A DNA stretch of 61,257 bases from positions 1 through 61,257 of the forward strand of contig CAIPQK010000034.1 in assembly GCA_903867185.1 (NCBI GenBank), read 5' to 3'. Positions 1-61,257 of the stretch are shown here, one piece after another. A program made the position numbers and the translations under genes. Below the pieces are notes generated by a model. The model was not told where the DNA came from, made no database searches, and saw only the letters and a list, made by a program, of their open reading frames with translations. Every line of letters begins with the position of its first letter. Position 1 is the first letter of the stretch. The DNA is from an uncultured Candidatus Nemicrothrix sp. GTDB lineage: Bacteria; Actinomycetota; Acidimicrobiia; Acidimicrobiales; Acidimicrobilacustridaceae.

Positions 1-130
1 ATCAGAAGCGACCGTCAAGGCTCTTCGAGCGAAATCACCCGACCACGATGTCAGCGAGCGCGCTTTTGATACTGGTCGGCGAGAAAAGCTTGTTGGTATC
101 GAGGTTGGCAAGCTCAACGCAACGGCGTGA
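1..130 (+). CDS. 3' end of an unidentified upstream gene
   Basis: An open frame runs from the window edge (codons from base 2) to a TGA at 128-130, giving the last 42 residues of a protein. The tail is hydrophilic and ends in EVGKLNATA. It is too short to assign; it could be the end of a CoA-metabolism protein given its neighbour, but that is only a guess. Its stop overlaps the GTG start of the next gene (GTGA at 127-130), the usual signature of translational coupling, so both are probably one operon. Confidence 0.6.
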   Translation, partial: SEATVKALRAKSPDHDVSERAFDTGRREKLVGIEVGKLNATA

Positions 131-918
131 ACGCGTTCAACCCCATCGATCGTCCAGCGGGACACCCGCTCGTGTCCCTCGAGATACTCGACGGCTCGAT
201 CGCGCTGCTGACCTTGTGCGACACAGATCGACGAAATGCTTTGCGCATTGAGCTCTCACTCGATCTCGAAGCAGCTGTCAATGAAGCGATGACCGCGAAT
301 ATTGATGTGTTGATTCTGACTGCCACTCCCCCGGTCTTCTGCTCGGGCGGCGACCTCGACGATCTCGTTACTCCTCGCGCCTCACTCAGCGACATCGCAC
401 GAGGTAGTGAAGCCCTAGCGAACGCACCCATCCCGACAATCGCGGTGGTCGAGGGGGCAGTTATTGGTGCCGGCATCAACCTCCCGTTGGCCTGCGACGT
501 CATCTTGTGCACGCCTGACGCATCCTTTGACCCTCGCCTCCTCGACCTCGGGGTCCATCCAGGCGGCGGCCAACTTCGCGCTCTCGCACTACGAATTGGG
601 CGGCAAGGGGCCGCTGCTCTCTCGCTTCTCGGCGATCGCCTCACCGGAGTCGAAGCGGCCGAGGTCGGGCTTGCTTGGCGATGTCTCCCCGCAGCCGACA
701 TCGGTGAACGAGCGCTCTCTCTTGCTCGAAGGGCTGCATCACGCCCGCAAGAAGCGATGCGACGCGCCAAACAGACTCTGGACGAAACAGTCAATGTTGA
801 TCGTGAATCAGCGGTTGAGATTGAACTTGAACAACAGCAGTGGTCGATCGAACAGCCGTGGATTCCAGAGCGAGTAGCGGTCTTGCGCGAGAAACTTGCA
901 CATAGACGAAGCGATTGA
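127..918 (+). CDS. Crotonase-fold (enoyl-CoA hydratase/isomerase family) protein
   Basis: The 263-residue protein has the length and layout of the crotonase superfamily. The oxyanion-hole segments are visible: CSGGDL at residues 72-77 and GAG at 114-116 within the second acyl-CoA binding loop. Compared with classical enoyl-CoA hydratase, both catalytic glutamates are replaced: the first (GGGxE in the family) is Asn in GAGIN, and the second (PExxLG) is Leu in RLLDLG. It should therefore bind an acyl-CoA thioester, but hydratase activity is doubtful; isomerase, hydrolase or another crotonase reaction is possible. The GTG start at 127 overlaps the stop of the upstream gene. It converges on the acyl-CoA ligase with 1 bp between stops. 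Confidence 0.85.
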   Translation: MNAFNPIDRPAGHPLVSLEILDGSIALLTLCDTDRRNALRIELSLDLEAAVNEAMTANIDVLILTATPPVFCSGGDLDDLVTPRASLSDIARGSEALANAPIPTIAVVEGAVIGAGINLPLACDVILCTPDASFDPRLLDLGVHPGGGQLRALALRIGRQGAAALSLLGDRLTGVEAAEVGLAWRCLPAADIGERALSLARRAASRPQEAMRRAKQTLDETVNVDRESAVEIELEQQQWSIEQPWIPERVAVLREKLAHRRSD

Positions 919-919
919 T

Positions 920-2551
920 TCAACGCTTCTCAAAAACAACACCCGACTGGTCGAGATCCCAGGTTGCTGCGGTTACCCCTTCATCACGAAGTTCACGCTT
1001 CAACACGCGCCCTACAGGCGAACGAGGAAGATCCGTTCGAAATTCGATGTAGCGCGGGAGAGCAAAATAAGGGAGTTGCTCGACGCACCAAAGGAAAAGT
1101 TCTTCTTCAGTGACGGTTGCACCCTCGACACGAGTCGCAGTGATTTTTAAATCGTCTTCGGTGAGCGGGCTCGGAACGGCATGAACAGCAACGTCGGCGA
1201 TCTGGCCGTGCCCCATGATGATTGACTCGACCTCAAAACTGGCAATGTTCTCTCCCCGTCGCCGCAAGTAATCCGCCTTACGGTCGACAAAGAACAAGAA
1301 GTTATCTTCGTCCACGATGCCGATATCACCGGTGTGATACCACCAGTTTCGACTGGTTTCCACGGTCACCTCAGGTCGACCCCAATAACCAGCGAACATC
1401 ACTTCGGGTCGCTTTGGCCGAATGACGATTTCGCCTCGATCGCCGCGCGGAACCTCGTTGTCTTCATCATCGAAAATGCGAACATCGAAGTACTCGTCGT
1501 TAATGACACCTGCGGCGTTCGGTTTGTTGTGACCACCCGGCGGCTGCCAGGAGATCAGGCTTGCTTCGGTGACGCCGTAAGCGGCGCTGAATGTTGTTAG
1601 ACCAAACCGATTCTTCATGATGTCGTCGACTTCAACTGGCATCGGAGCGGCGCCAAGGAGTCGGAGTGTCGTATTGGCTTCGGGCGCACCCGAACGTGGC
1701 ATTTCAGGACGATCGACATCGTGTGCCAAGAGATACGCCATGGTCCCGAGCGTCGAGGTGATCGTTGCTCCGACGCGATTCATTTCGGGCCAGAAATTTG
1801 ACACAGAGAAGCGCCGGTAGATCGCCGAGCGTCCACCGAAAACGAGTGGGCCGATGACTGCGGTCGTTATTGCGTTGAAATGAAACAACGGCAGTGGAGT
1901 CCACACGACATCATCTGCGTTTCGCTCCCAACAGATCCCTATCTGCCGAGTAAGCGCCTCGTGATAGTTGTGACTGAGCATGCAGCCCTTTGAGAGTCCA
2001 GTTGTTCCGCCGGTGTAAATGAACGTACCGAGATCGGAAGGCTTGGTAGTGATCGCAGGGAGAACGGCGTCTGAGGTCAGGAGTTCGGACCATAACGAGG
2101 TGGCAGTTCCGGCAATGGCCGAAGGAGTGTCGGAGATGATCACGACGTGCTGTACAGACTCGATGGTTGCAGCAACTGCCTCGAGTCGGTCGAGAAATTC
2201 TGCGGCGACTATGACGACTTTGGAACCCGAGTCAGCGAGTTGGTGGCGCAGGTACTGACCCTTATAAGCGGTGTTCACAGGAACGGCGATAGCTCCCGCC
2301 AGAATGATCCCCCACCACGCAAAGACAGCCTCAATCGAGTTCTCGATGAGCGTCGCGACGCGATCACCTTGGGAGACACCCATCGATCGAAGCGAGGATG
2401 CCAGTCGCGAAGAGACATCGACCAACTCTGCTGCGGTCACGGTGTCGCCACACACGTCCAAATACGGTCCGTCTGAATCAACGTCAAGACGACTCATCAA
2501 CAATTCCGGAATCGTCGACTGCGCTCCGCTGCGCCAAACATCGGTACTCAT
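920..2551 (-). CDS. AMP-forming acyl-CoA synthetase (CaiC/FadD-like)
   Basis: The 543-residue protein is a member of the ANL adenylating superfamily, which activates a carboxylic acid with ATP to an acyl-adenylate and then an acyl-CoA. Visible motifs are the P-loop-like YTGGTTGLSKG, YGVTEAS in motif A5, the YHTGDIG ATP-binding aspartate, the RKADYLRRRGENI hinge, and the C-terminal lysine in SPVGRVLKREL. The RRGEN form of the hinge resembles crotonobetaine/carnitine-CoA ligases. I chose the ATG at 2551 rather than an in-frame TTG/other start at 2578 because AAGGGGA lies about 11 nt upstream of it. It is divergent from a second ligase, with a palindrome between them. Substrate is unknown. Confidence 0.9.
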   Translation of the reverse strand: MSTDVWRSGAQSTIPELLMSRLDVDSDGPYLDVCGDTVTAAELVDVSSRLASSLRSMGVSQGDRVATLIENSIEAVFAWWGIILAGAIAVPVNTAYKGQYLRHQLADSGSKVVIVAAEFLDRLEAVAATIESVQHVVIISDTPSAIAGTATSLWSELLTSDAVLPAITTKPSDLGTFIYTGGTTGLSKGCMLSHNYHEALTRQIGICWERNADDVVWTPLPLFHFNAITTAVIGPLVFGGRSAIYRRFSVSNFWPEMNRVGATITSTLGTMAYLLAHDVDRPEMPRSGAPEANTTLRLLGAAPMPVEVDDIMKNRFGLTTFSAAYGVTEASLISWQPPGGHNKPNAAGVINDEYFDVRIFDDEDNEVPRGDRGEIVIRPKRPEVMFAGYWGRPEVTVETSRNWWYHTGDIGIVDEDNFLFFVDRKADYLRRRGENIASFEVESIIMGHGQIADVAVHAVPSPLTEDDLKITATRVEGATVTEEELFLWCVEQLPYFALPRYIEFRTDLPRSPVGRVLKRELRDEGVTAATWDLDQSGVVFEKR

Positions 2552-2638
2552 CTGAAGAATCGTCCCCTTTGCGAGCACTGAGTGTGCCGAGATTCTCGAC
2601 CGCCCTGTAATGAACGGTGTGAACCATACATCGACCGG

Positions 2639-2654
2639 TTGAACCGTGGTTCAA
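2639..2654. promoter_or_regulatory. Perfect 16-bp palindrome, likely TetR-type operator
   Basis: TTGAACC-GT-GGTTCAA is a perfect inverted repeat with 7-bp arms in the 142-bp gap between two divergent acyl-CoA ligase genes. Size, symmetry and position fit a TetR-family acyl-CoA or steroid regulator. The half-site TTGAAC resembles the KstR half-site TAGAAC, but the arms are 4 bp apart (AAC-N4-GTT) rather than KstR's 2, so identity with KstR is not supported. No regulator gene is adjacent. Confidence 0.6.
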
Positions 2655-2693
2655 TGATCCCTCTCGCCGATCACCCTTCTCCCGGAGTCATGC

Positions 2694-4301
2694 GTGCCTG
2701 CTTCTACTGAACCATTTGAATACGAGGATCTACCGCTGACCGTTGCAGCCGCCCTCGAGCGCGCTGTCGTTAAGTTCGGCACGCTTGAGGCTCTCGTCGA
2801 CGGCGATCTGCGTTTGAACTGGAGCGAGCTTCTCGATCGCGTGGACATCGCCGCTCGGGCTTTGATCGCCACCGGAATCAACTCAGGCGATCGTGTTGCG
2901 ATCTGGGCGCAGAACACCGCCGAGTGGGTCATCGCAGCGTGTGCAATTCACCGCTGCGGAGCTGTTCTTGTACCGCTCAACACACGGTTTAAGCGCCCCG
3001 AAGCAACGTACATTCTCGAGAACGCTGGCGTCCGATTGCTTTTCACAGTTTCCGAATTTCTCGGGACCGATTACGTCGAGCTGCTTGGCGATCGTTCGGC
3101 TCTTCCCTTGTTGGAGCATGTCATTCTCCTTGGCGGTCCTGCACGAGCGCAAACAATGACATGGGCCGATTTCCTGTCAACGGCTAAGTCAGTGCCAGCG
3201 ACTGCAGCAGCCGAACGTGCTGCAGCTCTTACTCCAGATGATCTCTGCGACATTCTCTTTACATCGGGAACAACAGGCTTACCTAAAGGAGCCATGCTCA
3301 CTCATGGCGCCAGCGTTCGTGCCTATTGGAGTTGGTCCACCGTCGTCGGACTCACCCAAGGCGACCGCTACCTGATCATCAATCCTTTCTTTCATGGTTT
3401 CGGATTGAAGTCGGGCATTCTTGCCTCGATCCTCATGGGAGCAACGATCTTGCCGCACCCGGTGTTCGATGTTCCCTCAGTAATGCGACGCGTCGAAGAA
3501 GAACGAATCACGATGCTCCCCGGCCCGCCGACGGTTTACATGACGATGCTTGACCATCCCGAGCTAAAGAATTTCGATCTTTCGAGTTTGCGACTTTCCG
3601 TCACTGGTGCCGCAACGGTTCCCGTCGAAATGATTCATCGCATGCGTTCAGAAATGACGTTCAAGACAATCGTTACCGGATACGGCCTCACTGAAGCAAC
3701 GGGCATCGCAACAATGTGCCGCCATACCGACGATCCGGAGATCATCGCGAACACTGCGGGTCGCGCGATTCCCGATGTTGAAGTCATCGTGGCCGACGAA
3801 AACCGCCAGCCAGTCGCGAGCGGCGAACCAGGCGAGGTTCTTATCCGTGGCTACAACATCATGAAGGGATTCATTGGTAATCCCGAGGCGACCGCCGAAG
3901 CTATCGACGAAGAGGGTTGGCTCCACACAGGCGACATCGGTGTCATGGATGTAGCTGGAAACCTGCGCATCACTGACCGCATGAAAGACATGTTCATCGT
4001 TGGCGGATTCAATGCCTACCCCGCAGAGATCGAAAACATCCTGCTCACCCACCCTGGCATCAGCCAGGTTGCCGTACTCGGTATTCCCGATTCGCGCATG
4101 GGTGAAATCGGGGTGGCGTTCGTTATCGCAAAGCCAGAGGTGACCATGACTCCCAACGACATCGTCGCATGGAGTCGCGAGTCAATGGCGAACTACAAGG
4201 TGCCACGTCACGTCATCATGGTCGAAGAATTCCCGCTCAATGCAAGCGGGAAAGTACTGAAATATGTCTTGCGCGTAACCGCTATAGCGAACGCTTCCTA
4301 A
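2694..4301 (+). CDS. AMP-forming acyl-CoA ligase, FadD3-like
   Basis: This 535-residue ANL-superfamily ligase carries FTSGTTGLPKGAMLTH, YGLTEATG, LHTGDIG, the DRMKDMFIVGGFNAYPAEIE hinge segment and the C-terminal acyl-transfer lysine in NASGKVLK. The PFFHGFG and GYGLTEA context is like actinobacterial FadD3, which in Mycobacterium activates HIP, a CD-ring intermediate of cholesterol breakdown; a medium- or short-chain acid is equally possible. The GTG start has CGGAG 6 nt upstream. It diverges from the other ligase and meets the amidohydrolase tail-to-tail, their stops overlapping by 4 bp. The sequence shows the ligase family clearly; FadD3 identity is inference. Confidence 0.88.
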   Translation: MPASTEPFEYEDLPLTVAAALERAVVKFGTLEALVDGDLRLNWSELLDRVDIAARALIATGINSGDRVAIWAQNTAEWVIAACAIHRCGAVLVPLNTRFKRPEATYILENAGVRLLFTVSEFLGTDYVELLGDRSALPLLEHVILLGGPARAQTMTWADFLSTAKSVPATAAAERAAALTPDDLCDILFTSGTTGLPKGAMLTHGASVRAYWSWSTVVGLTQGDRYLIINPFFHGFGLKSGILASILMGATILPHPVFDVPSVMRRVEEERITMLPGPPTVYMTMLDHPELKNFDLSSLRLSVTGAATVPVEMIHRMRSEMTFKTIVTGYGLTEATGIATMCRHTDDPEIIANTAGRAIPDVEVIVADENRQPVASGEPGEVLIRGYNIMKGFIGNPEATAEAIDEEGWLHTGDIGVMDVAGNLRITDRMKDMFIVGGFNAYPAEIENILLTHPGISQVAVLGIPDSRMGEIGVAFVIAKPEVTMTPNDIVAWSRESMANYKVPRHVIMVEEFPLNASGKVLKYVLRVTAIANAS

Positions 4302-5488
4302 CGAGGGAGAACTTCGCTTGGCAGCGGATGGCGGAACACTCGCGCCGCATTTTCACAAAGAATGGCGCGCAACTCGTCGGACGGAAGATCACCGTAGGTG
4401 TCGGCGACTACTTGTTGTGTATCTGGCCACGTTCCGTCGCCGTGCGGGTAATCGGTTTCGAACATGATGTTCTCGACTCCGATGCGATGACGCGTCACGA
4501 TTGTTGACGGATCATCGATGGTACAGAACCAGAAATTGCGTTTGAGCACGTCAGCAGGACGTACATCCCATCCCAGCCCATAACCAGAGCGGTCGACGAT
4601 GTTGTCCAGTCGGTCGAGAAGCATCGCCACCCACCCGATGCCGCCTTCGGACATGGTGATCTTCAGGTTTGGGTACTTCAATGGATAACCAGACCACAGC
4701 CATTCAGCGCAAGCAGCCAGAGACAACTGGCCAAACATCGTTGCGCCAAGCTGAAGGGCAGGCGATGCCTCGGGGGTTGGGTAACCACCCGACGAGCCGA
4801 CGTGCAAAGCAATCGCCGTGTCGGTTTCCGCACAAGCCTGCACAATTGGATCCCAGTAGCCAGAGAACAGCGAGGGGAATCCGATATTTTGCGGACGCTC
4901 AGGGAGCGTTACCGCAACGAAACCGCGAGCAGCATTCCGACGAATTTCGGCGGCACCCTTTTCGGGATCGGCCAGAAACGTCAGGCCCAGAGGAATGATG
5001 CGATCTTTCGCTGGCTGCCACCACTCTTCGTACAACCAGTCGTTCCATGCTTGTGTCGTGGCGTACCCAAGATCGAGGTCATCGATTTGAGCGAAAACCC
5101 GGCCGCAAAAACCAGTGATCATCGAAGGGAAATTCATCGACGCCCAGACACCGTTGATGTCCATATCTCGAACGCGTTCGTTGATATCCCAACAGCCCTT
5201 GCGCATATCTGAAAACTTTGTGGGCTCGAGGTTCTTCATGCTCTTCTGTCGGCCTGCTACTGCGTTCATTCCGACCTGCGTAAAACGCTGTCCTTCGAAC
5301 TCCCACACCTCATGACCGTTCTCGTTTACGACAACTTTAGGAGCGCGGCTCTGGAACTGTGAAGGCAGTCGACCTTCAAACATTCCTGGCGGCTCAACGA
5401 GGTGGTCATCAACGGAAATAATTGTGTACCGGACCTCGACTGGATCAGGGTCAGGCAACAGCATCGGATTGTCGACGAGATCAGTCAT
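4298..5488 (-). CDS. Amidohydro_2 family metal-dependent hydrolase (paralogue 1)
   Basis: The 396-residue protein has the TIM-barrel Amidohydro_2 pattern: N-terminal VDDHLVEP in place of the classical HxH, a central LHVGSSG, SEGGIGW after it, and ETDYPHGDGTWP near the C-terminus, which supplies the metal/catalytic aspartate. Relatives include ACMSD-type decarboxylases and hydrolases of cyclic compounds. Two paralogues lie at 45312-46535 and 53691-54980. The ATG is preceded by GGGGGA 4 nt away and a TACAAT -10 about 29 nt upstream. It is divergent from the phosphotransferase gene, sharing a 91-bp promoter region. Decarboxylase versus hydrolase cannot be decided from sequence. Confidence 0.88.
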   Translation of the reverse strand: MTDLVDNPMLLPDPDPVEVRYTIISVDDHLVEPPGMFEGRLPSQFQSRAPKVVVNENGHEVWEFEGQRFTQVGMNAVAGRQKSMKNLEPTKFSDMRKGCWDINERVRDMDINGVWASMNFPSMITGFCGRVFAQIDDLDLGYATTQAWNDWLYEEWWQPAKDRIIPLGLTFLADPEKGAAEIRRNAARGFVAVTLPERPQNIGFPSLFSGYWDPIVQACAETDTAIALHVGSSGGYPTPEASPALQLGATMFGQLSLAACAEWLWSGYPLKYPNLKITMSEGGIGWVAMLLDRLDNIVDRSGYGLGWDVRPADVLKRNFWFCTIDDPSTIVTRHRIGVENIMFETDYPHGDGTWPDTQQVVADTYGDLPSDELRAILCENAARVFRHPLPSEVLPR

Positions 5489-5516
5489 GAGTCCCCCAGA
5501 TAGCGACAGTTCGAAG

Positions 5517-5522
5517 ATTGTA
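5517..5522 (-). promoter_or_regulatory. -10 box TACAAT for the Amidohydro_2 gene
   Basis: On the minus strand TACAAT lies 28 nt upstream of the start at 5488, predicting a leader of about 22 nt that contains the GGGGGA ribosome-binding site. No clear -35 is seen. Confidence 0.5.
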
Positions 5523-5555
5523 GGTCCGTCACCGCAGTCAATTCGTGGTCGCTGC

Positions 5556-5561
5556 TACCTT
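5556..5561 (+). promoter_or_regulatory. -10 box TACCTT for the phosphotransferase gene
   Basis: TGCTACCTT precedes the start at 5580. A start site 6-7 nt downstream gives a leader of only about 12 nt, made up almost wholly of the AGGGGGA ribosome-binding site (5570-5576). The same GCTACCTT string occurs at 6684-6691 and on the minus strand at 55562-55569. Confidence 0.5.
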
Positions 5562-5579
5562 CGGCGGAAAGGGGGAACG

Positions 5580-6638
5580 ATGACCGAAGAAGTTCTGGAT
5601 ACCGAGGCGCTCGGGCAGTGGATAGGAGACCGAATTGGTTCCTCGTCAACCACAGTCGAAATCGATGGAAGGCCATCAGGGGGATTCTCTGCTGAAACTC
5701 TCCTACTGACCGCTCACGCCGCAGAAGGCACTCGTCACCGTTTTGTGGTTCGCCTTGAAACCCCTGAACCCGCTGTCTACCCGACCCAATCAGACCTCGT
5801 CATGCCAGAGATCGAGATCCAGTATCGGGTCATGGATACTCTGAGACGCGACGGGACCGTTCCGATTGCTGATCTGCTTGGCTACGAATCTGACGATCGA
5901 ATTCTCGGCACTCCCTTCTTCGTGATGCACCACGTAGACGGAGTCGTTCCGATTGAGACACCGCCCTACAGCGCTGAAGGGTTTTTTACGGAGATGAGCA
6001 AGGAGCAACGAACCGCGCTCATCGGCAACGGACTCCAGCAGCTTGCAAGACTTCACGCGATATCCCTGAGTTCCCTAGACCTCGATTGGCTTGTTCCAGC
6101 GGGTAGTACCCCTGGCTCGCGACATCTCATGAACCTGTGGAGGTCGTTTGGTGACGACGAACTTCGAGGTAGGTCCCATCCCCTCCTTGCATCTGCGTGG
6201 GAGACCATCGCAGCGGAACTTCCATCAGAGGAAGCGACCGGCCTTTGTTGGGGCGACCCGCGACCAGGCAACATCATTTGGGACGATGCTTCGCCAGCGT
6301 GTCTGACCGATTTTGAAGCAGCGTGCGTGGGCCCTCCTGAATTCGATCTGGGCTGGTGGCTCATGTTTGACCGGACGATGCACGAACTCGCAGGTCTTGA
6401 TCGACTGGAGGGAGATCCGTCACGAGATGAGCAGCGAACGATGTATTTCCGCTACGCCGGACGGCCAGAGGTCGACACCGGCGCTCACGAGCTTTTTGCC
6501 GCTGCTCGCTACTGCGTCATCGTTATTCGCGTGATGAATCGCCTCGAACAACGGGGCCTACTTCCAGCCGACAGCATGGTTTGGCGTGACAATCCAGCAA
6601 CTGAGTGTCTGGCCATGATTCTCGACGAGCGTGGATAG
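5580..6638 (+). CDS. APH-like phosphotransferase family protein
   Basis: The 352-residue protein has an aminoglycoside-phosphotransferase/choline-kinase fold. The catalytic loop reads WGDPRPGNIIWDD, where the usual H-x-D is W-G-D, and the metal-binding loop reads TDFEAACVGPPEFDLGWW. This WGDxRxGN variant is typical of the actinobacterial phosphotransferase group found next to acyl-CoA dehydrogenases (FadE36-like region), thought to act in acyl-CoA or alcohol metabolism rather than antibiotic resistance. I moved the start from a longer frame at 5424 to the ATG at 5580, which has AGGGGGA 3 nt upstream and a -10 box at 5556. The longer frame would overlap the divergent gene. The phosphate acceptor is unknown. 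Confidence 0.85.
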   Translation: MTEEVLDTEALGQWIGDRIGSSSTTVEIDGRPSGGFSAETLLLTAHAAEGTRHRFVVRLETPEPAVYPTQSDLVMPEIEIQYRVMDTLRRDGTVPIADLLGYESDDRILGTPFFVMHHVDGVVPIETPPYSAEGFFTEMSKEQRTALIGNGLQQLARLHAISLSSLDLDWLVPAGSTPGSRHLMNLWRSFGDDELRGRSHPLLASAWETIAAELPSEEATGLCWGDPRPGNIIWDDASPACLTDFEAACVGPPEFDLGWWLMFDRTMHELAGLDRLEGDPSRDEQRTMYFRYAGRPEVDTGAHELFAAARYCVIVIRVMNRLEQRGLLPADSMVWRDNPATECLAMILDERG

Positions 6639-6685
6639 CGCGCAGAGGGCATTAGGACTGCCCGAAAGCACAGGAAACCCCCTGC

Positions 6686-6691
6686 TACCTT
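6686..6691 (+). promoter_or_regulatory. -10 box TACCTT upstream of the envelope locus
   Basis: TGCTACCTT lies 63 bp before the first acyltransferase start and is the likely promoter for the 6749-13158 pair. A -35 is not obvious. Confidence 0.4.
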
Positions 6692-6748
6692 GCCCTGAGT
6701 GAGAATGCGTCCGATCCCTCACGCCCCTTCTGCAGGATGGGCGCTCCT

Positions 6749-8716
6749 ATGACGGTTTCCGCATCCCCCGGATCGATCTCCACTGAACCCCCCAACGTTC
6801 AGGCCGAGCGTTCTGCCCCGATACCTCACCTCCCGGGACTCGATGGTGTCCGAGGCCTCGCGGTTATCGGCGTACTCCTCTTCCACGGCGGTTTCGTCTG
6901 GGCCAAAGGCGGCTTCCTCGGCGTCTCTACCTTCTTCACGCTTTCCGGCTTTCTGATTACAAACCTCCTCGTTCGAGAGTTCGAGGGTTCGTCGTCACTC
7001 AACCTTCTCCGATTCTGGGGCCGGCGACTTCGCCGCCTCATGCCGGCCGCACTCGCAGCAATAGCGCTGATTGGTCTCGTCTGGTGGCGGATCGGCACAC
7101 CCGAACAACTTGGGTCACTGCGTGGCGACATGCTGTCGTCACTTGGGTACGTAGCGAACTGGCGACTGTGGACGTCGGGAATCAGTTACGGATCACTCTT
7201 TTCGCAACCGACTCCGTTCCAACATTTTTGGTCCCTCGCCATCGAAGAGCAGTTCTACTTAGTCTTCCCTCTGGTCGTGCTCGCGTGCATGCGAATCGGA
7301 GGCCGACGACTGCTCACCTTTGTGTGTGCGGTTGCCGCGGTTGCCTCGATCGCTCTGATGTGGCTGCAACGATCAGATTTCGATCGGATCTATTACGGCA
7401 CCGATACACGAGTCGCTGAATTGCTCTTCGGAGTGCTGCTCGCACTCTGGTGGTCGCGTCGTGATCGAAACACAACGAAGCGGACTTCATTGCAACCAGC
7501 GTGGGATGCATTTGGCGTCGCTGCGACAATCGGAATTCTTGCAGCGTGGTACTTGATCAACGAGATGTCGCCGAGACTGGCAAAAGGCGGGTTGCCAATC
7601 TACGCCGCACTTTCCACGCTTCTCATCTACACCGCAACCCGGCCCGGCCTGGTCTCGCGTCTCTTTTCCAATTCCGCACTGCGCTGGGCCGGACTTCTGT
7701 CCTACGGCCTTTATCTGTATCACTGGCCGATTTTTCTTGTGCTGTCACAAGATCGAACTGGGCTGTCGACCGCACCACTCTTTGTTCTCCGAATGGCCGT
7801 AACGCTTGGACTCTCACTGCTTTCCTATTTCTTCCTCGAGATGCCCATACGACGCCGCTCCCTCCTCACTTCAACTCGGTCGGCTGCAACTGCGGCGTTT
7901 GCTGGCATTTTCACTGTTGTGCTGTGCGCGTTTGCCGTCACACTCCACACGCCGAAGAGTTCGGTTCCCTACGCAAACATGAAAGTGACCGGTTTCGGCC
8001 ACACCCTCGCAGAACTCCATCCAACCAAACGCCCAGATCCATCCACCGGCAAGCCGGCGACCGTGTGGATCATCGGCGACTCGGGTGGAATGGATGAATC
8101 TCCGGCACTCGCTGCCGCGATGCAAGCCACCGGTTCAACCCGATTTGTTTTCGGAGCCGGCCCGGGGTTCGGGTTGACCGTTGGCATCGACTGGCGCAAA
8201 GACTTTCGGGAAGAGATCGAGAGAGATCATCCCGACGTTGCGGTCATCATGGTTGGCGGGTGGGACACCAAATTTCTCATCAAGAACGGCAAAGCTGCGT
8301 ACGAGAAGATTGTCGATGAAGCGATCTCCCTACTCACCGATAATGGAATCAAAATTCTCTTGTTGCCGATCATGCCGGGCGGAAATTTCGACGTCACGAC
8401 GACAAATCAAATCTTTGCCGAAGTTGCCGCACGTCACCCTGGGATGGTCGACAATCCGTCGGTCGACTCTGCCCTGAGGGCGCCAGACGGATCGACTCCC
8501 CGTTACTGGATCGATACCGACGGAACAGTCCATCTGCTGCGCAAAGCCGACGGTTGGCATCTCTGCCAAGAGGGCGCTCGCAATCTTGCGTCGCTTATCG
8601 TCGATCGACTCGCCGAACTTGGCTGGTCGCCACCAGTCATCGCAGACTGGGAAGACGGATCGTGGCAGCAAGCGTTCCAATTCAATGACCCTGTTGGTGT
8701 CTGTGACGGTATTTGA
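6749..8716 (+). CDS. Acyltransferase-3 / SGNH O-acyltransferase (paralogue 1)
   Basis: The 655-residue protein has an N-terminal integral-membrane acyltransferase-3 domain of about ten helices, followed by a C-terminal SGNH hydrolase-like domain. Acyltransferase-3 marks are LDGVRGLAVIGVLLFHGG near residue 30, with the catalytic-type His, and FFTLSGFLIT. The SGNH part has the nucleophile motif IIGDSGG and a late DGWH supplying Asp/His. Proteins of this OafA/OatA-like design move an acyl group across the membrane onto cell-surface glycans. The ATG at 6749 has AGGATGGG upstream; an in-frame ATG at 6737 adds four residues and lacks a site. Its stop overlaps the start of the AftD-like gene (TGATG), so the two are coupled. 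Confidence 0.9.
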   Translation: MTVSASPGSISTEPPNVQAERSAPIPHLPGLDGVRGLAVIGVLLFHGGFVWAKGGFLGVSTFFTLSGFLITNLLVREFEGSSSLNLLRFWGRRLRRLMPAALAAIALIGLVWWRIGTPEQLGSLRGDMLSSLGYVANWRLWTSGISYGSLFSQPTPFQHFWSLAIEEQFYLVFPLVVLACMRIGGRRLLTFVCAVAAVASIALMWLQRSDFDRIYYGTDTRVAELLFGVLLALWWSRRDRNTTKRTSLQPAWDAFGVAATIGILAAWYLINEMSPRLAKGGLPIYAALSTLLIYTATRPGLVSRLFSNSALRWAGLLSYGLYLYHWPIFLVLSQDRTGLSTAPLFVLRMAVTLGLSLLSYFFLEMPIRRRSLLTSTRSAATAAFAGIFTVVLCAFAVTLHTPKSSVPYANMKVTGFGHTLAELHPTKRPDPSTGKPATVWIIGDSGGMDESPALAAAMQATGSTRFVFGAGPGFGLTVGIDWRKDFREEIERDHPDVAVIMVGGWDTKFLIKNGKAAYEKIVDEAISLLTDNGIKILLLPIMPGGNFDVTTTNQIFAEVAARHPGMVDNPSVDSALRAPDGSTPRYWIDTDGTVHLLRKADGWHLCQEGARNLASLIVDRLAELGWSPPVIADWEDGSWQQAFQFNDPVGVCDGI

Positions 8717-11700
8717 TGTCAAACACTGATCTCGGCGTAGCCCCAAAGAATCAATCGAGCGCCGACGCTCCGGTTCACTCCTCGATGAGACGCTTTGACC
8801 GCTGGACCTTTCTCGTTCTCGGACTGCTTGCGTACATTCCTTTTCTCCTTACGTCCCCAGGAGAAATCTCGGCCGACACGAAGGCTTATCTCCTCCTCGA
8901 CCCGGGGAAGTTCCTTGAACGAGTCCCATTCCTTTGGGACTCGCACATAGATGCGGGAACCGTCACACACCAGAACATCGGGTATCTGTTTCCATTAGGA
9001 CCCTGGTATTGGATGTTCAAAACCATTGGTGTGCCGATATGGATCGCGGAACGATTGTGGTTTGGCACACTCCTTTTTGCCGCCGGAGCAGGAACGCTCT
9101 GGATGCTTCGCAAACTCGGATTGCGGGGCCCAGGTGCTGCCGTAGCGGCGTTCACCTACATGCTCAGCCCATACCTCCTGGCCTACATGGGGCGAACCTC
9201 GGTCATTCTCACACCGTGGTGTGCCCTTCCGTGGTTAATAGGTCTGATGATCTGCGCGCTGCGGGAACGAACGTGGCGAGCGCCGGTGCTCTTTGCACTG
9301 ATCGTCACTGTTATGGCCGGCACGAACGCGAGTTCGGTCATTTTTGTTCTTCTAGGACCGCTTCTACTCGTCCCGTTTGCAATTTGGATCACCCACGAAA
9401 CCGATGTTCAGAATGCGTCTCGCTCATTGGTGCGAATCGCGGTCACGACCGGACCAGCTCAGCTTTGGTGGCTATGCGGCCTCTTCATCCAAGGGAAATA
9501 CGGACTTCCTATTCTGCAGCTCACGGAAACCGTTGAAACCGTCGCCCAAACATCAACCTCACCTGAAGCGCTTCGCGGACTCGGTTACTGGTACTTCTAC
9601 GGAAAAGATGGTCTTGCCGGTTGGACGGAATCTGGAGCGCTCTACACGACGACACTCGTCATGCTTGCTCTTTCGTTTGTGCTTCCGTTACTCGGATTAC
9701 TCGGCGCGGTTCTCACACGATGGAAGTACCGCGCCTATTTCGTCACACTTATTCTCGTTGGCATGGTCTTTGCCATCGGCACTTACCCCTACAAGGACCC
9801 ATCACCTGTTGGCGCAATCATCAAGTTCACAACATCACTTGAGGTTGGATTCGCGCTGCGAAATTCTCCACGCATTCTCCCCCTCGTTGCCATTGGCCTC
9901 GCCGCACTCATTGCGTCGCTCGTCGATGCGCTGGTGCCCGCGGTCCTGCGGAGGTTCCACTCCCCGCTCAATCGACGACTCGCGCTGGCTCTCCCTCTTG
10001 GAATTATCTGCATCGCCATCCTCAATCTTCCCCCGCTCTGGACTGGGGGTCTTGTTCAGTCCGACCTCAAATTCCCCGAGACCATTCCTTCCTATTGGAC
10101 CGACGCAGCGACGTGGCTCGATGCACAAAGCAGCGATCTCCGAGTCCTCGAACTTCCAGGAGCCGACTTCGGGGCTTATCGGTGGGGCGAAACGCAGGAC
10201 CCACTCACACCCGGTCTCATCGATCGGCCATGGATCGGTCGTGAGATCACGGCCTATGGAACACCCGCAACCGTTGACCTTCTGCGAGCACTCGACCACA
10301 CCCTTCAAGAAGGCGTTGGCGAAACCGCCGCGGTAGCGGGAGTGGCTCGACTCTTTTCTGCATCTGATGTTCTCCTGAGACTCGACAGCCAATATGAGCG
10401 TTACCGAGGCCCCCGACCTTCCGACCTCTGGACGCAATTTGGCGGCACTACTCCTTCAAACGGATTGGGTACTCCGACAACATTTGGCGCGCCTGTCCTC
10501 AACACGCCCGATCCCCGCCAACCCATGGTCGATGAACAGCACATCGCTGATTCATCGGGAAGCAACGCCACCCCACCGCTGGCTGCGTATCCGGTCGATT
10601 CCGTCCGATCGATTGTTCGCTCCGAACTCACCAACAACCCAACCGTCCTTTTCGGCGATGGTGACGGAATCGTCGAAGCAGCAACTTGGGATCAACTCCC
10701 CCGAGAACGCGCGCTCTTCTACGCAGCAACAGCGAATGCGTCATCAACTCTCCTCAGTGGCATTCGCTCCTCGCAACCAAATCTCGTCATCACCGACACG
10801 AACCGCAAGCGAGCTCAGCGCTGGGGAACGACCCGAGAGAACAACGGAGCAACAGAAACTGCCACCTCCACTCCGCTTGTTAAAGACCCGAAAGACACTC
10901 GACTTGATCTCTTCCCGGGGGAAACGACGAGCGACCAATCCGTCGCCTGGTTTGGGGACGACGTAGCAAATGTTCGCGCAACCACTTATGGCAACATCGT
11001 TGCTTACTCTTCAGAGGTGCGGCCATCGAACGCAATCGATGGAGATCCCCGCACCGCATGGACCACGGGCGGATTTAGCGACGTCCTCGGCGATCGACTG
11101 GTTATCGATTACACCCACCCCGTTACCGCCGACCATGTCGATCTTCTGCAGTCCCAAGGCAACCGTTGGATAACCAAAGCAACGGTGCTTCTCGATGGCG
11201 TGCCGGTGACAACAGTCGATATGACCGATGCCTCGTTCACCAGTCCTGGCCAAAGAGTCGAACTTGGCGGCCAACGGAAGTTCTCGTCGCTCGGTATTCG
11301 CATCGACGATGCAAATATCACTGGACTTGCCACGTGGCTCGGGTTCTCTAATGTCGGATTCCGAGAAGTGACTGTTCCCGGAGTTTCGGCACAAGAGTGG
11401 ATCGTGGCTCCGTCTTCTGGCGTCGACGATCTCGCACCTTCGGCGTCAAACGTTGCTTATTTGTTCTCACGGCTTCGATCGAATCCCATCGAGGGATTCC
11501 GCCAAGACACTGAACTCCAACTTCGACGGATCTTCCATGTTGGCTCCGATAGCCGATTCACAACCTATGGGCGAGCTCGACTCAGTGGCGGTGTCGATGG
11601 TGCAGTCATCGACACCGCAATCGGCCGCCCTGGCCTTGCTGCAGGCTTTCCAACGGTGGGAGGCACGGACTATCTCAGTGGAGATCTTGCTTCCCGACCA

Positions 11701-13158
11701 TCATCAGCACTCGATGGTGATCTCACCACATCGTGGACAACGAAATTCGATGACCAAACGGGAGCAACCGCAACAATCACTGCTCCTTCCGCTGTCAGCT
11801 TCGATCATCTCAACCTCACGGTCGTGAACGACACAGAGCATTCGGTTCCGACAGCAATCACTCTCACTTTGGATGATGGTTCTACCAAGACCGTCGCGGT
11901 TCCCGAGATTGCTACGTCAGATCAAATTGGCAGCATTGCGACGGTCAATGTTCCTACTGGTTCCACATCCTCAAAGGTGATCCGAGTCTCCGTCGCTGGC
12001 GAACGTCCTGTCACGACGAAGGAATACTTCACTGGTGGGCAACGAGTTCTCCCAATCGCGATCGCCGAGTTTGGAATTCCAGCGACCGTGGCCCCGCTTC
12101 CGCAGTCACTGCCAGCGACATGTCGCACCGACCTCGTCTCAATCGATGGCACGCAACAGTCGTTTGCGCTTAGCGGTTCGGTAGAAGACGCCATCAATCG
12201 TCAACCGATTGATCTGCTCCCCTGTTCGGATCTCCGGGACTACGCGGCAATCCCTTCGAACTCCCTCGCGGTCGGCGACCACCGGCTTGTCTCGGCGAAG
12301 GGATTGGACAGCGGTATCGATATCGATTCGATCCAGCTCTCTTCAGTTCCATCGACCGAAATTTCCACGGCGACCACCCCACCATCCACAACGGTCACCA
12401 CTCAAGGAACAAACTCCTACAAGGTCGACGTCGCAAATGCTTCGGCTCCGTTTTGGTTGGTTCTCGGACAATCGCTTTCTGACGGTTGGAAAGCAACAGT
12501 CCGTGGAGGCACTTCGCTCGGGTCACCAACGCTTATCGATGGGTTCGCGAGCGGATGGCTTGTCGACCCATCGGTAACCGGCTCTACATTCACGGTCGAC
12601 ATCACCTGGGCACCACAGAAAATTGTGTGGGCTGGTCTCGCCATCTCGACCCCATGGTTCATCGGACTTTGCCTCTGTGCCCTTGCAGTTGTCTGGAGAC
12701 GTCGGCGTTCTGTTCGAGTGCTCGCCGATGGCACGAATCCAATTCTGGTTTCTTCGGAACTTGTGAACGACACGAGCAACTCTGTGCGAATCGGTCTGAT
12801 CCTCGGAATCACCGCCCTCTCCGCTCTCATCGGCGGCCTCGGAGTAGCAATCGCGATGGCAATCATCGCCTCGCTTTCGCTTTGGACGAAACGACGAGTG
12901 GCTATTGCGACCCTTGCCGTTCTCGGCTCGATCGGCGGGATCATTGTTCTCTACACCGGGCTCCAATTCGGACATGAGTACCGGACCGGAGTCGAGTGGC
13001 CTTCAGGATTCTTCATTGCTCATCAACTCGGGTTGATTGCCGTGCTTTCCGTAGTGTTCGAAAGCTTGTCCCGATGGTGTATTCGCAGTCGATCAACCAG
13101 CAAACAAATCGCTAGCGAAGCCAACCAAATCAACGAAGGCTCGGCGCAGAGTCGATAA
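8716..13158 (+). CDS. aftD: AftD-like alpha-(1->3)-arabinofuranosyltransferase
   Basis: This 1480-residue protein matches the AftD (DUF3367) architecture: an N-terminal GT-C membrane domain with many helices, an early acidic pair in EISADTKAY after the first helix, a long periplasmic region and a C-terminal helix bundle (residues about 1290-1450). The outer part carries two galactose-binding/F5-8-C-like modules, visible as NAIDGDPRTAWTT and SALDGDLTTSWTT. In Mycobacterium AftD adds alpha-1,3 arabinofuranose branches from decaprenyl-phosphoryl-arabinose to arabinan. The start at 8716 overlaps the upstream stop (TGATG); an earlier in-frame TTG at 8713 is less likely. The 3' end overlaps the opposite-strand GT-C gene by 136 bp. 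Family call is strong; the donor and acceptor here are inferred. Confidence 0.85.
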   Translation: MSNTDLGVAPKNQSSADAPVHSSMRRFDRWTFLVLGLLAYIPFLLTSPGEISADTKAYLLLDPGKFLERVPFLWDSHIDAGTVTHQNIGYLFPLGPWYWMFKTIGVPIWIAERLWFGTLLFAAGAGTLWMLRKLGLRGPGAAVAAFTYMLSPYLLAYMGRTSVILTPWCALPWLIGLMICALRERTWRAPVLFALIVTVMAGTNASSVIFVLLGPLLLVPFAIWITHETDVQNASRSLVRIAVTTGPAQLWWLCGLFIQGKYGLPILQLTETVETVAQTSTSPEALRGLGYWYFYGKDGLAGWTESGALYTTTLVMLALSFVLPLLGLLGAVLTRWKYRAYFVTLILVGMVFAIGTYPYKDPSPVGAIIKFTTSLEVGFALRNSPRILPLVAIGLAALIASLVDALVPAVLRRFHSPLNRRLALALPLGIICIAILNLPPLWTGGLVQSDLKFPETIPSYWTDAATWLDAQSSDLRVLELPGADFGAYRWGETQDPLTPGLIDRPWIGREITAYGTPATVDLLRALDHTLQEGVGETAAVAGVARLFSASDVLLRLDSQYERYRGPRPSDLWTQFGGTTPSNGLGTPTTFGAPVLNTPDPRQPMVDEQHIADSSGSNATPPLAAYPVDSVRSIVRSELTNNPTVLFGDGDGIVEAATWDQLPRERALFYAATANASSTLLSGIRSSQPNLVITDTNRKRAQRWGTTRENNGATETATSTPLVKDPKDTRLDLFPGETTSDQSVAWFGDDVANVRATTYGNIVAYSSEVRPSNAIDGDPRTAWTTGGFSDVLGDRLVIDYTHPVTADHVDLLQSQGNRWITKATVLLDGVPVTTVDMTDASFTSPGQRVELGGQRKFSSLGIRIDDANITGLATWLGFSNVGFREVTVPGVSAQEWIVAPSSGVDDLAPSASNVAYLFSRLRSNPIEGFRQDTELQLRRIFHVGSDSRFTTYGRARLSGGVDGAVIDTAIGRPGLAAGFPTVGGTDYLSGDLASRPSSALDGDLTTSWTTKFDDQTGATATITAPSAVSFDHLNLTVVNDTEHSVPTAITLTLDDGSTKTVAVPEIATSDQIGSIATVNVPTGSTSSKVIRVSVAGERPVTTKEYFTGGQRVLPIAIAEFGIPATVAPLPQSLPATCRTDLVSIDGTQQSFALSGSVEDAINRQPIDLLPCSDLRDYAAIPSNSLAVGDHRLVSAKGLDSGIDIDSIQLSSVPSTEISTATTPPSTTVTTQGTNSYKVDVANASAPFWLVLGQSLSDGWKATVRGGTSLGSPTLIDGFASGWLVDPSVTGSTFTVDITWAPQKIVWAGLAISTPWFIGLCLCALAVVWRRRRSVRVLADGTNPILVSSELVNDTSNSVRIGLILGITALSALIGGLGVAIAMAIIASLSLWTKRRVAIATLAVLGSIGGIIVLYTGLQFGHEYRTGVEWPSGFFIAHQLGLIAVLSVVFESLSRWCIRSRSTSKQIASEANQINEGSAQSR

Positions 13159-14471
13159 CGGTTATTGCCCAAGCTGGCGGCCGCCACAACAGCGACAAGC
13201 GCAGGCCAAAGCAGAACCGGAAAGAGTGTCAATCTTCGTCGCCACGCGAGAATCGTTCCCGCAACTGCGAACAGCAGGACAACGTAGTACTCAGCCAGTG
13301 CAACCATGGTCTGCCTGAAGTCTCGATTTTCGACATTGATATCAAAGCGCGCTGTGCCAATCGGGTCGTAAAGATTGAACATTCTGAGAGTTCGCAGAGG
13401 CGCTACAACCAAGAGGCGGGTCTTATGGGTCGAGATGTAGTCCGTCGCCCTCGCGCGTTTTATCGCGTCACGTTCAGATTCATCGAGCAGGGTCCCATCG
13501 GCCGCTATAGGTTCCGGTTCCGCACAGAAACGCTCCCAATAACCCTTTTTCGGACCGTAATAAGCAGCATCACAATTTGTCTGGGCAAGAAGCGTTCCTG
13601 TGGGAGACAAGTAAATCGGCTTGGCGAACGAGGTCATATTCCTGATTAACCACGGGGCAAGAATCGCTAGACAAATCGTGATCACGATGCCCACATCTCT
13701 CAAGAGCATCTTCCACTGCAGTCTGCGACTAAGTAACGCAGTGAAGACCAGCAGAGGACCATAGGCAAGCAATTCCGTGCGGAGCAGTCCACCGATTCCG
13801 GAAAGTACGCCGATCAAAAGCGCTAGCCGCAACGTGGGATGTCGCCACCATCGGACAGCAACAATTGTCATCAGCGGGACGAATACGGTCACGAGCGATT
13901 CACTCATCAGTGACCAGTCGTTCAGCCACAAGAATCCGTACACAGCGGCGATAAAGGCTGACGCGACACCTACCGTCTCTCCGAATAGTTCTCGGCCCGC
14001 TAATCCAATGAGTACGACACCTAACGAACCAAAGAGAAGACCAATCATCCGATGTTCATTGATGCTTTTAAACCCAATTCGTGACGAGATTGACAAAATG
14101 AATGGCCAAAGCGGCGGATGAGCAGCGGTTGCCATCTCCGTTCCAGGCGGCACGACCTTCGCTTTAGAGATGACCGATCCATCAGGCTGGACAACATCAA
14201 CTTTGGGACAGTCCTCTATGGCCGAGGCGATGAACGAATAGTTCTGATCTCCGTTTCCTTTCAGGCCCCATGAAAAACAGTGCCCAAACTGAAAGTAGAA
14301 GGGATTGATGTACCCCTTACCTTTCGCCATCAAATTCGCCGTGTCGTGATAAAAAACGGCGTCGCCCGAAAGATTCGCAGTACGTCCCTCCCAAAGAAAC
14401 GTTCCGAATCGCACGGCGAAGCCCAAGACCCCGGCCAGAGCAATGCCAATGGCAAACGCCTTGGTCGACAT
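13023..14471 (-). CDS. GT-C membrane glycosyltransferase (PMT/ArnT-like, paralogue 1)
   Basis: The roughly 482-residue multi-spanning protein has the GT-C layout: first helix, then an acidic loop motif NLSGDAVFYHDTANLM, several hydrophobic helices, and a soluble segment with LDESERDAIKRARATDYISTHK. GT-C enzymes use polyprenyl-phosphate sugars on the outer membrane face. A paralogue at 16989-18377 shares GGDAVYYHEASNLL and LDESQRDVVVRARATDYISNHK. I chose ATG 14471 because the protein then begins with the first membrane helix; an in-frame ATG at 14588 would add 39 residues with no helix and leave only 42 bp before the divergent gene. No ribosome-binding site decides it. The C-terminal 45 codons overlap the aftD end on the other strand. 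Confidence 0.8.
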   Translation of the reverse strand: MSTKAFAIGIALAGVLGFAVRFGTFLWEGRTANLSGDAVFYHDTANLMAKGKGYINPFYFQFGHCFSWGLKGNGDQNYSFIASAIEDCPKVDVVQPDGSVISKAKVVPPGTEMATAAHPPLWPFILSISSRIGFKSINEHRMIGLLFGSLGVVLIGLAGRELFGETVGVASAFIAAVYGFLWLNDWSLMSESLVTVFVPLMTIVAVRWWRHPTLRLALLIGVLSGIGGLLRTELLAYGPLLVFTALLSRRLQWKMLLRDVGIVITICLAILAPWLIRNMTSFAKPIYLSPTGTLLAQTNCDAAYYGPKKGYWERFCAEPEPIAADGTLLDESERDAIKRARATDYISTHKTRLLVVAPLRTLRMFNLYDPIGTARFDINVENRDFRQTMVALAEYYVVLLFAVAGTILAWRRRLTLFPVLLWPALVAVVAAASLGNNRYRLCAEPSLIWLASLAICLLVDRLRIHHRDKLSNTTESTAINPS

Positions 14472-14630
14472 CGACGCAGATGGTCGATTGTGGCGCTCAC
14501 TGGTCACGGCCACACAACTTAGGACCTCGGCGGCCGACGAACCTGCCATCGGATACATCGATGACAAACCCACGACTGGTACGGTCATCCGAGCACGTAG
14601 AGGTACGAAACGCCGGTTCGAGGAGGACCA

Positions 14631-16067
14631 TTGGCTCTTCGAAGTCCAGAACAGTACGTCGAATCACTTCGTGACGACCGAACCGTGTACTTCGGCGGTC
14701 AACTCGTACTCGACGTCACCCAACACCCCGTCATAGCTCGCGCTATCCAGCATGCATCTGTTGATTTTGAACTCGCCGAGGATCCCTCAGTCCGTCCGCT
14801 CGCCGTCGTCGAAAGCGACGACCCCTTCAGCCGTTACTTCCTCGAGCCGCGTTCGACAGCAGATCTCTCTGACCGCGCTCGCCTCATCGAGATGGCTACG
14901 TCGCGATGCCACACCCTCGTCCCCCTCATCAAAGAGATCGGCACTGATGCTCTTTTCGCATTGCGCCGCATCGGGCGAGCCCTTGATGCACAGCGGGGTG
15001 ACACCGAGCGTTCCGAGCGAATTGCTCAGTTCTTCGACTACTGCAAGACAAATGATCTTGCGATGTCTGTTGCCCAGACCGATGTCAAAGGCGACCGAAG
15101 CCTCGGACCATCTGCTCAACCCAACCCTGATTCCTATCTCCGAATTGTCGAGCGGAGAACCGATGGGATCGTCGTACGAGGTGCAAAGGTCCACACCAGT
15201 TGCACACCCAATACCAACGAACTGATTGTTCTCCCGACACGAGCGATGAACCCTTCCGATTCGGACTGGGCCGTCAGTTTCGCCATCCCGGTCAACACGC
15301 CAGGGCTCAAACTCGTTGCCAGCCCCTATGGCTCGAATGCTGGTGACGAGTTTGACTCCCCCATCAGTTCACAACGGCTCATGATGGAAACCACAACATT
15401 GTTCGACGACGTCTTCGTCCCGAACGACCGTGTCTTCCTCGATGGTCAGCACGAATTTGCCGGACCATTGGCCCTAGCCTTCGTCGACTATCACCGATTC
15501 ACTGCCATCTCCTACAAACTCCCACTCGTCGACGCCCTTGTCGGCAGCGCAGCACTTATGGCCGACATGAACGGCATCAGTCGGGCCGCTCATGTGCGCG
15601 ACAAACTCACATCTCTCATTTCTTACGCCGAGACACTGCGCGCACTCGTCGAGTCGAGCGCCCATCGAGGCACACCAGACGACGCAGGCGTCTTTGTCCC
15701 TGATCCGCTCATCGTCAACATTGCGAAATCCCACTTTGCTCACGGCTATCACCACGCTCTGCAGCAGGTCCAAGACCTCGCAGGAGGTCTCCTCGTTACT
15801 GCTCCAGGTGGTGCCGATTTTGCTAATCCTGAAATCGGACCGATGCTCTCATCGCTACTCGGCGGTCGCCCTGGAGTCGATGGTGAGGAACGAATCCGAG
15901 CAATGAATATGGTGAGCGATCTCACAACTCGAGAGTTCGGCGGCTACCACGCCGTACTGGCCATCCACGCCGAAGGTTCTTTAGAGGCCGAGAAGATGAT
16001 GATCGCTCGTTCCTACGATGCAAGTCGTGCGATTGCCTATGCACGTCGTCTTGCCGGTATCGACTGA
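14631..16067 (+). CDS. HpaB-family flavin-dependent protein (4-hydroxyphenylacetate 3-hydroxylase family)
   Basis: The 478-residue protein has the HpaB/AbfD family pattern: N-terminal YVESLRDDRTVYFGG, the flavin-region QTDVKGDRS, RTDGIVVRGAKVHTS, and YHRF before the C-terminal helical domain. The family holds two-component FADH2-dependent hydroxylases and the radical enzyme 4-hydroxybutyryl-CoA dehydratase. The dehydratase's iron-sulfur ligands are missing here: there is no Cys-x3-Cys near residue 95, only C93, and the last Cys after the HR motif is Tyr, so a monooxygenase or cluster-free role is more likely. The TTG start follows GAGGAGG by 5 nt. It sits alone inside a glycan locus; no flavin reductase is adjacent. 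Confidence 0.8.
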   Translation: MALRSPEQYVESLRDDRTVYFGGQLVLDVTQHPVIARAIQHASVDFELAEDPSVRPLAVVESDDPFSRYFLEPRSTADLSDRARLIEMATSRCHTLVPLIKEIGTDALFALRRIGRALDAQRGDTERSERIAQFFDYCKTNDLAMSVAQTDVKGDRSLGPSAQPNPDSYLRIVERRTDGIVVRGAKVHTSCTPNTNELIVLPTRAMNPSDSDWAVSFAIPVNTPGLKLVASPYGSNAGDEFDSPISSQRLMMETTTLFDDVFVPNDRVFLDGQHEFAGPLALAFVDYHRFTAISYKLPLVDALVGSAALMADMNGISRAAHVRDKLTSLISYAETLRALVESSAHRGTPDDAGVFVPDPLIVNIAKSHFAHGYHHALQQVQDLAGGLLVTAPGGADFANPEIGPMLSSLLGGRPGVDGEERIRAMNMVSDLTTREFGGYHAVLAIHAEGSLEAEKMMIARSYDASRAIAYARRLAGID

Positions 16068-16075
16068 TTCTGCGC

Positions 16076-16996
16076 CTAGTACGCGTCGAAATCTAAAAAT
16101 CCGAATTCGCCAAGTTCAAACTGGTCTCGATCAAAGTTTTTCGCGAATGGATGCAGAACAAGCGACAACGGCGACGGCATCATTTTCTGAGGCAGCGGAA
16201 TACCTCGTAGACGCAGTGCGGGAGACCGACCCCAGTGAATGACCATAGGGGCCTTGTGATGGCGACCTACAACAGCGGCAACGCGGCCAACCGGCAGTGG
16301 TGCCACCGAACGCCGTGCCAGAACACCAAGAATCACGCCAAAAGGGATGTTCGATACATGGGTCCTTGTTGAGACGACGACAAGGTCATCAGAACTATGA
16401 ATGCTGTAGGAGTGCCCCGGTCGCTGAAGACGCCATTTCAGGAGTTCCGGCGTCCACACTGGTGCGAAGCCCGAGGTCGATGTACGCGAGAACTCGCCAG
16501 TAACGAGGCCATCGATACTTTCGATGGTCGAATCGTCGATAACGGTCGATTGAAAGCCCGTCGCTCGTCCAATCGCTGGAACCATTGTGACGGGAAGAGG
16601 CGAAAGCGCTCTCCAGCCCAGCGTTGCAACCATTCTCGGGGCCGAATTCGCATTGGCAACACCCAGAATGCCGTCGAAACCTTGTTCTGTTCCTCGCATG
16701 TACGAGTCCTCGACGGTTCGCCGAAATGCACCCGATCCGCGTGCATCTGGGTCGACAGCTAAATCAACACCGACGCCGAGCACTCTCTCCTCACCCGAAA
16801 TCGATCGGTAACGATTCGGGATCAGAGCGTAATTACCTATGCGCTTCTCGCCCTCTTCGACTCGCCCAACAGCAGCCTGGCCCACAGGGTTCAGGTCGTA
16901 GTACCAACGAAGGGAGGAAACAGTAAGCGGATCGGAGTGTTCGAAAACATGATTCAGGAGCGCTGCGGTGCGCTCAAGTTCCAGTTCGTTAGTCAT
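16076..16996 (-). CDS. GNAT-fold acyltransferase
   Basis: The 306-residue protein carries an N-terminal GNAT domain: GNYALIPNRYR and VLGVGVDLAVDPDARGSGAFRRTVED form the acyl-CoA binding beta-strand and loop (family Q/R-x-x-G-x-G/A), followed by GILGVANANSAPRMVATLGW. A second half of about 150 residues is less typical and may be a degenerate GNAT domain or substrate-binding region. Similar proteins occur with polysaccharide genes, where they N- or O-acylate sugars; that is inference. Its ATG overlaps the end of the upstream GT-C gene by 8 bp, so it belongs to the three-gene minus-strand operon deacetylase - glycosyltransferase - GNAT. Confidence 0.75.
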   Translation of the reverse strand: MTNELELERTAALLNHVFEHSDPLTVSSLRWYYDLNPVGQAAVGRVEEGEKRIGNYALIPNRYRSISGEERVLGVGVDLAVDPDARGSGAFRRTVEDSYMRGTEQGFDGILGVANANSAPRMVATLGWRALSPLPVTMVPAIGRATGFQSTVIDDSTIESIDGLVTGEFSRTSTSGFAPVWTPELLKWRLQRPGHSYSIHSSDDLVVVSTRTHVSNIPFGVILGVLARRSVAPLPVGRVAAVVGRHHKAPMVIHWGRSPALRLRGIPLPQKMMPSPLSLVLHPFAKNFDRDQFELGEFGFLDFDAY

Positions 16997-18377
16997 TCAA
17001 CGTCGCCAGTTCATCGTGCCCGCTCGTAGGTTGCTTCGAGCCTTTGCATCGGCCTTCGACCACAGACCAGAGGACATCGAAGGTGATCGCCGCGAAGAGA
17101 ACGATCGAGACTTCAGCTGCCGTTCGGTATCGCGTGGTGCCGAAGGCTGTGGCCGCTGTGATTGTTGCAAGCACGACCCAAAGTCCGACGACCAGAACTG
17201 GTTGACGTCGGCGCCACTGGATCACGGCTCCAGCAACTGCCGCTGGCGCCAAGATGAGATATTCGAAGAAACCCAGTTTCGCTGGAATCGAGGCGCGACC
17301 CTCTCCAATATCGAGACGCACCTGTTCAAGTGGCTCATAAAAACCCCAGACTCGTCCGATCCTGGCTGGAACCACAACAGCAAGAAGGCGGGCCTTGTGG
17401 TTCGAGATGTAGTCGGTGGCTCTCGCCCGAACCACGACATCTCGTTGCGACTCATCAAGCAACTCGCCATTCGGCCCATACGGCTGAGGTTCGCCACATC
17501 GCAAACTCCAGTAGCCCACGTGCGATCCGTAGTACGTATCGTCACAGTTGGCTTGGACCATCACCGTGCCTGTGCCGTCGGAGAGCGTGACCCGTTCGCT
17601 CATCACCATGTTGTTTCGAATCACCCAGGGAGCAAGGACGGCGCAACACACCACCCCGGCAATTGCGTAGCGGAGCAATCTCTCTTTCCATGGAAGCGGT
17701 GCTTTCCATAGGACGACCGCCGCCACGACGGGAAGAAACAACAAAAGCTCGGCGCGTGAGAGTGCCGCAAGCGCTCCGGCAACAGCAAAGATTGCCGCAT
17801 TTCCGCGACTTGGATTCCTAACGAATCGCAATCCAAAAATCGTTGCGACAAATGTGAAGAAGATTGCGGCAGTCTCTGACATCACAAGCGTGTCATTGAT
17901 CCAGATGTTGGCGTACACCGCCGTGAGAAACGCGGCGATGAGACCCGTGCGTTCATTCCTCCAAGACCGTCCTAAGAGTCCCGCCAAGATGATCGATGCG
18001 CAACCGAGCAAAATGGATGCCATTTGGTGAGCGGCAAGGGACCGAAATCCAAGGAACGAAGTGGCTCCGAGATACATCACGTACACAGGAGGATGCCCCG
18101 CTGTCGGTTCCACATGTCCAACGGGTGTGACTACCTTGACAACTCGACCGTCAGCGAGAGTTACCTGTTCCTTCGCACCAAAGAGATAGCGATAGGGATC
18201 TATGAAACCTTTGCCGTCTGCGAGCAGATTGGAAGCCTCGTGGTAGTACACCGCGTCGCCTCCCAATTCGAGAGTGGTGTGCGGCGACCACAAGGCCATA
18301 TCAGCTAGACGGATTCCAAATCCGACCGCCACGATCAGAATGATTCCGATCCAAAAACGCGAAAGTCGACGGGTCAT
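16989..18377 (-). CDS. GT-C membrane glycosyltransferase (paralogue 2)
   Basis: The 462-residue protein begins with a membrane helix (residues about 8-25) and the GT-C acidic loop motif ELGGDAVYYHEASNLL, then about ten further helices. The soluble insert has the paired cysteines ANCDDTYYGSHVGYWSLRC and LLDESQRDVVVRARATDYISNHKARLL, matching the paralogue at 13023-14471. It should transfer a sugar from a polyprenyl-phosphate donor to an extracytoplasmic glycan or protein. Its ATG overlaps the stop of the polysaccharide deacetylase (ATGA) and its stop overlaps the GNAT start, so the three are co-translated. Sugar and acceptor are unknown. Confidence 0.85.
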   Translation of the reverse strand: MTRRLSRFWIGIILIVAVGFGIRLADMALWSPHTTLELGGDAVYYHEASNLLADGKGFIDPYRYLFGAKEQVTLADGRVVKVVTPVGHVEPTAGHPPVYVMYLGATSFLGFRSLAAHQMASILLGCASIILAGLLGRSWRNERTGLIAAFLTAVYANIWINDTLVMSETAAIFFTFVATIFGLRFVRNPSRGNAAIFAVAGALAALSRAELLLFLPVVAAVVLWKAPLPWKERLLRYAIAGVVCCAVLAPWVIRNNMVMSERVTLSDGTGTVMVQANCDDTYYGSHVGYWSLRCGEPQPYGPNGELLDESQRDVVVRARATDYISNHKARLLAVVVPARIGRVWGFYEPLEQVRLDIGEGRASIPAKLGFFEYLILAPAAVAGAVIQWRRRQPVLVVGLWVVLATITAATAFGTTRYRTAAEVSIVLFAAITFDVLWSVVEGRCKGSKQPTSGHDELATLND

Positions 18378-19231
18378 ACTGCGCCGATTTCAGATCCGTT
18401 TGAATCCTGCGTTGGATCGAATACCGGAAGATCAACGAGAGTTGCGGCAATTTCGCCGAGCGGTTTTCCTACACCTGCCCGCAATGTCGCCTCGACACGC
18501 TTCAACATGTTTTGGCGATTGAGCCACCCGACGCGGCTGATCAGCCAACCTCCGTGTTCGTACACATAGAACTTCTCGTCGGGGTCAAACTCCCACGGGT
18601 GACAATAGGTCCACAGCACAGTTTCGGAATGGGCGTTTCGCACACCGCGACGGCGTACCGCCGCCGGCAACAAACGAAGGTAGGTGCCTCCAAGAAACGG
18701 GATCGTGAGCGGTCCCAACTTCATTACTGGACTAGGGAGTTCGATCAAACCCGACGGCCAGAGAAATGGCGTTGTCGGTGCGCCAGGCCAGCCATAAAGC
18801 GGACTACGGGCTGGAAGCACACTCGTTGACACGAGAAAGCCAAGTTCAGAGAGAATCTCTGGAACCCATGGCGTACTCGGGATAAGCGAATACTGAGGAG
18901 CCCGGTAGATCGTGATTTCCTTGCCCGCGAGTTCGGAGAGAATCCGTTTCGCTTCGAGATTGTCTGACCGGAATCGATCGGGCCCAAGTAAATCATTGGG
19001 AATGTGGTGGAGCCCATGCACACCCAGTTCGTGGCCGTCGGCCACCACGCGACCGATGAGCTCGGGATGTCGAGAGGCCAACTCTCCGACACAGAAAAAT
19101 GTTCCCCGTATCTTCAATTCACGGAGCCGATCAAGGATCCGATCGGTGACGAGCCCAACACGTTCTTCTTGGACGCTGGGGTCGGTGCGAAGATCCTCGA
19201 AATCGAGGGTGAAACTGACCGACCGATCCAT
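18374..19231 (-). CDS. Polysaccharide deacetylase (NodB fold)
   Basis: The 285-residue protein shows SFTLDFED at residues 6-13, where Asp10 and its neighbours form the catalytic/metal motif, and GHELGVHGLHH at 66-76, giving zinc-binding histidines. IYRAPQYS and TYCHPWEFD are the next conserved motifs. The D-F-E-D form resembles the XrtA-associated exopolysaccharide deacetylases. It removes acetyl groups from N-acetylated sugars. No signal peptide is visible, so it probably acts on cytoplasmic lipid-linked sugars. A TTG three codons earlier overlaps the TACACT -10 (19240-19245), which makes the ATG at 19231 the better start. It is the first gene of a three-gene operon. Confidence 0.85.
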   Translation of the reverse strand: MDRSVSFTLDFEDLRTDPSVQEERVGLVTDRILDRLRELKIRGTFFCVGELASRHPELIGRVVADGHELGVHGLHHIPNDLLGPDRFRSDNLEAKRILSELAGKEITIYRAPQYSLIPSTPWVPEILSELGFLVSTSVLPARSPLYGWPGAPTTPFLWPSGLIELPSPVMKLGPLTIPFLGGTYLRLLPAAVRRRGVRNAHSETVLWTYCHPWEFDPDEKFYVYEHGGWLISRVGWLNRQNMLKRVEATLRAGVGKPLGEIAATLVDLPVFDPTQDSNGSEIGAV

Positions 19232-19239
19232 GGTTGCCA

Positions 19240-19245
19240 AGTGTA
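19240..19245 (-). promoter_or_regulatory. -10 box TACACT, near-leaderless
   Basis: On the minus strand TACACT ends 8 nt before the ATG of the deacetylase gene, predicting a leader of 0-2 nt. No Shine-Dalgarno sequence could fit. Confidence 0.45.
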
Positions 19246-19334
19246 GGCATCAGACCTTGAATGCCTGAGCCCGCCCCGAGCCGGCTCAGTGCTCATGGCA
19301 AGATGAGACCTCAGTTCGACCCGATGGGAGATCG

Positions 19335-21293
19335 ATGGCGCAGCCGCAGACCGATATCGCGCCTGACGCATCGACCCATTCGTCTTCGAGGCGGTGGCGG
19401 CCAGGGCTCGACGGACTTCGGGCGCTGGCCGTTCTCGGCGTCATGGCCTACCACGAGCCCAACGTGAAGCTGCCGGGTGGGTTTTTGGGAGTCGACCTCT
19501 TTTTCGTGCTCTCTGGATTCCTCATCACCGGTCTCCTTCTCGAAGAGCGGCATCGCTCTGAAACGCTTTCACTTCGCTCATTTTGGAATCGGCGCGCTCG
19601 TCGACTGCTTCCTGCACTCGCTGCTCTCCTCCTTGCAGTCGTCATCGCAACAACAATCCTTGGTGATGTTTCTCAACGGCACGATTTACCGGGAGGCGTT
19701 CTCTCGGCAGTGCTCTACGTCTCTAATTGGAATCTGATTGCTCACCACCAGAGCTACTTCGATCAGTTCGCCTCTCTCTCACCGCTCCAACATCTTTGGA
19801 GTCTCGCAATAGAAGAGCAGTTCTATCTGGTCTGGCCACTCGTGGTCATCGCGTGTCTCAGTCGAAGCAGACAACTTCTCATCGCGGTAACTGCTGTTGC
19901 AACAGTCATAAGTATCGGTCTGATGATGTTTTTTCTTGGTAGTGGCGACCCATCACGCAGTTACTACGGAACCGATACCCGAGCATTCGCCTTGCTCATT
20001 GGAGCGTTAGGCGCGCTCTACGCTTGGCATTTGCGGCCATCTGGGAGAAAGGCACTCTTGGCCAGTGTCTTCGGGCTCGGGGCCCTCACCGTGTCTCTCT
20101 TTTTCATCCATGACAACGCCCGATGGATGTACCGCGGCGGCTTTGTTCTCTTTGCTGTGCTGGCTCTCGGCTTGATCGTTCTCGCTTCGGGCAACAACGT
20201 CGTCTCCAAAACGATGTCGCATCCGATCCTTCGCAAGATTGGTTTCCTTTCCTACGCGCTCTATCTGTGGCACTGGCCGATCCGAGTGTTTGCAACTGAC
20301 ACTCGTCTCAGACTCCCCGACACTGGTGTTGGAACCTTTGCCGGAATCGCAGTTCGTCTGGCACTCACGTTTGCAGCTGCATGGCTGTCAATGGAACTTA
20401 TAGAAAGATGGTTCCGACATTCGACTCTCGGAGTCGCCAGATTCGGCATCGCATGGGCCGTGATTGGTTCCATTCTGGTTGCATCTGCTTTCATCGCAGC
20501 ACCCTCAGTCGGCTCAACAGTCGCTGCAAACTTTGGTACTGATCAGGCCGCTCAACGACAGAAAAATCTCCAACCTCAGGGCAACTCAGCGCGCCCCACA
20601 CTCATGATCGTTGGCGACTCGGTAGCGATCACAGTCGATAGCGGAATTCGACGTGTCATTGGGCCAAATGTGTCGGTAGTCGGTGGAGCTGAGCTTGGAT
20701 GTGCGCTTCTCACTTCGCCGAAAGTCATGACGTTCACCGGCAAATGGGAATCGACGGGTTCCGCGTGCCCCGATCACAACGCGTATTGGTCGCAACTTGT
20801 AGTTGCCCAGAATCCCGATGTCGTCGTCATGCTGATGGGCGCTTGGGATCTCTATGCACGTGATTGGGGTAACGGTGCAGTCGCCCCGGGTGATCCTGAG
20901 TTCGATCAGCACTATCAGCAGGCCATGAACGATGCACTAGAGACACTTTCGGCGAAAGGCGCTGAAATCATCGTGCTCACTACGCCATGCTTTGAGCCGT
21001 TGCCAGGCGAAAAAGCCGGCCCTCAGTACGACCTCGAACGCGTCCAACGCATCGCTCAACTCCAGCGAGAATCGGTTGAAGCATTCAACAGTTCGGATCC
21101 CGCTGCGTCAGCGTCGATCGTTGACCTGCAATCGATCACCTGCGACAACGGGTTTACGCAAACGCGCGACGGGGTCGCGTGGCGTCCAGATGGCGTCCAT
21201 TTCTCTATTGAGGGGTCGCAGGTCGCCGCACGATGGGTTCTCGCCTCGCTTCCTGCTTCTGCTCGATCTCGCCTCAACCTGCCGAACAATTGA
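19335..21293 (+). CDS. Acyltransferase-3 / SGNH O-acyltransferase (paralogue 2)
   Basis: The 652-residue protein has the acyltransferase-3 domain with LDGLRALAVLGVMAYHEP near residue 27 and GVDLFFVLSGFLITGLLLEE, about ten helices, FQHFW-like LQHLWSLAIEEQFYLVWPL, then an external SGNH domain with IVGDSVAI and a late RPDGVHFSIEG giving the Asp/His pair. It should O-acetylate or otherwise acylate an outer glycan. The ATG follows GGGAG by 6 nt. The next gene is a third paralogue in the same direction with a 108-bp gap, and the divergent neighbour is the deacetylase, so acylation and deacylation genes sit back to back. Confidence 0.9.
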   Translation: MAQPQTDIAPDASTHSSSRRWRPGLDGLRALAVLGVMAYHEPNVKLPGGFLGVDLFFVLSGFLITGLLLEERHRSETLSLRSFWNRRARRLLPALAALLLAVVIATTILGDVSQRHDLPGGVLSAVLYVSNWNLIAHHQSYFDQFASLSPLQHLWSLAIEEQFYLVWPLVVIACLSRSRQLLIAVTAVATVISIGLMMFFLGSGDPSRSYYGTDTRAFALLIGALGALYAWHLRPSGRKALLASVFGLGALTVSLFFIHDNARWMYRGGFVLFAVLALGLIVLASGNNVVSKTMSHPILRKIGFLSYALYLWHWPIRVFATDTRLRLPDTGVGTFAGIAVRLALTFAAAWLSMELIERWFRHSTLGVARFGIAWAVIGSILVASAFIAAPSVGSTVAANFGTDQAAQRQKNLQPQGNSARPTLMIVGDSVAITVDSGIRRVIGPNVSVVGGAELGCALLTSPKVMTFTGKWESTGSACPDHNAYWSQLVVAQNPDVVVMLMGAWDLYARDWGNGAVAPGDPEFDQHYQQAMNDALETLSAKGAEIIVLTTPCFEPLPGEKAGPQYDLERVQRIAQLQRESVEAFNSSDPAASASIVDLQSITCDNGFTQTRDGVAWRPDGVHFSIEGSQVAARWVLASLPASARSRLNLPNN

Positions 21294-21401
21294 CGAACCG
21301 CGAAAGCGCCGTCTTCACGAAGCGACAGGGAGCGTCCGAGGCCCTGTGTCAGAATCTACGAAGGCTCAACAAGCGCGAGCCAGAGGGGCAATAACGAACG
21401 C

Positions 21402-23504
21402 ATGACGGTCACGAGGGACGACCAGGGGAACCAGGCCGACGACGCTGGCGCTGACCCCATTGCTGCTGCAATTGCAGCCGCAATAATCGACGACGGCCCG
21501 ATCGATGGGGCAGCGGTAACGACAGTCAAGAAACTTGACCACATGCCCGCCCTCGACGGAATGCGCGGCCTTTTCGTCATTCTCGGTCCGATGATGTATC
21601 ACTTCGCTCCGTATTTCATCCCAGGAGGAATGTTCTCTCTCGACTTCTTTTTCGTGATGTCGAGTTTCCTCATCGTTTCTCTCGCCCTCAATGAGTGGGA
21701 CCGAACCGGGAATTTCAAAGTCGGGGCGTACGCCTCTCGTCGAGCACGTCGACTCATGCCTGCCCTGATGGTCTGTTTCGTTGTTGTCGCGTTTGCGACA
21801 GCTTTCATCATTGACCCCGCACAGATCGCAAAATGGACTTCAGGTACAACAGCGGGCATGGCTTGGGTTGCCAACTGGAAAGAAATTTTTTCCCACAACA
21901 ACTATTTCGACGCCAGCCAGTATTCGAATCCGCAGCCATTCAGGCACGTCTGGTCATTTGCAGTTGAAGAGCAGTTCTACCTCTTCGCACCGTTTTTCCT
22001 CATTCTCTGCATGCGCTGGATCGGACGACGATGGCTCACGATCCTCTCGGTAGGCGGCGCAATAGCGTCAGCTATTTGGATGTCGATTGTCTTCGATCCG
22101 AATAACCCTGCGACCCTCGCTCGTGCCTATTACGGAACTGACACTCGAGCCTTTGCACTTTTCCTCGGCATCGCCATGGCAGCAGTGTTTTCTCGCTGGG
22201 GCCCACCACGCACTCGTTGGGGTCACTGGCTCACGCAATTCCTAGGATTGATTTCCTCAATCGTCTTCGTCATTTTTCTCTTCACTGAGAGCGAAAAGTC
22301 GGCATGGATGTTTGAATATGGCGGATTCTTTCTCGTCGCGCTCCTTGCCGTCTTCATGACGAGGTCAGTCACCACCAAAACCGGTTGGATGCATTGGTTC
22401 TACAAAAACCGGTTTTTGATGTGGGCAGGTCGTCTCGGCTTCGGGCTCTACCTGTATCACTGGCTTGTCTACATCGTTGTTGATAGCGACAAGTCCCCAG
22501 ATAAACCCGGCCTCAACTCTTTCAAGGACATGGCGCTTGGTTTCGGACTCACATTCCTTCTGGCTTGGCTGAGTTACAAATACATCGAGAAGCCTTTCCT
22601 CAAGGGACGCTGGCCCGGTTGGAAGTTCGCTGCAGGCATGGGCGGTGCAGTAATCCTCGCGCTCGCCTTCTTGCTGTATGCCAATACCGTCCGCGCTCCG
22701 AAGGCATCTGCGGCCAACAACCCACTCGCAGTCCAACAACAAGGGGCGACTCCTATCGCCCTAGGCGAAGGCAAAGCGTGCGTGGCCCCCGCAGGCAGTA
22801 ATCCAACGCGCGTGTTGGTCGTCGGTGATTCGGTGATGTATCAGATGGGACTTGCTCTCTCTGATTGGTGCGCCGATCATCCGGGCCAAATCATGGTCTT
22901 CAACGAAGCACACCTCGGCTGCGGGACGACACGCGGTGGCGAAAAACTTTATGAAGAAGGTCCAGGATCTATGGGCGCGGTCTGCGCAACGTGGGCTGAT
23001 CCAGTCGATCCTCGTCTGGTGCCTGATCCCGAGGTGGTTTCGTGGGTCTCTGCCATTGATCTCTATCGACCCGATGTCGTACTCAGCTACGCGAGCGCAT
23101 GGGATTCAATCGACCGGAAAGTTCCACAGCTCGGTGACAAATGGCTTCGTCCCGGCGACGCGTCCTACGACGCGTTTTTGAAATCTGAATACAGCGAGGC
23201 GCTCAAGGTCCTCTCCGCTCATGACACGAGCGTTGTTTGGCTCGTATCACCGCACCTCGACCGAACGAGCCAATTCAATAGTCCCGAACGAGTCGATCGG
23301 ATGAATGCCATCGTGCTTCCCCTTGTCAAAGGACTCCCTCGTTTCACCGTGATCGATTACCAGAAGTACTTGGGGTCCACCGGAGGAGCGAAAGACAAAT
23401 CCATACGTGCCGATGGCGTCCACATACGCGAAGACCAGCTGCAGACTGTTGCCGATTGGTTGGCCCCGCAGCTCGTTGACGCGAAAACACAGAAGTCGAA
23501 CTGA
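21402..23504 (+). CDS. Acyltransferase-3 / SGNH O-acyltransferase (paralogue 3)
   Basis: The 700-residue protein has an unusual hydrophilic, alanine-rich N-terminal tail of about 45 residues before LDGMRGLFVILGPMMYHFAP and LDFFFVMSSFLIVSLALNE. WSFAVEEQFYLFAPFF and YGTDTRAFALFLG follow, as in the two paralogues. The SGNH domain begins at VVGDSVMYQ and ends with RADGVHIRED. Compared with the paralogues the usual LSGF is MSSF. Only a weak ribosome-binding site (AGAGGGG about 13 nt upstream) precedes the ATG. A strong hairpin follows the stop. It is the last gene of the envelope locus. Confidence 0.88.
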   Translation: MTVTRDDQGNQADDAGADPIAAAIAAAIIDDGPIDGAAVTTVKKLDHMPALDGMRGLFVILGPMMYHFAPYFIPGGMFSLDFFFVMSSFLIVSLALNEWDRTGNFKVGAYASRRARRLMPALMVCFVVVAFATAFIIDPAQIAKWTSGTTAGMAWVANWKEIFSHNNYFDASQYSNPQPFRHVWSFAVEEQFYLFAPFFLILCMRWIGRRWLTILSVGGAIASAIWMSIVFDPNNPATLARAYYGTDTRAFALFLGIAMAAVFSRWGPPRTRWGHWLTQFLGLISSIVFVIFLFTESEKSAWMFEYGGFFLVALLAVFMTRSVTTKTGWMHWFYKNRFLMWAGRLGFGLYLYHWLVYIVVDSDKSPDKPGLNSFKDMALGFGLTFLLAWLSYKYIEKPFLKGRWPGWKFAAGMGGAVILALAFLLYANTVRAPKASAANNPLAVQQQGATPIALGEGKACVAPAGSNPTRVLVVGDSVMYQMGLALSDWCADHPGQIMVFNEAHLGCGTTRGGEKLYEEGPGSMGAVCATWADPVDPRLVPDPEVVSWVSAIDLYRPDVVLSYASAWDSIDRKVPQLGDKWLRPGDASYDAFLKSEYSEALKVLSAHDTSVVWLVSPHLDRTSQFNSPERVDRMNAIVLPLVKGLPRFTVIDYQKYLGSTGGAKDKSIRADGVHIREDQLQTVADWLAPQLVDAKTQKSN

Positions 23505-23516
23505 ACTTCCAAAACG

Positions 23517-23554
23517 AACTGCGCCCTGCCGCCGACAGGCAACAGGGCGCAGTT
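23517..23554. terminator. Strong hairpin between convergent genes
   Basis: AACTGCGCCCTG (23517-23528) and CAGGGCGCAGTT (23543-23554) form a perfect 12-bp stem with a 14-nt loop between the end of the third acyltransferase gene and the end of the MaoC gene. Its position serves both strands. A U-tract is poor on either side. Confidence 0.75.
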
Positions 23555-23574
23555 GACATCTGAATCACTCGCGC

Positions 23575-24045
23575 TCAGCGAGGCGGCGTATACAGCACCT
23601 GCATCTTGTAGAGAAGCGCTGGACGATCGGAACCTTCAGCCGCAATTTCTGCTTCGGTCGTAATCAGCGTGCCTTTGGGTTTTGCTTCCGCCTTCACGAG
23701 ACGCGAACGAGCGTGCACCTTGGCTCCAGCAGGAACTGGCGACAAAAACCGAAGCCCTTCGGCGCCGTAGTTCACTGCGCTGCCGTTGCCCGTGAGTTTG
23801 ACGGGGAACGTCGCCAACTTGGGCATCAGGCTAAGTGTGAGAAATCCGTGAGCGACGGGTCCGCCAAACGGACTCTCCTTGAGTGAACGCTCAACATCAA
23901 TGTGGATCCACTGACGATCGCCAGTGAGCTCAGCAAAATCGTTGATCATCTGCTGTGTCACTTCGATTGATTCACCCCACTCACCAAACTCTTCGCTGGC
24001 AAGCGCGTTAATTGCTTCGATGTCGTCGAACTTCACTTCGGCCAT
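23575..24045 (-). CDS. MaoC-like (R)-specific enoyl-CoA hydratase
   Basis: The 156-residue hot-dog protein has the hydratase-2 motif FAELTGDRQWIHIDVERS, with the catalytic Asp and His five residues apart, and GPVAHGFLTLSL after it. MaoC-family proteins hydrate trans-2-enoyl-CoA to the (R)-3-hydroxyacyl-CoA or dehydrate in the reverse direction. I use ATG 24045, which has AGAGGTGG upstream, not the longer frame from 24129. It diverges from an acyl-CoA dehydrogenase gene, which makes the substrate for such a hydratase, so a shared beta-oxidation role is likely. A TACTAT -10 is visible near 24097-24102 on the minus strand. Confidence 0.88.
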   Translation of the reverse strand: MAEVKFDDIEAINALASEEFGEWGESIEVTQQMINDFAELTGDRQWIHIDVERSLKESPFGGPVAHGFLTLSLMPKLATFPVKLTGNGSAVNYGAEGLRFLSPVPAGAKVHARSRLVKAEAKPKGTLITTEAEIAAEGSDRPALLYKMQVLYTPPR

Positions 24046-24174
24046 GGTCCACCTCTGGTCTTCACTCAGGCCGGGCACTCCCGGCTCTCTGGTTGCGATA
24101 GTAACGGCTGCTGCTCGCCTCGCTTCCAACCGCTAACCCCAGTCAACGCCTGTGCGCCCAGAGCCCACGCTGCG

Positions 24175-24180
24175 TAACCT
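24175..24180 (+). promoter_or_regulatory. -10 box TAACCT, leaderless
   Basis: TAACCT ends 7 nt before the ATG at 24188, so transcription should begin at or next to the start codon. There is no Shine-Dalgarno sequence upstream. Confidence 0.55.
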
Positions 24181-24187
24181 CTCCGTC

Positions 24188-25393
24188 ATGAGCGCGACTG
24201 ATGCCAACACCCTCGTCGAAGACCGTCTCTCCACTCTCCTAGAAGAACTCGACCCGAGGACTGCCGACAACGTCACCTTCAGGGGACGCCAGTACGACCT
24301 CGGGCTGGCATGGGTTCATTTCCCTGTTGGTCGAGGTGGACTTGGCCTCGCGCCTACCGCCCAAAGAGAGATCGACCGGAGACTCCGAGAAGCCGGAGCA
24401 GCTTCGATCGAGACTCGATTCTTTTTTGGCATCACCATGGCAGGACCAACAATCGCAACCCATGGAACTGACGAGCAGTGTGCCACTCTTTTGCGGCGCA
24501 TCTTCACCGGCGAAGATGCCTGGTGTCAGCTCTTCTCGGAACCAGGGGCTGGATCCGATCTCGCAGGACTCGGTTGTCGCGCCGTCAGGGACGGCGACGA
24601 GTGGGTCATCACTGGCCAGAAGGTCTGGAACACGCTTGCCCACCTCGCCAGCCGCGGAATGCTTGTCGCCCGCACCGACCCCAACGCGCCGAAGCACAAG
24701 GGACTCACCTACTTTGCGCTCGATATGCACGCCCCCGGCGTTGAAGTTCGTCCGCTTCGTCAGATGACAGGTGAAGCGGAATTTAACGAGGTGTATCTCA
24801 CAGAAGTACGAGTCCCCGATTCCGACCGCATCGGTGATGTCGGTGAAGGCTGGCGCGTCTCAATGACCACGCTCGCAAACGAGCGAACGACAATCGGTGG
24901 TGGCGGTGGCGGAGTCCCCCAGCGCGGCTCGGGAGCGATCGCTGAAGCCCTTCGTCTTTGGGCCGACGATTCATCAGCGCACACCGCAGTCACACGAGAT
25001 CGACTCATGCAACTGTGGATTTCGGCAGAGGTTTTGCGGCTCACAAATATTCGCGCCTCACAGAACCGACGTATTGGAAACCCCGGACCAGAGGGTTCGA
25101 TTGCCAAATTGCAGTTCGCCGAGGTCAATAAGGACATCTACGAGTTCTGCGTTGAATTGCTCGGAGCCAAAGCTCTCGTCGGTTACGACTACACGATGGT
25201 CAGGTCAGACAACATTGGACTCACTGGCCCGCCTGGGACCTCTCGCAAAATGTTCCTACGATCACGTGCGAACTCCATCGAGGGCGGAACTTCGGAAATT
25301 CAGCGAAATATTCTTGGTGAGCGAGTGCTCGGACTTCCTGGAGAACCTCGTGTCGACAAAGAACTTCCCTGGATCGATGTTCCCCGAAACTAA
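24188..25393 (+). CDS. Acyl-CoA dehydrogenase
   Basis: The 401-residue flavoprotein has the acyl-CoA dehydrogenase pattern: CQLFSEPGAGSDLAGL, which contacts FAD and substrate, WVITGQKVWNT, EVYLTEVRVPD, and the C-terminal ANSIEGGTSEIQRNILGERVLGLP, where the Glu of SIEGG is at the catalytic base position of the FadE17/IBR-like group. It oxidises an acyl-CoA to the trans-2-enoyl-CoA. A longer frame from 24152 exists, but the leaderless -10 box at 24175 supports ATG 24188. The next gene, a thioesterase, starts 9 bp after its stop in the same direction. Chain-length or steroid preference is unknown. Confidence 0.92.
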   Translation: MSATDANTLVEDRLSTLLEELDPRTADNVTFRGRQYDLGLAWVHFPVGRGGLGLAPTAQREIDRRLREAGAASIETRFFFGITMAGPTIATHGTDEQCATLLRRIFTGEDAWCQLFSEPGAGSDLAGLGCRAVRDGDEWVITGQKVWNTLAHLASRGMLVARTDPNAPKHKGLTYFALDMHAPGVEVRPLRQMTGEAEFNEVYLTEVRVPDSDRIGDVGEGWRVSMTTLANERTTIGGGGGGVPQRGSGAIAEALRLWADDSSAHTAVTRDRLMQLWISAEVLRLTNIRASQNRRIGNPGPEGSIAKLQFAEVNKDIYEFCVELLGAKALVGYDYTMVRSDNIGLTGPPGTSRKMFLRSRANSIEGGTSEIQRNILGERVLGLPGEPRVDKELPWIDVPRN

Positions 25394-25402
25394 GAAGCCC
25401 TC

Positions 25403-25834
25403 TTGAGAGTCTCACTCGACATTCCAACCGACGCGACCTCCTATGCGTTTTCGCATGACATTCGTGTTCGCTTTGCCGAAACCGATGCCATGGGTGTGGC
25501 TCATCACTCGTCGTACATCGCGTGGCTCGAAGTCGCGCGCGTTGAGTTTCTGCGCTCTCTTGGAACTCCGTACCCGGAGATACGCGCTCAGGGCGTTGAC
25601 CTTGCTGTCCTAGAACTCTTTATGAACTACCGGGTATCGGCACGGTTCGACGATCTCGTCACTGTTCACACACGAGTGTCGAAACTGAAAGGTGCAACCT
25701 TTCAGATGGACTACCTGCTTCGCGTCGAGGATCAGATCAGCGCTTTGGGTACAACTGTCCACGGGGTCGTCGACCCTGAAGGTCGTGCTACCCGCATGCC
25801 CACCTGGCTTCGAGAGCTCCTCGAAGGGGCCTAA
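25403..25834 (+). CDS. Acyl-CoA thioesterase, YbgC/4HBT family
   Basis: The 143-residue hot-dog protein contains VRFAETDAMGVAHHSSYIAWLEVARVEF at residues about 20-48, the 4-hydroxybenzoyl-CoA thioesterase signature in which Asp (ETDAMG) is catalytic. It cleaves short or aromatic acyl-CoA esters. The start is a TTG 9 bp after the acyl-CoA dehydrogenase stop, so both are probably one transcript. No better in-frame ATG lies before the motif. It converges on the crotonase gene with 3 bp between stops. Confidence 0.85.
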   Translation: MRVSLDIPTDATSYAFSHDIRVRFAETDAMGVAHHSSYIAWLEVARVEFLRSLGTPYPEIRAQGVDLAVLELFMNYRVSARFDDLVTVHTRVSKLKGATFQMDYLLRVEDQISALGTTVHGVVDPEGRATRMPTWLRELLEGA

Positions 25835-25837
25835 GGC

Positions 25838-26641
25838 TCAGTCTCTGAAGACTGGCTTCCGGCCTTCCGCGCGGGCAGCGACTGATTCATCCCAGTTCTT
25901 TGTTGTGAGCCGCACATAAAGCTGTGCAGTCATTTCATTGCGCATATGTGAGCGGAAACTTGTCGATTCGAGGCCACCCAGAATCATCTTCTTCGTGAGC
26001 TCAATTCCTACTCGGCTAAGACCCGCTATCTGATCTGCGATTTCGATGGCCGTGTTGAGAAGCTCCGACCGGGCAACGACTCGGGATACAAGGCCGGCGC
26101 GCTCAGCTTCCTCTACGCCCATGTCCCGGCCGGTCAACATCAATTCACTCGAGCGACCCGCTCCGATGATTCTCGGGAGAATAAAACTCAGCCCGAGCTC
26201 AGTAGCAGTAAGTCCGTTGTTGATTCCGGCAGCGCGGAAATATGCCTCGTGTGAAGCAACACGGATATCGCATGCTGCGGCTAGACAGAGACCTCCACCA
26301 ATGGCGGCACCATTGATCGCGGCAATGACTGGCTGCGGCATATCTTGAATTCCCAAGATGATGTCATCGAGCAACTTGCCGGCTCGCTGTGCAATAACTG
26401 TGGGGGTCAAACCCTCAATATGAGGAATGGTTCCCGACACTTTCTGATCGGCTCCGGAACAGAATCCCTCTCCGGCCCCGGTGATGATGACGGCTCTGGT
26501 GTCGTTGTCGTGGGCTACTTCCTCGAGCGTTTCCTTCAAGGGCAGCATCACGTCAAAGGCCATTGCGTTCATACGCTCAGGGCGATTCAACGTGATGACG
26601 GTGACACGCGGATTTGGCTTTTCGATCACGACAAAAGACAC
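25838..26641 (-). CDS. Enoyl-CoA hydratase/isomerase (EchA12-like)
   Basis: The 267-residue crotonase has NRPERMNAM, the oxyanion-hole loop GEGFCSGAD, AAINGAAIGGGLCLAAACD and NNGLTATELGLSFILPRIIG. The TELGLS acidic residue lies where one crotonase subgroup keeps its catalytic acid, whereas the first hydratase Glu is Cys (GGGLC). Members of this subgroup act as hydratases or isomerases in fatty-acid or sterol breakdown. The GTG start has AGGGGGA 3 nt upstream and a TAGGGT -10 at 26673-26678. It runs convergent to the acyl-CoA dehydrogenase/thioesterase pair. Confidence 0.88.
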   Translation of the reverse strand: MSFVVIEKPNPRVTVITLNRPERMNAMAFDVMLPLKETLEEVAHDNDTRAVIITGAGEGFCSGADQKVSGTIPHIEGLTPTVIAQRAGKLLDDIILGIQDMPQPVIAAINGAAIGGGLCLAAACDIRVASHEAYFRAAGINNGLTATELGLSFILPRIIGAGRSSELMLTGRDMGVEEAERAGLVSRVVARSELLNTAIEIADQIAGLSRVGIELTKKMILGGLESTSFRSHMRNEMTAQLYVRLTTKNWDESVAARAEGRKPVFRD

Positions 26642-26672
26642 AGTTCCCCCTCAAAATACTCCGGATGAAGGC

Positions 26673-26678
26673 ACCCTA
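26673..26678 (-). promoter_or_regulatory. -10 box TAGGGT for the crotonase gene
   Basis: On the minus strand TAGGGT predicts a start near 26666 and a leader of about 25 nt containing AGGGGGA (26645-26651). The rest of the 242-bp gap to the small protein gene at 26884 shows no other clear element. Confidence 0.45.
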
Positions 26679-26883
26679 GCCATCAATTACCCGCTTCATT
26701 CAGGGGATGTGGCGTAGAACCCCGCCGGGATGCACGGACTCAGCCCTGCAAACCGGTAACGTCAATCACGGCCTCAGCGAAGCCCGACCATGAATTTGTC
26801 GATGCCGTCTGCTCAGACTCGGCGCGACTCTCCAGTATGAAACAACCAGTTCGGCGGCACTACGTCGACAAAGGAGGCCCCAT

Positions 26884-27162
26884 ATGGGTGCCCAGAGAAC
26901 AAGCTTCGAAAAACTTCAACGTGACCGAAACAAGAAGGCAAAGCAAGCCCTGAAGCGAGAACGTCGTCAAACCGGCGAAACGGGAATTGGTGAAGACGGC
27001 GAAGAAATCCTCGTCGAACTCAGCACTGAAGGCGAGTTGTCGGCTGCAGAACTGCTTGCGCAGATCGAACTCATCCACAAACAACTCGATGACAAAGTCA
27101 TCGACTTTGACGAGTTCGAAGAACGGAAGATTGACCTCATGTCTCGTCTTCCGATTGATTGA
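26884..27162 (+). CDS. Small basic/coiled conserved hypothetical protein
   Basis: The 92-residue protein has a strongly basic first third (FEKLQRDRNKKAKQALKRERRQ), a short acidic linker, and a C-terminal segment SAAELLAQIELIHKQLDDKVIDFDEFEERKIDLMSRL that should form two helices. I recall similar small proteins in other actinobacteria but know no function; the basic helix could bind nucleic acid. An almost ideal AAAGGAGG lies 7 nt before the ATG, suggesting high translation. It stands alone, convergent with the nitronate monooxygenase-like gene (stops 1 bp apart). Confidence 0.75.
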   Translation: MGAQRTSFEKLQRDRNKKAKQALKRERRQTGETGIGEDGEEILVELSTEGELSAAELLAQIELIHKQLDDKVIDFDEFEERKIDLMSRLPID

Positions 27163-27163
27163 T

Positions 27164-28099
27164 TCACTCCAAGTAGTGATCGCGAAGCGCAGAGAGTCTT
27201 TCGATACATTCGCGCGCGCAGTCTTCAATAACTTTCGCTACTGGCTCGACAGCGTTGATTCGTCCAGCGACCGCGCCGCTCAGAGCGAGCGCTGAATCCA
27301 TATCGCCGCCGAAATACAATTCTTGATGGCGCGCCATGTGCTCCATCGCGTTACTCGTGACATCGAATTCAAGCGCGTTGCTTCTTTCGGTTCGGAGCAC
27401 TCGCAATGATGGTGCCGCATGTCGGTTAAGTAGAACCGTGTCTGTTTCACGAGCAGCGACGATCGCTTGCTTCCAATTGTCATGGATCGGTGATTCGACT
27501 GTCGCCACCATCCGAGTGCCCATCTGAACGGCTTCAGCTCCTAGCGCAAACGCCGCGGCCATCGTTCGACCATCGACAAAGCCTCCCGCAGCGATAATCG
27601 GAACATCGACTTTTGAAGCAACCAACGGCAGAAGAACCATTGTTGAGACGTCGCTGGGATTCTTGAATCCACCGCCTTCTGAGCCTTCAACAACGAGTCC
27701 GTCCACCCCGGCATCAACTGCTTTTTGCGCAGCCCGAAGCGTCGGGATCACATGGAACACTGTGAGTCCAGCATCTTTCAACTGCGTCGTGTACGTACGC
27801 GGATCGCCTGCCGATGTGATGACAAAGCGCACGCCTTGCTCTACGACGAAATCGACGATTGATGGATCGCGCACAAATGCCTGCGCGATGTTCACTCCAA
27901 ATGGTCGGTCGGTGAGATCGGCCATCTTTGTGATCTCTTCACGAATGGCAGCGAGATCCCCAGACGACGTCTCAATGATTCCCATGGCCCCAGCATTTGA
28001 AACCGCCGACGCCAACTGTGCTCTAGCGATGTAACCCATCGGCGCCTGCACGATTGGGATCTCGATACCCAATAGTTCAGTTATGCGGTTCTTGAACAT
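27164..28099 (-). CDS. Nitronate monooxygenase-like FMN oxidoreductase
   Basis: The 311-residue TIM-barrel flavoprotein has the NMO/enoyl-reductase-II pattern: LLGIEIPIVQAPMGYIA at the N-terminus, SNAGAMGIIE, GSEGGGFKNPSD in the phosphate-binding region, PIIAAGGFVDGRTMAAAFALGAEAVQMGTRM binding FMN. The usual NMO catalytic His in EGxEAGGH is replaced (EGSEGGGF), so nitronate oxidation is doubtful; 2-nitropropane dioxygenase-like proteins of this type include enoyl-CoA reductase and steroid-pathway members such as IpdC. ATG 28099 is used; a GTG at 28123 adds eight residues. The neighbour upstream on the same strand starts 55 bp away. Confidence 0.82.
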   Translation of the reverse strand: MFKNRITELLGIEIPIVQAPMGYIARAQLASAVSNAGAMGIIETSSGDLAAIREEITKMADLTDRPFGVNIAQAFVRDPSIVDFVVEQGVRFVITSAGDPRTYTTQLKDAGLTVFHVIPTLRAAQKAVDAGVDGLVVEGSEGGGFKNPSDVSTMVLLPLVASKVDVPIIAAGGFVDGRTMAAAFALGAEAVQMGTRMVATVESPIHDNWKQAIVAARETDTVLLNRHAAPSLRVLRTERSNALEFDVTSNAMEHMARHQELYFGGDMDSALALSGAVAGRINAVEPVAKVIEDCARECIERLSALRDHYLE

Positions 28100-28153
28100 G
28101 GCCACGACTCTCTCACTCTGCACGAGGGCGCAATTACCTTGTCGCCCGGCGAC

Positions 28154-28579
28154 TCAGACTGGTTCGTAGATTTCGTAGACGAGCTTGCCGCCTTCGCCGA
28201 CCTGGCCGCGGCCGAACAAGTGAAGTGCGTTGAGCCACCGATAGCGCTCGTCGCCCGCCTCAAACTCCATGCCGACATAGACCGGGGTCTTACCCATCCC
28301 GGCCGACCAATCGGCTCGACCCTTGTACGCCAGGTAGACCGGAACGCCATCATCGGTCATGAGGGTCATCCGAATGTCGAAGGTTCCGACTCCTTGAGCG
28401 TCGATCGCAAGCCAGTCGGCAGCGGCGCTCCCGACAAGACTCGCATTCAGCCGTGGACCCTCGATCCGGGCCTCGTTTATCTCTTGAACGATTCGGGTAC
28501 CCGCAGGCGTCGCACCAAGCATGTAGAGGCCATCTGAGGCAACGGCAAGGGTCAGTGTGGCAAAAGGTCGCAGTTCCAT
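28154..28579 (-). CDS. DUF3237 family protein
   Basis: The 141-residue beta-rich protein has the DUF3237/UPF0311 pattern: ELRPFATLTLAV at the N-terminus, GPRLNASLVGSAAADWLAID, RMTLMTDDGVPVYLAYKGRAD and a late WLNALHLFGRGQV. Its function is not established in general; members often sit in catabolic clusters. A weak -10-like AATGAT ends 6 nt before the ATG, so it may be leaderless. It is divergent from the DEAD-box helicase gene. Confidence 0.8.
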   Translation of the reverse strand: MELRPFATLTLAVASDGLYMLGATPAGTRIVQEINEARIEGPRLNASLVGSAAADWLAIDAQGVGTFDIRMTLMTDDGVPVYLAYKGRADWSAGMGKTPVYVGMEFEAGDERYRWLNALHLFGRGQVGEGGKLVYEIYEPV

Positions 28580-28585
28580 CTGTTG

Positions 28586-28591
28586 ATCATT
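28586..28591 (-). promoter_or_regulatory. Possible leaderless -10 box AATGAT
   Basis: The minus-strand AATGAT ends 6 nt before the DUF3237 ATG, the same spacing as the TAnnnT boxes elsewhere in the window. Only the NA-n3-T core matches, so support is weak. Confidence 0.3.
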
Positions 28592-28727
28592 CCATGTGGG
28601 GGCGCCCTCGGGAGCGCCATTGCGGCCAAGACCTGCCTCGTGAACCCGCCCAAAGGCCGTCGATTCGTTCTATTCGCCCCGGCGTGGGAGCGTGGAGGCC
28701 GGCCAGAGCGGTCGAGGAGCGCATCTC

Positions 28728-30467
28728 ATGGATCAACCGACCGACAACACAACCTTCGCCGATCTGGCACTTCGGCCTGAATTAGTCGAAGCCCTCGCCA
28801 GTCTTGGGTACGAAGAACCCACCCCTATCCAGCGTGAGTCCATCCCCCCGCTCATCGCCGGGCAGGACCTTTTGGGCCAGGCCGCCACAGGTACCGGAAA
28901 AACCGCAGCGTTTGCGTTGCCGATGCTTCAGAACCTCGATCCGGACAATCGTTCGAAGAATCCAACAGGTCTCATCCTTGTACCCACCCGCGAACTCGCG
29001 ATGCAGGTCTCCGAAGCCGTGCACAAATACGGCCGAGCCCTTGGTGCTCGAGTTCTCCCCATCTACGGCGGACAACCAATCGGCCGACAGCTTCAAGCCC
29101 TAGGTCGCGGTGTCGACGTTGTTGTTGCAACACCCGGTCGGGCCGTCGACCACATCAAACGCGGAACGATTCCGCTCAAGGACATCGTGATGGTTGTTCT
29201 CGATGAAGCCGATGAAATGCTTGACATGGGCTTCGCCGAAGACCTCGACGCGATCCTTGGCGCACTGCCCGACACACGCCAGACCGTTCTTTTCTCCGCC
29301 ACAATGCCCAAGCGCATCGAATCGCTTGCTCGTCGTCATCTGACAAATCCCACAACGATTCGCATCGAAGCTCCGGTCGTCGCAAAGGGCGATGCTCCGA
29401 AGGTGCGTCAACTCGCATTCATCGTGCCCCGCTCCCATAAGTCCGCCGCACTCGGTCGCATTCTTGACGTCGAGTCCCCCACCGCAGCGATCGTGTTCTG
29501 CCGAACTCGCCACGAGGTCGATCAACTCACCGAAACGCTCAATGGACGCGGCTACCGCGCCGAAGCTCTCCACGGCGGCATGAACCAAGAAGGACGAGAC
29601 CGAGTTATGGCTCGGGTTCGAAGTGGCAACGCTGACCTACTCATCGCCACTGATGTCGCCGCTCGTGGCCTCGATATCGACCATCTCACCCATGTGGTCA
29701 ATTACGACGTGCCTTCGGCCCCAGAGTCCTATGTGCATCGAATCGGCCGAGTTGGACGAGCTGGGCGCGAAGGCGTCGCCATTACCCTCGCCGAACCTCG
29801 TGAGCATCGATTGCTCGAAAACATTCAACGCGTCACCGGCGACAAGATCGCGATCGAGAAGGTCCCGACGATCTCTGATCTCCGCAATCGGCGCATGGAA
29901 CTCACCCTCGGAACGTTGCGCGAAACATTGCTTGACGACGATCTCGATCGTTATCGATCGATTGTCGAATCACTCACCGATGAGTTCGATCTCTTCGACG
30001 TTGCTCTCGCTGCCGTGAAACTCACCCACGAAAGCACCACCGGCAAAGAAGACGAAGTGGAAATTCCCGAGGTCGAGATCCGCCGTTCAAAGGATCGTAA
30101 GAACGACCGCCCCGATCGCGACGGTCGATCTGGTCGATCCGAGCGTGGGGAACGCGGAGAACGAGGCGACTACGAAAAGAAGGGGAAGAAGGGGAAAGAC
30201 CGCTCGATCGGCGTCGATTCGACCCGACTCTATTTCCCGATCGGTCGATCCTCGCAAATCCGCCCAGGCGATCTCGTCGGTGCAATCACCGGTGAAACCG
30301 GTCTTGCCGGCAAACAAATCGGATCGATCGAGATCGGCGACAAGTTCTCGCTCGTTGAAGTGCCAGAGAAGTCGGCCGACGACATCATCAAAGCGATGAA
30401 GAAGACTACCATCAAGGGGCGCAAGGTTGTCCCCCGTCGCGAGCGCTTCGAGCGCTTCGAACGCTGA
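28728..30467 (+). CDS. DEAD-box ATP-dependent RNA helicase (DeaD/CsdA-like)
   Basis: The 579-residue protein has all superfamily-2 DEAD-box motifs in order: Q motif PTPIQRESIP, Walker A ATGTGKT at 53-59, PTRELA, TPGR, VLDEADEM, SAT, DVAARGLDI and HRIGRVGRAGR. A charged linker rich in R, G, E and D (RSERGERGERG) at about residues 470-500 leads to a DbpA/CsdA-type RNA-binding domain ending near residue 570. It unwinds RNA in ribosome assembly, mRNA decay or cold adaptation. The ATG at 28728 has GAGGAG 8 nt upstream. It stands apart functionally from the catabolic neighbours. Confidence 0.95.
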   Translation: MDQPTDNTTFADLALRPELVEALASLGYEEPTPIQRESIPPLIAGQDLLGQAATGTGKTAAFALPMLQNLDPDNRSKNPTGLILVPTRELAMQVSEAVHKYGRALGARVLPIYGGQPIGRQLQALGRGVDVVVATPGRAVDHIKRGTIPLKDIVMVVLDEADEMLDMGFAEDLDAILGALPDTRQTVLFSATMPKRIESLARRHLTNPTTIRIEAPVVAKGDAPKVRQLAFIVPRSHKSAALGRILDVESPTAAIVFCRTRHEVDQLTETLNGRGYRAEALHGGMNQEGRDRVMARVRSGNADLLIATDVAARGLDIDHLTHVVNYDVPSAPESYVHRIGRVGRAGREGVAITLAEPREHRLLENIQRVTGDKIAIEKVPTISDLRNRRMELTLGTLRETLLDDDLDRYRSIVESLTDEFDLFDVALAAVKLTHESTTGKEDEVEIPEVEIRRSKDRKNDRPDRDGRSGRSERGERGERGDYEKKGKKGKDRSIGVDSTRLYFPIGRSSQIRPGDLVGAITGETGLAGKQIGSIEIGDKFSLVEVPEKSADDIIKAMKKTTIKGRKVVPRRERFERFER

Positions 30468-30488
30468 CCAATCACGCGTGCGCTCCCG

Positions 30489-30494
30489 TACGCT
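30489..30494 (+). promoter_or_regulatory. -10 box TACGCT, leaderless
   Basis: TACGCT ends exactly 6 nt before the ATG of the pirin gene, predicting transcription from the start codon. No Shine-Dalgarno sequence is present in the 33-bp gap after the helicase gene. Confidence 0.55.
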
Positions 30495-30500
30495 TTCGTC

Positions 30501-31520
30501 ATGACCGACGACCTCGTTCTACAGACCGTCCCCCTCGGCCTGCATTGGCCCACCGTTGATCCGTTTCTTTTCTGCGCGCATCACAACGATTCGTATCCAT
30601 CTGGGAATGAGCAGCTAGGTCCGAATGCTTCGCTTGACGGACGCAACATCGGAATGGATTTCGAAGGCATCGATGGTTGGCGCATGTATCACGGTGATGT
30701 CGTTCCTGGTTTTCCTCAACACCCGCATCGGGGTTTCGAAACAATCACGTACGTGCGTGAAGGAATCTGCGATCACTCAGATTCGCTCGGAGCCACAGCG
30801 CGCTTTGGTGAAGGCGATGTGCAGTGGCTTACGGCCGGAGCAGGGATCGTCCACTCGGAAATGTTTCCGCTGCGAGACCAAGTCAACCCCAACCCTCTTG
30901 AGTTGTTTCAGATCTGGCTAAACCTTCCCGCTGCCGACAAGATGGCCGAACCATATTTCACAATGCTCTGGTCCGATCAGATGCCGAAGGTTCGACGAAC
31001 CGACGCCAACGGACGTTCCGCCGAAGTTGTCGTTATTGCCGGAGAATTCGAAAGCGTGTCGCCGTTGGCTCCTCCCCCAGATTCTTGGGCATCGAAACCT
31101 TTGGCCGACGTCGCTGTCTGGCACCTCCACCTCGAACCCGGCGCTTCGCTTGAGCTACCGGTGGCTCGCTCAGCAGAGACCATTCGTACGCTGTATGTCT
31201 TCGACGGCCAAGGCGTGCGGATTGGCAACTCCGAACTTGATCGTGACACAGGGTCAGTTCTGCGAAGCGATATTTCCCTGACTCTTTTCTCCGAAGGCGG
31301 CGCCGACTGTCTCGTCCTTCAAGGCCGTCCCATCGGTGAACCTGTTGCCCAGCAGGGCCCCTTCGTCATGAACGATGACGCCGGACTTCGTCAGACCTTC
31401 CTTGACTTTCAACGCACCGGGTTTGGCGGTTGGCCCTGGCCCGTCGACGGACCTGTGCACCCTGTCGACCACTCTCAATTCGCTCGTCATCCCGATGGTC
31501 GTCTCGAAGAACCGTCCTAA
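30501..31520 (+). CDS. Pirin family (bicupin) protein
   Basis: The 339-residue protein has the pirin N-terminal cupin motif GFPQHPHRGFETITYVREG, with metal-binding His residues, then a Glu in VHSEMF and the second cupin at about 200-320. Pirins are iron-binding bicupins; some bacterial members are quercetinases or regulate pyruvate dehydrogenase. The start codon lies 6 nt behind a TACGCT box. The end of this gene contains the promoter of the downstream P450 (31547-31552 lies just after the stop), so the P450 is separately transcribed. Confidence 0.88.
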   Translation: MTDDLVLQTVPLGLHWPTVDPFLFCAHHNDSYPSGNEQLGPNASLDGRNIGMDFEGIDGWRMYHGDVVPGFPQHPHRGFETITYVREGICDHSDSLGATARFGEGDVQWLTAGAGIVHSEMFPLRDQVNPNPLELFQIWLNLPAADKMAEPYFTMLWSDQMPKVRRTDANGRSAEVVVIAGEFESVSPLAPPPDSWASKPLADVAVWHLHLEPGASLELPVARSAETIRTLYVFDGQGVRIGNSELDRDTGSVLRSDISLTLFSEGGADCLVLQGRPIGEPVAQQGPFVMNDDAGLRQTFLDFQRTGFGGWPWPVDGPVHPVDHSQFARHPDGRLEEPS

Positions 31521-31546
31521 CAACGCGTCACTGCCCCCAGAACCGG

Positions 31547-31552
31547 TAGCGT
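31547..31552 (+). promoter_or_regulatory. -10 box TAGCGT for the CYP142-like gene
   Basis: TAGCGT predicts a start near 31559. The first ATG there (31559) is out of frame with the P450; the P450 ATG at 31597 follows GGGGGGAG, so the mRNA should carry a 38-nt leader. Confidence 0.45.
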
Positions 31553-31596
31553 CCGGCGATGGAAGCGCTCTCAGCGCTGCCGCTCCGGGGGGAGAC

Positions 31597-32790
31597 ATGG
31601 CACACGACACGAGGCCCGACATCGACCTGCTCGACGGGGAGTGGTACGCCCAGCAGCCCTATGAGCAGTGGGAATGGATGCGAGAGAATGCTCCCGTGTA
31701 CTGGGATGAGCCCAATCAGGTTTGGGGCATCACCCGCTACGACGACGTGCTCGCCATCGAGAAGGACGCGAAAACGTTCTCATCTCATCGTGCTCCGCGT
31801 CCGCATGGAGAACCACTCCCCATGATGATTTCCATGGACAATCCCGAGCATCAGCGTCGGCGATCGTTGGTCAATCGAGGATTCACTCCGAAGAAGGTGC
31901 AGGGCCACGCCGAAACAATCCGCGCCATCTGCACGAACCTCATCGACAACGTTCAGGCCAAAGGCGAGTGCGATTTCGTCTGGGATATCGCCGCTCCTCT
32001 CCCCTTGCTCCTAATTGCCGACATGCTCGGTTTCGAACCCGATGCGTACGACGATCTCCTACGTTGGTCCGACGACATGATCCGCGGCACCACCGGGACT
32101 CCGACACCCGAAGTGCAGTTGGAAGCCATGAATGCCGGAATTCAGTTTCGCGAGTATCAACTGCAAGTCATCGCCGACCGCCGTTCGCGTCCCCCGCAAG
32201 ATGACCTCATCAGCACGCTCGTCCATGCTGAGATTGATGGCAATCGACTCGACGACGAGTCAATCGTGAGTGAGACCCTTCTCATCCTCATCGGTGGCGA
32301 TGAAACAAGCCGTCACGTCATCACTTGCGGAATGCTCGCGTTGCTCGAGTTTCCCGATCAGCGAGACATTTTGACGAAATCGCCTGAGCTCATCGAGACC
32401 GGAGTCGAAGAACTCCTCCGATGGGTGTCGCCCATCAAGAACATGGCGCGCACAGTCACCGCACCCGTTGAACTCCGGGGTCAATCGCTGCGAGAAGGCG
32501 ATCAGGTGATGTTGTTTTACCCATCGGCAAATCGTGACAAGCGGATATTCAACAATCCCGACCAACTCGATGTTCGCCGGAATCCCAACCCTCACCTTGC
32601 CTTTGGTTTTGGGCCGCACTTCTGCCTCGGCGCATCGCTTGCCCGCCTCGAACTGACAATCATGTTCGATGAGGTGCTGCGACGTCTCCCAGATATTTCC
32701 TTGGCTACGAACGAACCTCTTGAATTTCGCGCTTCGAATTTCATTAGCGGGCCCGAATCAATGCCTGTCAGATTCACCCCAACTCACTGA
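31597..32790 (+). CDS. Cytochrome P450, CYP142-like
   Basis: The 397-residue P450 has the I-helix oxygen-activation motif LIGGDETSRH, the K-helix EELLR and the heme loop FGFGPHFCLGASLARLE with thiolate Cys343. Several stretches match what I recall of Mycobacterium CYP142: ALPMMIDMD/PLPMMISMD, CDFVxDIAAPLP, ETLLILIGGDET, NMxRxxTA, ExxANFxSGxESMPVxFTP. CYP142 oxidises the terminal side-chain carbon of cholesterol and cholest-4-en-3-one. The ATG at 31597, behind GGGGGGAG, is chosen over upstream in-frame codons that overlap the pirin gene. A SnoaL-like gene follows 15 bp later in the same direction. No ferredoxin gene is adjacent. Confidence 0.88.
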   Translation: MAHDTRPDIDLLDGEWYAQQPYEQWEWMRENAPVYWDEPNQVWGITRYDDVLAIEKDAKTFSSHRAPRPHGEPLPMMISMDNPEHQRRRSLVNRGFTPKKVQGHAETIRAICTNLIDNVQAKGECDFVWDIAAPLPLLLIADMLGFEPDAYDDLLRWSDDMIRGTTGTPTPEVQLEAMNAGIQFREYQLQVIADRRSRPPQDDLISTLVHAEIDGNRLDDESIVSETLLILIGGDETSRHVITCGMLALLEFPDQRDILTKSPELIETGVEELLRWVSPIKNMARTVTAPVELRGQSLREGDQVMLFYPSANRDKRIFNNPDQLDVRRNPNPHLAFGFGPHFCLGASLARLELTIMFDEVLRRLPDISLATNEPLEFRASNFISGPESMPVRFTPTH

Positions 32791-32805
32791 TCACGGAGAA
32801 ACACA

Positions 32806-33237
32806 ATGGACTTTCATCCTGATGAAGTGCGCGCCGCGTACGACAACTTTGTTGCAGTTGGCGACAGTGGCGACTGGAACGCCTGGGCTGACCTCCATAC
32901 GGTCGATGGCCTTTGGGTCGAACATCATCTCGGCACATTCCGCGGGCGTGAAGCCATACGGACCGCAATTGTCGACGTCATGGCACAAGCCCCTTCCACA
33001 ATGGAATTTCCTATTGAGTGGGTTGTCATCAACGGCAATCGAGTCGTGTACTACCCGTGGCAGGTGCTCCCTCACCCCACCGGTGGAGAACCGTTCCGGT
33101 TCAGTTGCATCACAATCCTCGAATACGCAGGCGACGGTCAGTTCTCGTATCAAGAAGACGTGTACAACCCATCGGAAGGCGAGCGCGTGTTTGGGGAGTG
33201 GATCGCCGCCGGCGGTCGCTTACCCGGAATGGATTGA
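32806..33237 (+). CDS. SnoaL/NTF2-like protein
   Basis: The 143-residue protein has an NTF2-like alpha+beta barrel pattern: DNFVAVGDSGDWNAWADLHTVDGLWVEHHLGTFRGREAIR, followed by a beta-sheet-rich half. This family includes ketosteroid isomerase-like and polyketide cyclase-like enzymes as well as proteins with no known activity. GGAG lies 8 nt before the ATG and the P450 stop is 15 bp away, so it is probably co-transcribed with the CYP142-like gene. It converges on the DNA glycosylase gene with 3 bp between stops. Confidence 0.8.
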   Translation: MDFHPDEVRAAYDNFVAVGDSGDWNAWADLHTVDGLWVEHHLGTFRGREAIRTAIVDVMAQAPSTMEFPIEWVVINGNRVVYYPWQVLPHPTGGEPFRFSCITILEYAGDGQFSYQEDVYNPSEGERVFGEWIAAGGRLPGMD

Positions 33238-33240
33238 TGC

Positions 33241-33843
33241 TTAGCGAATGACCGTGATGCCGGCCGCTTGAGCGGCGCGGCCGTACCAGTCCGCCAAAGA
33301 CTCGACGGTCTCATGGGCATTGAGCCCGCTCGGATTCGGAAGGATCCAAAGTTCGGCGCCCTCGAAGCCGTCACGAGAAGGTCCCACGGCAACCTTGGCG
33401 TTACCGAATGCTTGTCGATAAGCGGTCACACCGAGGACCGCAACAACATTCGGCTTGCGCTCTCGCACCAGCGCTCGAAGTGACTCGCCACCATCGAGAA
33501 GTTGTTGTTTCGATAATTCATCTGCTCGCGCCGTAGCAATCGGGCAGATATTCGAAATACCGATTCCCTTGGTTACGAATTCCGATCGCGTCTGATTAGG
33601 AAGTCCGCATGACGCATCCACTTCGACGGAGGTAATTCCTGCCCGATACAGCGCTGGCCAAAACCGATTACCGGGGCGGGCGAAATGCGCGTTGACTGCA
33701 GCAGTCCATAACCCAGGATTAATTCCCACAAAGAGCAGATTCAGGTTTGGCGGCAAAAGATCATCGACGGTCAATCCTTGAAACGTCGCCAGTTCTGCTT
33801 TTGTGGGACGTCGGCCAACAATGAACCTGTTTTTTGAAGTCAC
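33241..33843 (-). CDS. mug: Mismatch-specific uracil/thymine DNA glycosylase (Mug/TDG)
   Basis: The 200-residue protein has the Mug active-site motif FVGINPGLW at residues 38-46, with the water-activating Asn, and the strand-wedge motif LPNPSGLNAHE near 170. It removes uracil or 3,N4-ethenocytosine opposite guanine in base-excision repair. The start is GTG, with AGGA 5 nt upstream formed inside the stop codon region (TAGGA) of the preceding SnoaL-like gene, so translation of the two is probably linked. It is the only DNA-repair gene seen in the window. Confidence 0.92.
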   Translation of the reverse strand: MTSKNRFIVGRRPTKAELATFQGLTVDDLLPPNLNLLFVGINPGLWTAAVNAHFARPGNRFWPALYRAGITSVEVDASCGLPNQTRSEFVTKGIGISNICPIATARADELSKQQLLDGGESLRALVRERKPNVVAVLGVTAYRQAFGNAKVAVGPSRDGFEGAELWILPNPSGLNAHETVESLADWYGRAAQAAGITVIR

Positions 33844-33849
33844 GTATTC

Positions 33850-34389
33850 CTAGAACGTGGCGACATCTGTCGATGACAGTTTGCGGTGTTCGATGCCCGC
33901 AAAACCGTCGGACGCGGTGTAGGTGTCTTCTCCGGTGAAGAGTCCATCGGGCCCAATGGGCCAAAGAACACACATACGCGCTTCGTAGAGATAAAATGCT
34001 GAAGGATCGTCAATCGGAAAACCACGAGCGGCAAGCGTTGTGCCGGGATAGGCCATCCGCATGAGACCCTCGGTCACAATGCAGTGCCGATCGACGACTA
34101 ACCACTCGGTTTCAAGTTGAAGTTTCTCGGCACCTGACGCAGCAAAGTCCTCGTAGAACTTCTGCACTGCAGACTTTCCGACCACATCGCCGGCTCCGTT
34201 CGGAATCGAATGCATGTGATAGTGCGCATGCTCAGAAACCGTCGCCATGAGCTTTTCCATGTCAAGCGAGGCTTCAGCCAATTGGTGTTGCAAGAGCATC
34301 TCTAGATTGCGACGCAGCAGTGGATCGGTTTCGGTTGCGAGGCGCTCCTCAACCTTGGCCCATGTGACTCTTTGATCGATGACAGTCAT
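33850..34389 (-). CDS. SnoaL/NTF2-like protein
   Basis: The 179-residue protein is an NTF2-fold member with a helical N-terminal extension (ERLATETDPLLRRNLEMLLQHQLAEASLDMEKLMATV), then HYHMHS, VVGKSAVQKFYEDFAASGAEKLQLETEWLVVD and DPSAFYLYEARMCVLWP. Function is not predictable. It has an excellent AGGAGGGG 3 nt before the ATG. It lies between the molybdopterin oxidoreductase and mug genes on the same strand, 46 bp and 6 bp away. Confidence 0.75.
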   Translation of the reverse strand: MTVIDQRVTWAKVEERLATETDPLLRRNLEMLLQHQLAEASLDMEKLMATVSEHAHYHMHSIPNGAGDVVGKSAVQKFYEDFAASGAEKLQLETEWLVVDRHCIVTEGLMRMAYPGTTLAARGFPIDDPSAFYLYEARMCVLWPIGPDGLFTGEDTYTASDGFAGIEHRKLSSTDVATF

Positions 34390-34435
34390 GTCCCCTCCTG
34401 CGCTGTTGTGCCACCTTTGTAGCCGACGCGAAGCA

Positions 34436-36430
34436 CTACATCCCGAGTTTCTCTATACGCACGGGCAATCCAGACGCTCGGGGCATAGCGGTAAGCGAGT
34501 CGACGTCATCTGAAAAACTCGTCAACGTCCCCGTGAGAGATCCGGGATGGCCATGAGTAACCGACAGGACCCCGGGTCGAATCGCGTCATCGATCGAAAC
34601 AGTGGCCACGAGCGATCCGAAGGCGCTCGACACCGCGACCCAATCACCAGTGACGACCTGCCGCTCTCTAGCTTCGTCAGGGTGGATCAAGACCACCGGC
34701 TCGTCACCTGAGCCGGCGAAACGAACCGAATTGCTCCAGGCCGATTCGCGACGAGGGACGAGCACGAGTCCAAGTTCCGGTCCTTGATGCTGTGCGAGAC
34801 GGTCACAGAACGCCTCCGGAGCAATCGACCAACAACCATCGTGGGTCATGCGCTCTCGTACCCATCCATACTCGGGGTCGAGATTCACTCCGTGGGGACC
34901 GGCCTCAATGACGTCATCGGGCTCGAACGGTCCGTGACCAAGAAGCCCTCTCAGGATCGTCTCGTCGGAGAGCGCATCGAGCGGTGCGCCCCCGAACATG
35001 GGCCGTTCAGAACGAGCGGCCAGGGAACCAAGGATCCACCAGACCGGCCGCCGCTCCGCAACGGGTTCAACAACTGCAGGTGTGAATTGCATGCCCGAAC
35101 GAAACGCCACTTGCTCAGCAAGAGCAAGGTCGGCGCGCTCGAGTTGTCCAGTGGCGGGAAAGACGTGTGTTGCCAGATCGCATAACTCGCTCTCAGCAAC
35201 ATCGATAACGACCAAGGCATCGAGCAACGCAACGGCCTGACGGAAGCGATCGGGTTCAGGGAAGGCAGACAGCGGATTTCCGCCCGTAATCACCAACACC
35301 TTCAGTCGACCTGCCTCGATTTCGTCAACGAGTGCCGCCACGGGCATCTGCCCTGCAACGCGCGAGAGATCTGGTCGCGATTTCGGACCATCGAGTGGAG
35401 GTGTTCCAGGACGAACCGGTGAAAGTTGGTTGACAACGCCGCGATTGAAGCGCATTCCCCCAATCGCATCGAGGGAATCGGTCATCGCAAGCAGAACCCA
35501 TCGAAGCCATTCAACGAGGATGCCATCGAGTGACATCGTGGAACCAGTTCCACAGAACATCGCGACGTGGCCGTGGCGTTCACGAAGGTCAGCAACAAGT
35601 CGAATGAGTTCCGAGCGGTCACAACCAGTAGCCACAGCCGCTGCATCGAGAGTAAACGGAAGAACTGCGTTGGCAAGGCGTGTGACCTCGTGGTCGCGAC
35701 ACGATCGTGCGAGCGCATCCATGCAGCGTTCATCTTCGATTAGTTCGCGAACCAGCGCGGCCAACAAGATGACATCAGAGCCAGGCCGGACAGAGAGATG
35801 CTCGTCGGACAGCGCAGCCGATTCGGTGCGTCGAGGATCGATGGTCCAAATCCTGCCGCCCGCTGCTTGGTTCTCGCGCAGCCTCCGCACAGGATCGGCC
35901 AGCGTGGTTCCATAGCCGTGCGAAACAACCGGGTTAGTTGCGAGTAACAGCAAAAGACGCGAATGCTGAGGTTCCCATACCGGGTTGAGCATTGGATGAC
36001 CAGCGATTTGTTCAGCGGCCACCAGAACCGGAGCATTGTCAACTGTCGCTGCTGTGTAGAACGACGTGCTTCCGACAGAACCCATCCACATCCCACACGA
36101 GACTTGGCCAGCAGAGTCGTACGCCAAACCCGTTGCAAGGTAGAGCGCAATCGCATCGGCACCATCGATTGACGAGACTCCCGAAAGGATTCCAGCGAGA
36201 TCGTCGAGAGCGTTCTCCCATTCGACCTCAGCTCCCCTCACTCGAGGAGCATTGAGACGAGTAGAGCCGTGATGCCATTGCGGAAGGGCGCGACCTTTTT
36301 CGCAGGTGTATCCGCGTGAGATCGGGTGATCGATGTCGCCACGGACCTTCACGACCGACTCGCCCTCAATCGTGACGGTGATTCCACAGGCAGCGGCGCA
36401 GATTCGACAATACGAACGTTGCTCTGTCAC
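34436..36430 (-). CDS. Molybdopterin-dependent oxidoreductase (DMSO reductase superfamily, solo)
   Basis: The 664-residue protein begins with the [4Fe-4S] motif C8-x2-C11-x3-C15 and C43 (GYTCEKG), followed by molybdopterin-bisPGD binding segments such as LLLLATNPVVSHGYG, WTIDPRRTESA, VRPGSD, VITGGNPLSAFPEP, and a C-terminal molydopterin_binding beta-barrel (VLIHPDEARERQVVTGDWVAVSS). No Tat signal is visible, so it should be cytoplasmic. No electron-transfer or membrane subunit is next to it. A paralogue is at 51666-53687. The segment where Mo-ligand Cys/Sec is common reads YTAATVDNAP, leaving Asp as a possible ligand. The start is GTG; an aldolase gene ends 9 bp upstream. Confidence 0.88.
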   Translation of the reverse strand: MTEQRSYCRICAAACGITVTIEGESVVKVRGDIDHPISRGYTCEKGRALPQWHHGSTRLNAPRVRGAEVEWENALDDLAGILSGVSSIDGADAIALYLATGLAYDSAGQVSCGMWMGSVGSTSFYTAATVDNAPVLVAAEQIAGHPMLNPVWEPQHSRLLLLLATNPVVSHGYGTTLADPVRRLRENQAAGGRIWTIDPRRTESAALSDEHLSVRPGSDVILLAALVRELIEDERCMDALARSCRDHEVTRLANAVLPFTLDAAAVATGCDRSELIRLVADLRERHGHVAMFCGTGSTMSLDGILVEWLRWVLLAMTDSLDAIGGMRFNRGVVNQLSPVRPGTPPLDGPKSRPDLSRVAGQMPVAALVDEIEAGRLKVLVITGGNPLSAFPEPDRFRQAVALLDALVVIDVAESELCDLATHVFPATGQLERADLALAEQVAFRSGMQFTPAVVEPVAERRPVWWILGSLAARSERPMFGGAPLDALSDETILRGLLGHGPFEPDDVIEAGPHGVNLDPEYGWVRERMTHDGCWSIAPEAFCDRLAQHQGPELGLVLVPRRESAWSNSVRFAGSGDEPVVLIHPDEARERQVVTGDWVAVSSAFGSLVATVSIDDAIRPGVLSVTHGHPGSLTGTLTSFSDDVDSLTAMPRASGLPVRIEKLGM

Positions 36431-36439
36431 TGGGTGAAC

Positions 36440-37183
36440 TCAGCGCTCATCAAGAATCGAGGGATCGGCACGCAATTCCAATCGTGCCATTGCTTCCCAG
36501 AATCCGATGAATCCGTTTCCGTCGTTGCTCCGACCTCGTTCAAGCCACCAATCTGGAACTACCGACTCCTTACGTCCACCTGCTGCCCGGATATGCCACG
36601 CCCTCTGACAGCGCTGCTCAAGCGCGACTGCACGCTGATGAACAGCTCGAATCGTCGAGCCGAGTACAAACACCCCATGCCCGCCAAGCAGGGCAAGGTT
36701 TGCATCGCCCATTGCAACCACGGCATCACGAGCGGCCGACGAATTGTCTACGCCGCCGCCGTACTCATCGATCAAGATCAGTTCTCCGCCACCGCCGAGC
36801 CCCGAGCTTTGGTCATAAACCGGAGGGATCTCGCCCATATCGGCCCACACGGTTCCGTACAGCGGATGGCTATGCATTGCGACACCAACATCTTCACGAA
36901 GTTTGTGCAGTTCAAGGTGCAAAGGAATCCCAAGCGGCGCTGGCCAGTCCCCTTCAATAACCTTTCCGTCGAGATCTATCCGAATGAGTTGCGAAGGCCG
37001 CAATTCATCCCATGTGATGAACCACGGATTACAGAGCAAGGTCCCGTCGCCCATGTTGACCGTGATGTGCCCAGCGAGATGATCGGCGTATCCCTCTCGC
37101 CAGAGTGCACGAGCGAGCAACACGAACTCCTGGCGGAGCGTGAGGTCAGGAAGCAACTGATCTGGTGTCGGCGTGAAATTCAT
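36440..37183 (-). CDS. Class II aldolase/adducin family protein
   Basis: The 247-residue protein has the class II aldolase domain: YADHLAGHITVNM, the zinc ligands in MHSHPLYGTVWAD and a later GGHGVFVLGSTI. Members cleave sugar phosphates or related hydroxy-ketones (fuculose-1-phosphate, ribulose-5-phosphate 4-epimerase types) or decarboxylate. The ATG at 37183 has GGGGGA 6 nt upstream; a longer frame to 37237 lacks such a site. It is upstream of, and in operon with, the molybdopterin oxidoreductase (9 bp). Its promoter is probably the minus-strand half of the bidirectional -10 at 37253-37262. Substrate is unknown. Confidence 0.85.
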   Translation of the reverse strand: MNFTPTPDQLLPDLTLRQEFVLLARALWREGYADHLAGHITVNMGDGTLLCNPWFITWDELRPSQLIRIDLDGKVIEGDWPAPLGIPLHLELHKLREDVGVAMHSHPLYGTVWADMGEIPPVYDQSSGLGGGGELILIDEYGGGVDNSSAARDAVVAMGDANLALLGGHGVFVLGSTIRAVHQRAVALEQRCQRAWHIRAAGGRKESVVPDWWLERGRSNDGNGFIGFWEAMARLELRADPSILDER

Positions 37184-37252
37184 TTCAATCCCCCATGCTG
37201 GTGAGTGGCTCCTGCGTAGGAATTTTCGGCCCCTCACATCTGTAGTCCCCCG

Positions 37253-37262
37253 ACACTAGAGT
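37253..37262. promoter_or_regulatory. Back-to-back bidirectional -10 element
   Basis: The 10-bp ACACTAGAGT holds TAGAGT on the plus strand (37257-37262) and TAGTGT on the minus strand (37258-37253), sharing the TA step. The plus box ends 6 nt before the SDR ATG at 37269 (leaderless). The minus box predicts a start near 37246 and a 63-nt leader to the aldolase ATG with GGGGGA. Confidence 0.55.
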
Positions 37263-37268
37263 CCGCCC

Positions 37269-37979
37269 ATGCGATTTACAGGGAAACGAGTCTTTGTCAC
37301 TGGTGCAGCCGCAGGAATCGGCGAGGCCACCGTCCAACTCTTCCGTGAGGAGGGTGCAAACGTGGTCGGTGTCGACATCGCCGAGGCTCCAGGGATCGGA
37401 CATTGCGATGTGTCTGATCCATCTTCAGTGACCGCAGCGATGGACGCCGCAATCGAAGAACTGGGCGGTCTGGACATCCTCGCCAACGTGGCTGGCGTCA
37501 ACTGGTTTTCGAAGGTTGACGACATCACGCTTGAACTTTGGAACCGTCATCTGGCGGTCAACCTCACTGGCCCCATGCTTGTCACTCAGGCAGCTCTTCC
37601 CCATCTGCGAACTTCAAAAGGAAACATTGTCACTGTCGGATCAATTTCCGGCCTCCAAGGTCAGCCCTACAACTCTTCGTACTGCGCCTCAAAGGCAGGC
37701 CTCATCATGTTCATGAAGGCACTCGCCGTTGAACTTGCCGTCGACGGCATTCGTGTGAATCTTGTCTGTCCTGGCGGCGTCGATACCGCTATGAGCACCA
37801 ATGCGCTTTCCAACGTCAAAGGTGACATCGACTTCTCCCATTTCCCAAAGATGATGGGGGTGCTGCCGGGGATGATGCCTCCGATCAAGATCGCCGAAGC
37901 ACTCGCCCATCTCGCTTCCGACGCGGCGAGCACAACAACCGGCGCATCGCTCGTCGTCGACAACGGAACACTTTGGTAA
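37269..37979 (+). CDS. Short-chain dehydrogenase/reductase
   Basis: The 236-residue classical SDR has TGAAAGIG at 11-18, NVAG (family NNAG), and the catalytic set GSISGLQGQPYNSSYCASKAG with Ser, Tyr and Lys, followed by VRVNLVCPGGVDTAM-like text. It oxidises or reduces a hydroxyl/keto group with NAD(P). The ATG sits 6 nt behind TAGAGT with no Shine-Dalgarno sequence, so it is likely leaderless. Its TAA overlaps the next ATG (TAATG), coupling it to a SnoaL-like gene. Confidence 0.92.
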   Translation: MRFTGKRVFVTGAAAGIGEATVQLFREEGANVVGVDIAEAPGIGHCDVSDPSSVTAAMDAAIEELGGLDILANVAGVNWFSKVDDITLELWNRHLAVNLTGPMLVTQAALPHLRTSKGNIVTVGSISGLQGQPYNSSYCASKAGLIMFMKALAVELAVDGIRVNLVCPGGVDTAMSTNALSNVKGDIDFSHFPKMMGVLPGMMPPIKIAEALAHLASDAASTTTGASLVVDNGTLW

Positions 37980-38410
37980 TGGATCACTCGTCAGATCTCG
38001 ATCAGATCCACCAGCTCAAGGCGCGCTATTTCCGCCTAATGGACACGAAAGATTGGGACGGGCTTCGCGAGGTCTTCACAACGGACGTGCGTATCGATAC
38101 GACGGTGGACAGCGGTACCGTCATCGATGGCATCGACGCCTACTTGCCCTTTTTAATTTCCCAGATCGGCGACGTCACCACAGCCCATCATGGCCATATG
38201 CCAGAAATTACCGTTGTCGATGAAAACACTGCGACGGGAATCTGGGCGATGGAAGACGAACTGTGGTGGCCGGAAGGCAGTCCGATCAAGTATCTCCACG
38301 GCTACGGCCACTACCACGAGACTTATGTGCGAACGACCGCCGGCTGGAAGATCAGCTCACTCAAGCTGACCAGGCTTCATCGCGTTTTTGAGTTCGCCGA
38401 CCCCGCCTGA
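37979..38410 (+). CDS. SnoaL/NTF2-like protein
   Basis: The 143-residue protein has the SnoaL_4 pattern: DLDQIHQLKARYFRLMDTKDWDGLREVFTTDVRID at the N-terminus, HHGHMPEITV in the middle and a C-terminal YHETYVRTTAGWKISSLKLTRLH. It resembles putative dehydratase/isomerase or dioxygenase-like small subunits found beside SDR genes. The ATG at 37979 overlaps the SDR stop by one base; an alternative GTG/ATG two codons earlier would overlap more. Its last 54 bp overlap the end of the SHOCT protein gene on the opposite strand. Confidence 0.82.
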   Translation: MDHSSDLDQIHQLKARYFRLMDTKDWDGLREVFTTDVRIDTTVDSGTVIDGIDAYLPFLISQIGDVTTAHHGHMPEITVVDENTATGIWAMEDELWWPEGSPIKYLHGYGHYHETYVRTTAGWKISSLKLTRLHRVFEFADPA

Positions 38411-39778
38411 CCCTTCCTGAGCAGTTCCTGCGTTCAGGACTTTGGCTTTCGCCAACGCGTACTCATCATCGGATAACGCACCAGATCCATGGAGTTCACG
38501 TAAGTCCTTCAATTGATCGACGTGAGATCCATGCGAGTCATGTTTGAATCGCGAGGTTATTCCTGCCCACGCTGTCGATGCTGCAGTTCCCAGCCGGCTG
38601 GAATCGACACCGAGATGCGCGCCGGGAAATTCGCGGAGTGAACGACGCCGGAGGATCTCAAGTCCGAACCCAACGAGAACGGTGAGCGCTAGCAGCGACC
38701 ACCGTGTCCTGAACGCCGGAGACGGGACAATGAGTAGAACCAGGACATAGAGAACGAATGCTCCAGCCCAGAACACAATCTGGTCGGCGTTGAACAACGG
38801 AGCCAGTGAACGACGAGCCCACGTAGCGAGACGACTTGGACCGATAAGCACCATTCCAAGCACGATCACCGCACCCCAAGTGATCAAGAGCCACGCCGTG
38901 TTGAAGAGGAGTTCTGAAAGGACTCCGAAGATGAACTTTCCGGCAAGGCTGTATTGCGGGTCAGTAATGATTGAGGCCACATAGTTTCCGCTCACCCGGC
39001 GCATAGTCGTCAGTATCAGTCCGACGACAATGACTGACCACCCGACATTCCGAAGTGTGAGTCGGCGGCGACCGCGCGCCAGCCAAACGGCAAGCAGATA
39101 CATCACGATGATCAGAACAAACAGAATCGGTCCGAGGACATTGACGACCTTCACTGCTGTCTGAAGTGAAGCCAACGAACTGGATTCAAAGATTGTGATC
39201 TGACCGACGCTGGCCGGGATTTTGTCCATCACGGAAGAAGGAATTCCAAGGTCCGTCCCTACGATCCGAACGATCTCGCCAATATCAAGCGTGACCTTGC
39301 CGTCACTCGTTGATCCGATTCGGGTCTTATCTTCAAGAACATTCACAAGCGCCTGATGCGCCTTCTCATTAACGGTGTGCCAGACCTTTTTCACACGGTC
39401 GGTCGAAAGGATCTTCTGCACCGCTGTTGATGCCGGTGCTTGAAGCCCCGCCGCAAGAGGAGCGGCTAAGCCCTTCAAGCTGTCAGGAAGTTCATCAGCC
39501 AGAGCACCCTTCACGTCGACGCTCGAATAAATCTCATCCACGATGTATGTCGCCAGCGCAGCCTGCACCTTTGGATCAGCGAGGATCTTGTCGCTCGCAG
39601 CTACCCACTTCGGAGTGCTGAGCACCTGTCGCTTCACCCACACGTCAGCGGCCGTGCCAAAGAGAAGAACTGATGCCACCAAGATGAGCAGCACAACGCC
39701 GATACATCGCCCGCGTCCAGCGGAGTTCTTCTTCGCCGCGGCGGTCTCGTTTTCAGATCCAGATGAAGTCGATGTCAT
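38357..39778 (-). CDS. Multi-spanning membrane protein with C-terminal SHOCT domain
   Basis: The 473-residue protein has one N-terminal helix (residues about 25-45), an extracytoplasmic region of about 170 residues with ALATYIVDEIYSSVDV, then five or so helices (about 215-385), and a C-terminal SHOCT motif DQLKDLRELHGSGALSDDEYALAKAKVL. Similar actinobacterial proteins are of unknown function. I use ATG 39778, since the longer frame to 39868 begins with an unlikely non-hydrophobic tail. CAGACT lies 6 nt before it, a possible leaderless box. The last 54 bp overlap the SnoaL-like gene. Confidence 0.78.
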   Translation of the reverse strand: MTSTSSGSENETAAAKKNSAGRGRCIGVVLLILVASVLLFGTAADVWVKRQVLSTPKWVAASDKILADPKVQAALATYIVDEIYSSVDVKGALADELPDSLKGLAAPLAAGLQAPASTAVQKILSTDRVKKVWHTVNEKAHQALVNVLEDKTRIGSTSDGKVTLDIGEIVRIVGTDLGIPSSVMDKIPASVGQITIFESSSLASLQTAVKVVNVLGPILFVLIIVMYLLAVWLARGRRRLTLRNVGWSVIVVGLILTTMRRVSGNYVASIITDPQYSLAGKFIFGVLSELLFNTAWLLITWGAVIVLGMVLIGPSRLATWARRSLAPLFNADQIVFWAGAFVLYVLVLLIVPSPAFRTRWSLLALTVLVGFGLEILRRRSLREFPGAHLGVDSSRLGTAASTAWAGITSRFKHDSHGSHVDQLKDLRELHGSGALSDDEYALAKAKVLNAGTAQEGSGGVGELKNAMKPGQLE

Positions 39779-39784
39779 GCGTAG

Positions 39785-39790
39785 AGTCTG
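39785..39790 (-). promoter_or_regulatory. Possible leaderless -10 box CAGACT
   Basis: On the minus strand CAGACT ends 6 nt before the ATG at 39778, with no Shine-Dalgarno sequence between. Only the A and final T match TAnnnT. Confidence 0.35.
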
Positions 39791-39794
39791 CCTT

Positions 39795-39814
39795 CCCGGT
39801 CCCCACGGACCGGG
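39795..39814. terminator. GC-rich hairpin between P450 and SHOCT protein genes
   Basis: CCCGGTCC (39795-39802) and GGACCGGG (39807-39814) form a perfect 8-bp stem with a 4-nt loop. An overlapping alternative pairing GTCCCC/GGGGAC exists. It lies 70 bp after the P450 stop and just upstream of the next start, so it may be the P450 terminator, or an operator. No U-tract follows. Confidence 0.45.
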
Positions 39815-39885
39815 GACGCTGGCCGCCTCGTATTTCAGGCAGTTACCAGCACCAAAATCTGGCACCACCTGCCTCTCGATCGACC

Positions 39886-41091
39886 TCAGGCAGGGGTGAA
39901 CTCAATGTCGATTCGATCGTAGGCACGGGTGAAGGTTGCGCCAAGAATCTTCGATTCCGACCCTGGAGTGAGCTTCCAATCGGGGATCCGGCGCAGAAGT
40001 TCTTCGAACATGACCCTGATCTCAATTCGAGCCAACGAGGATCCCAAGCAGAAATGCGTGCCAAATCCAAACGCGACATGGTGGTTATGGGTTCGCGTCA
40101 CATCGAAAACTTCTGCTTGCTCGAACACTGACTCGTCACGATTCGCCGAGGCGTACATCAGAAGAAGTTGATCGCCCTTCTTAATGTTCTTTCCGCGAAA
40201 TACATGGTCCTCGGTTGCAGTGCGGCGCATATTAAGAATCGGTGTCACCCATCGTATGAACTCTTCAACTCCGGTCTCACCGAGAAGGTCCGGGTTGTCG
40301 ATTAATAGTTGCCGTTGCTCCGGATTAAGCGCGAGCTCGCGGATAATCGAACCAATCACCGTTCGGGTGGTCTCTGCACCACCATCCAGAAGCAGCAAAC
40401 ACTCGGAGATAATTTCTCCGTCTGACCAGCGATGGCCATCGACTTCGGTGTTCGCCCAAATAGTGATGAGATCGTCTTTCGGCTCCTTTCGACGTTCCGC
40501 GATGAGTTCGATCGTCGCTGCCGCGAATTCCATGATGGCGTTCGTCGAAAGTTCCGAGAACGCAGCCGGAGTCCCGTCGGGAGGGTTCTGCCCTGATTCG
40601 TACATCGTCACTTCTGACCACTCGCGCAACTTTGGCCAGAGTTCGCGCGGGAACCCAAGTTTATCTCCGATCAAAATCGCCGGGAGTGGCGAAGCCAGAG
40701 ACTCGATTGCTTCACACCTTCCAGAGCTTGCGACATCGTCGATGAGTTCATTCACGATGCTGCGGATCCTCCCTTCGATCTGCTTGACCGCACGTGGCGT
40801 GAACTGACGGGCCACCAACATCCGCTGCTGCTGATGCTCCGGGTCGTCGCGATTAATCATCGAGGTGTCGTCGCGTTGGTCGGTCGCCGGACGGGAACCG
40901 TCAACCGATGTGTACAACTTCCAGTTCTTCTCGACTTCAACGATGTCCTCGTACCGAGAAATTCCCCAGATGCGATGGGTAGCGTCCCAGAACACCGGAT
41001 CATTCGCGCGCAGCCATCGATACGCAGCCCAGGGATCGACGTAGAACTGCGGATCAAGCAGGTTCACATAGGGAGTTTCTGTTGCGGTCAT
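39886..41091 (-). CDS. Cytochrome P450
   Basis: The 401-residue P450 has an I-helix LLDGGAETTRT, K-helix EEFIR (ExxR), and heme loop FGFGTHFCLGSSLARIE with Cys348. It is the same broad type as the CYP142-like protein at 31597 but differs at the substrate-side text, and I cannot name its family. AGGAGGGG lies 2-3 nt before the ATG. It is divergent from the Baeyer-Villiger monooxygenase gene, with a 161-bp intergenic region holding an inverted repeat, so the two oxygenases may share regulation. Confidence 0.88.
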   Translation of the reverse strand: MTATETPYVNLLDPQFYVDPWAAYRWLRANDPVFWDATHRIWGISRYEDIVEVEKNWKLYTSVDGSRPATDQRDDTSMINRDDPEHQQQRMLVARQFTPRAVKQIEGRIRSIVNELIDDVASSGRCEAIESLASPLPAILIGDKLGFPRELWPKLREWSEVTMYESGQNPPDGTPAAFSELSTNAIMEFAAATIELIAERRKEPKDDLITIWANTEVDGHRWSDGEIISECLLLLDGGAETTRTVIGSIIRELALNPEQRQLLIDNPDLLGETGVEEFIRWVTPILNMRRTATEDHVFRGKNIKKGDQLLLMYASANRDESVFEQAEVFDVTRTHNHHVAFGFGTHFCLGSSLARIEIRVMFEELLRRIPDWKLTPGSESKILGATFTRAYDRIDIEFTPA

Positions 41092-41133
41092 CGCCCCTCC
41101 TAAAAGACTTTCAATGCCTAGTCATGAGTCTTG

Positions 41134-41152
41134 CCTAGAACCGTGTCCTAGG
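41134..41152. promoter_or_regulatory. Inverted repeat CCTAG-N9-CTAGG between P450 and BVMO genes
   Basis: CCTAG (41134-41138) and CTAGG (41148-41152) are perfect complements around AACCGTGTC. A further CCTAG lies at 41118-41122, so the minus-strand CTAGGCA occurs twice, 16 bp apart. These may be operator half-sites or -10 boxes (TAGGCA) of the P450 promoter. Confidence 0.4.
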
Positions 41153-41252
41153 AAACACCTTCCGACCTGGCCGTGGTTACTTGCTTGCCAGCCGCATCGA
41201 CACTTGACTGATGAGCACGTGGTTCACGTTGGACACGAAATCAGGGGGACGC

Positions 41253-42872
41253 ATGCCATCGTCAAGGCCAGCCGAATCAGGATCCACTGATGTTCTTGTT
41301 ATCGGTGCTGGGTTTGCTGGTCTCTACATGCATCATCGCTTACGTGCCATGGGACTGCAGTCTGTGGGCATCGAAGCGGCAGGAGATGTTGGCGGAACTT
41401 GGTGGTGGAATCGCTACCCCGGCGCCCGTTGCGACATCCGCTCGCTCGACTACTCCTTCTCGTTTGACCCTGATCTTGAGCAGGATTGGGACTGGTCTGA
41501 GAAATACGCAACACAACCGGAAATTCTTTCGTATGTGAACCACGTTGCTGATCGGTTCCAGCTTCGAAGCGATATTCGATTCAGCACCCGCATGACCAGT
41601 GCAACCTGGGACTCAACAGATCAGAACTGGGTAGTCGAGACCGACCACGGCGACCACTGGACGTCACAATTTCTCGTAATGGCGGTCGGCGCACTGTCTG
41701 CGGCAAAGGACCCCGAGATCGCAGGCATTGATTCGTTCGCTGGACAGATACTGCACACCTCGCACTGGCCTCACGATGGTGTCGATCTCACCGGCAAACG
41801 CGTCGCTGTCATTGGCACAGGATCTTCCGGCGTTCAGAGCATCCCGCTTCTCGCAGAACAGGCGGCGCAACTCACCGTCTTCCAACGAACACCAAATTTC
41901 GCCGTCCCCGCCCAGAACTCGCCGCTCGATGCCGAAGAAGTAGCGACATTGAAACGTCGGTATCGCGAACACAGAGCCGACCAGCGCGTTTCTTTCGGCG
42001 GAGTTGTGGGCCCTCAACCCGAGCAGTCAGCTCACGAGGTTGAGGCTGACGAGCGTCTGCGCCGATTCGATGCAATATGGGACGAAGGTTTCTTGTTTGG
42101 TTTCCTTGGTTCGTTCAACGACGTCATGATCGATCCAGTTGCCAATGCAGTCGTCGCCGACTACCTGCGTGATCGAATTCGGTCGATCGTGACTGACCCA
42201 GTCACCGCCGAACTTCTCTGCCCTAAGTCGTACCCAGTCGGTGCGAAGCGGCTTTGCCTTGATACCGGCTACTTCGAAACCTACAACCGCTCCAATGTGA
42301 CCCTCGTCGATCTGCAATCAACACCGATCACGCAGATCGTCGAAAGCGGCATCGAAACGACCGACACCCTCCATGAATTCGATGCGATCGTGTTTGCTAC
42401 CGGCTTTGACGCAATGACCGGACCGCTACTGAATCCACTGATCGTTGGCGAGCAGGGTCAAACGTTACGAGAGGAATGGGCTGCTGGTCCTCGCACGTAC
42501 CTCGGTATTGCGTCTCACGGCTTTCCGAACCTGTTCATGATCACCGCGCCAGGTAGCCCGTCGGTCATGACGAACATGATCGTGAGCATTGAGCAGCACG
42601 TTGAATGGGCCACCGATGCGATGGCCTGGATGGCCGACCATCAGTTTCGAGCAATGAATGCCGACCATGATTCACAAGAGGCTTGGGTTGCCCACGTCAA
42701 TGAGATCGCGAATTTCACACTTTTCCCACAAGGGAACTCTTGGTATCTCGGTGCCAATGTGCCGGGCAAACCACGGGTGTTTATGCCCTATATCGCCGGC
42801 GTTGGCCCCTACCGCGACATTTGCGACGGCGTCGCGAGCGACAACTACCGAGGCTTCACATTCCACGAGTAA
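41253..42872 (+). CDS. Baeyer-Villiger monooxygenase (flavin-binding)
   Basis: The 539-residue protein has two Rossmann motifs, GAGFAG at 18-23 for FAD and GTGSSG at 188-193 for NADPH, and between them the Baeyer-Villiger fingerprint FAGQILHTSHWP at 162-173 (F-x-G-x3-H-x3-W-P). DVGGTWWWNRYPGARCD is also typical of cyclohexanone-monooxygenase-like enzymes. It inserts an oxygen next to a ketone, turning cyclic or steroid ketones into lactones or esters. ATG 41253 is chosen over 41211 because AGGGGGA lies 3 nt upstream. It is divergent from a P450. Confidence 0.92.
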   Translation: MPSSRPAESGSTDVLVIGAGFAGLYMHHRLRAMGLQSVGIEAAGDVGGTWWWNRYPGARCDIRSLDYSFSFDPDLEQDWDWSEKYATQPEILSYVNHVADRFQLRSDIRFSTRMTSATWDSTDQNWVVETDHGDHWTSQFLVMAVGALSAAKDPEIAGIDSFAGQILHTSHWPHDGVDLTGKRVAVIGTGSSGVQSIPLLAEQAAQLTVFQRTPNFAVPAQNSPLDAEEVATLKRRYREHRADQRVSFGGVVGPQPEQSAHEVEADERLRRFDAIWDEGFLFGFLGSFNDVMIDPVANAVVADYLRDRIRSIVTDPVTAELLCPKSYPVGAKRLCLDTGYFETYNRSNVTLVDLQSTPITQIVESGIETTDTLHEFDAIVFATGFDAMTGPLLNPLIVGEQGQTLREEWAAGPRTYLGIASHGFPNLFMITAPGSPSVMTNMIVSIEQHVEWATDAMAWMADHQFRAMNADHDSQEAWVAHVNEIANFTLFPQGNSWYLGANVPGKPRVFMPYIAGVGPYRDICDGVASDNYRGFTFHE

Positions 42873-42903
42873 TGGAACTCGCGGTGACGCGCGGCCGAAC
42901 GAT

Positions 42904-44013
42904 TTACGGGATTCGACCGAAACCTGATGGCGGGTTGCCGGTCCACCAGTCGAGCGGCGTAATGGCAACGCCGTGTGCGGTGTGGATCATCTGTCCGCCG
43001 CCAATGTAGATAGCAACGTGTTGTGAACCTGTGTGGCCACCGCTGCCCTGGGGATCCCAAAAGACCAAGTCGCCAGGTTGAAGCTGCGACTCGGAGATGC
43101 GAACTGTGGCGTTGTACATCGCCCCGCTGTAATGCGGAAGCGAAATTCCAACCTGCGCATAGGCCCACATCACAAAGCCTGAGCAGTCAAAGACATCGGG
43201 TCCGGCCGCAGCCCACACATAGGGGGCGCCTAACTTTGTACGCCCGGCAGCGATTGCACCGGCAGCTCCCTGGCCTACTCGGGGAGCATTCGGGTTTGGC
43301 GCCATTGAGGTACCGCCGCCTCCGCGTGCATTCGCAGCCGCGGCACGGGCAGCAGCAGCTGCAGCAGCAATACGTGCGTTCTCGGCATCGACAAGGACCT
43401 TCAGTTCGCCTTGAACCTTTGCATTAATTGCCGCCTGCTGGTTTGTCGCATCGTCAGCAGCCCTCTTGAGTTGTTCAATCTCGGCGGCTTTTGATGAAGA
43501 AGCGTCTTCGGCGACCTTCAGACGTATGCCATCTTCCTCAGCCTTCTGGCGGGCGGCATTCAGTGCATCGACGAGATCTTGGCGACTGCCTGAAATCGAC
43601 TGCAGATACGAACGCTTCTGAACTCCCGTTTCAGCATCGTTGCTGATGAGCGCATCAAACTCAGGGCTGTCATTACCAGTTTGATATGCAGCGACGGCGT
43701 AATGACGAAGATCTGCACGGCGCTTGTCGGCTTCGATCGCGGTTTGGGCCGCGAGAGTTTTGGCTGCTGCGACTTTTTCTTGAGCCAAGCTCAACTCGTA
43801 GTTGGCCTGTTCAAACTGACCATCGAGTTCATGCTGGCGGTCCTGAAGCTGGGCGAGTTGTGCTCCGATCTGCGCAGCCTCGGCCTTTTTGTCGGCAATG
43901 GGGTCTGCCCCAGCGGGAGCAACAGCGACTGCAGCGGCGAGCACCGCAAAGACCGCTGCGAGAGTGACGAGAATCGAACGCACCGAGAACTTGGATCGTT
44001 TCACGTCTGACAC
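42904..44013 (-). CDS. Secreted NlpC/P60 peptidoglycan endopeptidase with coiled coil
   Basis: The 369-residue protein has a signal peptide (basic start, hydrophobic SILVTLAAVFAVLAAAVAVAPAGA, cleavage near GADP), a coiled-coil region of about 200 residues, an alanine-rich linker and a C-terminal NlpC/P60 domain. The catalytic Cys is in DVFDCSGFVMWAY, the His in QHVAIYIGGG, and HTAHG may supply the third residue. It resembles RipA/RipC-type hydrolases that cleave D-Glu-mDAP bonds at division; the coiled coil can be regulated by FtsEX. The start is GTG 44013, behind AAAGGGTGG; GTG 44004 is an alternative. A longer frame to 44118 is not hydrophobic and is rejected. Confidence 0.9.
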   Translation of the reverse strand: MSDVKRSKFSVRSILVTLAAVFAVLAAAVAVAPAGADPIADKKAEAAQIGAQLAQLQDRQHELDGQFEQANYELSLAQEKVAAAKTLAAQTAIEADKRRADLRHYAVAAYQTGNDSPEFDALISNDAETGVQKRSYLQSISGSRQDLVDALNAARQKAEEDGIRLKVAEDASSSKAAEIEQLKRAADDATNQQAAINAKVQGELKVLVDAENARIAAAAAAARAAAANARGGGGTSMAPNPNAPRVGQGAAGAIAAGRTKLGAPYVWAAAGPDVFDCSGFVMWAYAQVGISLPHYSGAMYNATVRISESQLQPGDLVFWDPQGSGGHTGSQHVAIYIGGGQMIHTAHGVAITPLDWWTGNPPSGFGRIP

Positions 44014-44345
44014 CTTGCCACCCTTTGCTGTGTCTCGCGCGCACCCAAGAGCGGCGGAATTGCTGAATTTCTCAGCAAGGATCGGGCCCCGGCGCTGGGG
44101 CGATGCTCCTGAATCCATGTTGCAGAATCTTTACAGAAGGACCCATCTGCCGCAACGCGAGGCGACATTTGTACCCATAATTTTCCTGGCGGAGCCGAGA
44201 TCGCCTCGCGCGGGGCGATCTCAGCGACCAGTTCGTGCGTCGCAGCCCACTATCGCCGCTCAGAGCCTCTCTGATTACCGTGCGACTCACGCTCAGGGCG
44301 CTCCCCATGAGGCACCTTGCCCGCTACCGAAGCCGCGGGACTTAT
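44014..44345. other. Long non-coding region upstream of the NlpC/P60 gene
   Basis: About 330 bp separates two divergent genes. It holds three good hairpins: TTGCTGA/TCAGCAA (44060-44078, 5-nt loop), GCCCC/GGGGC (about 44086-44101) and GAGATCGCC/GGCGATCTC (44197-44222, 9-bp stem). AT-rich text at 44170-44186 (minus strand AAATTATGG) may be the minus-strand promoter, which would leave a leader of about 160 nt containing the first two hairpins. I found no match to the ydaO/c-di-AMP riboswitch core. Confidence 0.4.
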
Positions 44346-44351
44346 TACGCT
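44346..44351 (+). promoter_or_regulatory. -10 box TACGCT, leaderless
   Basis: TACGCT ends 6 nt before the ATG at 44358. It supports that start over the longer frame beginning at 44235, which has no Shine-Dalgarno sequence. Confidence 0.55.
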
Positions 44352-44357
44352 CAGGCC

Positions 44358-45236
44358 ATGACAGACGGCGCACATCGAAGAGTTCTTGATGGTCTCTGGT
44401 TCGGAGAAGGCCCACGCTGGCAGGACCAGCGCCTTTGGTTCAGCGATATGCACGGTCATCGAGTGATCTCAACCGACCTCAAAGGTGACGTACGGACCGA
44501 AGCCGAGATGAACGACGATGAGCCATCCGGTCTCGGCTGGCTTCCTGATGGCAGCTTGCTGATCGTTGCCATGGAGACACAGCAACTCCGTCGAATCACC
44601 AGTGACGGCGTCATAGCGGTTCATGCAGATCTTTCCTCTGTTGCCCGGGGTTCGCTGAACGACATGATCGTGGCTAGCGATGGCACGGCGTACGTGGGCG
44701 ATATGGGTCACCGCATTCAAGAAGGCGGCGAGCGCCGCCCGGGTCAAACCATTGCGGTGCGCAGTGATGGCTCGTGGTTTGTCGCCGCCGACGACTTGGA
44801 ATCGCCCAATGGACACATCCTCACTCCCGATGAACGAACACTGCTTATTGCAGAAAGTGCCGCCGCTCGCGTCACCGCTTTCGATCGCGCTAGCGATGGA
44901 ACACTTTCCAACCGACGGATCTACGCGTCCCTGCAACCGTCGAGCGAGGGCCCGCAGTTCGCTCCGCCCGATGGAATCTGCCTCGATGCTGAAGGAGCGA
45001 TCTGGGTTGCTGACCCAATTGGCGCTCGCGTCTTTCGCGCCCTTCCGGGTGGCGAGACGACACACGAGTATCGAATCGACGGACTCATTCCTGTCGCGTG
45101 CGTGCTCGGCGGAGCCGATCGACGAACGCTCCTCATCTGCGCCGCTGCCGATTGGCGGCGCGACGAAGTTCGAAAGTCGCCGTCCGGGATCATCGCAGCC
45201 ATCGATGTCGACATCGCTGGAGTCGGTCGTCCCTGA
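44358..45236 (+). CDS. SMP-30/gluconolactonase family protein
   Basis: The 292-residue six-bladed beta-propeller has GLWFGEGPRW with the metal-binding Glu, SGLGWLPDGSLL, RGSLNDMIVASDGTAYVGD with Asn and Asp ligands, SPNGHILTPDERTLLIAES, and PDGICLDAEGAIWVADP. Family members hydrolyse lactones or, for related proteins, organophosphates, using a divalent metal. A lactonase here would fit downstream of the Baeyer-Villiger monooxygenase 1.5 kb away, though they are not in one operon. The start is fixed by the leaderless -10 box. Confidence 0.88.
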   Translation: MTDGAHRRVLDGLWFGEGPRWQDQRLWFSDMHGHRVISTDLKGDVRTEAEMNDDEPSGLGWLPDGSLLIVAMETQQLRRITSDGVIAVHADLSSVARGSLNDMIVASDGTAYVGDMGHRIQEGGERRPGQTIAVRSDGSWFVAADDLESPNGHILTPDERTLLIAESAAARVTAFDRASDGTLSNRRIYASLQPSSEGPQFAPPDGICLDAEGAIWVADPIGARVFRALPGGETTHEYRIDGLIPVACVLGGADRRTLLICAAADWRRDEVRKSPSGIIAAIDVDIAGVGRP

Positions 45237-45269
45237 ACCTCGAGTCCGATGTCAGGCTCAGCGGCCTCT

Positions 45270-45302
45270 ATCGAAGAGGGCTTTCTCGACCATCTCTTCG
45301 AT
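45270..45302. terminator. Hairpin between convergent genes
   Basis: ATCGAAGAG (45270-45278) and CTCTTCGAT (45294-45302) are perfect complements with a 15-nt spacer, in the 75-bp gap between the SMP-30 and Amidohydro_2 stops. It could terminate the plus-strand transcript. No U-tract is seen. Confidence 0.45.
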
Positions 45303-45311
45303 CGGTGGGGC

Positions 45312-46535
45312 TTATGCCGATCCGCTGGGAACCAAACTGACTGGATCGAGACCCAAGAGGTCGATGGCGTTCGTGCGCACCATCATTTCAAGTTCACGAG
45401 CACTCACACGCTCAGCAATCCGAGCGACCACATCAGGCGTATTCGGCCAGGTGGAGTCTTGATGCGGATAATCGGTTTCAAACAGCATTTGCGTGACGCC
45501 GATGAGATGACGAGTTTCGATGCCAACCATGTCGTCGAAGAAGCACCCATAGACGCGACCCGGGACATAGGACGATGGCAATTCGGTTACCGATGGATTG
45601 ATTTCACACCAACCCGAACTCTGGTGGAAGACCCGATCGCATCGTTCGAACACGTACGGCATCCAACCAACTTGGCTCTCGGAAAAAGCGATCTTGATAT
45701 TCGGATAACGGGCAAGAACGCCTGAAAGCAGCCAATCAGAGAGCGCCATAAACGCGTTGACAGATGTGATCGCTACCCCCACACCCGACGGTGCATCACT
45801 ACTTGTCTGCGGCATTTTCGATCCGGATCCGATGTGCATATGAATCGTGACACCGGTTTCATTACACGCTTGCCATAGCGGTTCCCAGAACTTGTCGCGA
45901 TCGTGGATCGAAGGGAGGCCTAGAAACGTCGGGAGTTCAGGGAACGTGATCGCCCGACAACCTGCAGCGGCAATGCGACGAACCTCGACTGCCGCGAGTT
46001 GTGCATCCCACAAGGGAATGATGCACAGAGGAATGAGTCGTCCCCCACTCGGCCCGCACCACTCTTCGATCATCCAATCGTTGAACGCCCGCACCGAGAG
46101 AAGCGCGACTTCTTTATCTGGCGCCTCATAAAACATCTGACCGGCGAACCGGGGAAAGGTGGGAAAGCACAGCGATCGCTCGACATGATTGATGTCCATA
46201 TCGGCCAGGCGGGCGTCGCTGTCATAACAACCAGGTCGCATTTCGGAAAATGGAATCGGCTGCAGTGTGAAGTCTTCGGGAGCGAATCCGGCGCAGGCCA
46301 TCACTTGAGGGATCGGCCGAAGCGCGTCGCCATAGACCCACCAGTCTGCGATCGGACCCTTGCCGCCCTTGATGAAGCTATGGGCTCCCGTTGTGGGATT
46401 AAACGTCATCTCGCACGTGTCCTCTACGACGTGCGGACCACGATCACGGAGTGCACTTGGCAGTCTTGACGTCCAAACGTCTTTGGGTTCCACGACGTGG
46501 TCATCGACAGAAATAACCCAAGGGAGATTACTCAT
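45312..46535 (-). CDS. Amidohydro_2 family metal-dependent hydrolase (paralogue 2)
   Basis: The 407-residue TIM-barrel protein has VDDHVVEP at the N-terminus, MDINHVERSLCFPTFPRFAGQ, IHMHIGSGSKMPQTS, AFSESQVGWMPYVFERCD and ETDYPHQDSTWPNTPDV. It shares this order with the proteins at 4298-5488 and 53691-54980. Likely a zinc- or manganese-dependent hydrolase or decarboxylase. The start codon overlaps the stop of the upstream D-aminoacylase-like gene (ATGA), with GGAAAGG upstream, so the two amidohydrolase-fold proteins are co-translated and probably act in one pathway. Confidence 0.88.
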   Translation of the reverse strand: MSNLPWVISVDDHVVEPKDVWTSRLPSALRDRGPHVVEDTCEMTFNPTTGAHSFIKGGKGPIADWWVYGDALRPIPQVMACAGFAPEDFTLQPIPFSEMRPGCYDSDARLADMDINHVERSLCFPTFPRFAGQMFYEAPDKEVALLSVRAFNDWMIEEWCGPSGGRLIPLCIIPLWDAQLAAVEVRRIAAAGCRAITFPELPTFLGLPSIHDRDKFWEPLWQACNETGVTIHMHIGSGSKMPQTSSDAPSGVGVAITSVNAFMALSDWLLSGVLARYPNIKIAFSESQVGWMPYVFERCDRVFHQSSGWCEINPSVTELPSSYVPGRVYGCFFDDMVGIETRHLIGVTQMLFETDYPHQDSTWPNTPDVVARIAERVSARELEMMVRTNAIDLLGLDPVSLVPSGSA

Positions 46536-48229
46536 TTGCTGGCCTTTCCAGTTTTACTGCGAGGTGTACCGCGCAAGAGGCGCCCCGGCGTTGCACCGGT
46601 GCTCTGACTATCTCGAACTGTGATTTCGCCGGCAACGATCGTTGCGAGGAAGCCCGTTGACTTTTGCACGATACGGCGAGCGCCTGCTGGCAGATCATGG
46701 GCGAGTGTCGGCAGTTCCGGAGCGACCGTGTCCGGATCAAAAATGTTGATGTCGGCCGCCATTCCCTCATACAGAACGCCGCGATCGGTGAATCCCCAAG
46801 CCTGTGCAGGCGCTCTCGTCATCATTTCAATCGCTTCTTCAAGTGTGAATTCGCCACGATCTCGAACCCAATAGGCGAGGAGGTGCGTGAAGATTGACGC
46901 ATCGGACATCTGACTCACATGAGCGCCAGAATCGGAGAAGGTCATGACCGTGCCTGGCGACTTCATCGAACGGAGCACGGCCACTTCGTCGAACGGCGAC
47001 ATTGTCTGAACAAAGAACACTTCGAAATTGCTCTCGAGACCGATTTCAACCATCGCTTGAACTGGATTGATTCCTCGTTCGGCGGCAATTTCGGCGACCG
47101 TTCGGTGAGGTGGTACCGGCGACTCGAGTACATGCATTCGATCAAACACAGGAGGGCGAGCCTCTCCCCCATAGGTTGCGTCGTACTGAGCGCTACTCGC
47201 TGCTTCAACGAGTGCAAGACGCGTTTCAGGTTCACGCAAACGTTGGAAGAACGCTTCCTGCCCGTCGGCTCGAGCTGCTGCCCATTCAGGCACCGTGTCG
47301 AATGGCAATTGGCTCTTAAACGAAGACATCGTGCCAATTCCGCGCGGATGGGTCATCCCCGTCATCGTTCCGCCCAGCGATTTCGTTTCGGCAATTAACT
47401 CGAGGGGTCGAGTCGAGCCCGAGGTCGCTCCAATGATGAACGGCACGCCGGAACTCGCTGCAAGTTGGGAAAGCTCCTGGTCGCGTGTGGCGCGCTCAGA
47501 GTCGGAAGGCGGATCTTCCACGAACTGGAAAACCCCAGATTCGAGTTCCCCCATCAGGCAAATGAGTTCTTCAACCTCGGACCATTCAGCGAGCCGAGAG
47601 GCAACCGGATCGCCACTAGGCGTCATGTGATGCACGGTGCGCGAGGTCGTAAATCCCCATGCACCGGCACGCAACGCGTCGGCGAGTTCAGACTTCATGC
47701 AATCGAGATCTGCAGCATCTGCTTGCTCGAAATACGCTCGCTCGCCCATGGCCCAGCTGCGCAGGGCGCTGTGACCAATATTCGAGGCGTAGTTAATGGC
47801 TTTTGGCACGCGGTCGATCGAGTCGAGATATTCAGCAAATGTGGTCCAGTCCCAGGGCACCCCGGCCGCCATCGCCGCTGCTGAAATATCCTCAGAACGT
47901 TCGATTGAGCGAACTGCTAGGTGGTGAGCATCAGCTCGAACGGGCGCGATCGTGAAACCACAATTACCCATCACCACTGTCGTCACGCCGTGCCAACACG
48001 AATTCGTACCGGCGGCATCCCAGAACACCTGAGCATCCATGTGTGTATGTCCGTCGATGAAGCCGGGAGTGACCACATAGCCGGCCGCATCAATCTCGAC
48101 TTGTCCATGTTCGGGAACCTCACCGATGCGCGAGATTCGTCCGTCGGAGACAGCGACGTCAGCGACAACACGCAATGATCCGGTGCCGTCAATGACAGTT
48201 CCATTGCGAATGACAAGATCGAAGTTCAC
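46532..48229 (-). CDS. D-aminoacylase-like amidohydrolase (paralogue 1)
   Basis: The 565-residue protein has the amidohydrolase signature: VIRNGTVIDGTG, TPGFIDGHTHMDAQVFWD with H-x-H metal ligands, GVTTVVMGNCGFTIAPV with the D-aminoacylase zinc Cys, and a late FSDSGAHVSQMSDAS with the catalytic Asp. The family removes the acyl group from N-acyl-D-amino acids; members in this size class also include dihydropyrimidinase-like enzymes. The start is GTG 48229 behind GGGGG; a frame to 48298 begins with unlikely sequence. The downstream Amidohydro_2 gene overlaps its stop. A paralogue is at 49315-51003. Confidence 0.85.
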   Translation of the reverse strand: MNFDLVIRNGTVIDGTGSLRVVADVAVSDGRISRIGEVPEHGQVEIDAAGYVVTPGFIDGHTHMDAQVFWDAAGTNSCWHGVTTVVMGNCGFTIAPVRADAHHLAVRSIERSEDISAAAMAAGVPWDWTTFAEYLDSIDRVPKAINYASNIGHSALRSWAMGERAYFEQADAADLDCMKSELADALRAGAWGFTTSRTVHHMTPSGDPVASRLAEWSEVEELICLMGELESGVFQFVEDPPSDSERATRDQELSQLAASSGVPFIIGATSGSTRPLELIAETKSLGGTMTGMTHPRGIGTMSSFKSQLPFDTVPEWAAARADGQEAFFQRLREPETRLALVEAASSAQYDATYGGEARPPVFDRMHVLESPVPPHRTVAEIAAERGINPVQAMVEIGLESNFEVFFVQTMSPFDEVAVLRSMKSPGTVMTFSDSGAHVSQMSDASIFTHLLAYWVRDRGEFTLEEAIEMMTRAPAQAWGFTDRGVLYEGMAADINIFDPDTVAPELPTLAHDLPAGARRIVQKSTGFLATIVAGEITVRDSQSTGATPGRLLRGTPRSKTGKASK

Positions 48230-48331
48230 GAGCCCCCACTTCCATTGACGACCGTACTCCTCGCTACCCACTGATGCTGCGAGCGATTCCCGAATCAACG
48301 GGATGATCTGAAACGGTTGATTGAGCAGTAC

Positions 48332-49180
48332 TTACGCTTCGGGGCGAAGCAGAACCTCGTGGATTGTTCCGTCAAGATCAGTAAACCCAAGCTCACGGGC
48401 CAGGGCCGTTGAAGAAAATGGCTTTCCGGAACGCTCGGCGATGTCAGCACATCCGTAAAGAGCCACAACTGCTCTTCCGAGGAAGCGTGGCGACTCGGCG
48501 CCGGAAAGATCGAAGCGACCTTCACCGGGAAGTTCGATGAAGATGTCGTCACCCTCGGTCTGCGCTCCGAGATCAAGAAGTTCGGTGCGCACAAGCCCGG
48601 GCCATAACGACACAACCGAGACGCCTGTTCCATCAAGTTCAATCGCCATATCGGCAGTCATCTTGTCGACAGCTGCCTTACCCACCCCGTATACGACATT
48701 GTGTCCGTAGCTGACCGCACCCGAAGACGACACGTTGACGATGAGTCCGCTGCGATTCGCAAGCATCAACGGTGCTCCAAACACACTCGAGACATAATGC
48801 GAACGAGTACCGATGTCGATGACTTGATCCCACGCCTCAATCGGAAGTTCCCAGAACTTTTTTCCCAGCCACGGGACAAGATCGGGCGCTGAATACACGT
48901 TGTTGACGAGCACATCGAGGCGTCCGTGTTCTTTTTCAACGCGTTCAAATACCGCCTTCACCTGCGCGTCATCGTGATGATCGCAAGCGATGGCAATTCC
49001 GTGTCCGCCCAGTTCATCGATCTGTGCGGCGGTCTCGCCCACAGTGCCCGGAATCATTCCCGCGTCCACGGTTCTTCCCGTCACGTACACCGTGAAACCA
49101 GCGGCTCCCAGTTCAAGAGCGATTCCCTTGCCGATTCCACGACTGGCGCCGGTGACGACTGCGACCTGTTCTGACCCCAT
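48332..49180 (-). CDS. Short-chain dehydrogenase/reductase (DHRS1-like)
   Basis: The 282-residue SDR has AVVTGASRGIGKGIALELGAAGFTVYVTGRT, LDVLVNNVYSAPDLVPW and the catalytic VYGVGKAAVDKM, with Tyr and Lys, after a Ser-rich NVSSSGAVSYG. The NNVYS form is typical of the DHRS1-like group. NAD(P)-dependent oxidation of an unknown alcohol is expected. ATG 49180 has GGGGAG 6 nt upstream; the longer frame to 49285 overlaps the leaderless plus-strand promoter region and is rejected. It lies 102 bp upstream of the D-aminoacylase-like gene on the same strand. Confidence 0.88.
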   Translation of the reverse strand: MGSEQVAVVTGASRGIGKGIALELGAAGFTVYVTGRTVDAGMIPGTVGETAAQIDELGGHGIAIACDHHDDAQVKAVFERVEKEHGRLDVLVNNVYSAPDLVPWLGKKFWELPIEAWDQVIDIGTRSHYVSSVFGAPLMLANRSGLIVNVSSSGAVSYGHNVVYGVGKAAVDKMTADMAIELDGTGVSVVSLWPGLVRTELLDLGAQTEGDDIFIELPGEGRFDLSGAESPRFLGRAVVALYGCADIAERSGKPFSSTALARELGFTDLDGTIHEVLLRPEA

Positions 49181-49302
49181 GACACTCCCCAAGGAACGGG
49201 GAGCGAGACCTGCCATAGCGTCGTCCCCGTAAGCGACGCCGCCGAAAGTGTAGTTACAGGCCACGTGTCGATACATCAAGCGCACGTCAGCGTGACGATG
49301 AC

Positions 49303-49308
49303 TACCCT
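49303..49308 (+). promoter_or_regulatory. -10 box TACCCT, leaderless
   Basis: TACCCT ends 6 nt before the ATG at 49315, with no Shine-Dalgarno sequence upstream. Confidence 0.55.
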
Positions 49309-49314
49309 CATCAC

Positions 49315-51003
49315 ATGACTCAGCACGATCTCGTCGTCCGCAATGGGACCATCGTCGACGGCACTGGCCGTACCCGATTTCTCGGTGATCTCGCCGTCGA
49401 TAACGGCGTCATTACTGCAATCGGCAAAATCGCCGCGCGAGGCGCAACCGAGCTTGATGCCACCGGGCTTCTTGTCACTCCCGGATGGGTCGACATCCAC
49501 ACTCATTACGACGGTCAAGTGAGTTGGGATCCCTACCTCACGCCATCGTCTTGGCAAGGCGTCACCACCGCTGTCATGGGAAATTGCGGTGTGGGATTCG
49601 CGCCAGTCGCACCTGATCGTCATGACTGGCTTATCGAAGTTATGGAAGGTATTGAAGACATTCCTGGCACCGCGCTTCACGAGGGAATCACATGGGATTG
49701 GGAGTCTTTCCCCGAGTACCTCGACAGCATCGACAGCACACCGCACGCCATCGACTTCGCCGCGCAGATTGGTCACGCTGCGATTCGCGGCTATGTCATG
49801 GGCGACCGCGGTGCAGATCATGCCGAGCGCGCTACCGCAGATGAGATTGCGCAAATGGGAGCGATCGCAGCAGATGCAATCCGTGCCGGTGCACTTGGCT
49901 TCACAACTTCGCGCACCGTTGCCCACAAGTCAGCTGATGGTCGACATACTCCAAGCCTCACTGCCTCGCGAGAAGAACTTGTCGGAATTGCTCGCGCTAT
50001 CGGGGCCACAGGCAAAGGTGTTCTCGAAATCGTTGCCGATCTCTTCGACCTTGAGGCTGAATTCGCTCTCATTCGCGAGATGGCCGAAGTAAGCGGTCGT
50101 CCCATTTCGGTTTCTCTTCTACAGCGACCTGAGTTCGCGCCCGACGAATACCGAAAAATTCTTGGTCTCATCAAGGCAGCAAATGACGACGGCTTACGAA
50201 TCACCGGACAGGTTGCGGCTCGACCCGTCGGACTCATCATGTCGCTCGAAGGCCGCGTCAACCCTCTGCTGCCATCACTGACCTATCAGTCACTTATGAG
50301 CCTCGACCACGTAGATCGCGTATCTGCTCTCTCCAATCCGTCAACCCGAGCAACGATCATCGCTGAGATTGAAGCTACTGGCGGAGACATGAATGGCCTC
50401 GCCAGCACAATGTTCGCTCTAAGCGATCCGATTCGCTACGACCAATCGCTTGATGAACGTCTCGACATCGCAGGGGCGTACGACACACTCATGGCTGACA
50501 ATGGCAATGGTCGCATTTATGTTCCAGTGATGAACTTCGTCGAGGGGAACTTAAAGGCGACGCGTGAAATGATCGCTCACCCCAATACTGTTCCCGGTCT
50601 TGGTGATGCAGGCGCCCATTGCACGATGATCTGCGACGCCAGCTTTCCAACATGGATGCTGCAGTACTGGGGGCGAGACGTTGCATCCTCGGAGAAATTC
50701 GAAATTGAGTGGCTCGTCAAACAACAGGCTCGTGACACTGCTCAGGCAGTGGGTCTTGATGATCGAGGCACTCTCGAAGAGGGCAAACGAGCCGACATCA
50801 ATCTGATTGATTTCGAAATGCTTTCCGTCGGTGTTCCTGAAATGTTGCACGACCTCCCGGCAAACGGGAAACGTTTGGTTCAACGTGCGGCGGGCTATCG
50901 ATCGACGATTGTCGCCGGCTCGGTCGTGATGAACGACGGCGTTCCCACCGGCGACCTACCCGGCCGACTCATTCGCGGCGCTCAGTCTTCACCGCTGCCC
51001 TAA
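49315..51003 (+). CDS. D-aminoacylase-like amidohydrolase (paralogue 2)
   Basis: The 562-residue protein shows LVVRNGTIVDGTGR, TPGWVDIHTHYDGQVSWDP with H-x-H, AVMGNCGVGFAPV, WDWESFPEYLDSID, and GLGDAGAHCTMICDAS with the late Asp. The paralogue at 46532-48229 shares the same WDW-FxEYLDSID block, so both arose by duplication, although the two are divergent in the middle. Substrate could be an N-acyl-D-amino acid or a cyclic amide. The ATG is leaderless. The TAA overlaps the ATG of the GNAT gene (TAATG), and the molybdopterin oxidoreductase follows, suggesting one operon. Confidence 0.88.
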   Translation: MTQHDLVVRNGTIVDGTGRTRFLGDLAVDNGVITAIGKIAARGATELDATGLLVTPGWVDIHTHYDGQVSWDPYLTPSSWQGVTTAVMGNCGVGFAPVAPDRHDWLIEVMEGIEDIPGTALHEGITWDWESFPEYLDSIDSTPHAIDFAAQIGHAAIRGYVMGDRGADHAERATADEIAQMGAIAADAIRAGALGFTTSRTVAHKSADGRHTPSLTASREELVGIARAIGATGKGVLEIVADLFDLEAEFALIREMAEVSGRPISVSLLQRPEFAPDEYRKILGLIKAANDDGLRITGQVAARPVGLIMSLEGRVNPLLPSLTYQSLMSLDHVDRVSALSNPSTRATIIAEIEATGGDMNGLASTMFALSDPIRYDQSLDERLDIAGAYDTLMADNGNGRIYVPVMNFVEGNLKATREMIAHPNTVPGLGDAGAHCTMICDASFPTWMLQYWGRDVASSEKFEIEWLVKQQARDTAQAVGLDDRGTLEEGKRADINLIDFEMLSVGVPEMLHDLPANGKRLVQRAAGYRSTIVAGSVVMNDGVPTGDLPGRLIRGAQSSPLP

Positions 51004-51620
51004 TGGCAAAGATCGAGCAAATCGATCGCTCTCAACGGGGTGAAGCGATTGCCACGACGAGTCGCGCCTTCTGGCCTGATCCCCTGTTTGGGTTCTTTGC
51101 CAAAGACCCCGGCCAAGAACATCGAATCCTTCCAATCTTCCTCGGCGCGCTGTTACGAGACTGCATGAATAACGGTCAGGTGTGGGGCGCTGTCGACGGC
51201 AATCGCTTGGTCGGTTCGGCGTCGTGGCTTCCTCCCGGTGGCACACCGCGCTCCAAAGGGCGGGAATTCCGTATTTACGCAGCCTGCGCTCGGGCGCTAC
51301 TGACAGGACGTAACAGACGAACGGGAATCAAACTTCTCACTGCCGTCGAGAATGCTCATCCGCAGCAACCGCATTGGTATCTCGCGCTTCTTGGCGTCGA
51401 CCCCACTCGACAAGGCCAAGGCGTAGGGCGCGAACTTCTCATGCCAGTGTTGACTCGTTGCGATCGCGAGATTGAGGCGGCATACCTTGAAACCCAAAAG
51501 CCGGAGAACCTTCCGTTCTACGAACGATTTGGCTTCAAAGTTCTCAACGAAATCAGTGTTCCGGGTAGTCCTCCGGTGTGGCTGATGTGGCGAGATCCGG
51601 ATCCATCACGTCTTGAGTAA
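51003..51620 (+). CDS. GNAT family N-acetyltransferase
   Basis: The 205-residue protein has the GNAT motif A, WYLALLGVDPTRQGQGVGRELL at residues about 124-145 (R-Q-x-Q-G-V-G acetyl-CoA loop), and a motif B ending ENLPFYERFGFKVL. It transfers an acetyl group from acetyl-CoA to an unknown amine or amino acid. Coupling with a D-aminoacylase-like gene hints at amino-acid chemistry, but that is inference. The start overlaps the upstream stop by one base. The next gene begins 45 bp later. Confidence 0.85.
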   Translation: MAKIEQIDRSQRGEAIATTSRAFWPDPLFGFFAKDPGQEHRILPIFLGALLRDCMNNGQVWGAVDGNRLVGSASWLPPGGTPRSKGREFRIYAACARALLTGRNRRTGIKLLTAVENAHPQQPHWYLALLGVDPTRQGQGVGRELLMPVLTRCDREIEAAYLETQKPENLPFYERFGFKVLNEISVPGSPPVWLMWRDPDPSRLE

Positions 51621-51665
51621 TACGTTCAGCGCAGCGTTCGGCTGAACCCGTGACAGGATCTCCGA

Positions 51666-53687
51666 GTGGACGTTCAGACCTTTTGCCGAGTGTGCAATGC
51701 GATGTGCGGACTCGTCGTAACTGTCGAGGACGAAGTCATTACGAAAATCAGAGGAGACGAGTCACACGCCCTCTCACGTGGATACACATGTGCGAAGGGT
51801 CGTTCGCTCGGCGTTCTCCATCATGACGATCGACGTCTCAATCAACCTTCCGCTGGACGAGTTGACACACGTATGCATTCAGACTGGGACGACGCGCTTG
51901 ACGACATCGCCGATCGAGTTTCTGCATCATTGAGCGATCACGGACCAGATTCGATCGCCATGTATCTGGCCAGTGGTTCCGCCTTCGACACAGCCGGGCG
52001 CCGTGCCGCAGAACGATTCCTGACGCTTCTCGGATCGAAACAGAAATACACCGCAACGACAATCGACACTCCGAGCAAACCCCTAATTGCCGAACTCGTC
52101 GGAGGCTGGTCAGGCCTCACTCCGCTTTGGGATCATGAATCATCGAAGCTGCTTCTGCTTTTCGGCAGCAACCCTGTCGTCTCTCATGGCCATTCGAATG
52201 CAATACCTGATCCCGTTCGACGATTTCGTGAGTTTCAAAATGACGGCGGCGCACTGTGGGTGATTGATCCGCGTCGCACGGAAACTGCCGCTCTCGCTGA
52301 TCGCCATCTCCAGATTCGGCCCGGATCGGATTGGCTCGTCCTCGGCTGGCTTGTGCGACGACTGTTAGAGGAACATCCAGCAGCCTCAACCCTCGACCAG
52401 CGCGCAACAGGAGCCGAATCGCTAACAAACATGGTCGCCCTCTTTGACGATCAACTCGTGTCCACATCCTGCGACGTTGCGATCGAATCGCTCGAGGCAC
52501 TTCTTGATGCGGTGTTGTCGGCCGGTCGCGTCAGTGCACTCACCGGCACTGGTGTTTCCATGTCGGCAAACGCGAATGTCACCGAATACCTTTTATGGGT
52601 ACTCCACATCGTCACCGACTCGTATGACGCTCCCGGAGGAATGTGGTTTAACCCTGGGTACCTCCTCAGGCTCGACCAACGAGACCTACCTGTTTCCGAT
52701 GGAACCCCCGAGCCTGGTCCCAAGAGTCGACCAGATCTCCCGCGACGATTTGGCGAATACCCGTGTTCTGCACTTGTGCCAGAGATCGAAGCCGGAAACA
52801 TCACAACGCTCATCGTCGTCGGCGGGAACCCCGTTACGGCTCTACCTGATCGAGACAGAACGCTCGCCGCCCTGTCATCCCTCTCCACTCTCGTGGTCAT
52901 AGACGTGCTTCCTACCGAGACAACTGACCTTGCGACCCACGTTCTCCCCGCTGTTGATCAACTCGAACGCGCTGATCTGACTTGGTTGCTTGATTCATTC
53001 CAACTCGCCGTTGCGGCGCAGTTCACCGAGGCAGTCGTGCAGCCGCTCCACGAACGACGTCCTGTGTGGTGGATGTTCGCGCAACTCGCAAACCGACTTG
53101 GACTCGACCTACTCCCCCGGGACATCGAGCTCAATGATCAAACCGAGACGCAGCTCCTCATGAAGGTTGTCGATCGAAGCATCGATCCGCAATCACTGAT
53201 GAGTACGCCATCGCTCACCATTTCTTCAGGTGCCATTTATGGATGGGTCACTGCCAACGTCTTACCTTCCGGAATGTGGCGCCTCGAAGCCTCCGCACTC
53301 CAGACAAATATCGCTGAACGTTTAGAGAACCCACCACAACACGTTCCGTCAGTCCTACTGCCTAGCCGCCGACTCAAACTCATGAACTCGCAGTTTCGCG
53401 AAATCGCGCCACCAGGCGGAACGCTGGAACAACCAGCAATCTACGCGTCGCCTTCGGCTGTCGCCGCCTTAGGGAACCCACAACTCGCATCGGTCGCCAC
53501 TGCGTTTGGGACGATCACCGCGAAGCTGTTGGCCGATGAAACGTTGCGTGACGATTCTGTAGTTCTGAGTCATGGATGGGGCGACGCAAACGTTTGCGCG
53601 TTAACGAGTGCCGCTACTGGCATCGACTCGCTTACAGGAATGGTCCTGCAGTCGGGGCTCGAAGTGGAACTCCGAGCCGCGGACTGA
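51666..53687 (+). CDS. Molybdopterin-dependent oxidoreductase (solo, paralogue 2)
   Basis: The 673-residue protein carries the [4Fe-4S] ligands C7-x2-C10-x3-C14 and C42 (GYTCAKG), then LLLLFGSNPVVSHGHS, VIDPRRTETAAL, IRPGSDWL, VVGGNPVTALPD and a C-terminal molydopterin-dinucleotide domain. It matches the 34436-36430 protein along its length, including PGPKSRPDL and ERRPVWW. The Mo-ligand region reads TATTIDTPSK, with no Cys or Sec, so Asp may coordinate molybdenum. No Tat signal and no partner subunits are seen. The GTG start follows AGGA. It meets the Amidohydro_2 gene tail-to-tail, 3 bp apart. Confidence 0.88.
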   Translation: MDVQTFCRVCNAMCGLVVTVEDEVITKIRGDESHALSRGYTCAKGRSLGVLHHDDRRLNQPSAGRVDTRMHSDWDDALDDIADRVSASLSDHGPDSIAMYLASGSAFDTAGRRAAERFLTLLGSKQKYTATTIDTPSKPLIAELVGGWSGLTPLWDHESSKLLLLFGSNPVVSHGHSNAIPDPVRRFREFQNDGGALWVIDPRRTETAALADRHLQIRPGSDWLVLGWLVRRLLEEHPAASTLDQRATGAESLTNMVALFDDQLVSTSCDVAIESLEALLDAVLSAGRVSALTGTGVSMSANANVTEYLLWVLHIVTDSYDAPGGMWFNPGYLLRLDQRDLPVSDGTPEPGPKSRPDLPRRFGEYPCSALVPEIEAGNITTLIVVGGNPVTALPDRDRTLAALSSLSTLVVIDVLPTETTDLATHVLPAVDQLERADLTWLLDSFQLAVAAQFTEAVVQPLHERRPVWWMFAQLANRLGLDLLPRDIELNDQTETQLLMKVVDRSIDPQSLMSTPSLTISSGAIYGWVTANVLPSGMWRLEASALQTNIAERLENPPQHVPSVLLPSRRLKLMNSQFREIAPPGGTLEQPAIYASPSAVAALGNPQLASVATAFGTITAKLLADETLRDDSVVLSHGWGDANVCALTSAATGIDSLTGMVLQSGLEVELRAAD

Positions 53688-53690
53688 GAG

Positions 53691-54980
53691 TTACGGCTTC
53701 GCTGCTGCCATGCCACCGCTGATAATGGCCTTCCACTGAGCCAGATCGCGCTCATCGGCAAGACGGCCCGTACGGGTAACGACATCGACATCTGGCGACA
53801 TCGCCCGAAGTGCACCGGCTGTGGCCTTTTCCTTGGGAATGTACGCGAACGGATCGAAGTTGTAATGCTTCATCGCGTTCTCGTAAGAAACTTTGTTGAT
53901 CGTCGCATCGTCATAACCGGCGAGAGTCTTCAACAGTTCTTCAGGCGCATTCGGCCAGGTGCCATCGGAATGGGGATAGTCGGATTCCCAGCACACGTTG
54001 TCGAGGTTGAAGTGGTTGAAAAGTTGCGGGCCAACGGTCTCTTTTATGAAACACACCAAAATGTGGTCGTTAAAGATCTGGGTTGGTCCCCCGGTCTTTG
54101 AGAAGTCATGGTCGATCCAACCACCGTGGCGATCGTTGACATGCTCGGCGCGCCAGAGGAAATACGGGATCCAACCAATATCGCCCTCGGTCAGTGAGAA
54201 CTTGAGAGTCGGGAAGCGCTCCCAGAACGTCGCCCAAATGAGGTCGACGAGTGTGTACACCGTTCCAGCTGAGGACAATGTCATTGCGACGCCAGCGGGG
54301 GCGTCAGCTGACGTCGCTGCGCTCTTCGATGATGAACCAAGGTGACACGCGATAACCGTTTCGGTCTCAACGCATGCTGCGAACAGTGGATCCCATGCAC
54401 CCGAATGAATCGAAGGCATGTTCAGCGCCGCTGGGTTCTCGGAGAAGGTGACGGCGTGGCATCCCTTCGCTGCAAGACGACGTACTTCTGCTGCTGCTTG
54501 CTCGACGTCCCAAAGCGGGAGGATTCCGCACGGAATGAATCGTCCGGGGTACGCGCCACACCATTCATCGATGTGCCAGTCGTTGTAGGCCTTGATCATG
54601 ATCTCGTTGATCGCAAGATCTGGCCCTTGGTTAAGCACCTGACCTGAGAATCCGGTCCAGTTCGGGAAATTCAAACCAGCGAGCTGACCGCCGGCATTCA
54701 TGTCGCGAATTCGTTCGTGAACGTCCCAACAACCTGGTCGCATCTGGTCATAGCGAGAGGCGTCGATGTTGTAATACTCACGCGGCTTTCCCGCTACGGC
54801 GTTCAGCCCAAGGTTGCGGCCTTTGATGTCGCCGTACCACCACTGCTCAATACCGTTTTCGTCGGTAACGACTCGCGGCGCGAACTCTTTGTATTTCGCA
54901 GGCACATGAGCGTCAAACATGTTGGCCGGTTCGGCGATGTGATCGTCGACACTGACCAGAATGAGATCGTCGGCATTCAT
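53691..54980 (-). CDS. Amidohydro_2 family metal-dependent hydrolase (paralogue 3)
   Basis: The 429-residue TIM-barrel protein has VDDHIAEPANMF, DIKGRNLGLNAVAGKPR, ACHLGSSSKS, LTEGDIGWIPYFLWRAEHV and ESDYPHSDGTWPNAPE. It is longer at the C-terminus than its paralogues at 4298-5488 and 45312-46535 (EKATAGALRAMSPDVDVVTRTG). ATG 54980 has AGGGGGA 5 nt upstream. Its upstream neighbour on the same strand is the VOC gene, separated by a terminator hairpin, so it has its own promoter; TAGGCA/TAGGCT-like boxes lie near 55030. Confidence 0.88.
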   Translation of the reverse strand: MNADDLILVSVDDHIAEPANMFDAHVPAKYKEFAPRVVTDENGIEQWWYGDIKGRNLGLNAVAGKPREYYNIDASRYDQMRPGCWDVHERIRDMNAGGQLAGLNFPNWTGFSGQVLNQGPDLAINEIMIKAYNDWHIDEWCGAYPGRFIPCGILPLWDVEQAAAEVRRLAAKGCHAVTFSENPAALNMPSIHSGAWDPLFAACVETETVIACHLGSSSKSAATSADAPAGVAMTLSSAGTVYTLVDLIWATFWERFPTLKFSLTEGDIGWIPYFLWRAEHVNDRHGGWIDHDFSKTGGPTQIFNDHILVCFIKETVGPQLFNHFNLDNVCWESDYPHSDGTWPNAPEELLKTLAGYDDATINKVSYENAMKHYNFDPFAYIPKEKATAGALRAMSPDVDVVTRTGRLADERDLAQWKAIISGGMAAAKP

Positions 54981-55051
54981 CAGATTCCCCCTCGAGTGAC
55001 TGAGGCTTCCGCCCCAATCCGTTCAGCCTATGCCTAGCATCGCAACGATGA

Positions 55052-55086
55052 AGGGCCGGAGGCCCCCATGGGAATCCTCCGGCCCT
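55052..55086 (-). terminator. Hairpin terminator after the VOC gene
   Basis: AGGGCCGGAGG (55052-55062) and CCTCCGGCCCT (55076-55086) form a perfect 11-bp stem with a 13-nt loop. On the minus strand the stem follows the VOC stop and is followed by TTCATCGTT, a weak U-rich run. Confidence 0.75.
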
Positions 55087-55117
55087 CTCGTCGTGCGTGT
55101 GTGCTGCCAATCAGGCT

Positions 55118-55528
55118 TCAGTGCCCCGGACGCGGTCCTTCGGATTGGATGATTTCGATGAGATATCCGTCGGGATCAGAAATGAACCCGACGATGACTG
55201 GCCAGCGCTCAAGTCGCTCGGGCTTCATGTGGGATTCGTAGCCAGCCGCAACGGCCTTTTCCCACGTCGCTACTGCGTCATCGACATAGATGTAGACCTT
55301 CCACAGCGCTCGACCATGATCGATTGGCTGAGGGGTCATCGTCGGATTGAACTTCGCGAGCTGGAGCCGACCTCCGTGTTCGCCTTCCGCCCCAGCGAGA
55401 TGCACCTCATTCACGTTCGGAATTTCGGTGCGACCATGTTCCACGAGACCCATGATCTCTGTGTAGAACCGAACCGATTCTTCGAGATCGTTCACTGCGA
55501 TACAGAACTGACCAACTGTTGAACCCAT
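55118..55528 (-). CDS. VOC family (glyoxalase/bleomycin-resistance fold) protein
   Basis: The 136-residue protein has one VOC metal-binding module: FCIAVNDLEESVRFYTEIMGL, EVHLAGAEGEHGGRLQLAKF and VGFISDPDGYLIEIIQ, with the His and Glu positions for a divalent metal. Substrate classes include lactoylglutathione, aromatic diols and methylmalonyl-CoA; none can be chosen. Two ATGs are in tandem (55531 and 55528). The second is preferred because AGGGGGA then sits 3 nt upstream, as at other genes here; the first would touch the motif. A TACCTT -10 is at 55562-55567. Confidence 0.85.
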   Translation of the reverse strand: MGSTVGQFCIAVNDLEESVRFYTEIMGLVEHGRTEIPNVNEVHLAGAEGEHGGRLQLAKFNPTMTPQPIDHGRALWKVYIYVDDAVATWEKAVAAGYESHMKPERLERWPVIVGFISDPDGYLIEIIQSEGPRPGH

Positions 55529-55561
55529 CATTCCCCCTCAAGTAATGAACTGTGTGGGGGC

Positions 55562-55567
55562 AAGGTA
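55562..55567 (-). promoter_or_regulatory. -10 box TACCTT for the VOC gene
   Basis: On the minus strand GCTACCTTGCC predicts a start near 55555 and a leader of about 27 nt with AGGGGGA (55532-55538). Confidence 0.45.
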
Positions 55568-55702
55568 GCGGAAAAGACGACAGTCCTGCTTCACAATGCT
55601 CAAATCACTTGCACGCCACTTCAGCGAGATCCCGGAGGGTTGTGTCAACCTTGCCTGCCGTTCGATGACAGAGACCGTTCGGAACAAAGGACCGAGGACC
55701 TG

Positions 55703-56092
55703 ATGCCCAAGCGCCCAAGAGCTGACGCCGACCGCTACGCCGAAGGCGTCGCAAAATATCGAGAAATCTACGGACCGGATCTTCCGTTAGCGGAACACGG
55801 TTCATCGGATTTCTTTGATCTCATGATCGGACACCTTTTCGGAGAGGTATGGACGGGCGACGCTCTTCCCATTGCCACGAGGCGACTCCTCGTCATGGGA
55901 GTACTCGCGGCACAGCACGAGTTCGACACGCTTGGCATTCAGTTCGCGAATGCGCTTCGGACCGGGGAGTTAACGGCGGAACAGGTACGTGAAGTTGTCA
56001 TCCAACTCATCCCTTACGTCGGATATCCGAGCAGTGGGTCGTTGTTTCGCGTTTCTGAGACGGCAATCGCCGGCCATGAGGCGCCAAAATGA
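55703..56092 (+). CDS. Carboxymuconolactone decarboxylase family protein
   Basis: The 129-residue helical protein has the CMD/AhpD-like pattern: FFDLMIGHLFGEVWTGDALPIATRRLLVMGVLAAQHEFDTLGIQFANALRTGELTAEQVREVVIQLIPYVGYP. The AhpD CxxC is absent, so it is decarboxylase-like rather than a peroxidase. Such proteins act on beta-ketoadipate-pathway lactones or are of unknown function. ATG 55703 has GAGGA about 6 nt upstream; a longer frame from 55640 is rejected. The stop overlaps the next ATG (ATGA), coupling it to the dehydrogenase. Confidence 0.85.
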   Translation: MPKRPRADADRYAEGVAKYREIYGPDLPLAEHGSSDFFDLMIGHLFGEVWTGDALPIATRRLLVMGVLAAQHEFDTLGIQFANALRTGELTAEQVREVVIQLIPYVGYPSSGSLFRVSETAIAGHEAPK

Positions 56093-56931
56093 CAAAGGTT
56101 GCGATGATCGGCCTCGGCCGCATGGGCGGGCCAATGGCAACGCATGTCATCGATGCCGGCTTCGACGTGTCGCTGTTCGACATCAGTGCTGAATCACTTC
56201 AGCGCTATTCAGAGATGGCTGCAGCCGTTGCTTCTTCACCGGCCGACGCTTCCCGCGGAGCAGACGTCGCGTGCATCGTTGTCTTTGACGACGCGCAGAC
56301 CATCGACGTGGTGTCCGGTAGTGTCGGCGTCCTTACAACGATGCAACCCGGTGCTGTCGTAACTATTCACTCAACGATTTCGCCTTCGACCCTTCGAATC
56401 CTTGCTGACGCTGGTGCAAAAGTTGGCGTTGCCGTGATTGACGCAGGCATCAGTGGCGGCGAAGCAGGCTCCAATGCCGGAACGCTTCTCACCATGGTCG
56501 GTGGATCTGCTGACGCAGTCGAGGCCGCATCACCGGTGCTCCAAGCATTTTCAAAAGAAATTATCCACGCGGGCGAGCTTGGTGCTGGTCTTGCGCTGAA
56601 ACTCGCCAGAAATGCCACTGGCTATATCTGCATGGCCGCCGTGCATGAAGCTATGCAAATTGCCGCTGGCGCTGGCGTCGCTCTCAGCGTTCTCCAACAC
56701 ACCATCGCCGAAACCGGGGTCTTCGATCAGGCGCTCTCACCGTTCATGCTCGGGGGCCCATCGCCACTCACAGACAACGACCCTCAGTCCCTCCGCGATC
56801 TGTTGCTTCATCTGCAGTCGCTCGGAGAGAAGGACCTTGATCAGGCCCTCAACCTTGCCGGCGAGTTGGGCAAAGATCTGCCCGTCACAACTGCAACTCG
56901 ACAGTCGTTTCACAGCGTCACACGGCTCTAA
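56089..56931 (+). CDS. 3-hydroxyisobutyrate dehydrogenase-like oxidoreductase
   Basis: The 280-residue protein has the beta-hydroxyacid dehydrogenase pattern: MIGLGRMGGPMATHVIDAG with the dinucleotide motif at 8-13, IHSTISPST, VIDAGISGGEAGSNAGTLLTMVGG, and the catalytic Lys in LGAGLALKLARN near residue 172. It oxidises a 3-hydroxyacid to the semialdehyde or ketoacid with NAD(P). Its ATG overlaps the carboxymuconolactone decarboxylase stop. An SDR gene with its own promoter follows 71 bp later. Confidence 0.9.
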   Translation: MTKVAMIGLGRMGGPMATHVIDAGFDVSLFDISAESLQRYSEMAAAVASSPADASRGADVACIVVFDDAQTIDVVSGSVGVLTTMQPGAVVTIHSTISPSTLRILADAGAKVGVAVIDAGISGGEAGSNAGTLLTMVGGSADAVEAASPVLQAFSKEIIHAGELGAGLALKLARNATGYICMAAVHEAMQIAAGAGVALSVLQHTIAETGVFDQALSPFMLGGPSPLTDNDPQSLRDLLLHLQSLGEKDLDQALNLAGELGKDLPVTTATRQSFHSVTRL

Positions 56932-56972
56932 CCGAGCGCCACTCTGCGACGCGGACGCATAATCGAACCAAC

Positions 56973-56978
56973 TAGAGT
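56973..56978 (+). promoter_or_regulatory. -10 box TAGAGT for the SDR gene
   Basis: TAGAGT predicts a start near 56985 and a leader of about 18 nt with AGGGGGA. The box lies inside an imperfect dyad (CGAAC at 56964-56968 and GTTCG at 56977-56981), which could bind a repressor. Confidence 0.45.
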
Positions 56979-57002
56979 TCGGCTTCGATCACAGGGGGAA
57001 TC

Positions 57003-57872
57003 ATGAAAGAACTTAAGGGCAAAGTCGCAGTCATCACTGGTGGTGCCGGTGGTATCGGAAAGGCCATGGGTGAGCGCTTTCTGGCCGAGGGAATGAAGGT
57101 CGTCCTGTCAGACCTTCGGGCCGAACAACTCGATGGTGTTGTCAACGAACTACGCGGAAATGGCGCTGAGGTCATTGGCATAACTGCTGACGTTTCCAGC
57201 CTCGAATCAGTCGAAGCGCTGCGCGACGCGACTCTCGCTGAATTCGGCAAGGTTCATGTCGTTTGTAATAACGCCGGTGTTGCCTCAGGCGCTCATGGTC
57301 GATTGTGGGAGCACGAAATCAACGACTGGCGTTTCGCTCTCAGCGTTCACCTTTACGGCGTCATTAACGGCATCAACGCCTTTGTGCCGACGTTGCTTGC
57401 GCAGGACGAAGAAGCTCACATCGTTAACACATCGTCGAATAACGGTGGTTTCTCGCCTATCGCCATGTCTCCTACGTACGCGACATGTAAAGCCGCTGTC
57501 GTCACGTTGAGCGAATGCCTCTACGGACAACTCAACGAGGTCAACCAAAAGATTGGCGTTTCGGTTCTCTTCCCCACGGGTAAGACCAAGGGAGTTCTGA
57601 ACACGGGAATTTGGGCAGCCGCCGAGCGTCCTCCTGGCTACGAAGCTGAAGTTGCGATCGACCACACCCACAAGATGGCTGGGTGGATCGAATCGATGGA
57701 AGCAGCCGGAACTCCGGTCGCCGTCACTCCACTTTCCGAAGTTGCCGAGCAGGTCATCGAAGGCCTTTACGCCAACCGGTTCTGGATGGTCGAAGAAGGA
57801 CGCTTCGAAGAAGCTGTCAATGAGCGGACGCAAATCATCCTGAACCGAGCCGCACCCCTTTACCAAAGGTGA
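57003..57872 (+). CDS. Short-chain dehydrogenase/reductase
   Basis: The 289-residue SDR has VITGGAGGIGKAMGERFLAEG at the N-terminus, NNAGV, and NTSSNNGGFSPIAMSPTYATCKAAV with the catalytic Ser, Tyr and Lys. The unusually long text after the catalytic site (about 120 residues) contains DHTHKMAGWIESMEAAGTPV. NAD(P)-dependent alcohol/ketone chemistry on an unknown compound. AGGGGGA lies 3 nt before ATG. The DinB-like gene begins 4 bp after its stop, so they form an operon. Confidence 0.92.
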   Translation: MKELKGKVAVITGGAGGIGKAMGERFLAEGMKVVLSDLRAEQLDGVVNELRGNGAEVIGITADVSSLESVEALRDATLAEFGKVHVVCNNAGVASGAHGRLWEHEINDWRFALSVHLYGVINGINAFVPTLLAQDEEAHIVNTSSNNGGFSPIAMSPTYATCKAAVVTLSECLYGQLNEVNQKIGVSVLFPTGKTKGVLNTGIWAAAERPPGYEAEVAIDHTHKMAGWIESMEAAGTPVAVTPLSEVAEQVIEGLYANRFWMVEEGRFEEAVNERTQIILNRAAPLYQR

Positions 57873-57876
57873 ATTC

Positions 57877-58443
57877 GTGACTGCACTCATCCTCGATTCG
57901 CTTCAACGGCGCATGGCCGCCATGCATTCGCTCTATTACCAAGCGGTCAGCACGATGGGGCCCGAGCATGTGAATCATTTCGAGCGCGAGAAGGTTCTCC
58001 CTATTGCGTTTTCGCTCTTCCACTACACAAATCAAGAAGATGCGAACTTCATGTTCATCACTGGCCAGATGCCGATCTGGAGCGATGAATGGCAGTCAAG
58101 GGTTCAGATGGCGATCAACGACCACGGCAAAGAGCGAACCGTCGACGAAATGGTCCACCAGCGAGTCGGCGACTTCGAAGCGTTCAAGGAGTACCAGCGC
58201 GCGGTCTTCGACCGCACAGAGGCGTATCTCGCCACGATGGATCCTGCTGATTTCACGCGCCTCATCATTGCGCGGCCGTTCCCGCCTCAGGTTGCCTCGA
58301 CCTACAGCGCGAGGGTTGCCGGACCAGAAGGAATCACCGTGCTCGATGGATTTGAGTGCTGGCTCTACCAACATGGACTTCGCCACATGGGCGAGATCGA
58401 ACTCGCACGCGGCCTTGTCGGCCTCGGCGGGATGACCAGCTAG
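57877..58443 (+). CDS. DinB-like helical protein
   Basis: The 188-residue protein looks like a four-helix DinB/YfiT-type bundle: LQRRMAAMHSLYYQAVSTMGPEHVNHF, FSLFHYTNQEDANFMF, TVDEMVHQRVGDFEAF, and a late CWLYQHGLRHMGEIELARGLVGLGG, where His residues could bind metal. Members are thiol-dependent transferases or uncharacterised. The GTG start has AAGGTG 6-7 nt upstream and lies 4 bp after the SDR stop. Fold assignment is from pattern only and is the less certain part. Confidence 0.65.
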   Translation: MTALILDSLQRRMAAMHSLYYQAVSTMGPEHVNHFEREKVLPIAFSLFHYTNQEDANFMFITGQMPIWSDEWQSRVQMAINDHGKERTVDEMVHQRVGDFEAFKEYQRAVFDRTEAYLATMDPADFTRLIIARPFPPQVASTYSARVAGPEGITVLDGFECWLYQHGLRHMGEIELARGLVGLGGMTS

Positions 58444-58456
58444 CGATTTCGCCGAG

Positions 58457-59182
58457 TTACAGCGCGACAGTTTTCGGAAGGTCAGAGTTCCGAATCGAAT
58501 CAGCCCATGGGTAGTGCATTGGGTTGATCCGGTCGTACGGAGCATCGACAAGGATTTCAGTTGCGCTATCGGCTGGTTCGACCGTCCGCAATGTTCGCGC
58601 TGCTTGCGCGGCATCGCCCTCGACGAACACGATGTCCATATCGAGCCCTTCGCGCAGCCGCGACGTAAGACTCCATACCCCGTGAACAAAATCCAAATCA
58701 ACCAGTCGAGCAGCACGCTGGAGCGATTCCGTTTGGCCACCGCGACGGTGGCGAATGACGACTCCGGTATGTCCGACAAACGGAACATCTTTCGGAACCA
58801 ACTTGGTTGGTGAAGAAACAAACGCGTTAACCGATTGAAAGCAGTCGCCTTCGCGAACGGCTTTCTGGTCCTCGGGGAACGCCATACGCCCCGTGTCGAT
58901 CAACCGCTCACGAAGCGTGCTCATGTCATCGAAGGCTATTTGGGGATCGCCGGTAAGCGTGTAGACGGTTATGAACGAAGCTCGCCCAGCACCAAAGGGT
59001 GAGCCATCAGCGGTTTGACGCGCGGCATGAAGATCAGGAGTGGCAACGTAACGGTTGCTTAACATCACACCTTCGAGCATCACGTTTGGGGGCGTGTGTT
59101 CGAGGTCGTACCAACGGTTCCAGTCCTCGATGACAGCGGCATCACAATCGAGAGCGGCAAAGATGATTCCTGAAGGTTCCAT
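58457..59182 (-). CDS. EthD/dimeric alpha-beta-barrel-like hypothetical protein
   Basis: The 241-residue protein begins FAALDCDAAVIEDWNRWYDLEHTPPNVMLEGVMLSNRYVA, which resembles the DWNxWYDxEHxP start of EthD-like or DUF4286-like dimeric alpha-beta-barrel proteins; a second similar half may begin near residue 135 (GHTGVVIRHR). Function is unknown; relatives act with P450s or cyclases in ring degradation. CAGAAT ends 6 nt before the ATG, so it may be leaderless. It converges on the DinB-like gene. Confidence 0.65.
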   Translation of the reverse strand: MEPSGIIFAALDCDAAVIEDWNRWYDLEHTPPNVMLEGVMLSNRYVATPDLHAARQTADGSPFGAGRASFITVYTLTGDPQIAFDDMSTLRERLIDTGRMAFPEDQKAVREGDCFQSVNAFVSSPTKLVPKDVPFVGHTGVVIRHRRGGQTESLQRAARLVDLDFVHGVWSLTSRLREGLDMDIVFVEGDAAQAARTLRTVEPADSATEILVDAPYDRINPMHYPWADSIRNSDLPKTVAL

Positions 59183-59188
59183 TCGAGC

Positions 59189-59194
59189 ATTCTG
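59189..59194 (-). promoter_or_regulatory. Possible leaderless -10 box CAGAAT
   Basis: On the minus strand CAGAAT ends exactly 6 nt before the ATG at 59182, and no Shine-Dalgarno sequence lies between. Confidence 0.4.
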
Positions 59195-59229
59195 ACCGAG
59201 ATCTCCGACCTCACAAGCACTTGTCGCCC

Positions 59230-59235
59230 TAATGT
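59230..59235 (+). promoter_or_regulatory. -10 box TAATGT for the zinc dehydrogenase
   Basis: TAATGT predicts a start near 59242 and a leader of about 26 nt containing AGGGGGA (59258-59264). Confidence 0.45.
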
Positions 59236-59267
59236 TCCTTCACAGGTCATCTCTTCTAGGGGGAACG

Positions 59268-60293
59268 ATGAAATCCGTGCAGCGTGTCGCAGGAGCCGTT
59301 GAGGTTCGCGAAAGCGATCTCCCAGTACCTGGTCCCGATCAGGCACTTATCCGTATGTCGTCATGCGGGGTTTGCCACTCCGATCTTCATCTCGCTCGTG
59401 GTGATTGGAAGTTCGCTACTGGCGACGGACCCCTTGGCCACGAAGGAATCGGTATCGTTGAAGCTCTCGGTCCTGGCGCCGAAGCATCGGTCTCGATCGG
59501 CGACAGAGTCATCCTTGGACTCGGAGGAACCGGTGGCGAGTATTGGTGTGGGAAATGCCGCTACTGCATCGAGGGTGAGCCTCGACATTGTGCAAACTCC
59601 ACTGGAATCATCGGCACCTTTGCCGAACACTTTGCGGTGTGGGCGCCTTCCCTTGTTGTTCTCCCTGACTCAGTTAGCGACATGGAAGCTCCGCTGGCCT
59701 GCGGGGGTCTCACCGCCTACGGCGCAGTGAAGAAGCTCACCGCTCACCGCATCACGCCAGGCCGAACTGTTGCGATTGTCGGCGCTGCGGGTGGGCTTGG
59801 CCACTATGCCGTGCAATTAGCTGCTGCGTTTGGCTACAGGGTTATCGCCATCGATGTCGGCGCCGACCGATTGAAGTTCGCGCAGGAAATGGGCGCTGAG
59901 GTTGCGATCGAGGCCAATGATGCTCGTGAAGTCATCGCCCGCGATTTCGGGGGCGTCGATGCAGCAATCGTGTTCACTGCCAATATCGCTGGCTATCAAC
60001 TCGGATTCGACATCTTGGGCAAGAAGGGACTCTTCGTTGCTGTCGGGCTCCCGGCCACCAGCCAAGGCTCCTTCGAAATCGATCCGTTCATGATGTTCCT
60101 CAAAGATCCCACCATCATCTTTTCAGCAGTAGGCACCGTTCAAGACATGCGTGAACTTGTTGACCTCGCAGCTCGTGGAGTCGTGAAGAGCCATATTTCA
60201 CGAGTCGGTGGCCTCGAAGACCTCCCGGCAATTTTCGACGAACTCGAGGCGAGTGCCTACCTCGGACGCGCCGTTCTCACGATCAATTCCTGA
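59268..60293 (+). CDS. Zinc-dependent alcohol dehydrogenase (MDR family)
   Basis: The 341-residue protein has the catalytic zinc site GVCHSDLH (Cys36) and GHEG (His58), the structural zinc motif C94-x2-C97-x2-C100-x7-C108, and the Rossmann motif VAIVGAAGGLGHYAVQLA. It oxidises a primary or secondary alcohol with NAD+; the AGGLGH variant is seen in bacterial ADHs that use aryl or long-chain alcohols. ATG 59268 has AGGGGGA 3 nt upstream, giving a shorter protein than the frame from 59232. The alpha/beta hydrolase gene starts 3 bp after its stop. Confidence 0.93.
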   Translation: MKSVQRVAGAVEVRESDLPVPGPDQALIRMSSCGVCHSDLHLARGDWKFATGDGPLGHEGIGIVEALGPGAEASVSIGDRVILGLGGTGGEYWCGKCRYCIEGEPRHCANSTGIIGTFAEHFAVWAPSLVVLPDSVSDMEAPLACGGLTAYGAVKKLTAHRITPGRTVAIVGAAGGLGHYAVQLAAAFGYRVIAIDVGADRLKFAQEMGAEVAIEANDAREVIARDFGGVDAAIVFTANIAGYQLGFDILGKKGLFVAVGLPATSQGSFEIDPFMMFLKDPTIIFSAVGTVQDMRELVDLAARGVVKSHISRVGGLEDLPAIFDELEASAYLGRAVLTINS

Positions 60294-60296
60294 GCG

Positions 60297-61097
60297 ATGG
60301 AAGATCGCTACGTAACTATCGATGACGGAACAACGCTGCACTATGTAGTTGGCGGTCAAGGCGAATCGACCATCGTTTTCGTTCATGGATGGTGCTCGAA
60401 TGCCATGCACTTCGAAGCTCAACTCGCTGCCTTTTCAAATACCTACCGAGTCCTGGCCATCGACCGACGCGGCCACGGCACATCCGACGCGCCCCAGCAT
60501 GGCTACAACGCGCAACGCCATGCCAACGACTTGGCCGCTGTTTTCGATCACGAGCAGATTGCCTCGGCAGTGATTGTTGGTCACGCCGGCGGATGCCCAT
60601 CGGTCCTGCAGTTTGCGGCCGATGCTCCTGAACGTTGCGAGGCGCTTGTACTCCTTGACACGAGGATCAGCCCTAAAGCCGACCTTCGCGGTTCTGAAAG
60701 CGACTCTCCCCTCGCTCAAATGGTCTCGTCGATCGCCGATGACGCGACATTCGAACGGATCTACCGAGGGTTCGTATCGGACCGACGCCCCGAACTTGCC
60801 GACAGTGTCGTAGCCGCAGCGATGCGAGTACCTCGACGCGTCGCTCAAGAAGATCTCGCTTCCGTCGCCATCGATACCGTTTCTCTGGCGCGATCGGTCG
60901 ATTGCCCTGTGCTCTGGCTCACCGCAGAACCTGCCGATGAAGTGTTGCTGGGCTCGATCCTTCGTGATGTTCAGTTTGAGGTGGTTTCCGATTCAGGGCA
61001 CTTTGTGCAACTTGAAGTGCCCGATCAAGTCAACGCCGCAATCGCAAGTTTCCTCAATAAGGGTTTGGCGAACCCGGTGCGGGATAACCAGCGGTGA
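60297..61097 (+). CDS. Alpha/beta-hydrolase fold protein lacking the nucleophile Ser
   Basis: The 266-residue protein has HGW at 30-32 for the oxyanion hole, [14 protein letters not shown], the nucleophile elbow at 95-99 and DSGHF with the catalytic His235. The elbow reads G-H-A-G-G instead of G-x-S-x-G; the codon is GCC, one base from TCC (Ser). Unless the base is an error, classical ester hydrolysis is not possible, so it may be a cofactor-free dioxygenase, lyase, binding protein or inactive relative. It is in an operon with the zinc dehydrogenase. Its 3' end overlaps the SDR gene on the other strand by 44 bp. Confidence 0.85.
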
Positions 61098-61257
61098 ACC
61101 CGCCATCGACCACGAATTCTGCGCCCGTGCAATAGGAGCTTTCATTCGAGGCGAGAAACACCGCCATGGCCGCAATCTCCTGCGGCGTTCCGGTGCGCTG
61201 CATCGGCGCATGCCTGGCGGTGTGCTCTTCCACCATTGCCGTGATGATGCCGGGATC
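61054..61257 (-). CDS. C-terminal part of a short-chain dehydrogenase (runs off the window)
   Basis: The visible 67 codons encode the SDR C-terminus: PGIITAM (after the family's CPG), [41 protein letters not shown]. This is the usual tail of a classical NAD(P) SDR, with the dimer helix and the VDGG end. The catalytic and cofactor residues lie outside the window. Its last 44 bp overlap the end of the alpha/beta hydrolase gene. Confidence 0.88.

What the first reader, a model, noticed from the sequence alone, without database searches (positions are those of the whole stretch)
6749..23504. Dense outer-glycan locus: AftD-like arabinosyltransferase with three acyltransferase-3/SGNH proteins, two GT-C enzymes, a deacetylase and a GNAT
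Seven envelope-modifying proteins and a GNAT lie within 17 kb. AftD is best known from mycolic-acid bacteria, yet no mycolate, decaprenyl-ribose or Emb gene is in view here. The presence of three O-acyltransferase paralogues plus a divergent deacetylase suggests tuning of acyl groups on one arabinan- or rhamnan-like polymer. This is the best candidate for an undescribed envelope system in the window.
Basis: partly seen in the sequence, partly recalled or inferred. Interest (0 to 1): 0.65.

Follow-up and report, generated by a model that had tools for sequence, protein, structure and literature searches.

The report
Putative arabinan-tailoring locus in Acidimicrobiia
A bacterium lacking three core enzymes of the tuberculosis-type cell wall still carries that wall's arabinose-donor genes, plus a gene cluster that probably builds and acylates a different arabinose-containing surface glycan.

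Summary
The block is collinear in three related loci; one sister lineage keeps AftD but has lost its neighbours. Outside the genus AftD lies near AT3 genes in 19 of 38 loci against 2 of 40 arbitrary windows, and near PMT_2 GT-C genes in 13 of 38 against 0 of 40. The missing donor pathway is elsewhere in the genome: contig C135 has adjacent DprE2, decaprenyl-phosphate phosphoribosyltransferase and DprE1 genes, all over NCBIfam cut-offs. Emb, AftA and GlfT2 give no match. I read the locus as an Emb-independent, DPA-fed system that adds arabinofuranose to an extracytoplasmic glycan and O-acylates it. The deacetylase-GNAT pair recurs in 10 of 10 genomes with the GNAT, but near AftD in only 5. Chemistry is unproven: one cultured Acidimicrobiia strain, AftD status unknown, is reported with rhamnose, ribose, mannose and galactose, no arabinose. 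Mycolate genes were not tested. New variant of a known kind.

The parts
6737..8716 (+). AT3a: acyltransferase-3 fused to an SGNH (DUF459-type) domain; overlaps the AftD start by 4 bases (probable operon)
   Evidence: PF01757 95 bits, PF04311 52 bits; R-X10-H, RXXR, GDS and D..H motifs read in the translation
8713..13158 (+). AftD-family GT-C with C-terminal carbohydrate-binding modules (1481 aa, TTG start)
   Evidence: PF11847 317 bits; PDB 6w98 E=5.6e-43 with the aligned Asp (window AftD D55) kept; that column is D in 52 of 58 aligned AftDs
13023..14588 (-). GTC1: PMT_2-type GT-C glycosyltransferase, 3' end overlapping AftD 3' end
   Evidence: PF13231 41.8 bits
14631..16067 (+).
   Evidence: PF11794 253 bits and PF03241 194 bits; 95% and 91% identical in two related loci, 53% in G015
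16076..16996 (-). GNAT N-acyltransferase
   Evidence: PF13527 in 8 of 10 homologues, best 1.9e-8; full-length match over 200 bits in 10 of 148 class genomes
16989..18377 (-). GTC2: PMT_2-like GT-C glycosyltransferase; overlaps GNAT by 8 bases
   Evidence: PF13231 24.2 bits, cut-off 26.1; homologues near the GNAT-deacetylase pair in 8 of 10 genomes
18374..19240 (-). Polysaccharide deacetylase with DUF3473 (XrtA-type); overlaps GTC2 by 4 bases
   Evidence: PF01522 and PF11959 over cut-off; TIGR03006 162 bits, cut-off 276
19335..21293 (+). AT3b: AT3-SGNH acyltransferase
   Evidence: PF01757 109 bits, PF19040 61 bits; motifs read in the translation
21402..23504 (+). AT3c: AT3-SGNH acyltransferase with R-X11-H instead of R-X10-H
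   Evidence: PF01757 62 bits; R-X11-H also in the three orthologues read, L016, L017, L096

Best explanation
The locus most likely belongs to a cell-envelope system that transfers D-arabinofuranose from decaprenyl-phosphoryl-arabinose (DPA) to an extracytoplasmic glycan and O-acylates that glycan. Steps: (1) decaprenyl-phosphate phosphoribosyltransferase, DprE1 and DprE2, encoded together on contig C135, make DPA (enzymes shown by family models; activity inferred). (2) The AftD-family GT-C uses DPA to extend or branch an arabinan-like chain and holds it with its carbohydrate-binding modules (fold and aligned Asp shown; substrate inferred). (3) The AT3-SGNH enzymes carry acyl groups from acyl-CoA across the membrane and the SGNH domain passes them to sugar hydroxyls, as SucT succinylates mycobacterial arabinan (motifs shown; acyl group and acceptor inferred). 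(4) The cytosolic-looking deacetylase and the GNAT de-N-acetylate and re-N-acylate a lipid- or nucleotide-linked amino sugar, in the manner of NodB and NodA, which a GT-C enzyme then adds outside (inferred; weakest step, possibly a different polymer). AftD is the core and its neighbours are dispensable tailoring genes, since one sister lineage kept AftD and lost them. Without Emb, AftA and GlfT2 the backbone is not mycobacterial arabinogalactan. The role of the HpaB enzyme is unknown to me; oxidation of a sugar or lipid precursor is a guess.
For: DprE1 595 bits (cut-off 500), DprE2 297.5 (250) and phosphoribosyltransferase 356.7 (207) in adjacent genes of the same genome; DprE1 E=2e-124 to solved DprE1, phosphoribosyltransferase E=1.2e-66 to 8j8j. 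Class survey of 148 genomes: AftD in 58, DprE1 over cut-off in 61, both in 48. DprE1 and DprE2, in 4 cases also UbiA, in the same fetched stretch as AftD in 6 of 38 genomes; DprE1 in 0 of 40 control windows. AT3 near AftD 19 of 38 against 2 of 40; PMT_2 GT-C 13 of 38 against 0 of 40. SucT is the only NCBIfam match of each AT3 at E<=0.001; SucT succinylates AG and LAM arabinan (PMC10503756, passages read). In L019 AT3a is gone with a short stretch that reads like its start codons before AftD, and in G145, whose AftD is 98% identical to that of L019, GTC1 to AT3c are gone between AftD and MaoC: both sides lost, AftD kept. Deacetylase near the GNAT in 10 of 10 genomes, HpaB in 6, GTC2-like genes in 8; all 10 carry AftD (hypergeometric 5e-5).
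Against: No polymer, linkage or enzyme assay is known for this organism. The one Acidimicrobiia strain whose whole-cell sugars I found (Actinospongicola, family Iamiaceae) is reported with rhamnose, ribose, mannose and galactose and no mention of arabinose (PMC12263773, passages); whether it has AftD or DprE1 is unknown. SucT scores (74-118 bits) are far below that model's cut-off of 1275. The AftD-DprE1 linkage lies in one family (f2) and may be one event. Ten AftD genomes lack an over-cut-off DprE1 and 13 have DprE1 without AftD; those counts are not corrected for relatedness. The AftD-linked enrichment does not extend to deacetylase (2 of 38), GNAT (2 of 38) or HpaB (1 of 38), and DprE2-like genes (6 of 38) are also in 3 of 40 controls. 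AT3c departs from the R-X10-H motif that PMC9833829 calls absolutely conserved.
Confidence: 0.42

Rival explanations
1. Two unrelated glycan modules lie side by side in this genus: AftD plus AT3 enzymes for one polymer, and deacetylase, GNAT, GT-C and HpaB for another lipid-linked glycan or exopolysaccharide.
For: Outside the genus the deacetylase-GNAT module was near AftD in 3 of 8 genomes only (G015, G024, G032), and only 2 of 38 AftD loci contain the deacetylase or GNAT. The deacetylase is of the XrtA exopolysaccharide type. In the G145/L019 lineage AftD persists without the module.
Against: All 10 genomes with the GNAT have AftD; the two sets are interleaved and collinear in L016, L017 and L021/L096; AT3a, on the far side of AftD, was lost in the same lineage as the GTC1-AT3c block.
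Confidence: 0.23
2. The window AftD is an AftD-fold GT-C with another donor (another polyprenyl-phosphate pentose or hexose, such as a mannose or rhamnose donor), and the DprE1 genes serve something else.
For: Ten of 58 AftD genomes lack an over-cut-off DprE1. The window AftD is a distant member: 150 bits to the M. abscessus AftD structure against 332 for its own paralogue on C190. It lacks the second Asp of the D-T-K-L-D stretch of that structure (Y59 instead). No arabinose is reported for one cultured Acidimicrobiia strain.
Against: It scores 317 bits to PF11847 and keeps the first Asp and the carbohydrate-binding modules; DPA genes co-occur and in family f2 co-locate with AftD.
Confidence: 0.18
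3. The AT3-SGNH enzymes acylate something other than the AftD product (peptidoglycan, a lipid, a small molecule), and their position is incidental.
For: AT3 proteins act on many substrates (PMC9833829 abstract and passages); CoA-linked metabolic genes flank the locus; AftD persists without AT3a in L019.
Against: AT3a overlaps the AftD start by 4 bases, and AT3 genes recur beside AftD in 19 of 38 loci outside the genus against 2 of 40.
Confidence: 0.1
4. An ordinary mycobacterial-type arabinogalactan pathway accounts for these genes.
For: DPA donor genes and AftD-family genes are present.
Against: No match to Emb PF04602, AftA_C or GlfT2 domain 3 in a genome estimated 100% complete, while each model finds C. 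glutamicum among the controls.
Confidence: 0.02

Closest known systems
AftD of Corynebacteriales (PF11847; structure 6w98)
   Same: GT-C domain, F5/8-type and CBM_AftD modules, the SPG(Q/E)IS.DTK stretch with its first Asp
   Different: Second Asp of D-T-K-L-D replaced by Tyr; no Emb, AftA or GlfT2 match in the genome; sits with AT3-SGNH and PMT_2 genes; two further AftD paralogues in the genome
SucT, arabinan succinyltransferase of mycobacteria (AT3)
   Same: AT3 domain; SucT is the only NCBIfam model matched by each of the three AT3 proteins
   Different: 74-118 bits against a cut-off of 1275; three copies here; acyl group unknown
XrtA-type polysaccharide deacetylase (TIGR03006, DUF3473)
   Same: Deacetylase plus DUF3473 domains, 162 bits
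   Different: Below the equivalog cut-off of 276; the exosortase system was not looked for; partner here is a GNAT
Galactosamine decoration of mycobacterial and corynebacterial arabinogalactan
   Same: GT-C transfer of a lipid-linked, de-N-acetylated amino sugar onto arabinogalactan is the nearest described logic for the deacetylase and GT-C (PMC9671496 passages, which says the flipping and deacetylating factors there are unidentified)
   Different: No homology of GTC1 or GTC2 to Rv3779 was tested; here a GNAT accompanies the deacetylase

Membership tests
AftD (PF11847) | GT-C_AftD domain over the Pfam cut-off | tested here: met
   317.1 bits, cut-off 26
AftD (PF11847) | C-terminal carbohydrate-binding modules | tested here: met
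   PF24607 31.8 bits (cut-off 27) and PF00754 34.3 (28.2)
AftD (PF11847) | First-loop Asp aligned with the SPDTK Asp of 6w98 | tested here: met
   D55 of the window protein; D in 52 of 58 aligned proteins. That it is the catalytic Asp of GT-CA enzymes is inferred
AftD (PF11847) | Second Asp of the D-T-K-L-D stretch of 6w98 | tested here: not met
   Y59 in the window protein; whether this Asp defines the family is not known to me
AftD (PF11847) | Arabinofuranosyl transfer from DPA | not testable with these tools
   no assay
Mycobacterial arabinogalactan pathway | DPA donor genes (phosphoribosyltransferase, DprE1, DprE2) | tested here: met
   all three over NCBIfam cut-offs on C135
Mycobacterial arabinogalactan pathway | Emb, AftA, GlfT2 | tested here: not met
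   no match in the genome; class: 3, 5 and 3 of 148
Mycobacterial arabinogalactan pathway | Mycolate synthesis and mycolyltransferases | not tested
SucT | NCBIfam NF058601 equivalog score | tested here: not met
   85.5, 117.6 and 74 bits against 1275
AT3-SGNH acyltransferases | AT3 domain over cut-off, R-X10-H, RXXR, SGNH GDS and D..H | tested here: met
   AT3a and AT3b meet all. AT3c meets all but R-X10-H, having R-X11-H
XrtA system polysaccharide deacetylase (TIGR03006) | equivalog score | tested here: not met
   162.2 bits against 276.2; the domains PF01522 and PF11959 are over cut-off
4-hydroxyphenylacetate 3-monooxygenase (HpaB) | equivalog score | tested here: not met
   TIGR02309 186 bits against 480; the Pfam domains are met

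The most novel reading that the evidence does not exclude
Acidimicrobiia have an arabinan-type envelope glycan made from DPA by AftD-family enzymes without Emb, AftA, GlfT2 or a mycomembrane. It is tailored by clustered AT3-SGNH O-acyltransferases and by a deacetylase-GNAT-GT-C module that installs an N-acylated amino sugar; the tailoring set can be lost as a whole while AftD stays. The arabinan machinery of mycobacteria would then be an elaboration of a wider actinobacterial system.
Probability: 0.28. Interest if true: 0.7.

Novelty: new variant of a known kind. Interest (0 to 1): 0.5.

Why it matters
Arabinan made from DPA is treated as a hallmark of mycolic-acid bacteria and a drug target (recalled). 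AftD and the full donor gene set in an actinobacterial class where Emb, AftA and GlfT2 are rare (3, 5 and 3 of 148 genomes) suggest that the donor pathway and AftD-type transfer are wider than the mycobacterial wall, and give a simpler setting in which to learn what AftD does alone. In the open-licence library no paper holds both 'AftD' and 'Acidimicrobi', and no paper listed for arabinosyltransferase or DprE1 with Acidimicrobiia (12 of 45 listed) or for arabinogalactan or arabinosyltransferase with Acidimicrobi (12 of 275 listed) held the class name; most subscription papers are not in that library.

Tried and rejected
Contamination as the source of the two extra AftD genes was considered and rejected: flank genes of C190 and C100 match congeners at 63-100% protein identity (DNA matches), and the C190 AftD island is present in G148, G151 and G155 and absent from the conserved setting in G145 and G152. 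AlphaFold2 models of the GNAT (mean pLDDT 41.5) and GTC2 (35.0) were too poor to use, so no fold search was run. Sequence search of solved structures found nothing for the GNAT (E up to 1) or AT3b (E up to 0.01). Whether HpaB is a 4-hydroxybutyryl-CoA dehydratase was considered and set aside: L050 lacks the cysteine that the window protein has near residue 93 (alignment; the cysteine requirement is recalled). Chemotaxonomy: one search listed papers, passages of two were read; PMC6113628 gave nothing, PMC12263773 gave one strain's sugars. The tally of AftD with DprE1 over 148 genomes is inflated by related genomes, for example the many small f14 genomes with neither.
Full report
Observation. 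The window is contig C34 of a 2.57 Mb genome in 232 contigs, estimated 100% complete and 1% contaminated. The class is taken as Acidimicrobiia from the titles of 3 of 7 related records. Nine ORFs fill 6737-23504 with little intergenic space; their families are. Gene order: AT3a>, AftD>, <GTC1, HpaB>, <GNAT, <GTC2, <deacetylase, AT3b>, AT3c>. AT3a-AftD, GTC2-GNAT and deacetylase-GTC2 overlap by 4 to 8 bases. The nearest flanking genes are mostly CoA-linked metabolic ones, so the envelope genes form a bounded block.

Conservation among close relatives. Eight distinct loci with an AftD at least 70% identical were held besides the window; two are known to be of the same genus (G023, G145) and the others are taken as such from AftD identity or the tree. 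All nine genes are collinear in three: L016 (SYBH01000008), L017 (JAPLAE010000063, Lac Pavin) and G023 (L021/L096), at 67-97% protein identity; AT3c is cut by the stretch end in L016 and L017. L015, L018 and L020 agree as far as their short contigs go. HpaB is among the most conserved (91-95%), AT3a, AftD and GTC1 the least (67-91%). Two loci depart. In L014 (identical to G145 contig C82) AftD is followed after about 170 bases by MaoC, so GTC1 to AT3c are missing there; no GNAT match was found anywhere in G145, which is 99% complete. In L019 AftD follows APH directly and AT3a is missing; the 5' side of AftD keeps a short stretch that reads like the AT3a start. The AftDs of L014 and L019 are 98% identical over 869 residues. 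If they are one lineage, it lost the neighbours on both sides and kept AftD. Neither contig shows both sides, and assembly error is not excluded.

Conservation beyond the genus. AftD occurs in 58 of 148 sampled class genomes. I took stretches of up to 20 kb around AftD (two overlapping ones for G019) from 38 of the 55 such genomes outside the window's genus; two of the 38 (G024, G032) were fetched because of their GNAT. Controls were 40 arbitrary 20-kb stretches from 10 class genomes. AT3 homologues: 19 of 38 against 2 of 40 (p=5e-6). PMT_2 GT-C: 13 of 38 against 0 of 40 (p=2.5e-5). DprE1: 6 of 38 against 0 of 40 (p=0.011). UbiA: 4 of 38 against 0 of 40 (p=0.052). DprE2-like: 6 of 38 against 3 of 40 (not significant). 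Deacetylase 2, GNAT 2 and HpaB 1 of 38 against 0 of 40 (not significant). Three other window genes used as negative checks showed no enrichment. Without the two GNAT-chosen loci AT3 is 17 of 36 and PMT_2 11 of 36. None of this is corrected for relatedness. So AftD with AT3 and GT-C is a recurrent neighbourhood; the rest is not, by this test.

The deacetylase-GNAT module. A profile of the GNAT matched 22 of 148 genomes, 10 of them full-length over 200 bits. In all 10 a deacetylase homologue lies near the GNAT (about 7 kb away in G075, next to it or one gene away in the others), in 6 an HpaB and in 8 a GTC2-like gene. All 10 genomes have AftD (p=5e-5 by hypergeometric, not corrected for relatedness). 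AftD was on the same contig within about 15 kb in 5 of 10 (G000, G023, G015, G024, G032). Methyltransferase and GT2 genes are neighbours in some of these loci. A deacetylase without an evident signal sequence plus a GNAT is the logic of NodB and NodA (recalled); that is an inference, not a test.

Donor pathway. C135 carries adjacent genes for DprE2 (297.5 bits, cut-off 250), decaprenyl-phosphate phosphoribosyltransferase (356.7, cut-off 207) and DprE1 (595.4, cut-off 500), with solved relatives of the last two at E=1.2e-66 and 2e-124. In family f2 the DprE1 and DprE2 genes lie in the same stretch as AftD in G002, G019, G043, G051, G071 and G122. Over 148 genomes AftD and over-cut-off DprE1 coincide in 48, AftD alone 10, DprE1 alone 13, neither 77. 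Emb, AftA_C and GlfT2 domain 3 have no match in the genome, and match 3, 5 and 3 of 148 class genomes. Mycolate genes were not tested.

AftD sequence. The window protein aligns with M. abscessus AftD over residues 30-808 and keeps the first Asp of SPDTKLD (D55) but has Tyr at the second (Y59). PMC12041299 (passages) says GT-CA enzymes share an essential Asp at the tip of juxtamembrane helix 1; that D55 is this residue is my inference. The column is D in 52 of 58 aligned proteins. The genome's other two AftDs (C190, C100) form a separate clade with three C190-type orthologues (support 1.0) and lack the first Asp while keeping the second.

Acyltransferases. AT3a and AT3b have R-X10-H and RXXR, which PMC9833829 (passages) describes as conserved, and a GDS and a D..H in the SGNH part. 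AT3c has R-X11-H in all four sequences read (window, L016, L017, L096), with intact SGNH motifs. SucT is the only NCBIfam match for each but far below its cut-off.

Chemistry in print. PMC12263773 (passages) gives rhamnose, ribose, mannose and galactose as whole-cell sugars of one Acidimicrobiia strain and does not contain the string 'arabin'. Its AftD and DprE1 status is unknown to me. This counts mildly against an arabinan reading for the whole class.

Reading. DPA-fed AftD transfer plus O-acylation of the product is the best account (0.42). The deacetylase-GNAT-GT-C-HpaB set is a real recurring module whose link to the same polymer is open. It is not mycobacterial arabinogalactan. I class it as a new variant of a known kind.

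Noticed in passing
L010:15627-19694 (G000:C190) and L012:956-5002 (G000:C100): Two further AftD-family genes in the same genome; the C190 one is closer to mycobacterial AftD by score (332 bits to 6w98). Both lack the first-loop Asp (L or N instead) but keep the second Asp of D-T-K-L-D; the C190 gene sits with GT2-like and GT4 genes in an island present in some congeners only.
   Followed up: partly
L014/L022:4515-4700 and L019:9685-9860: Sister lineage in which AftD is kept while AT3a (L019) and GTC1 to AT3c (L014/G145) are missing; L019 keeps what looks like the AT3a start fused before AftD.
   Followed up: partly
L014 (CAMAYJ010000082.1): A MAG contig titled Bifidobacterium breve is identical to G145:C82, a congener of the window; the record title looks wrong.
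   Followed up: partly
G026:C7 and G125:C23: Emb-family PF04602 matches in two class genomes without an AftD match or a full-length DprE1 match, so Emb-like genes also occur apart from the arabinan gene set.
   Followed up: no
G107:C3:5143-6182: DprE1 of one class genome is split over several pieces, one with three in-frame TGA codons, possibly a decayed or misassembled gene.
   Followed up: no
window 24152-54980: Of the ORFs scanned in the rest of the window most are catabolic or redox (acyl-CoA dehydrogenase, enoyl-CoA hydratase, cytochrome P450, two molybdopterin oxidoreductases, amidohydrolases), with one NlpC/P60 protein at 42904-44118 and a DEAD-box helicase at 28692-30467.
   Followed up: no
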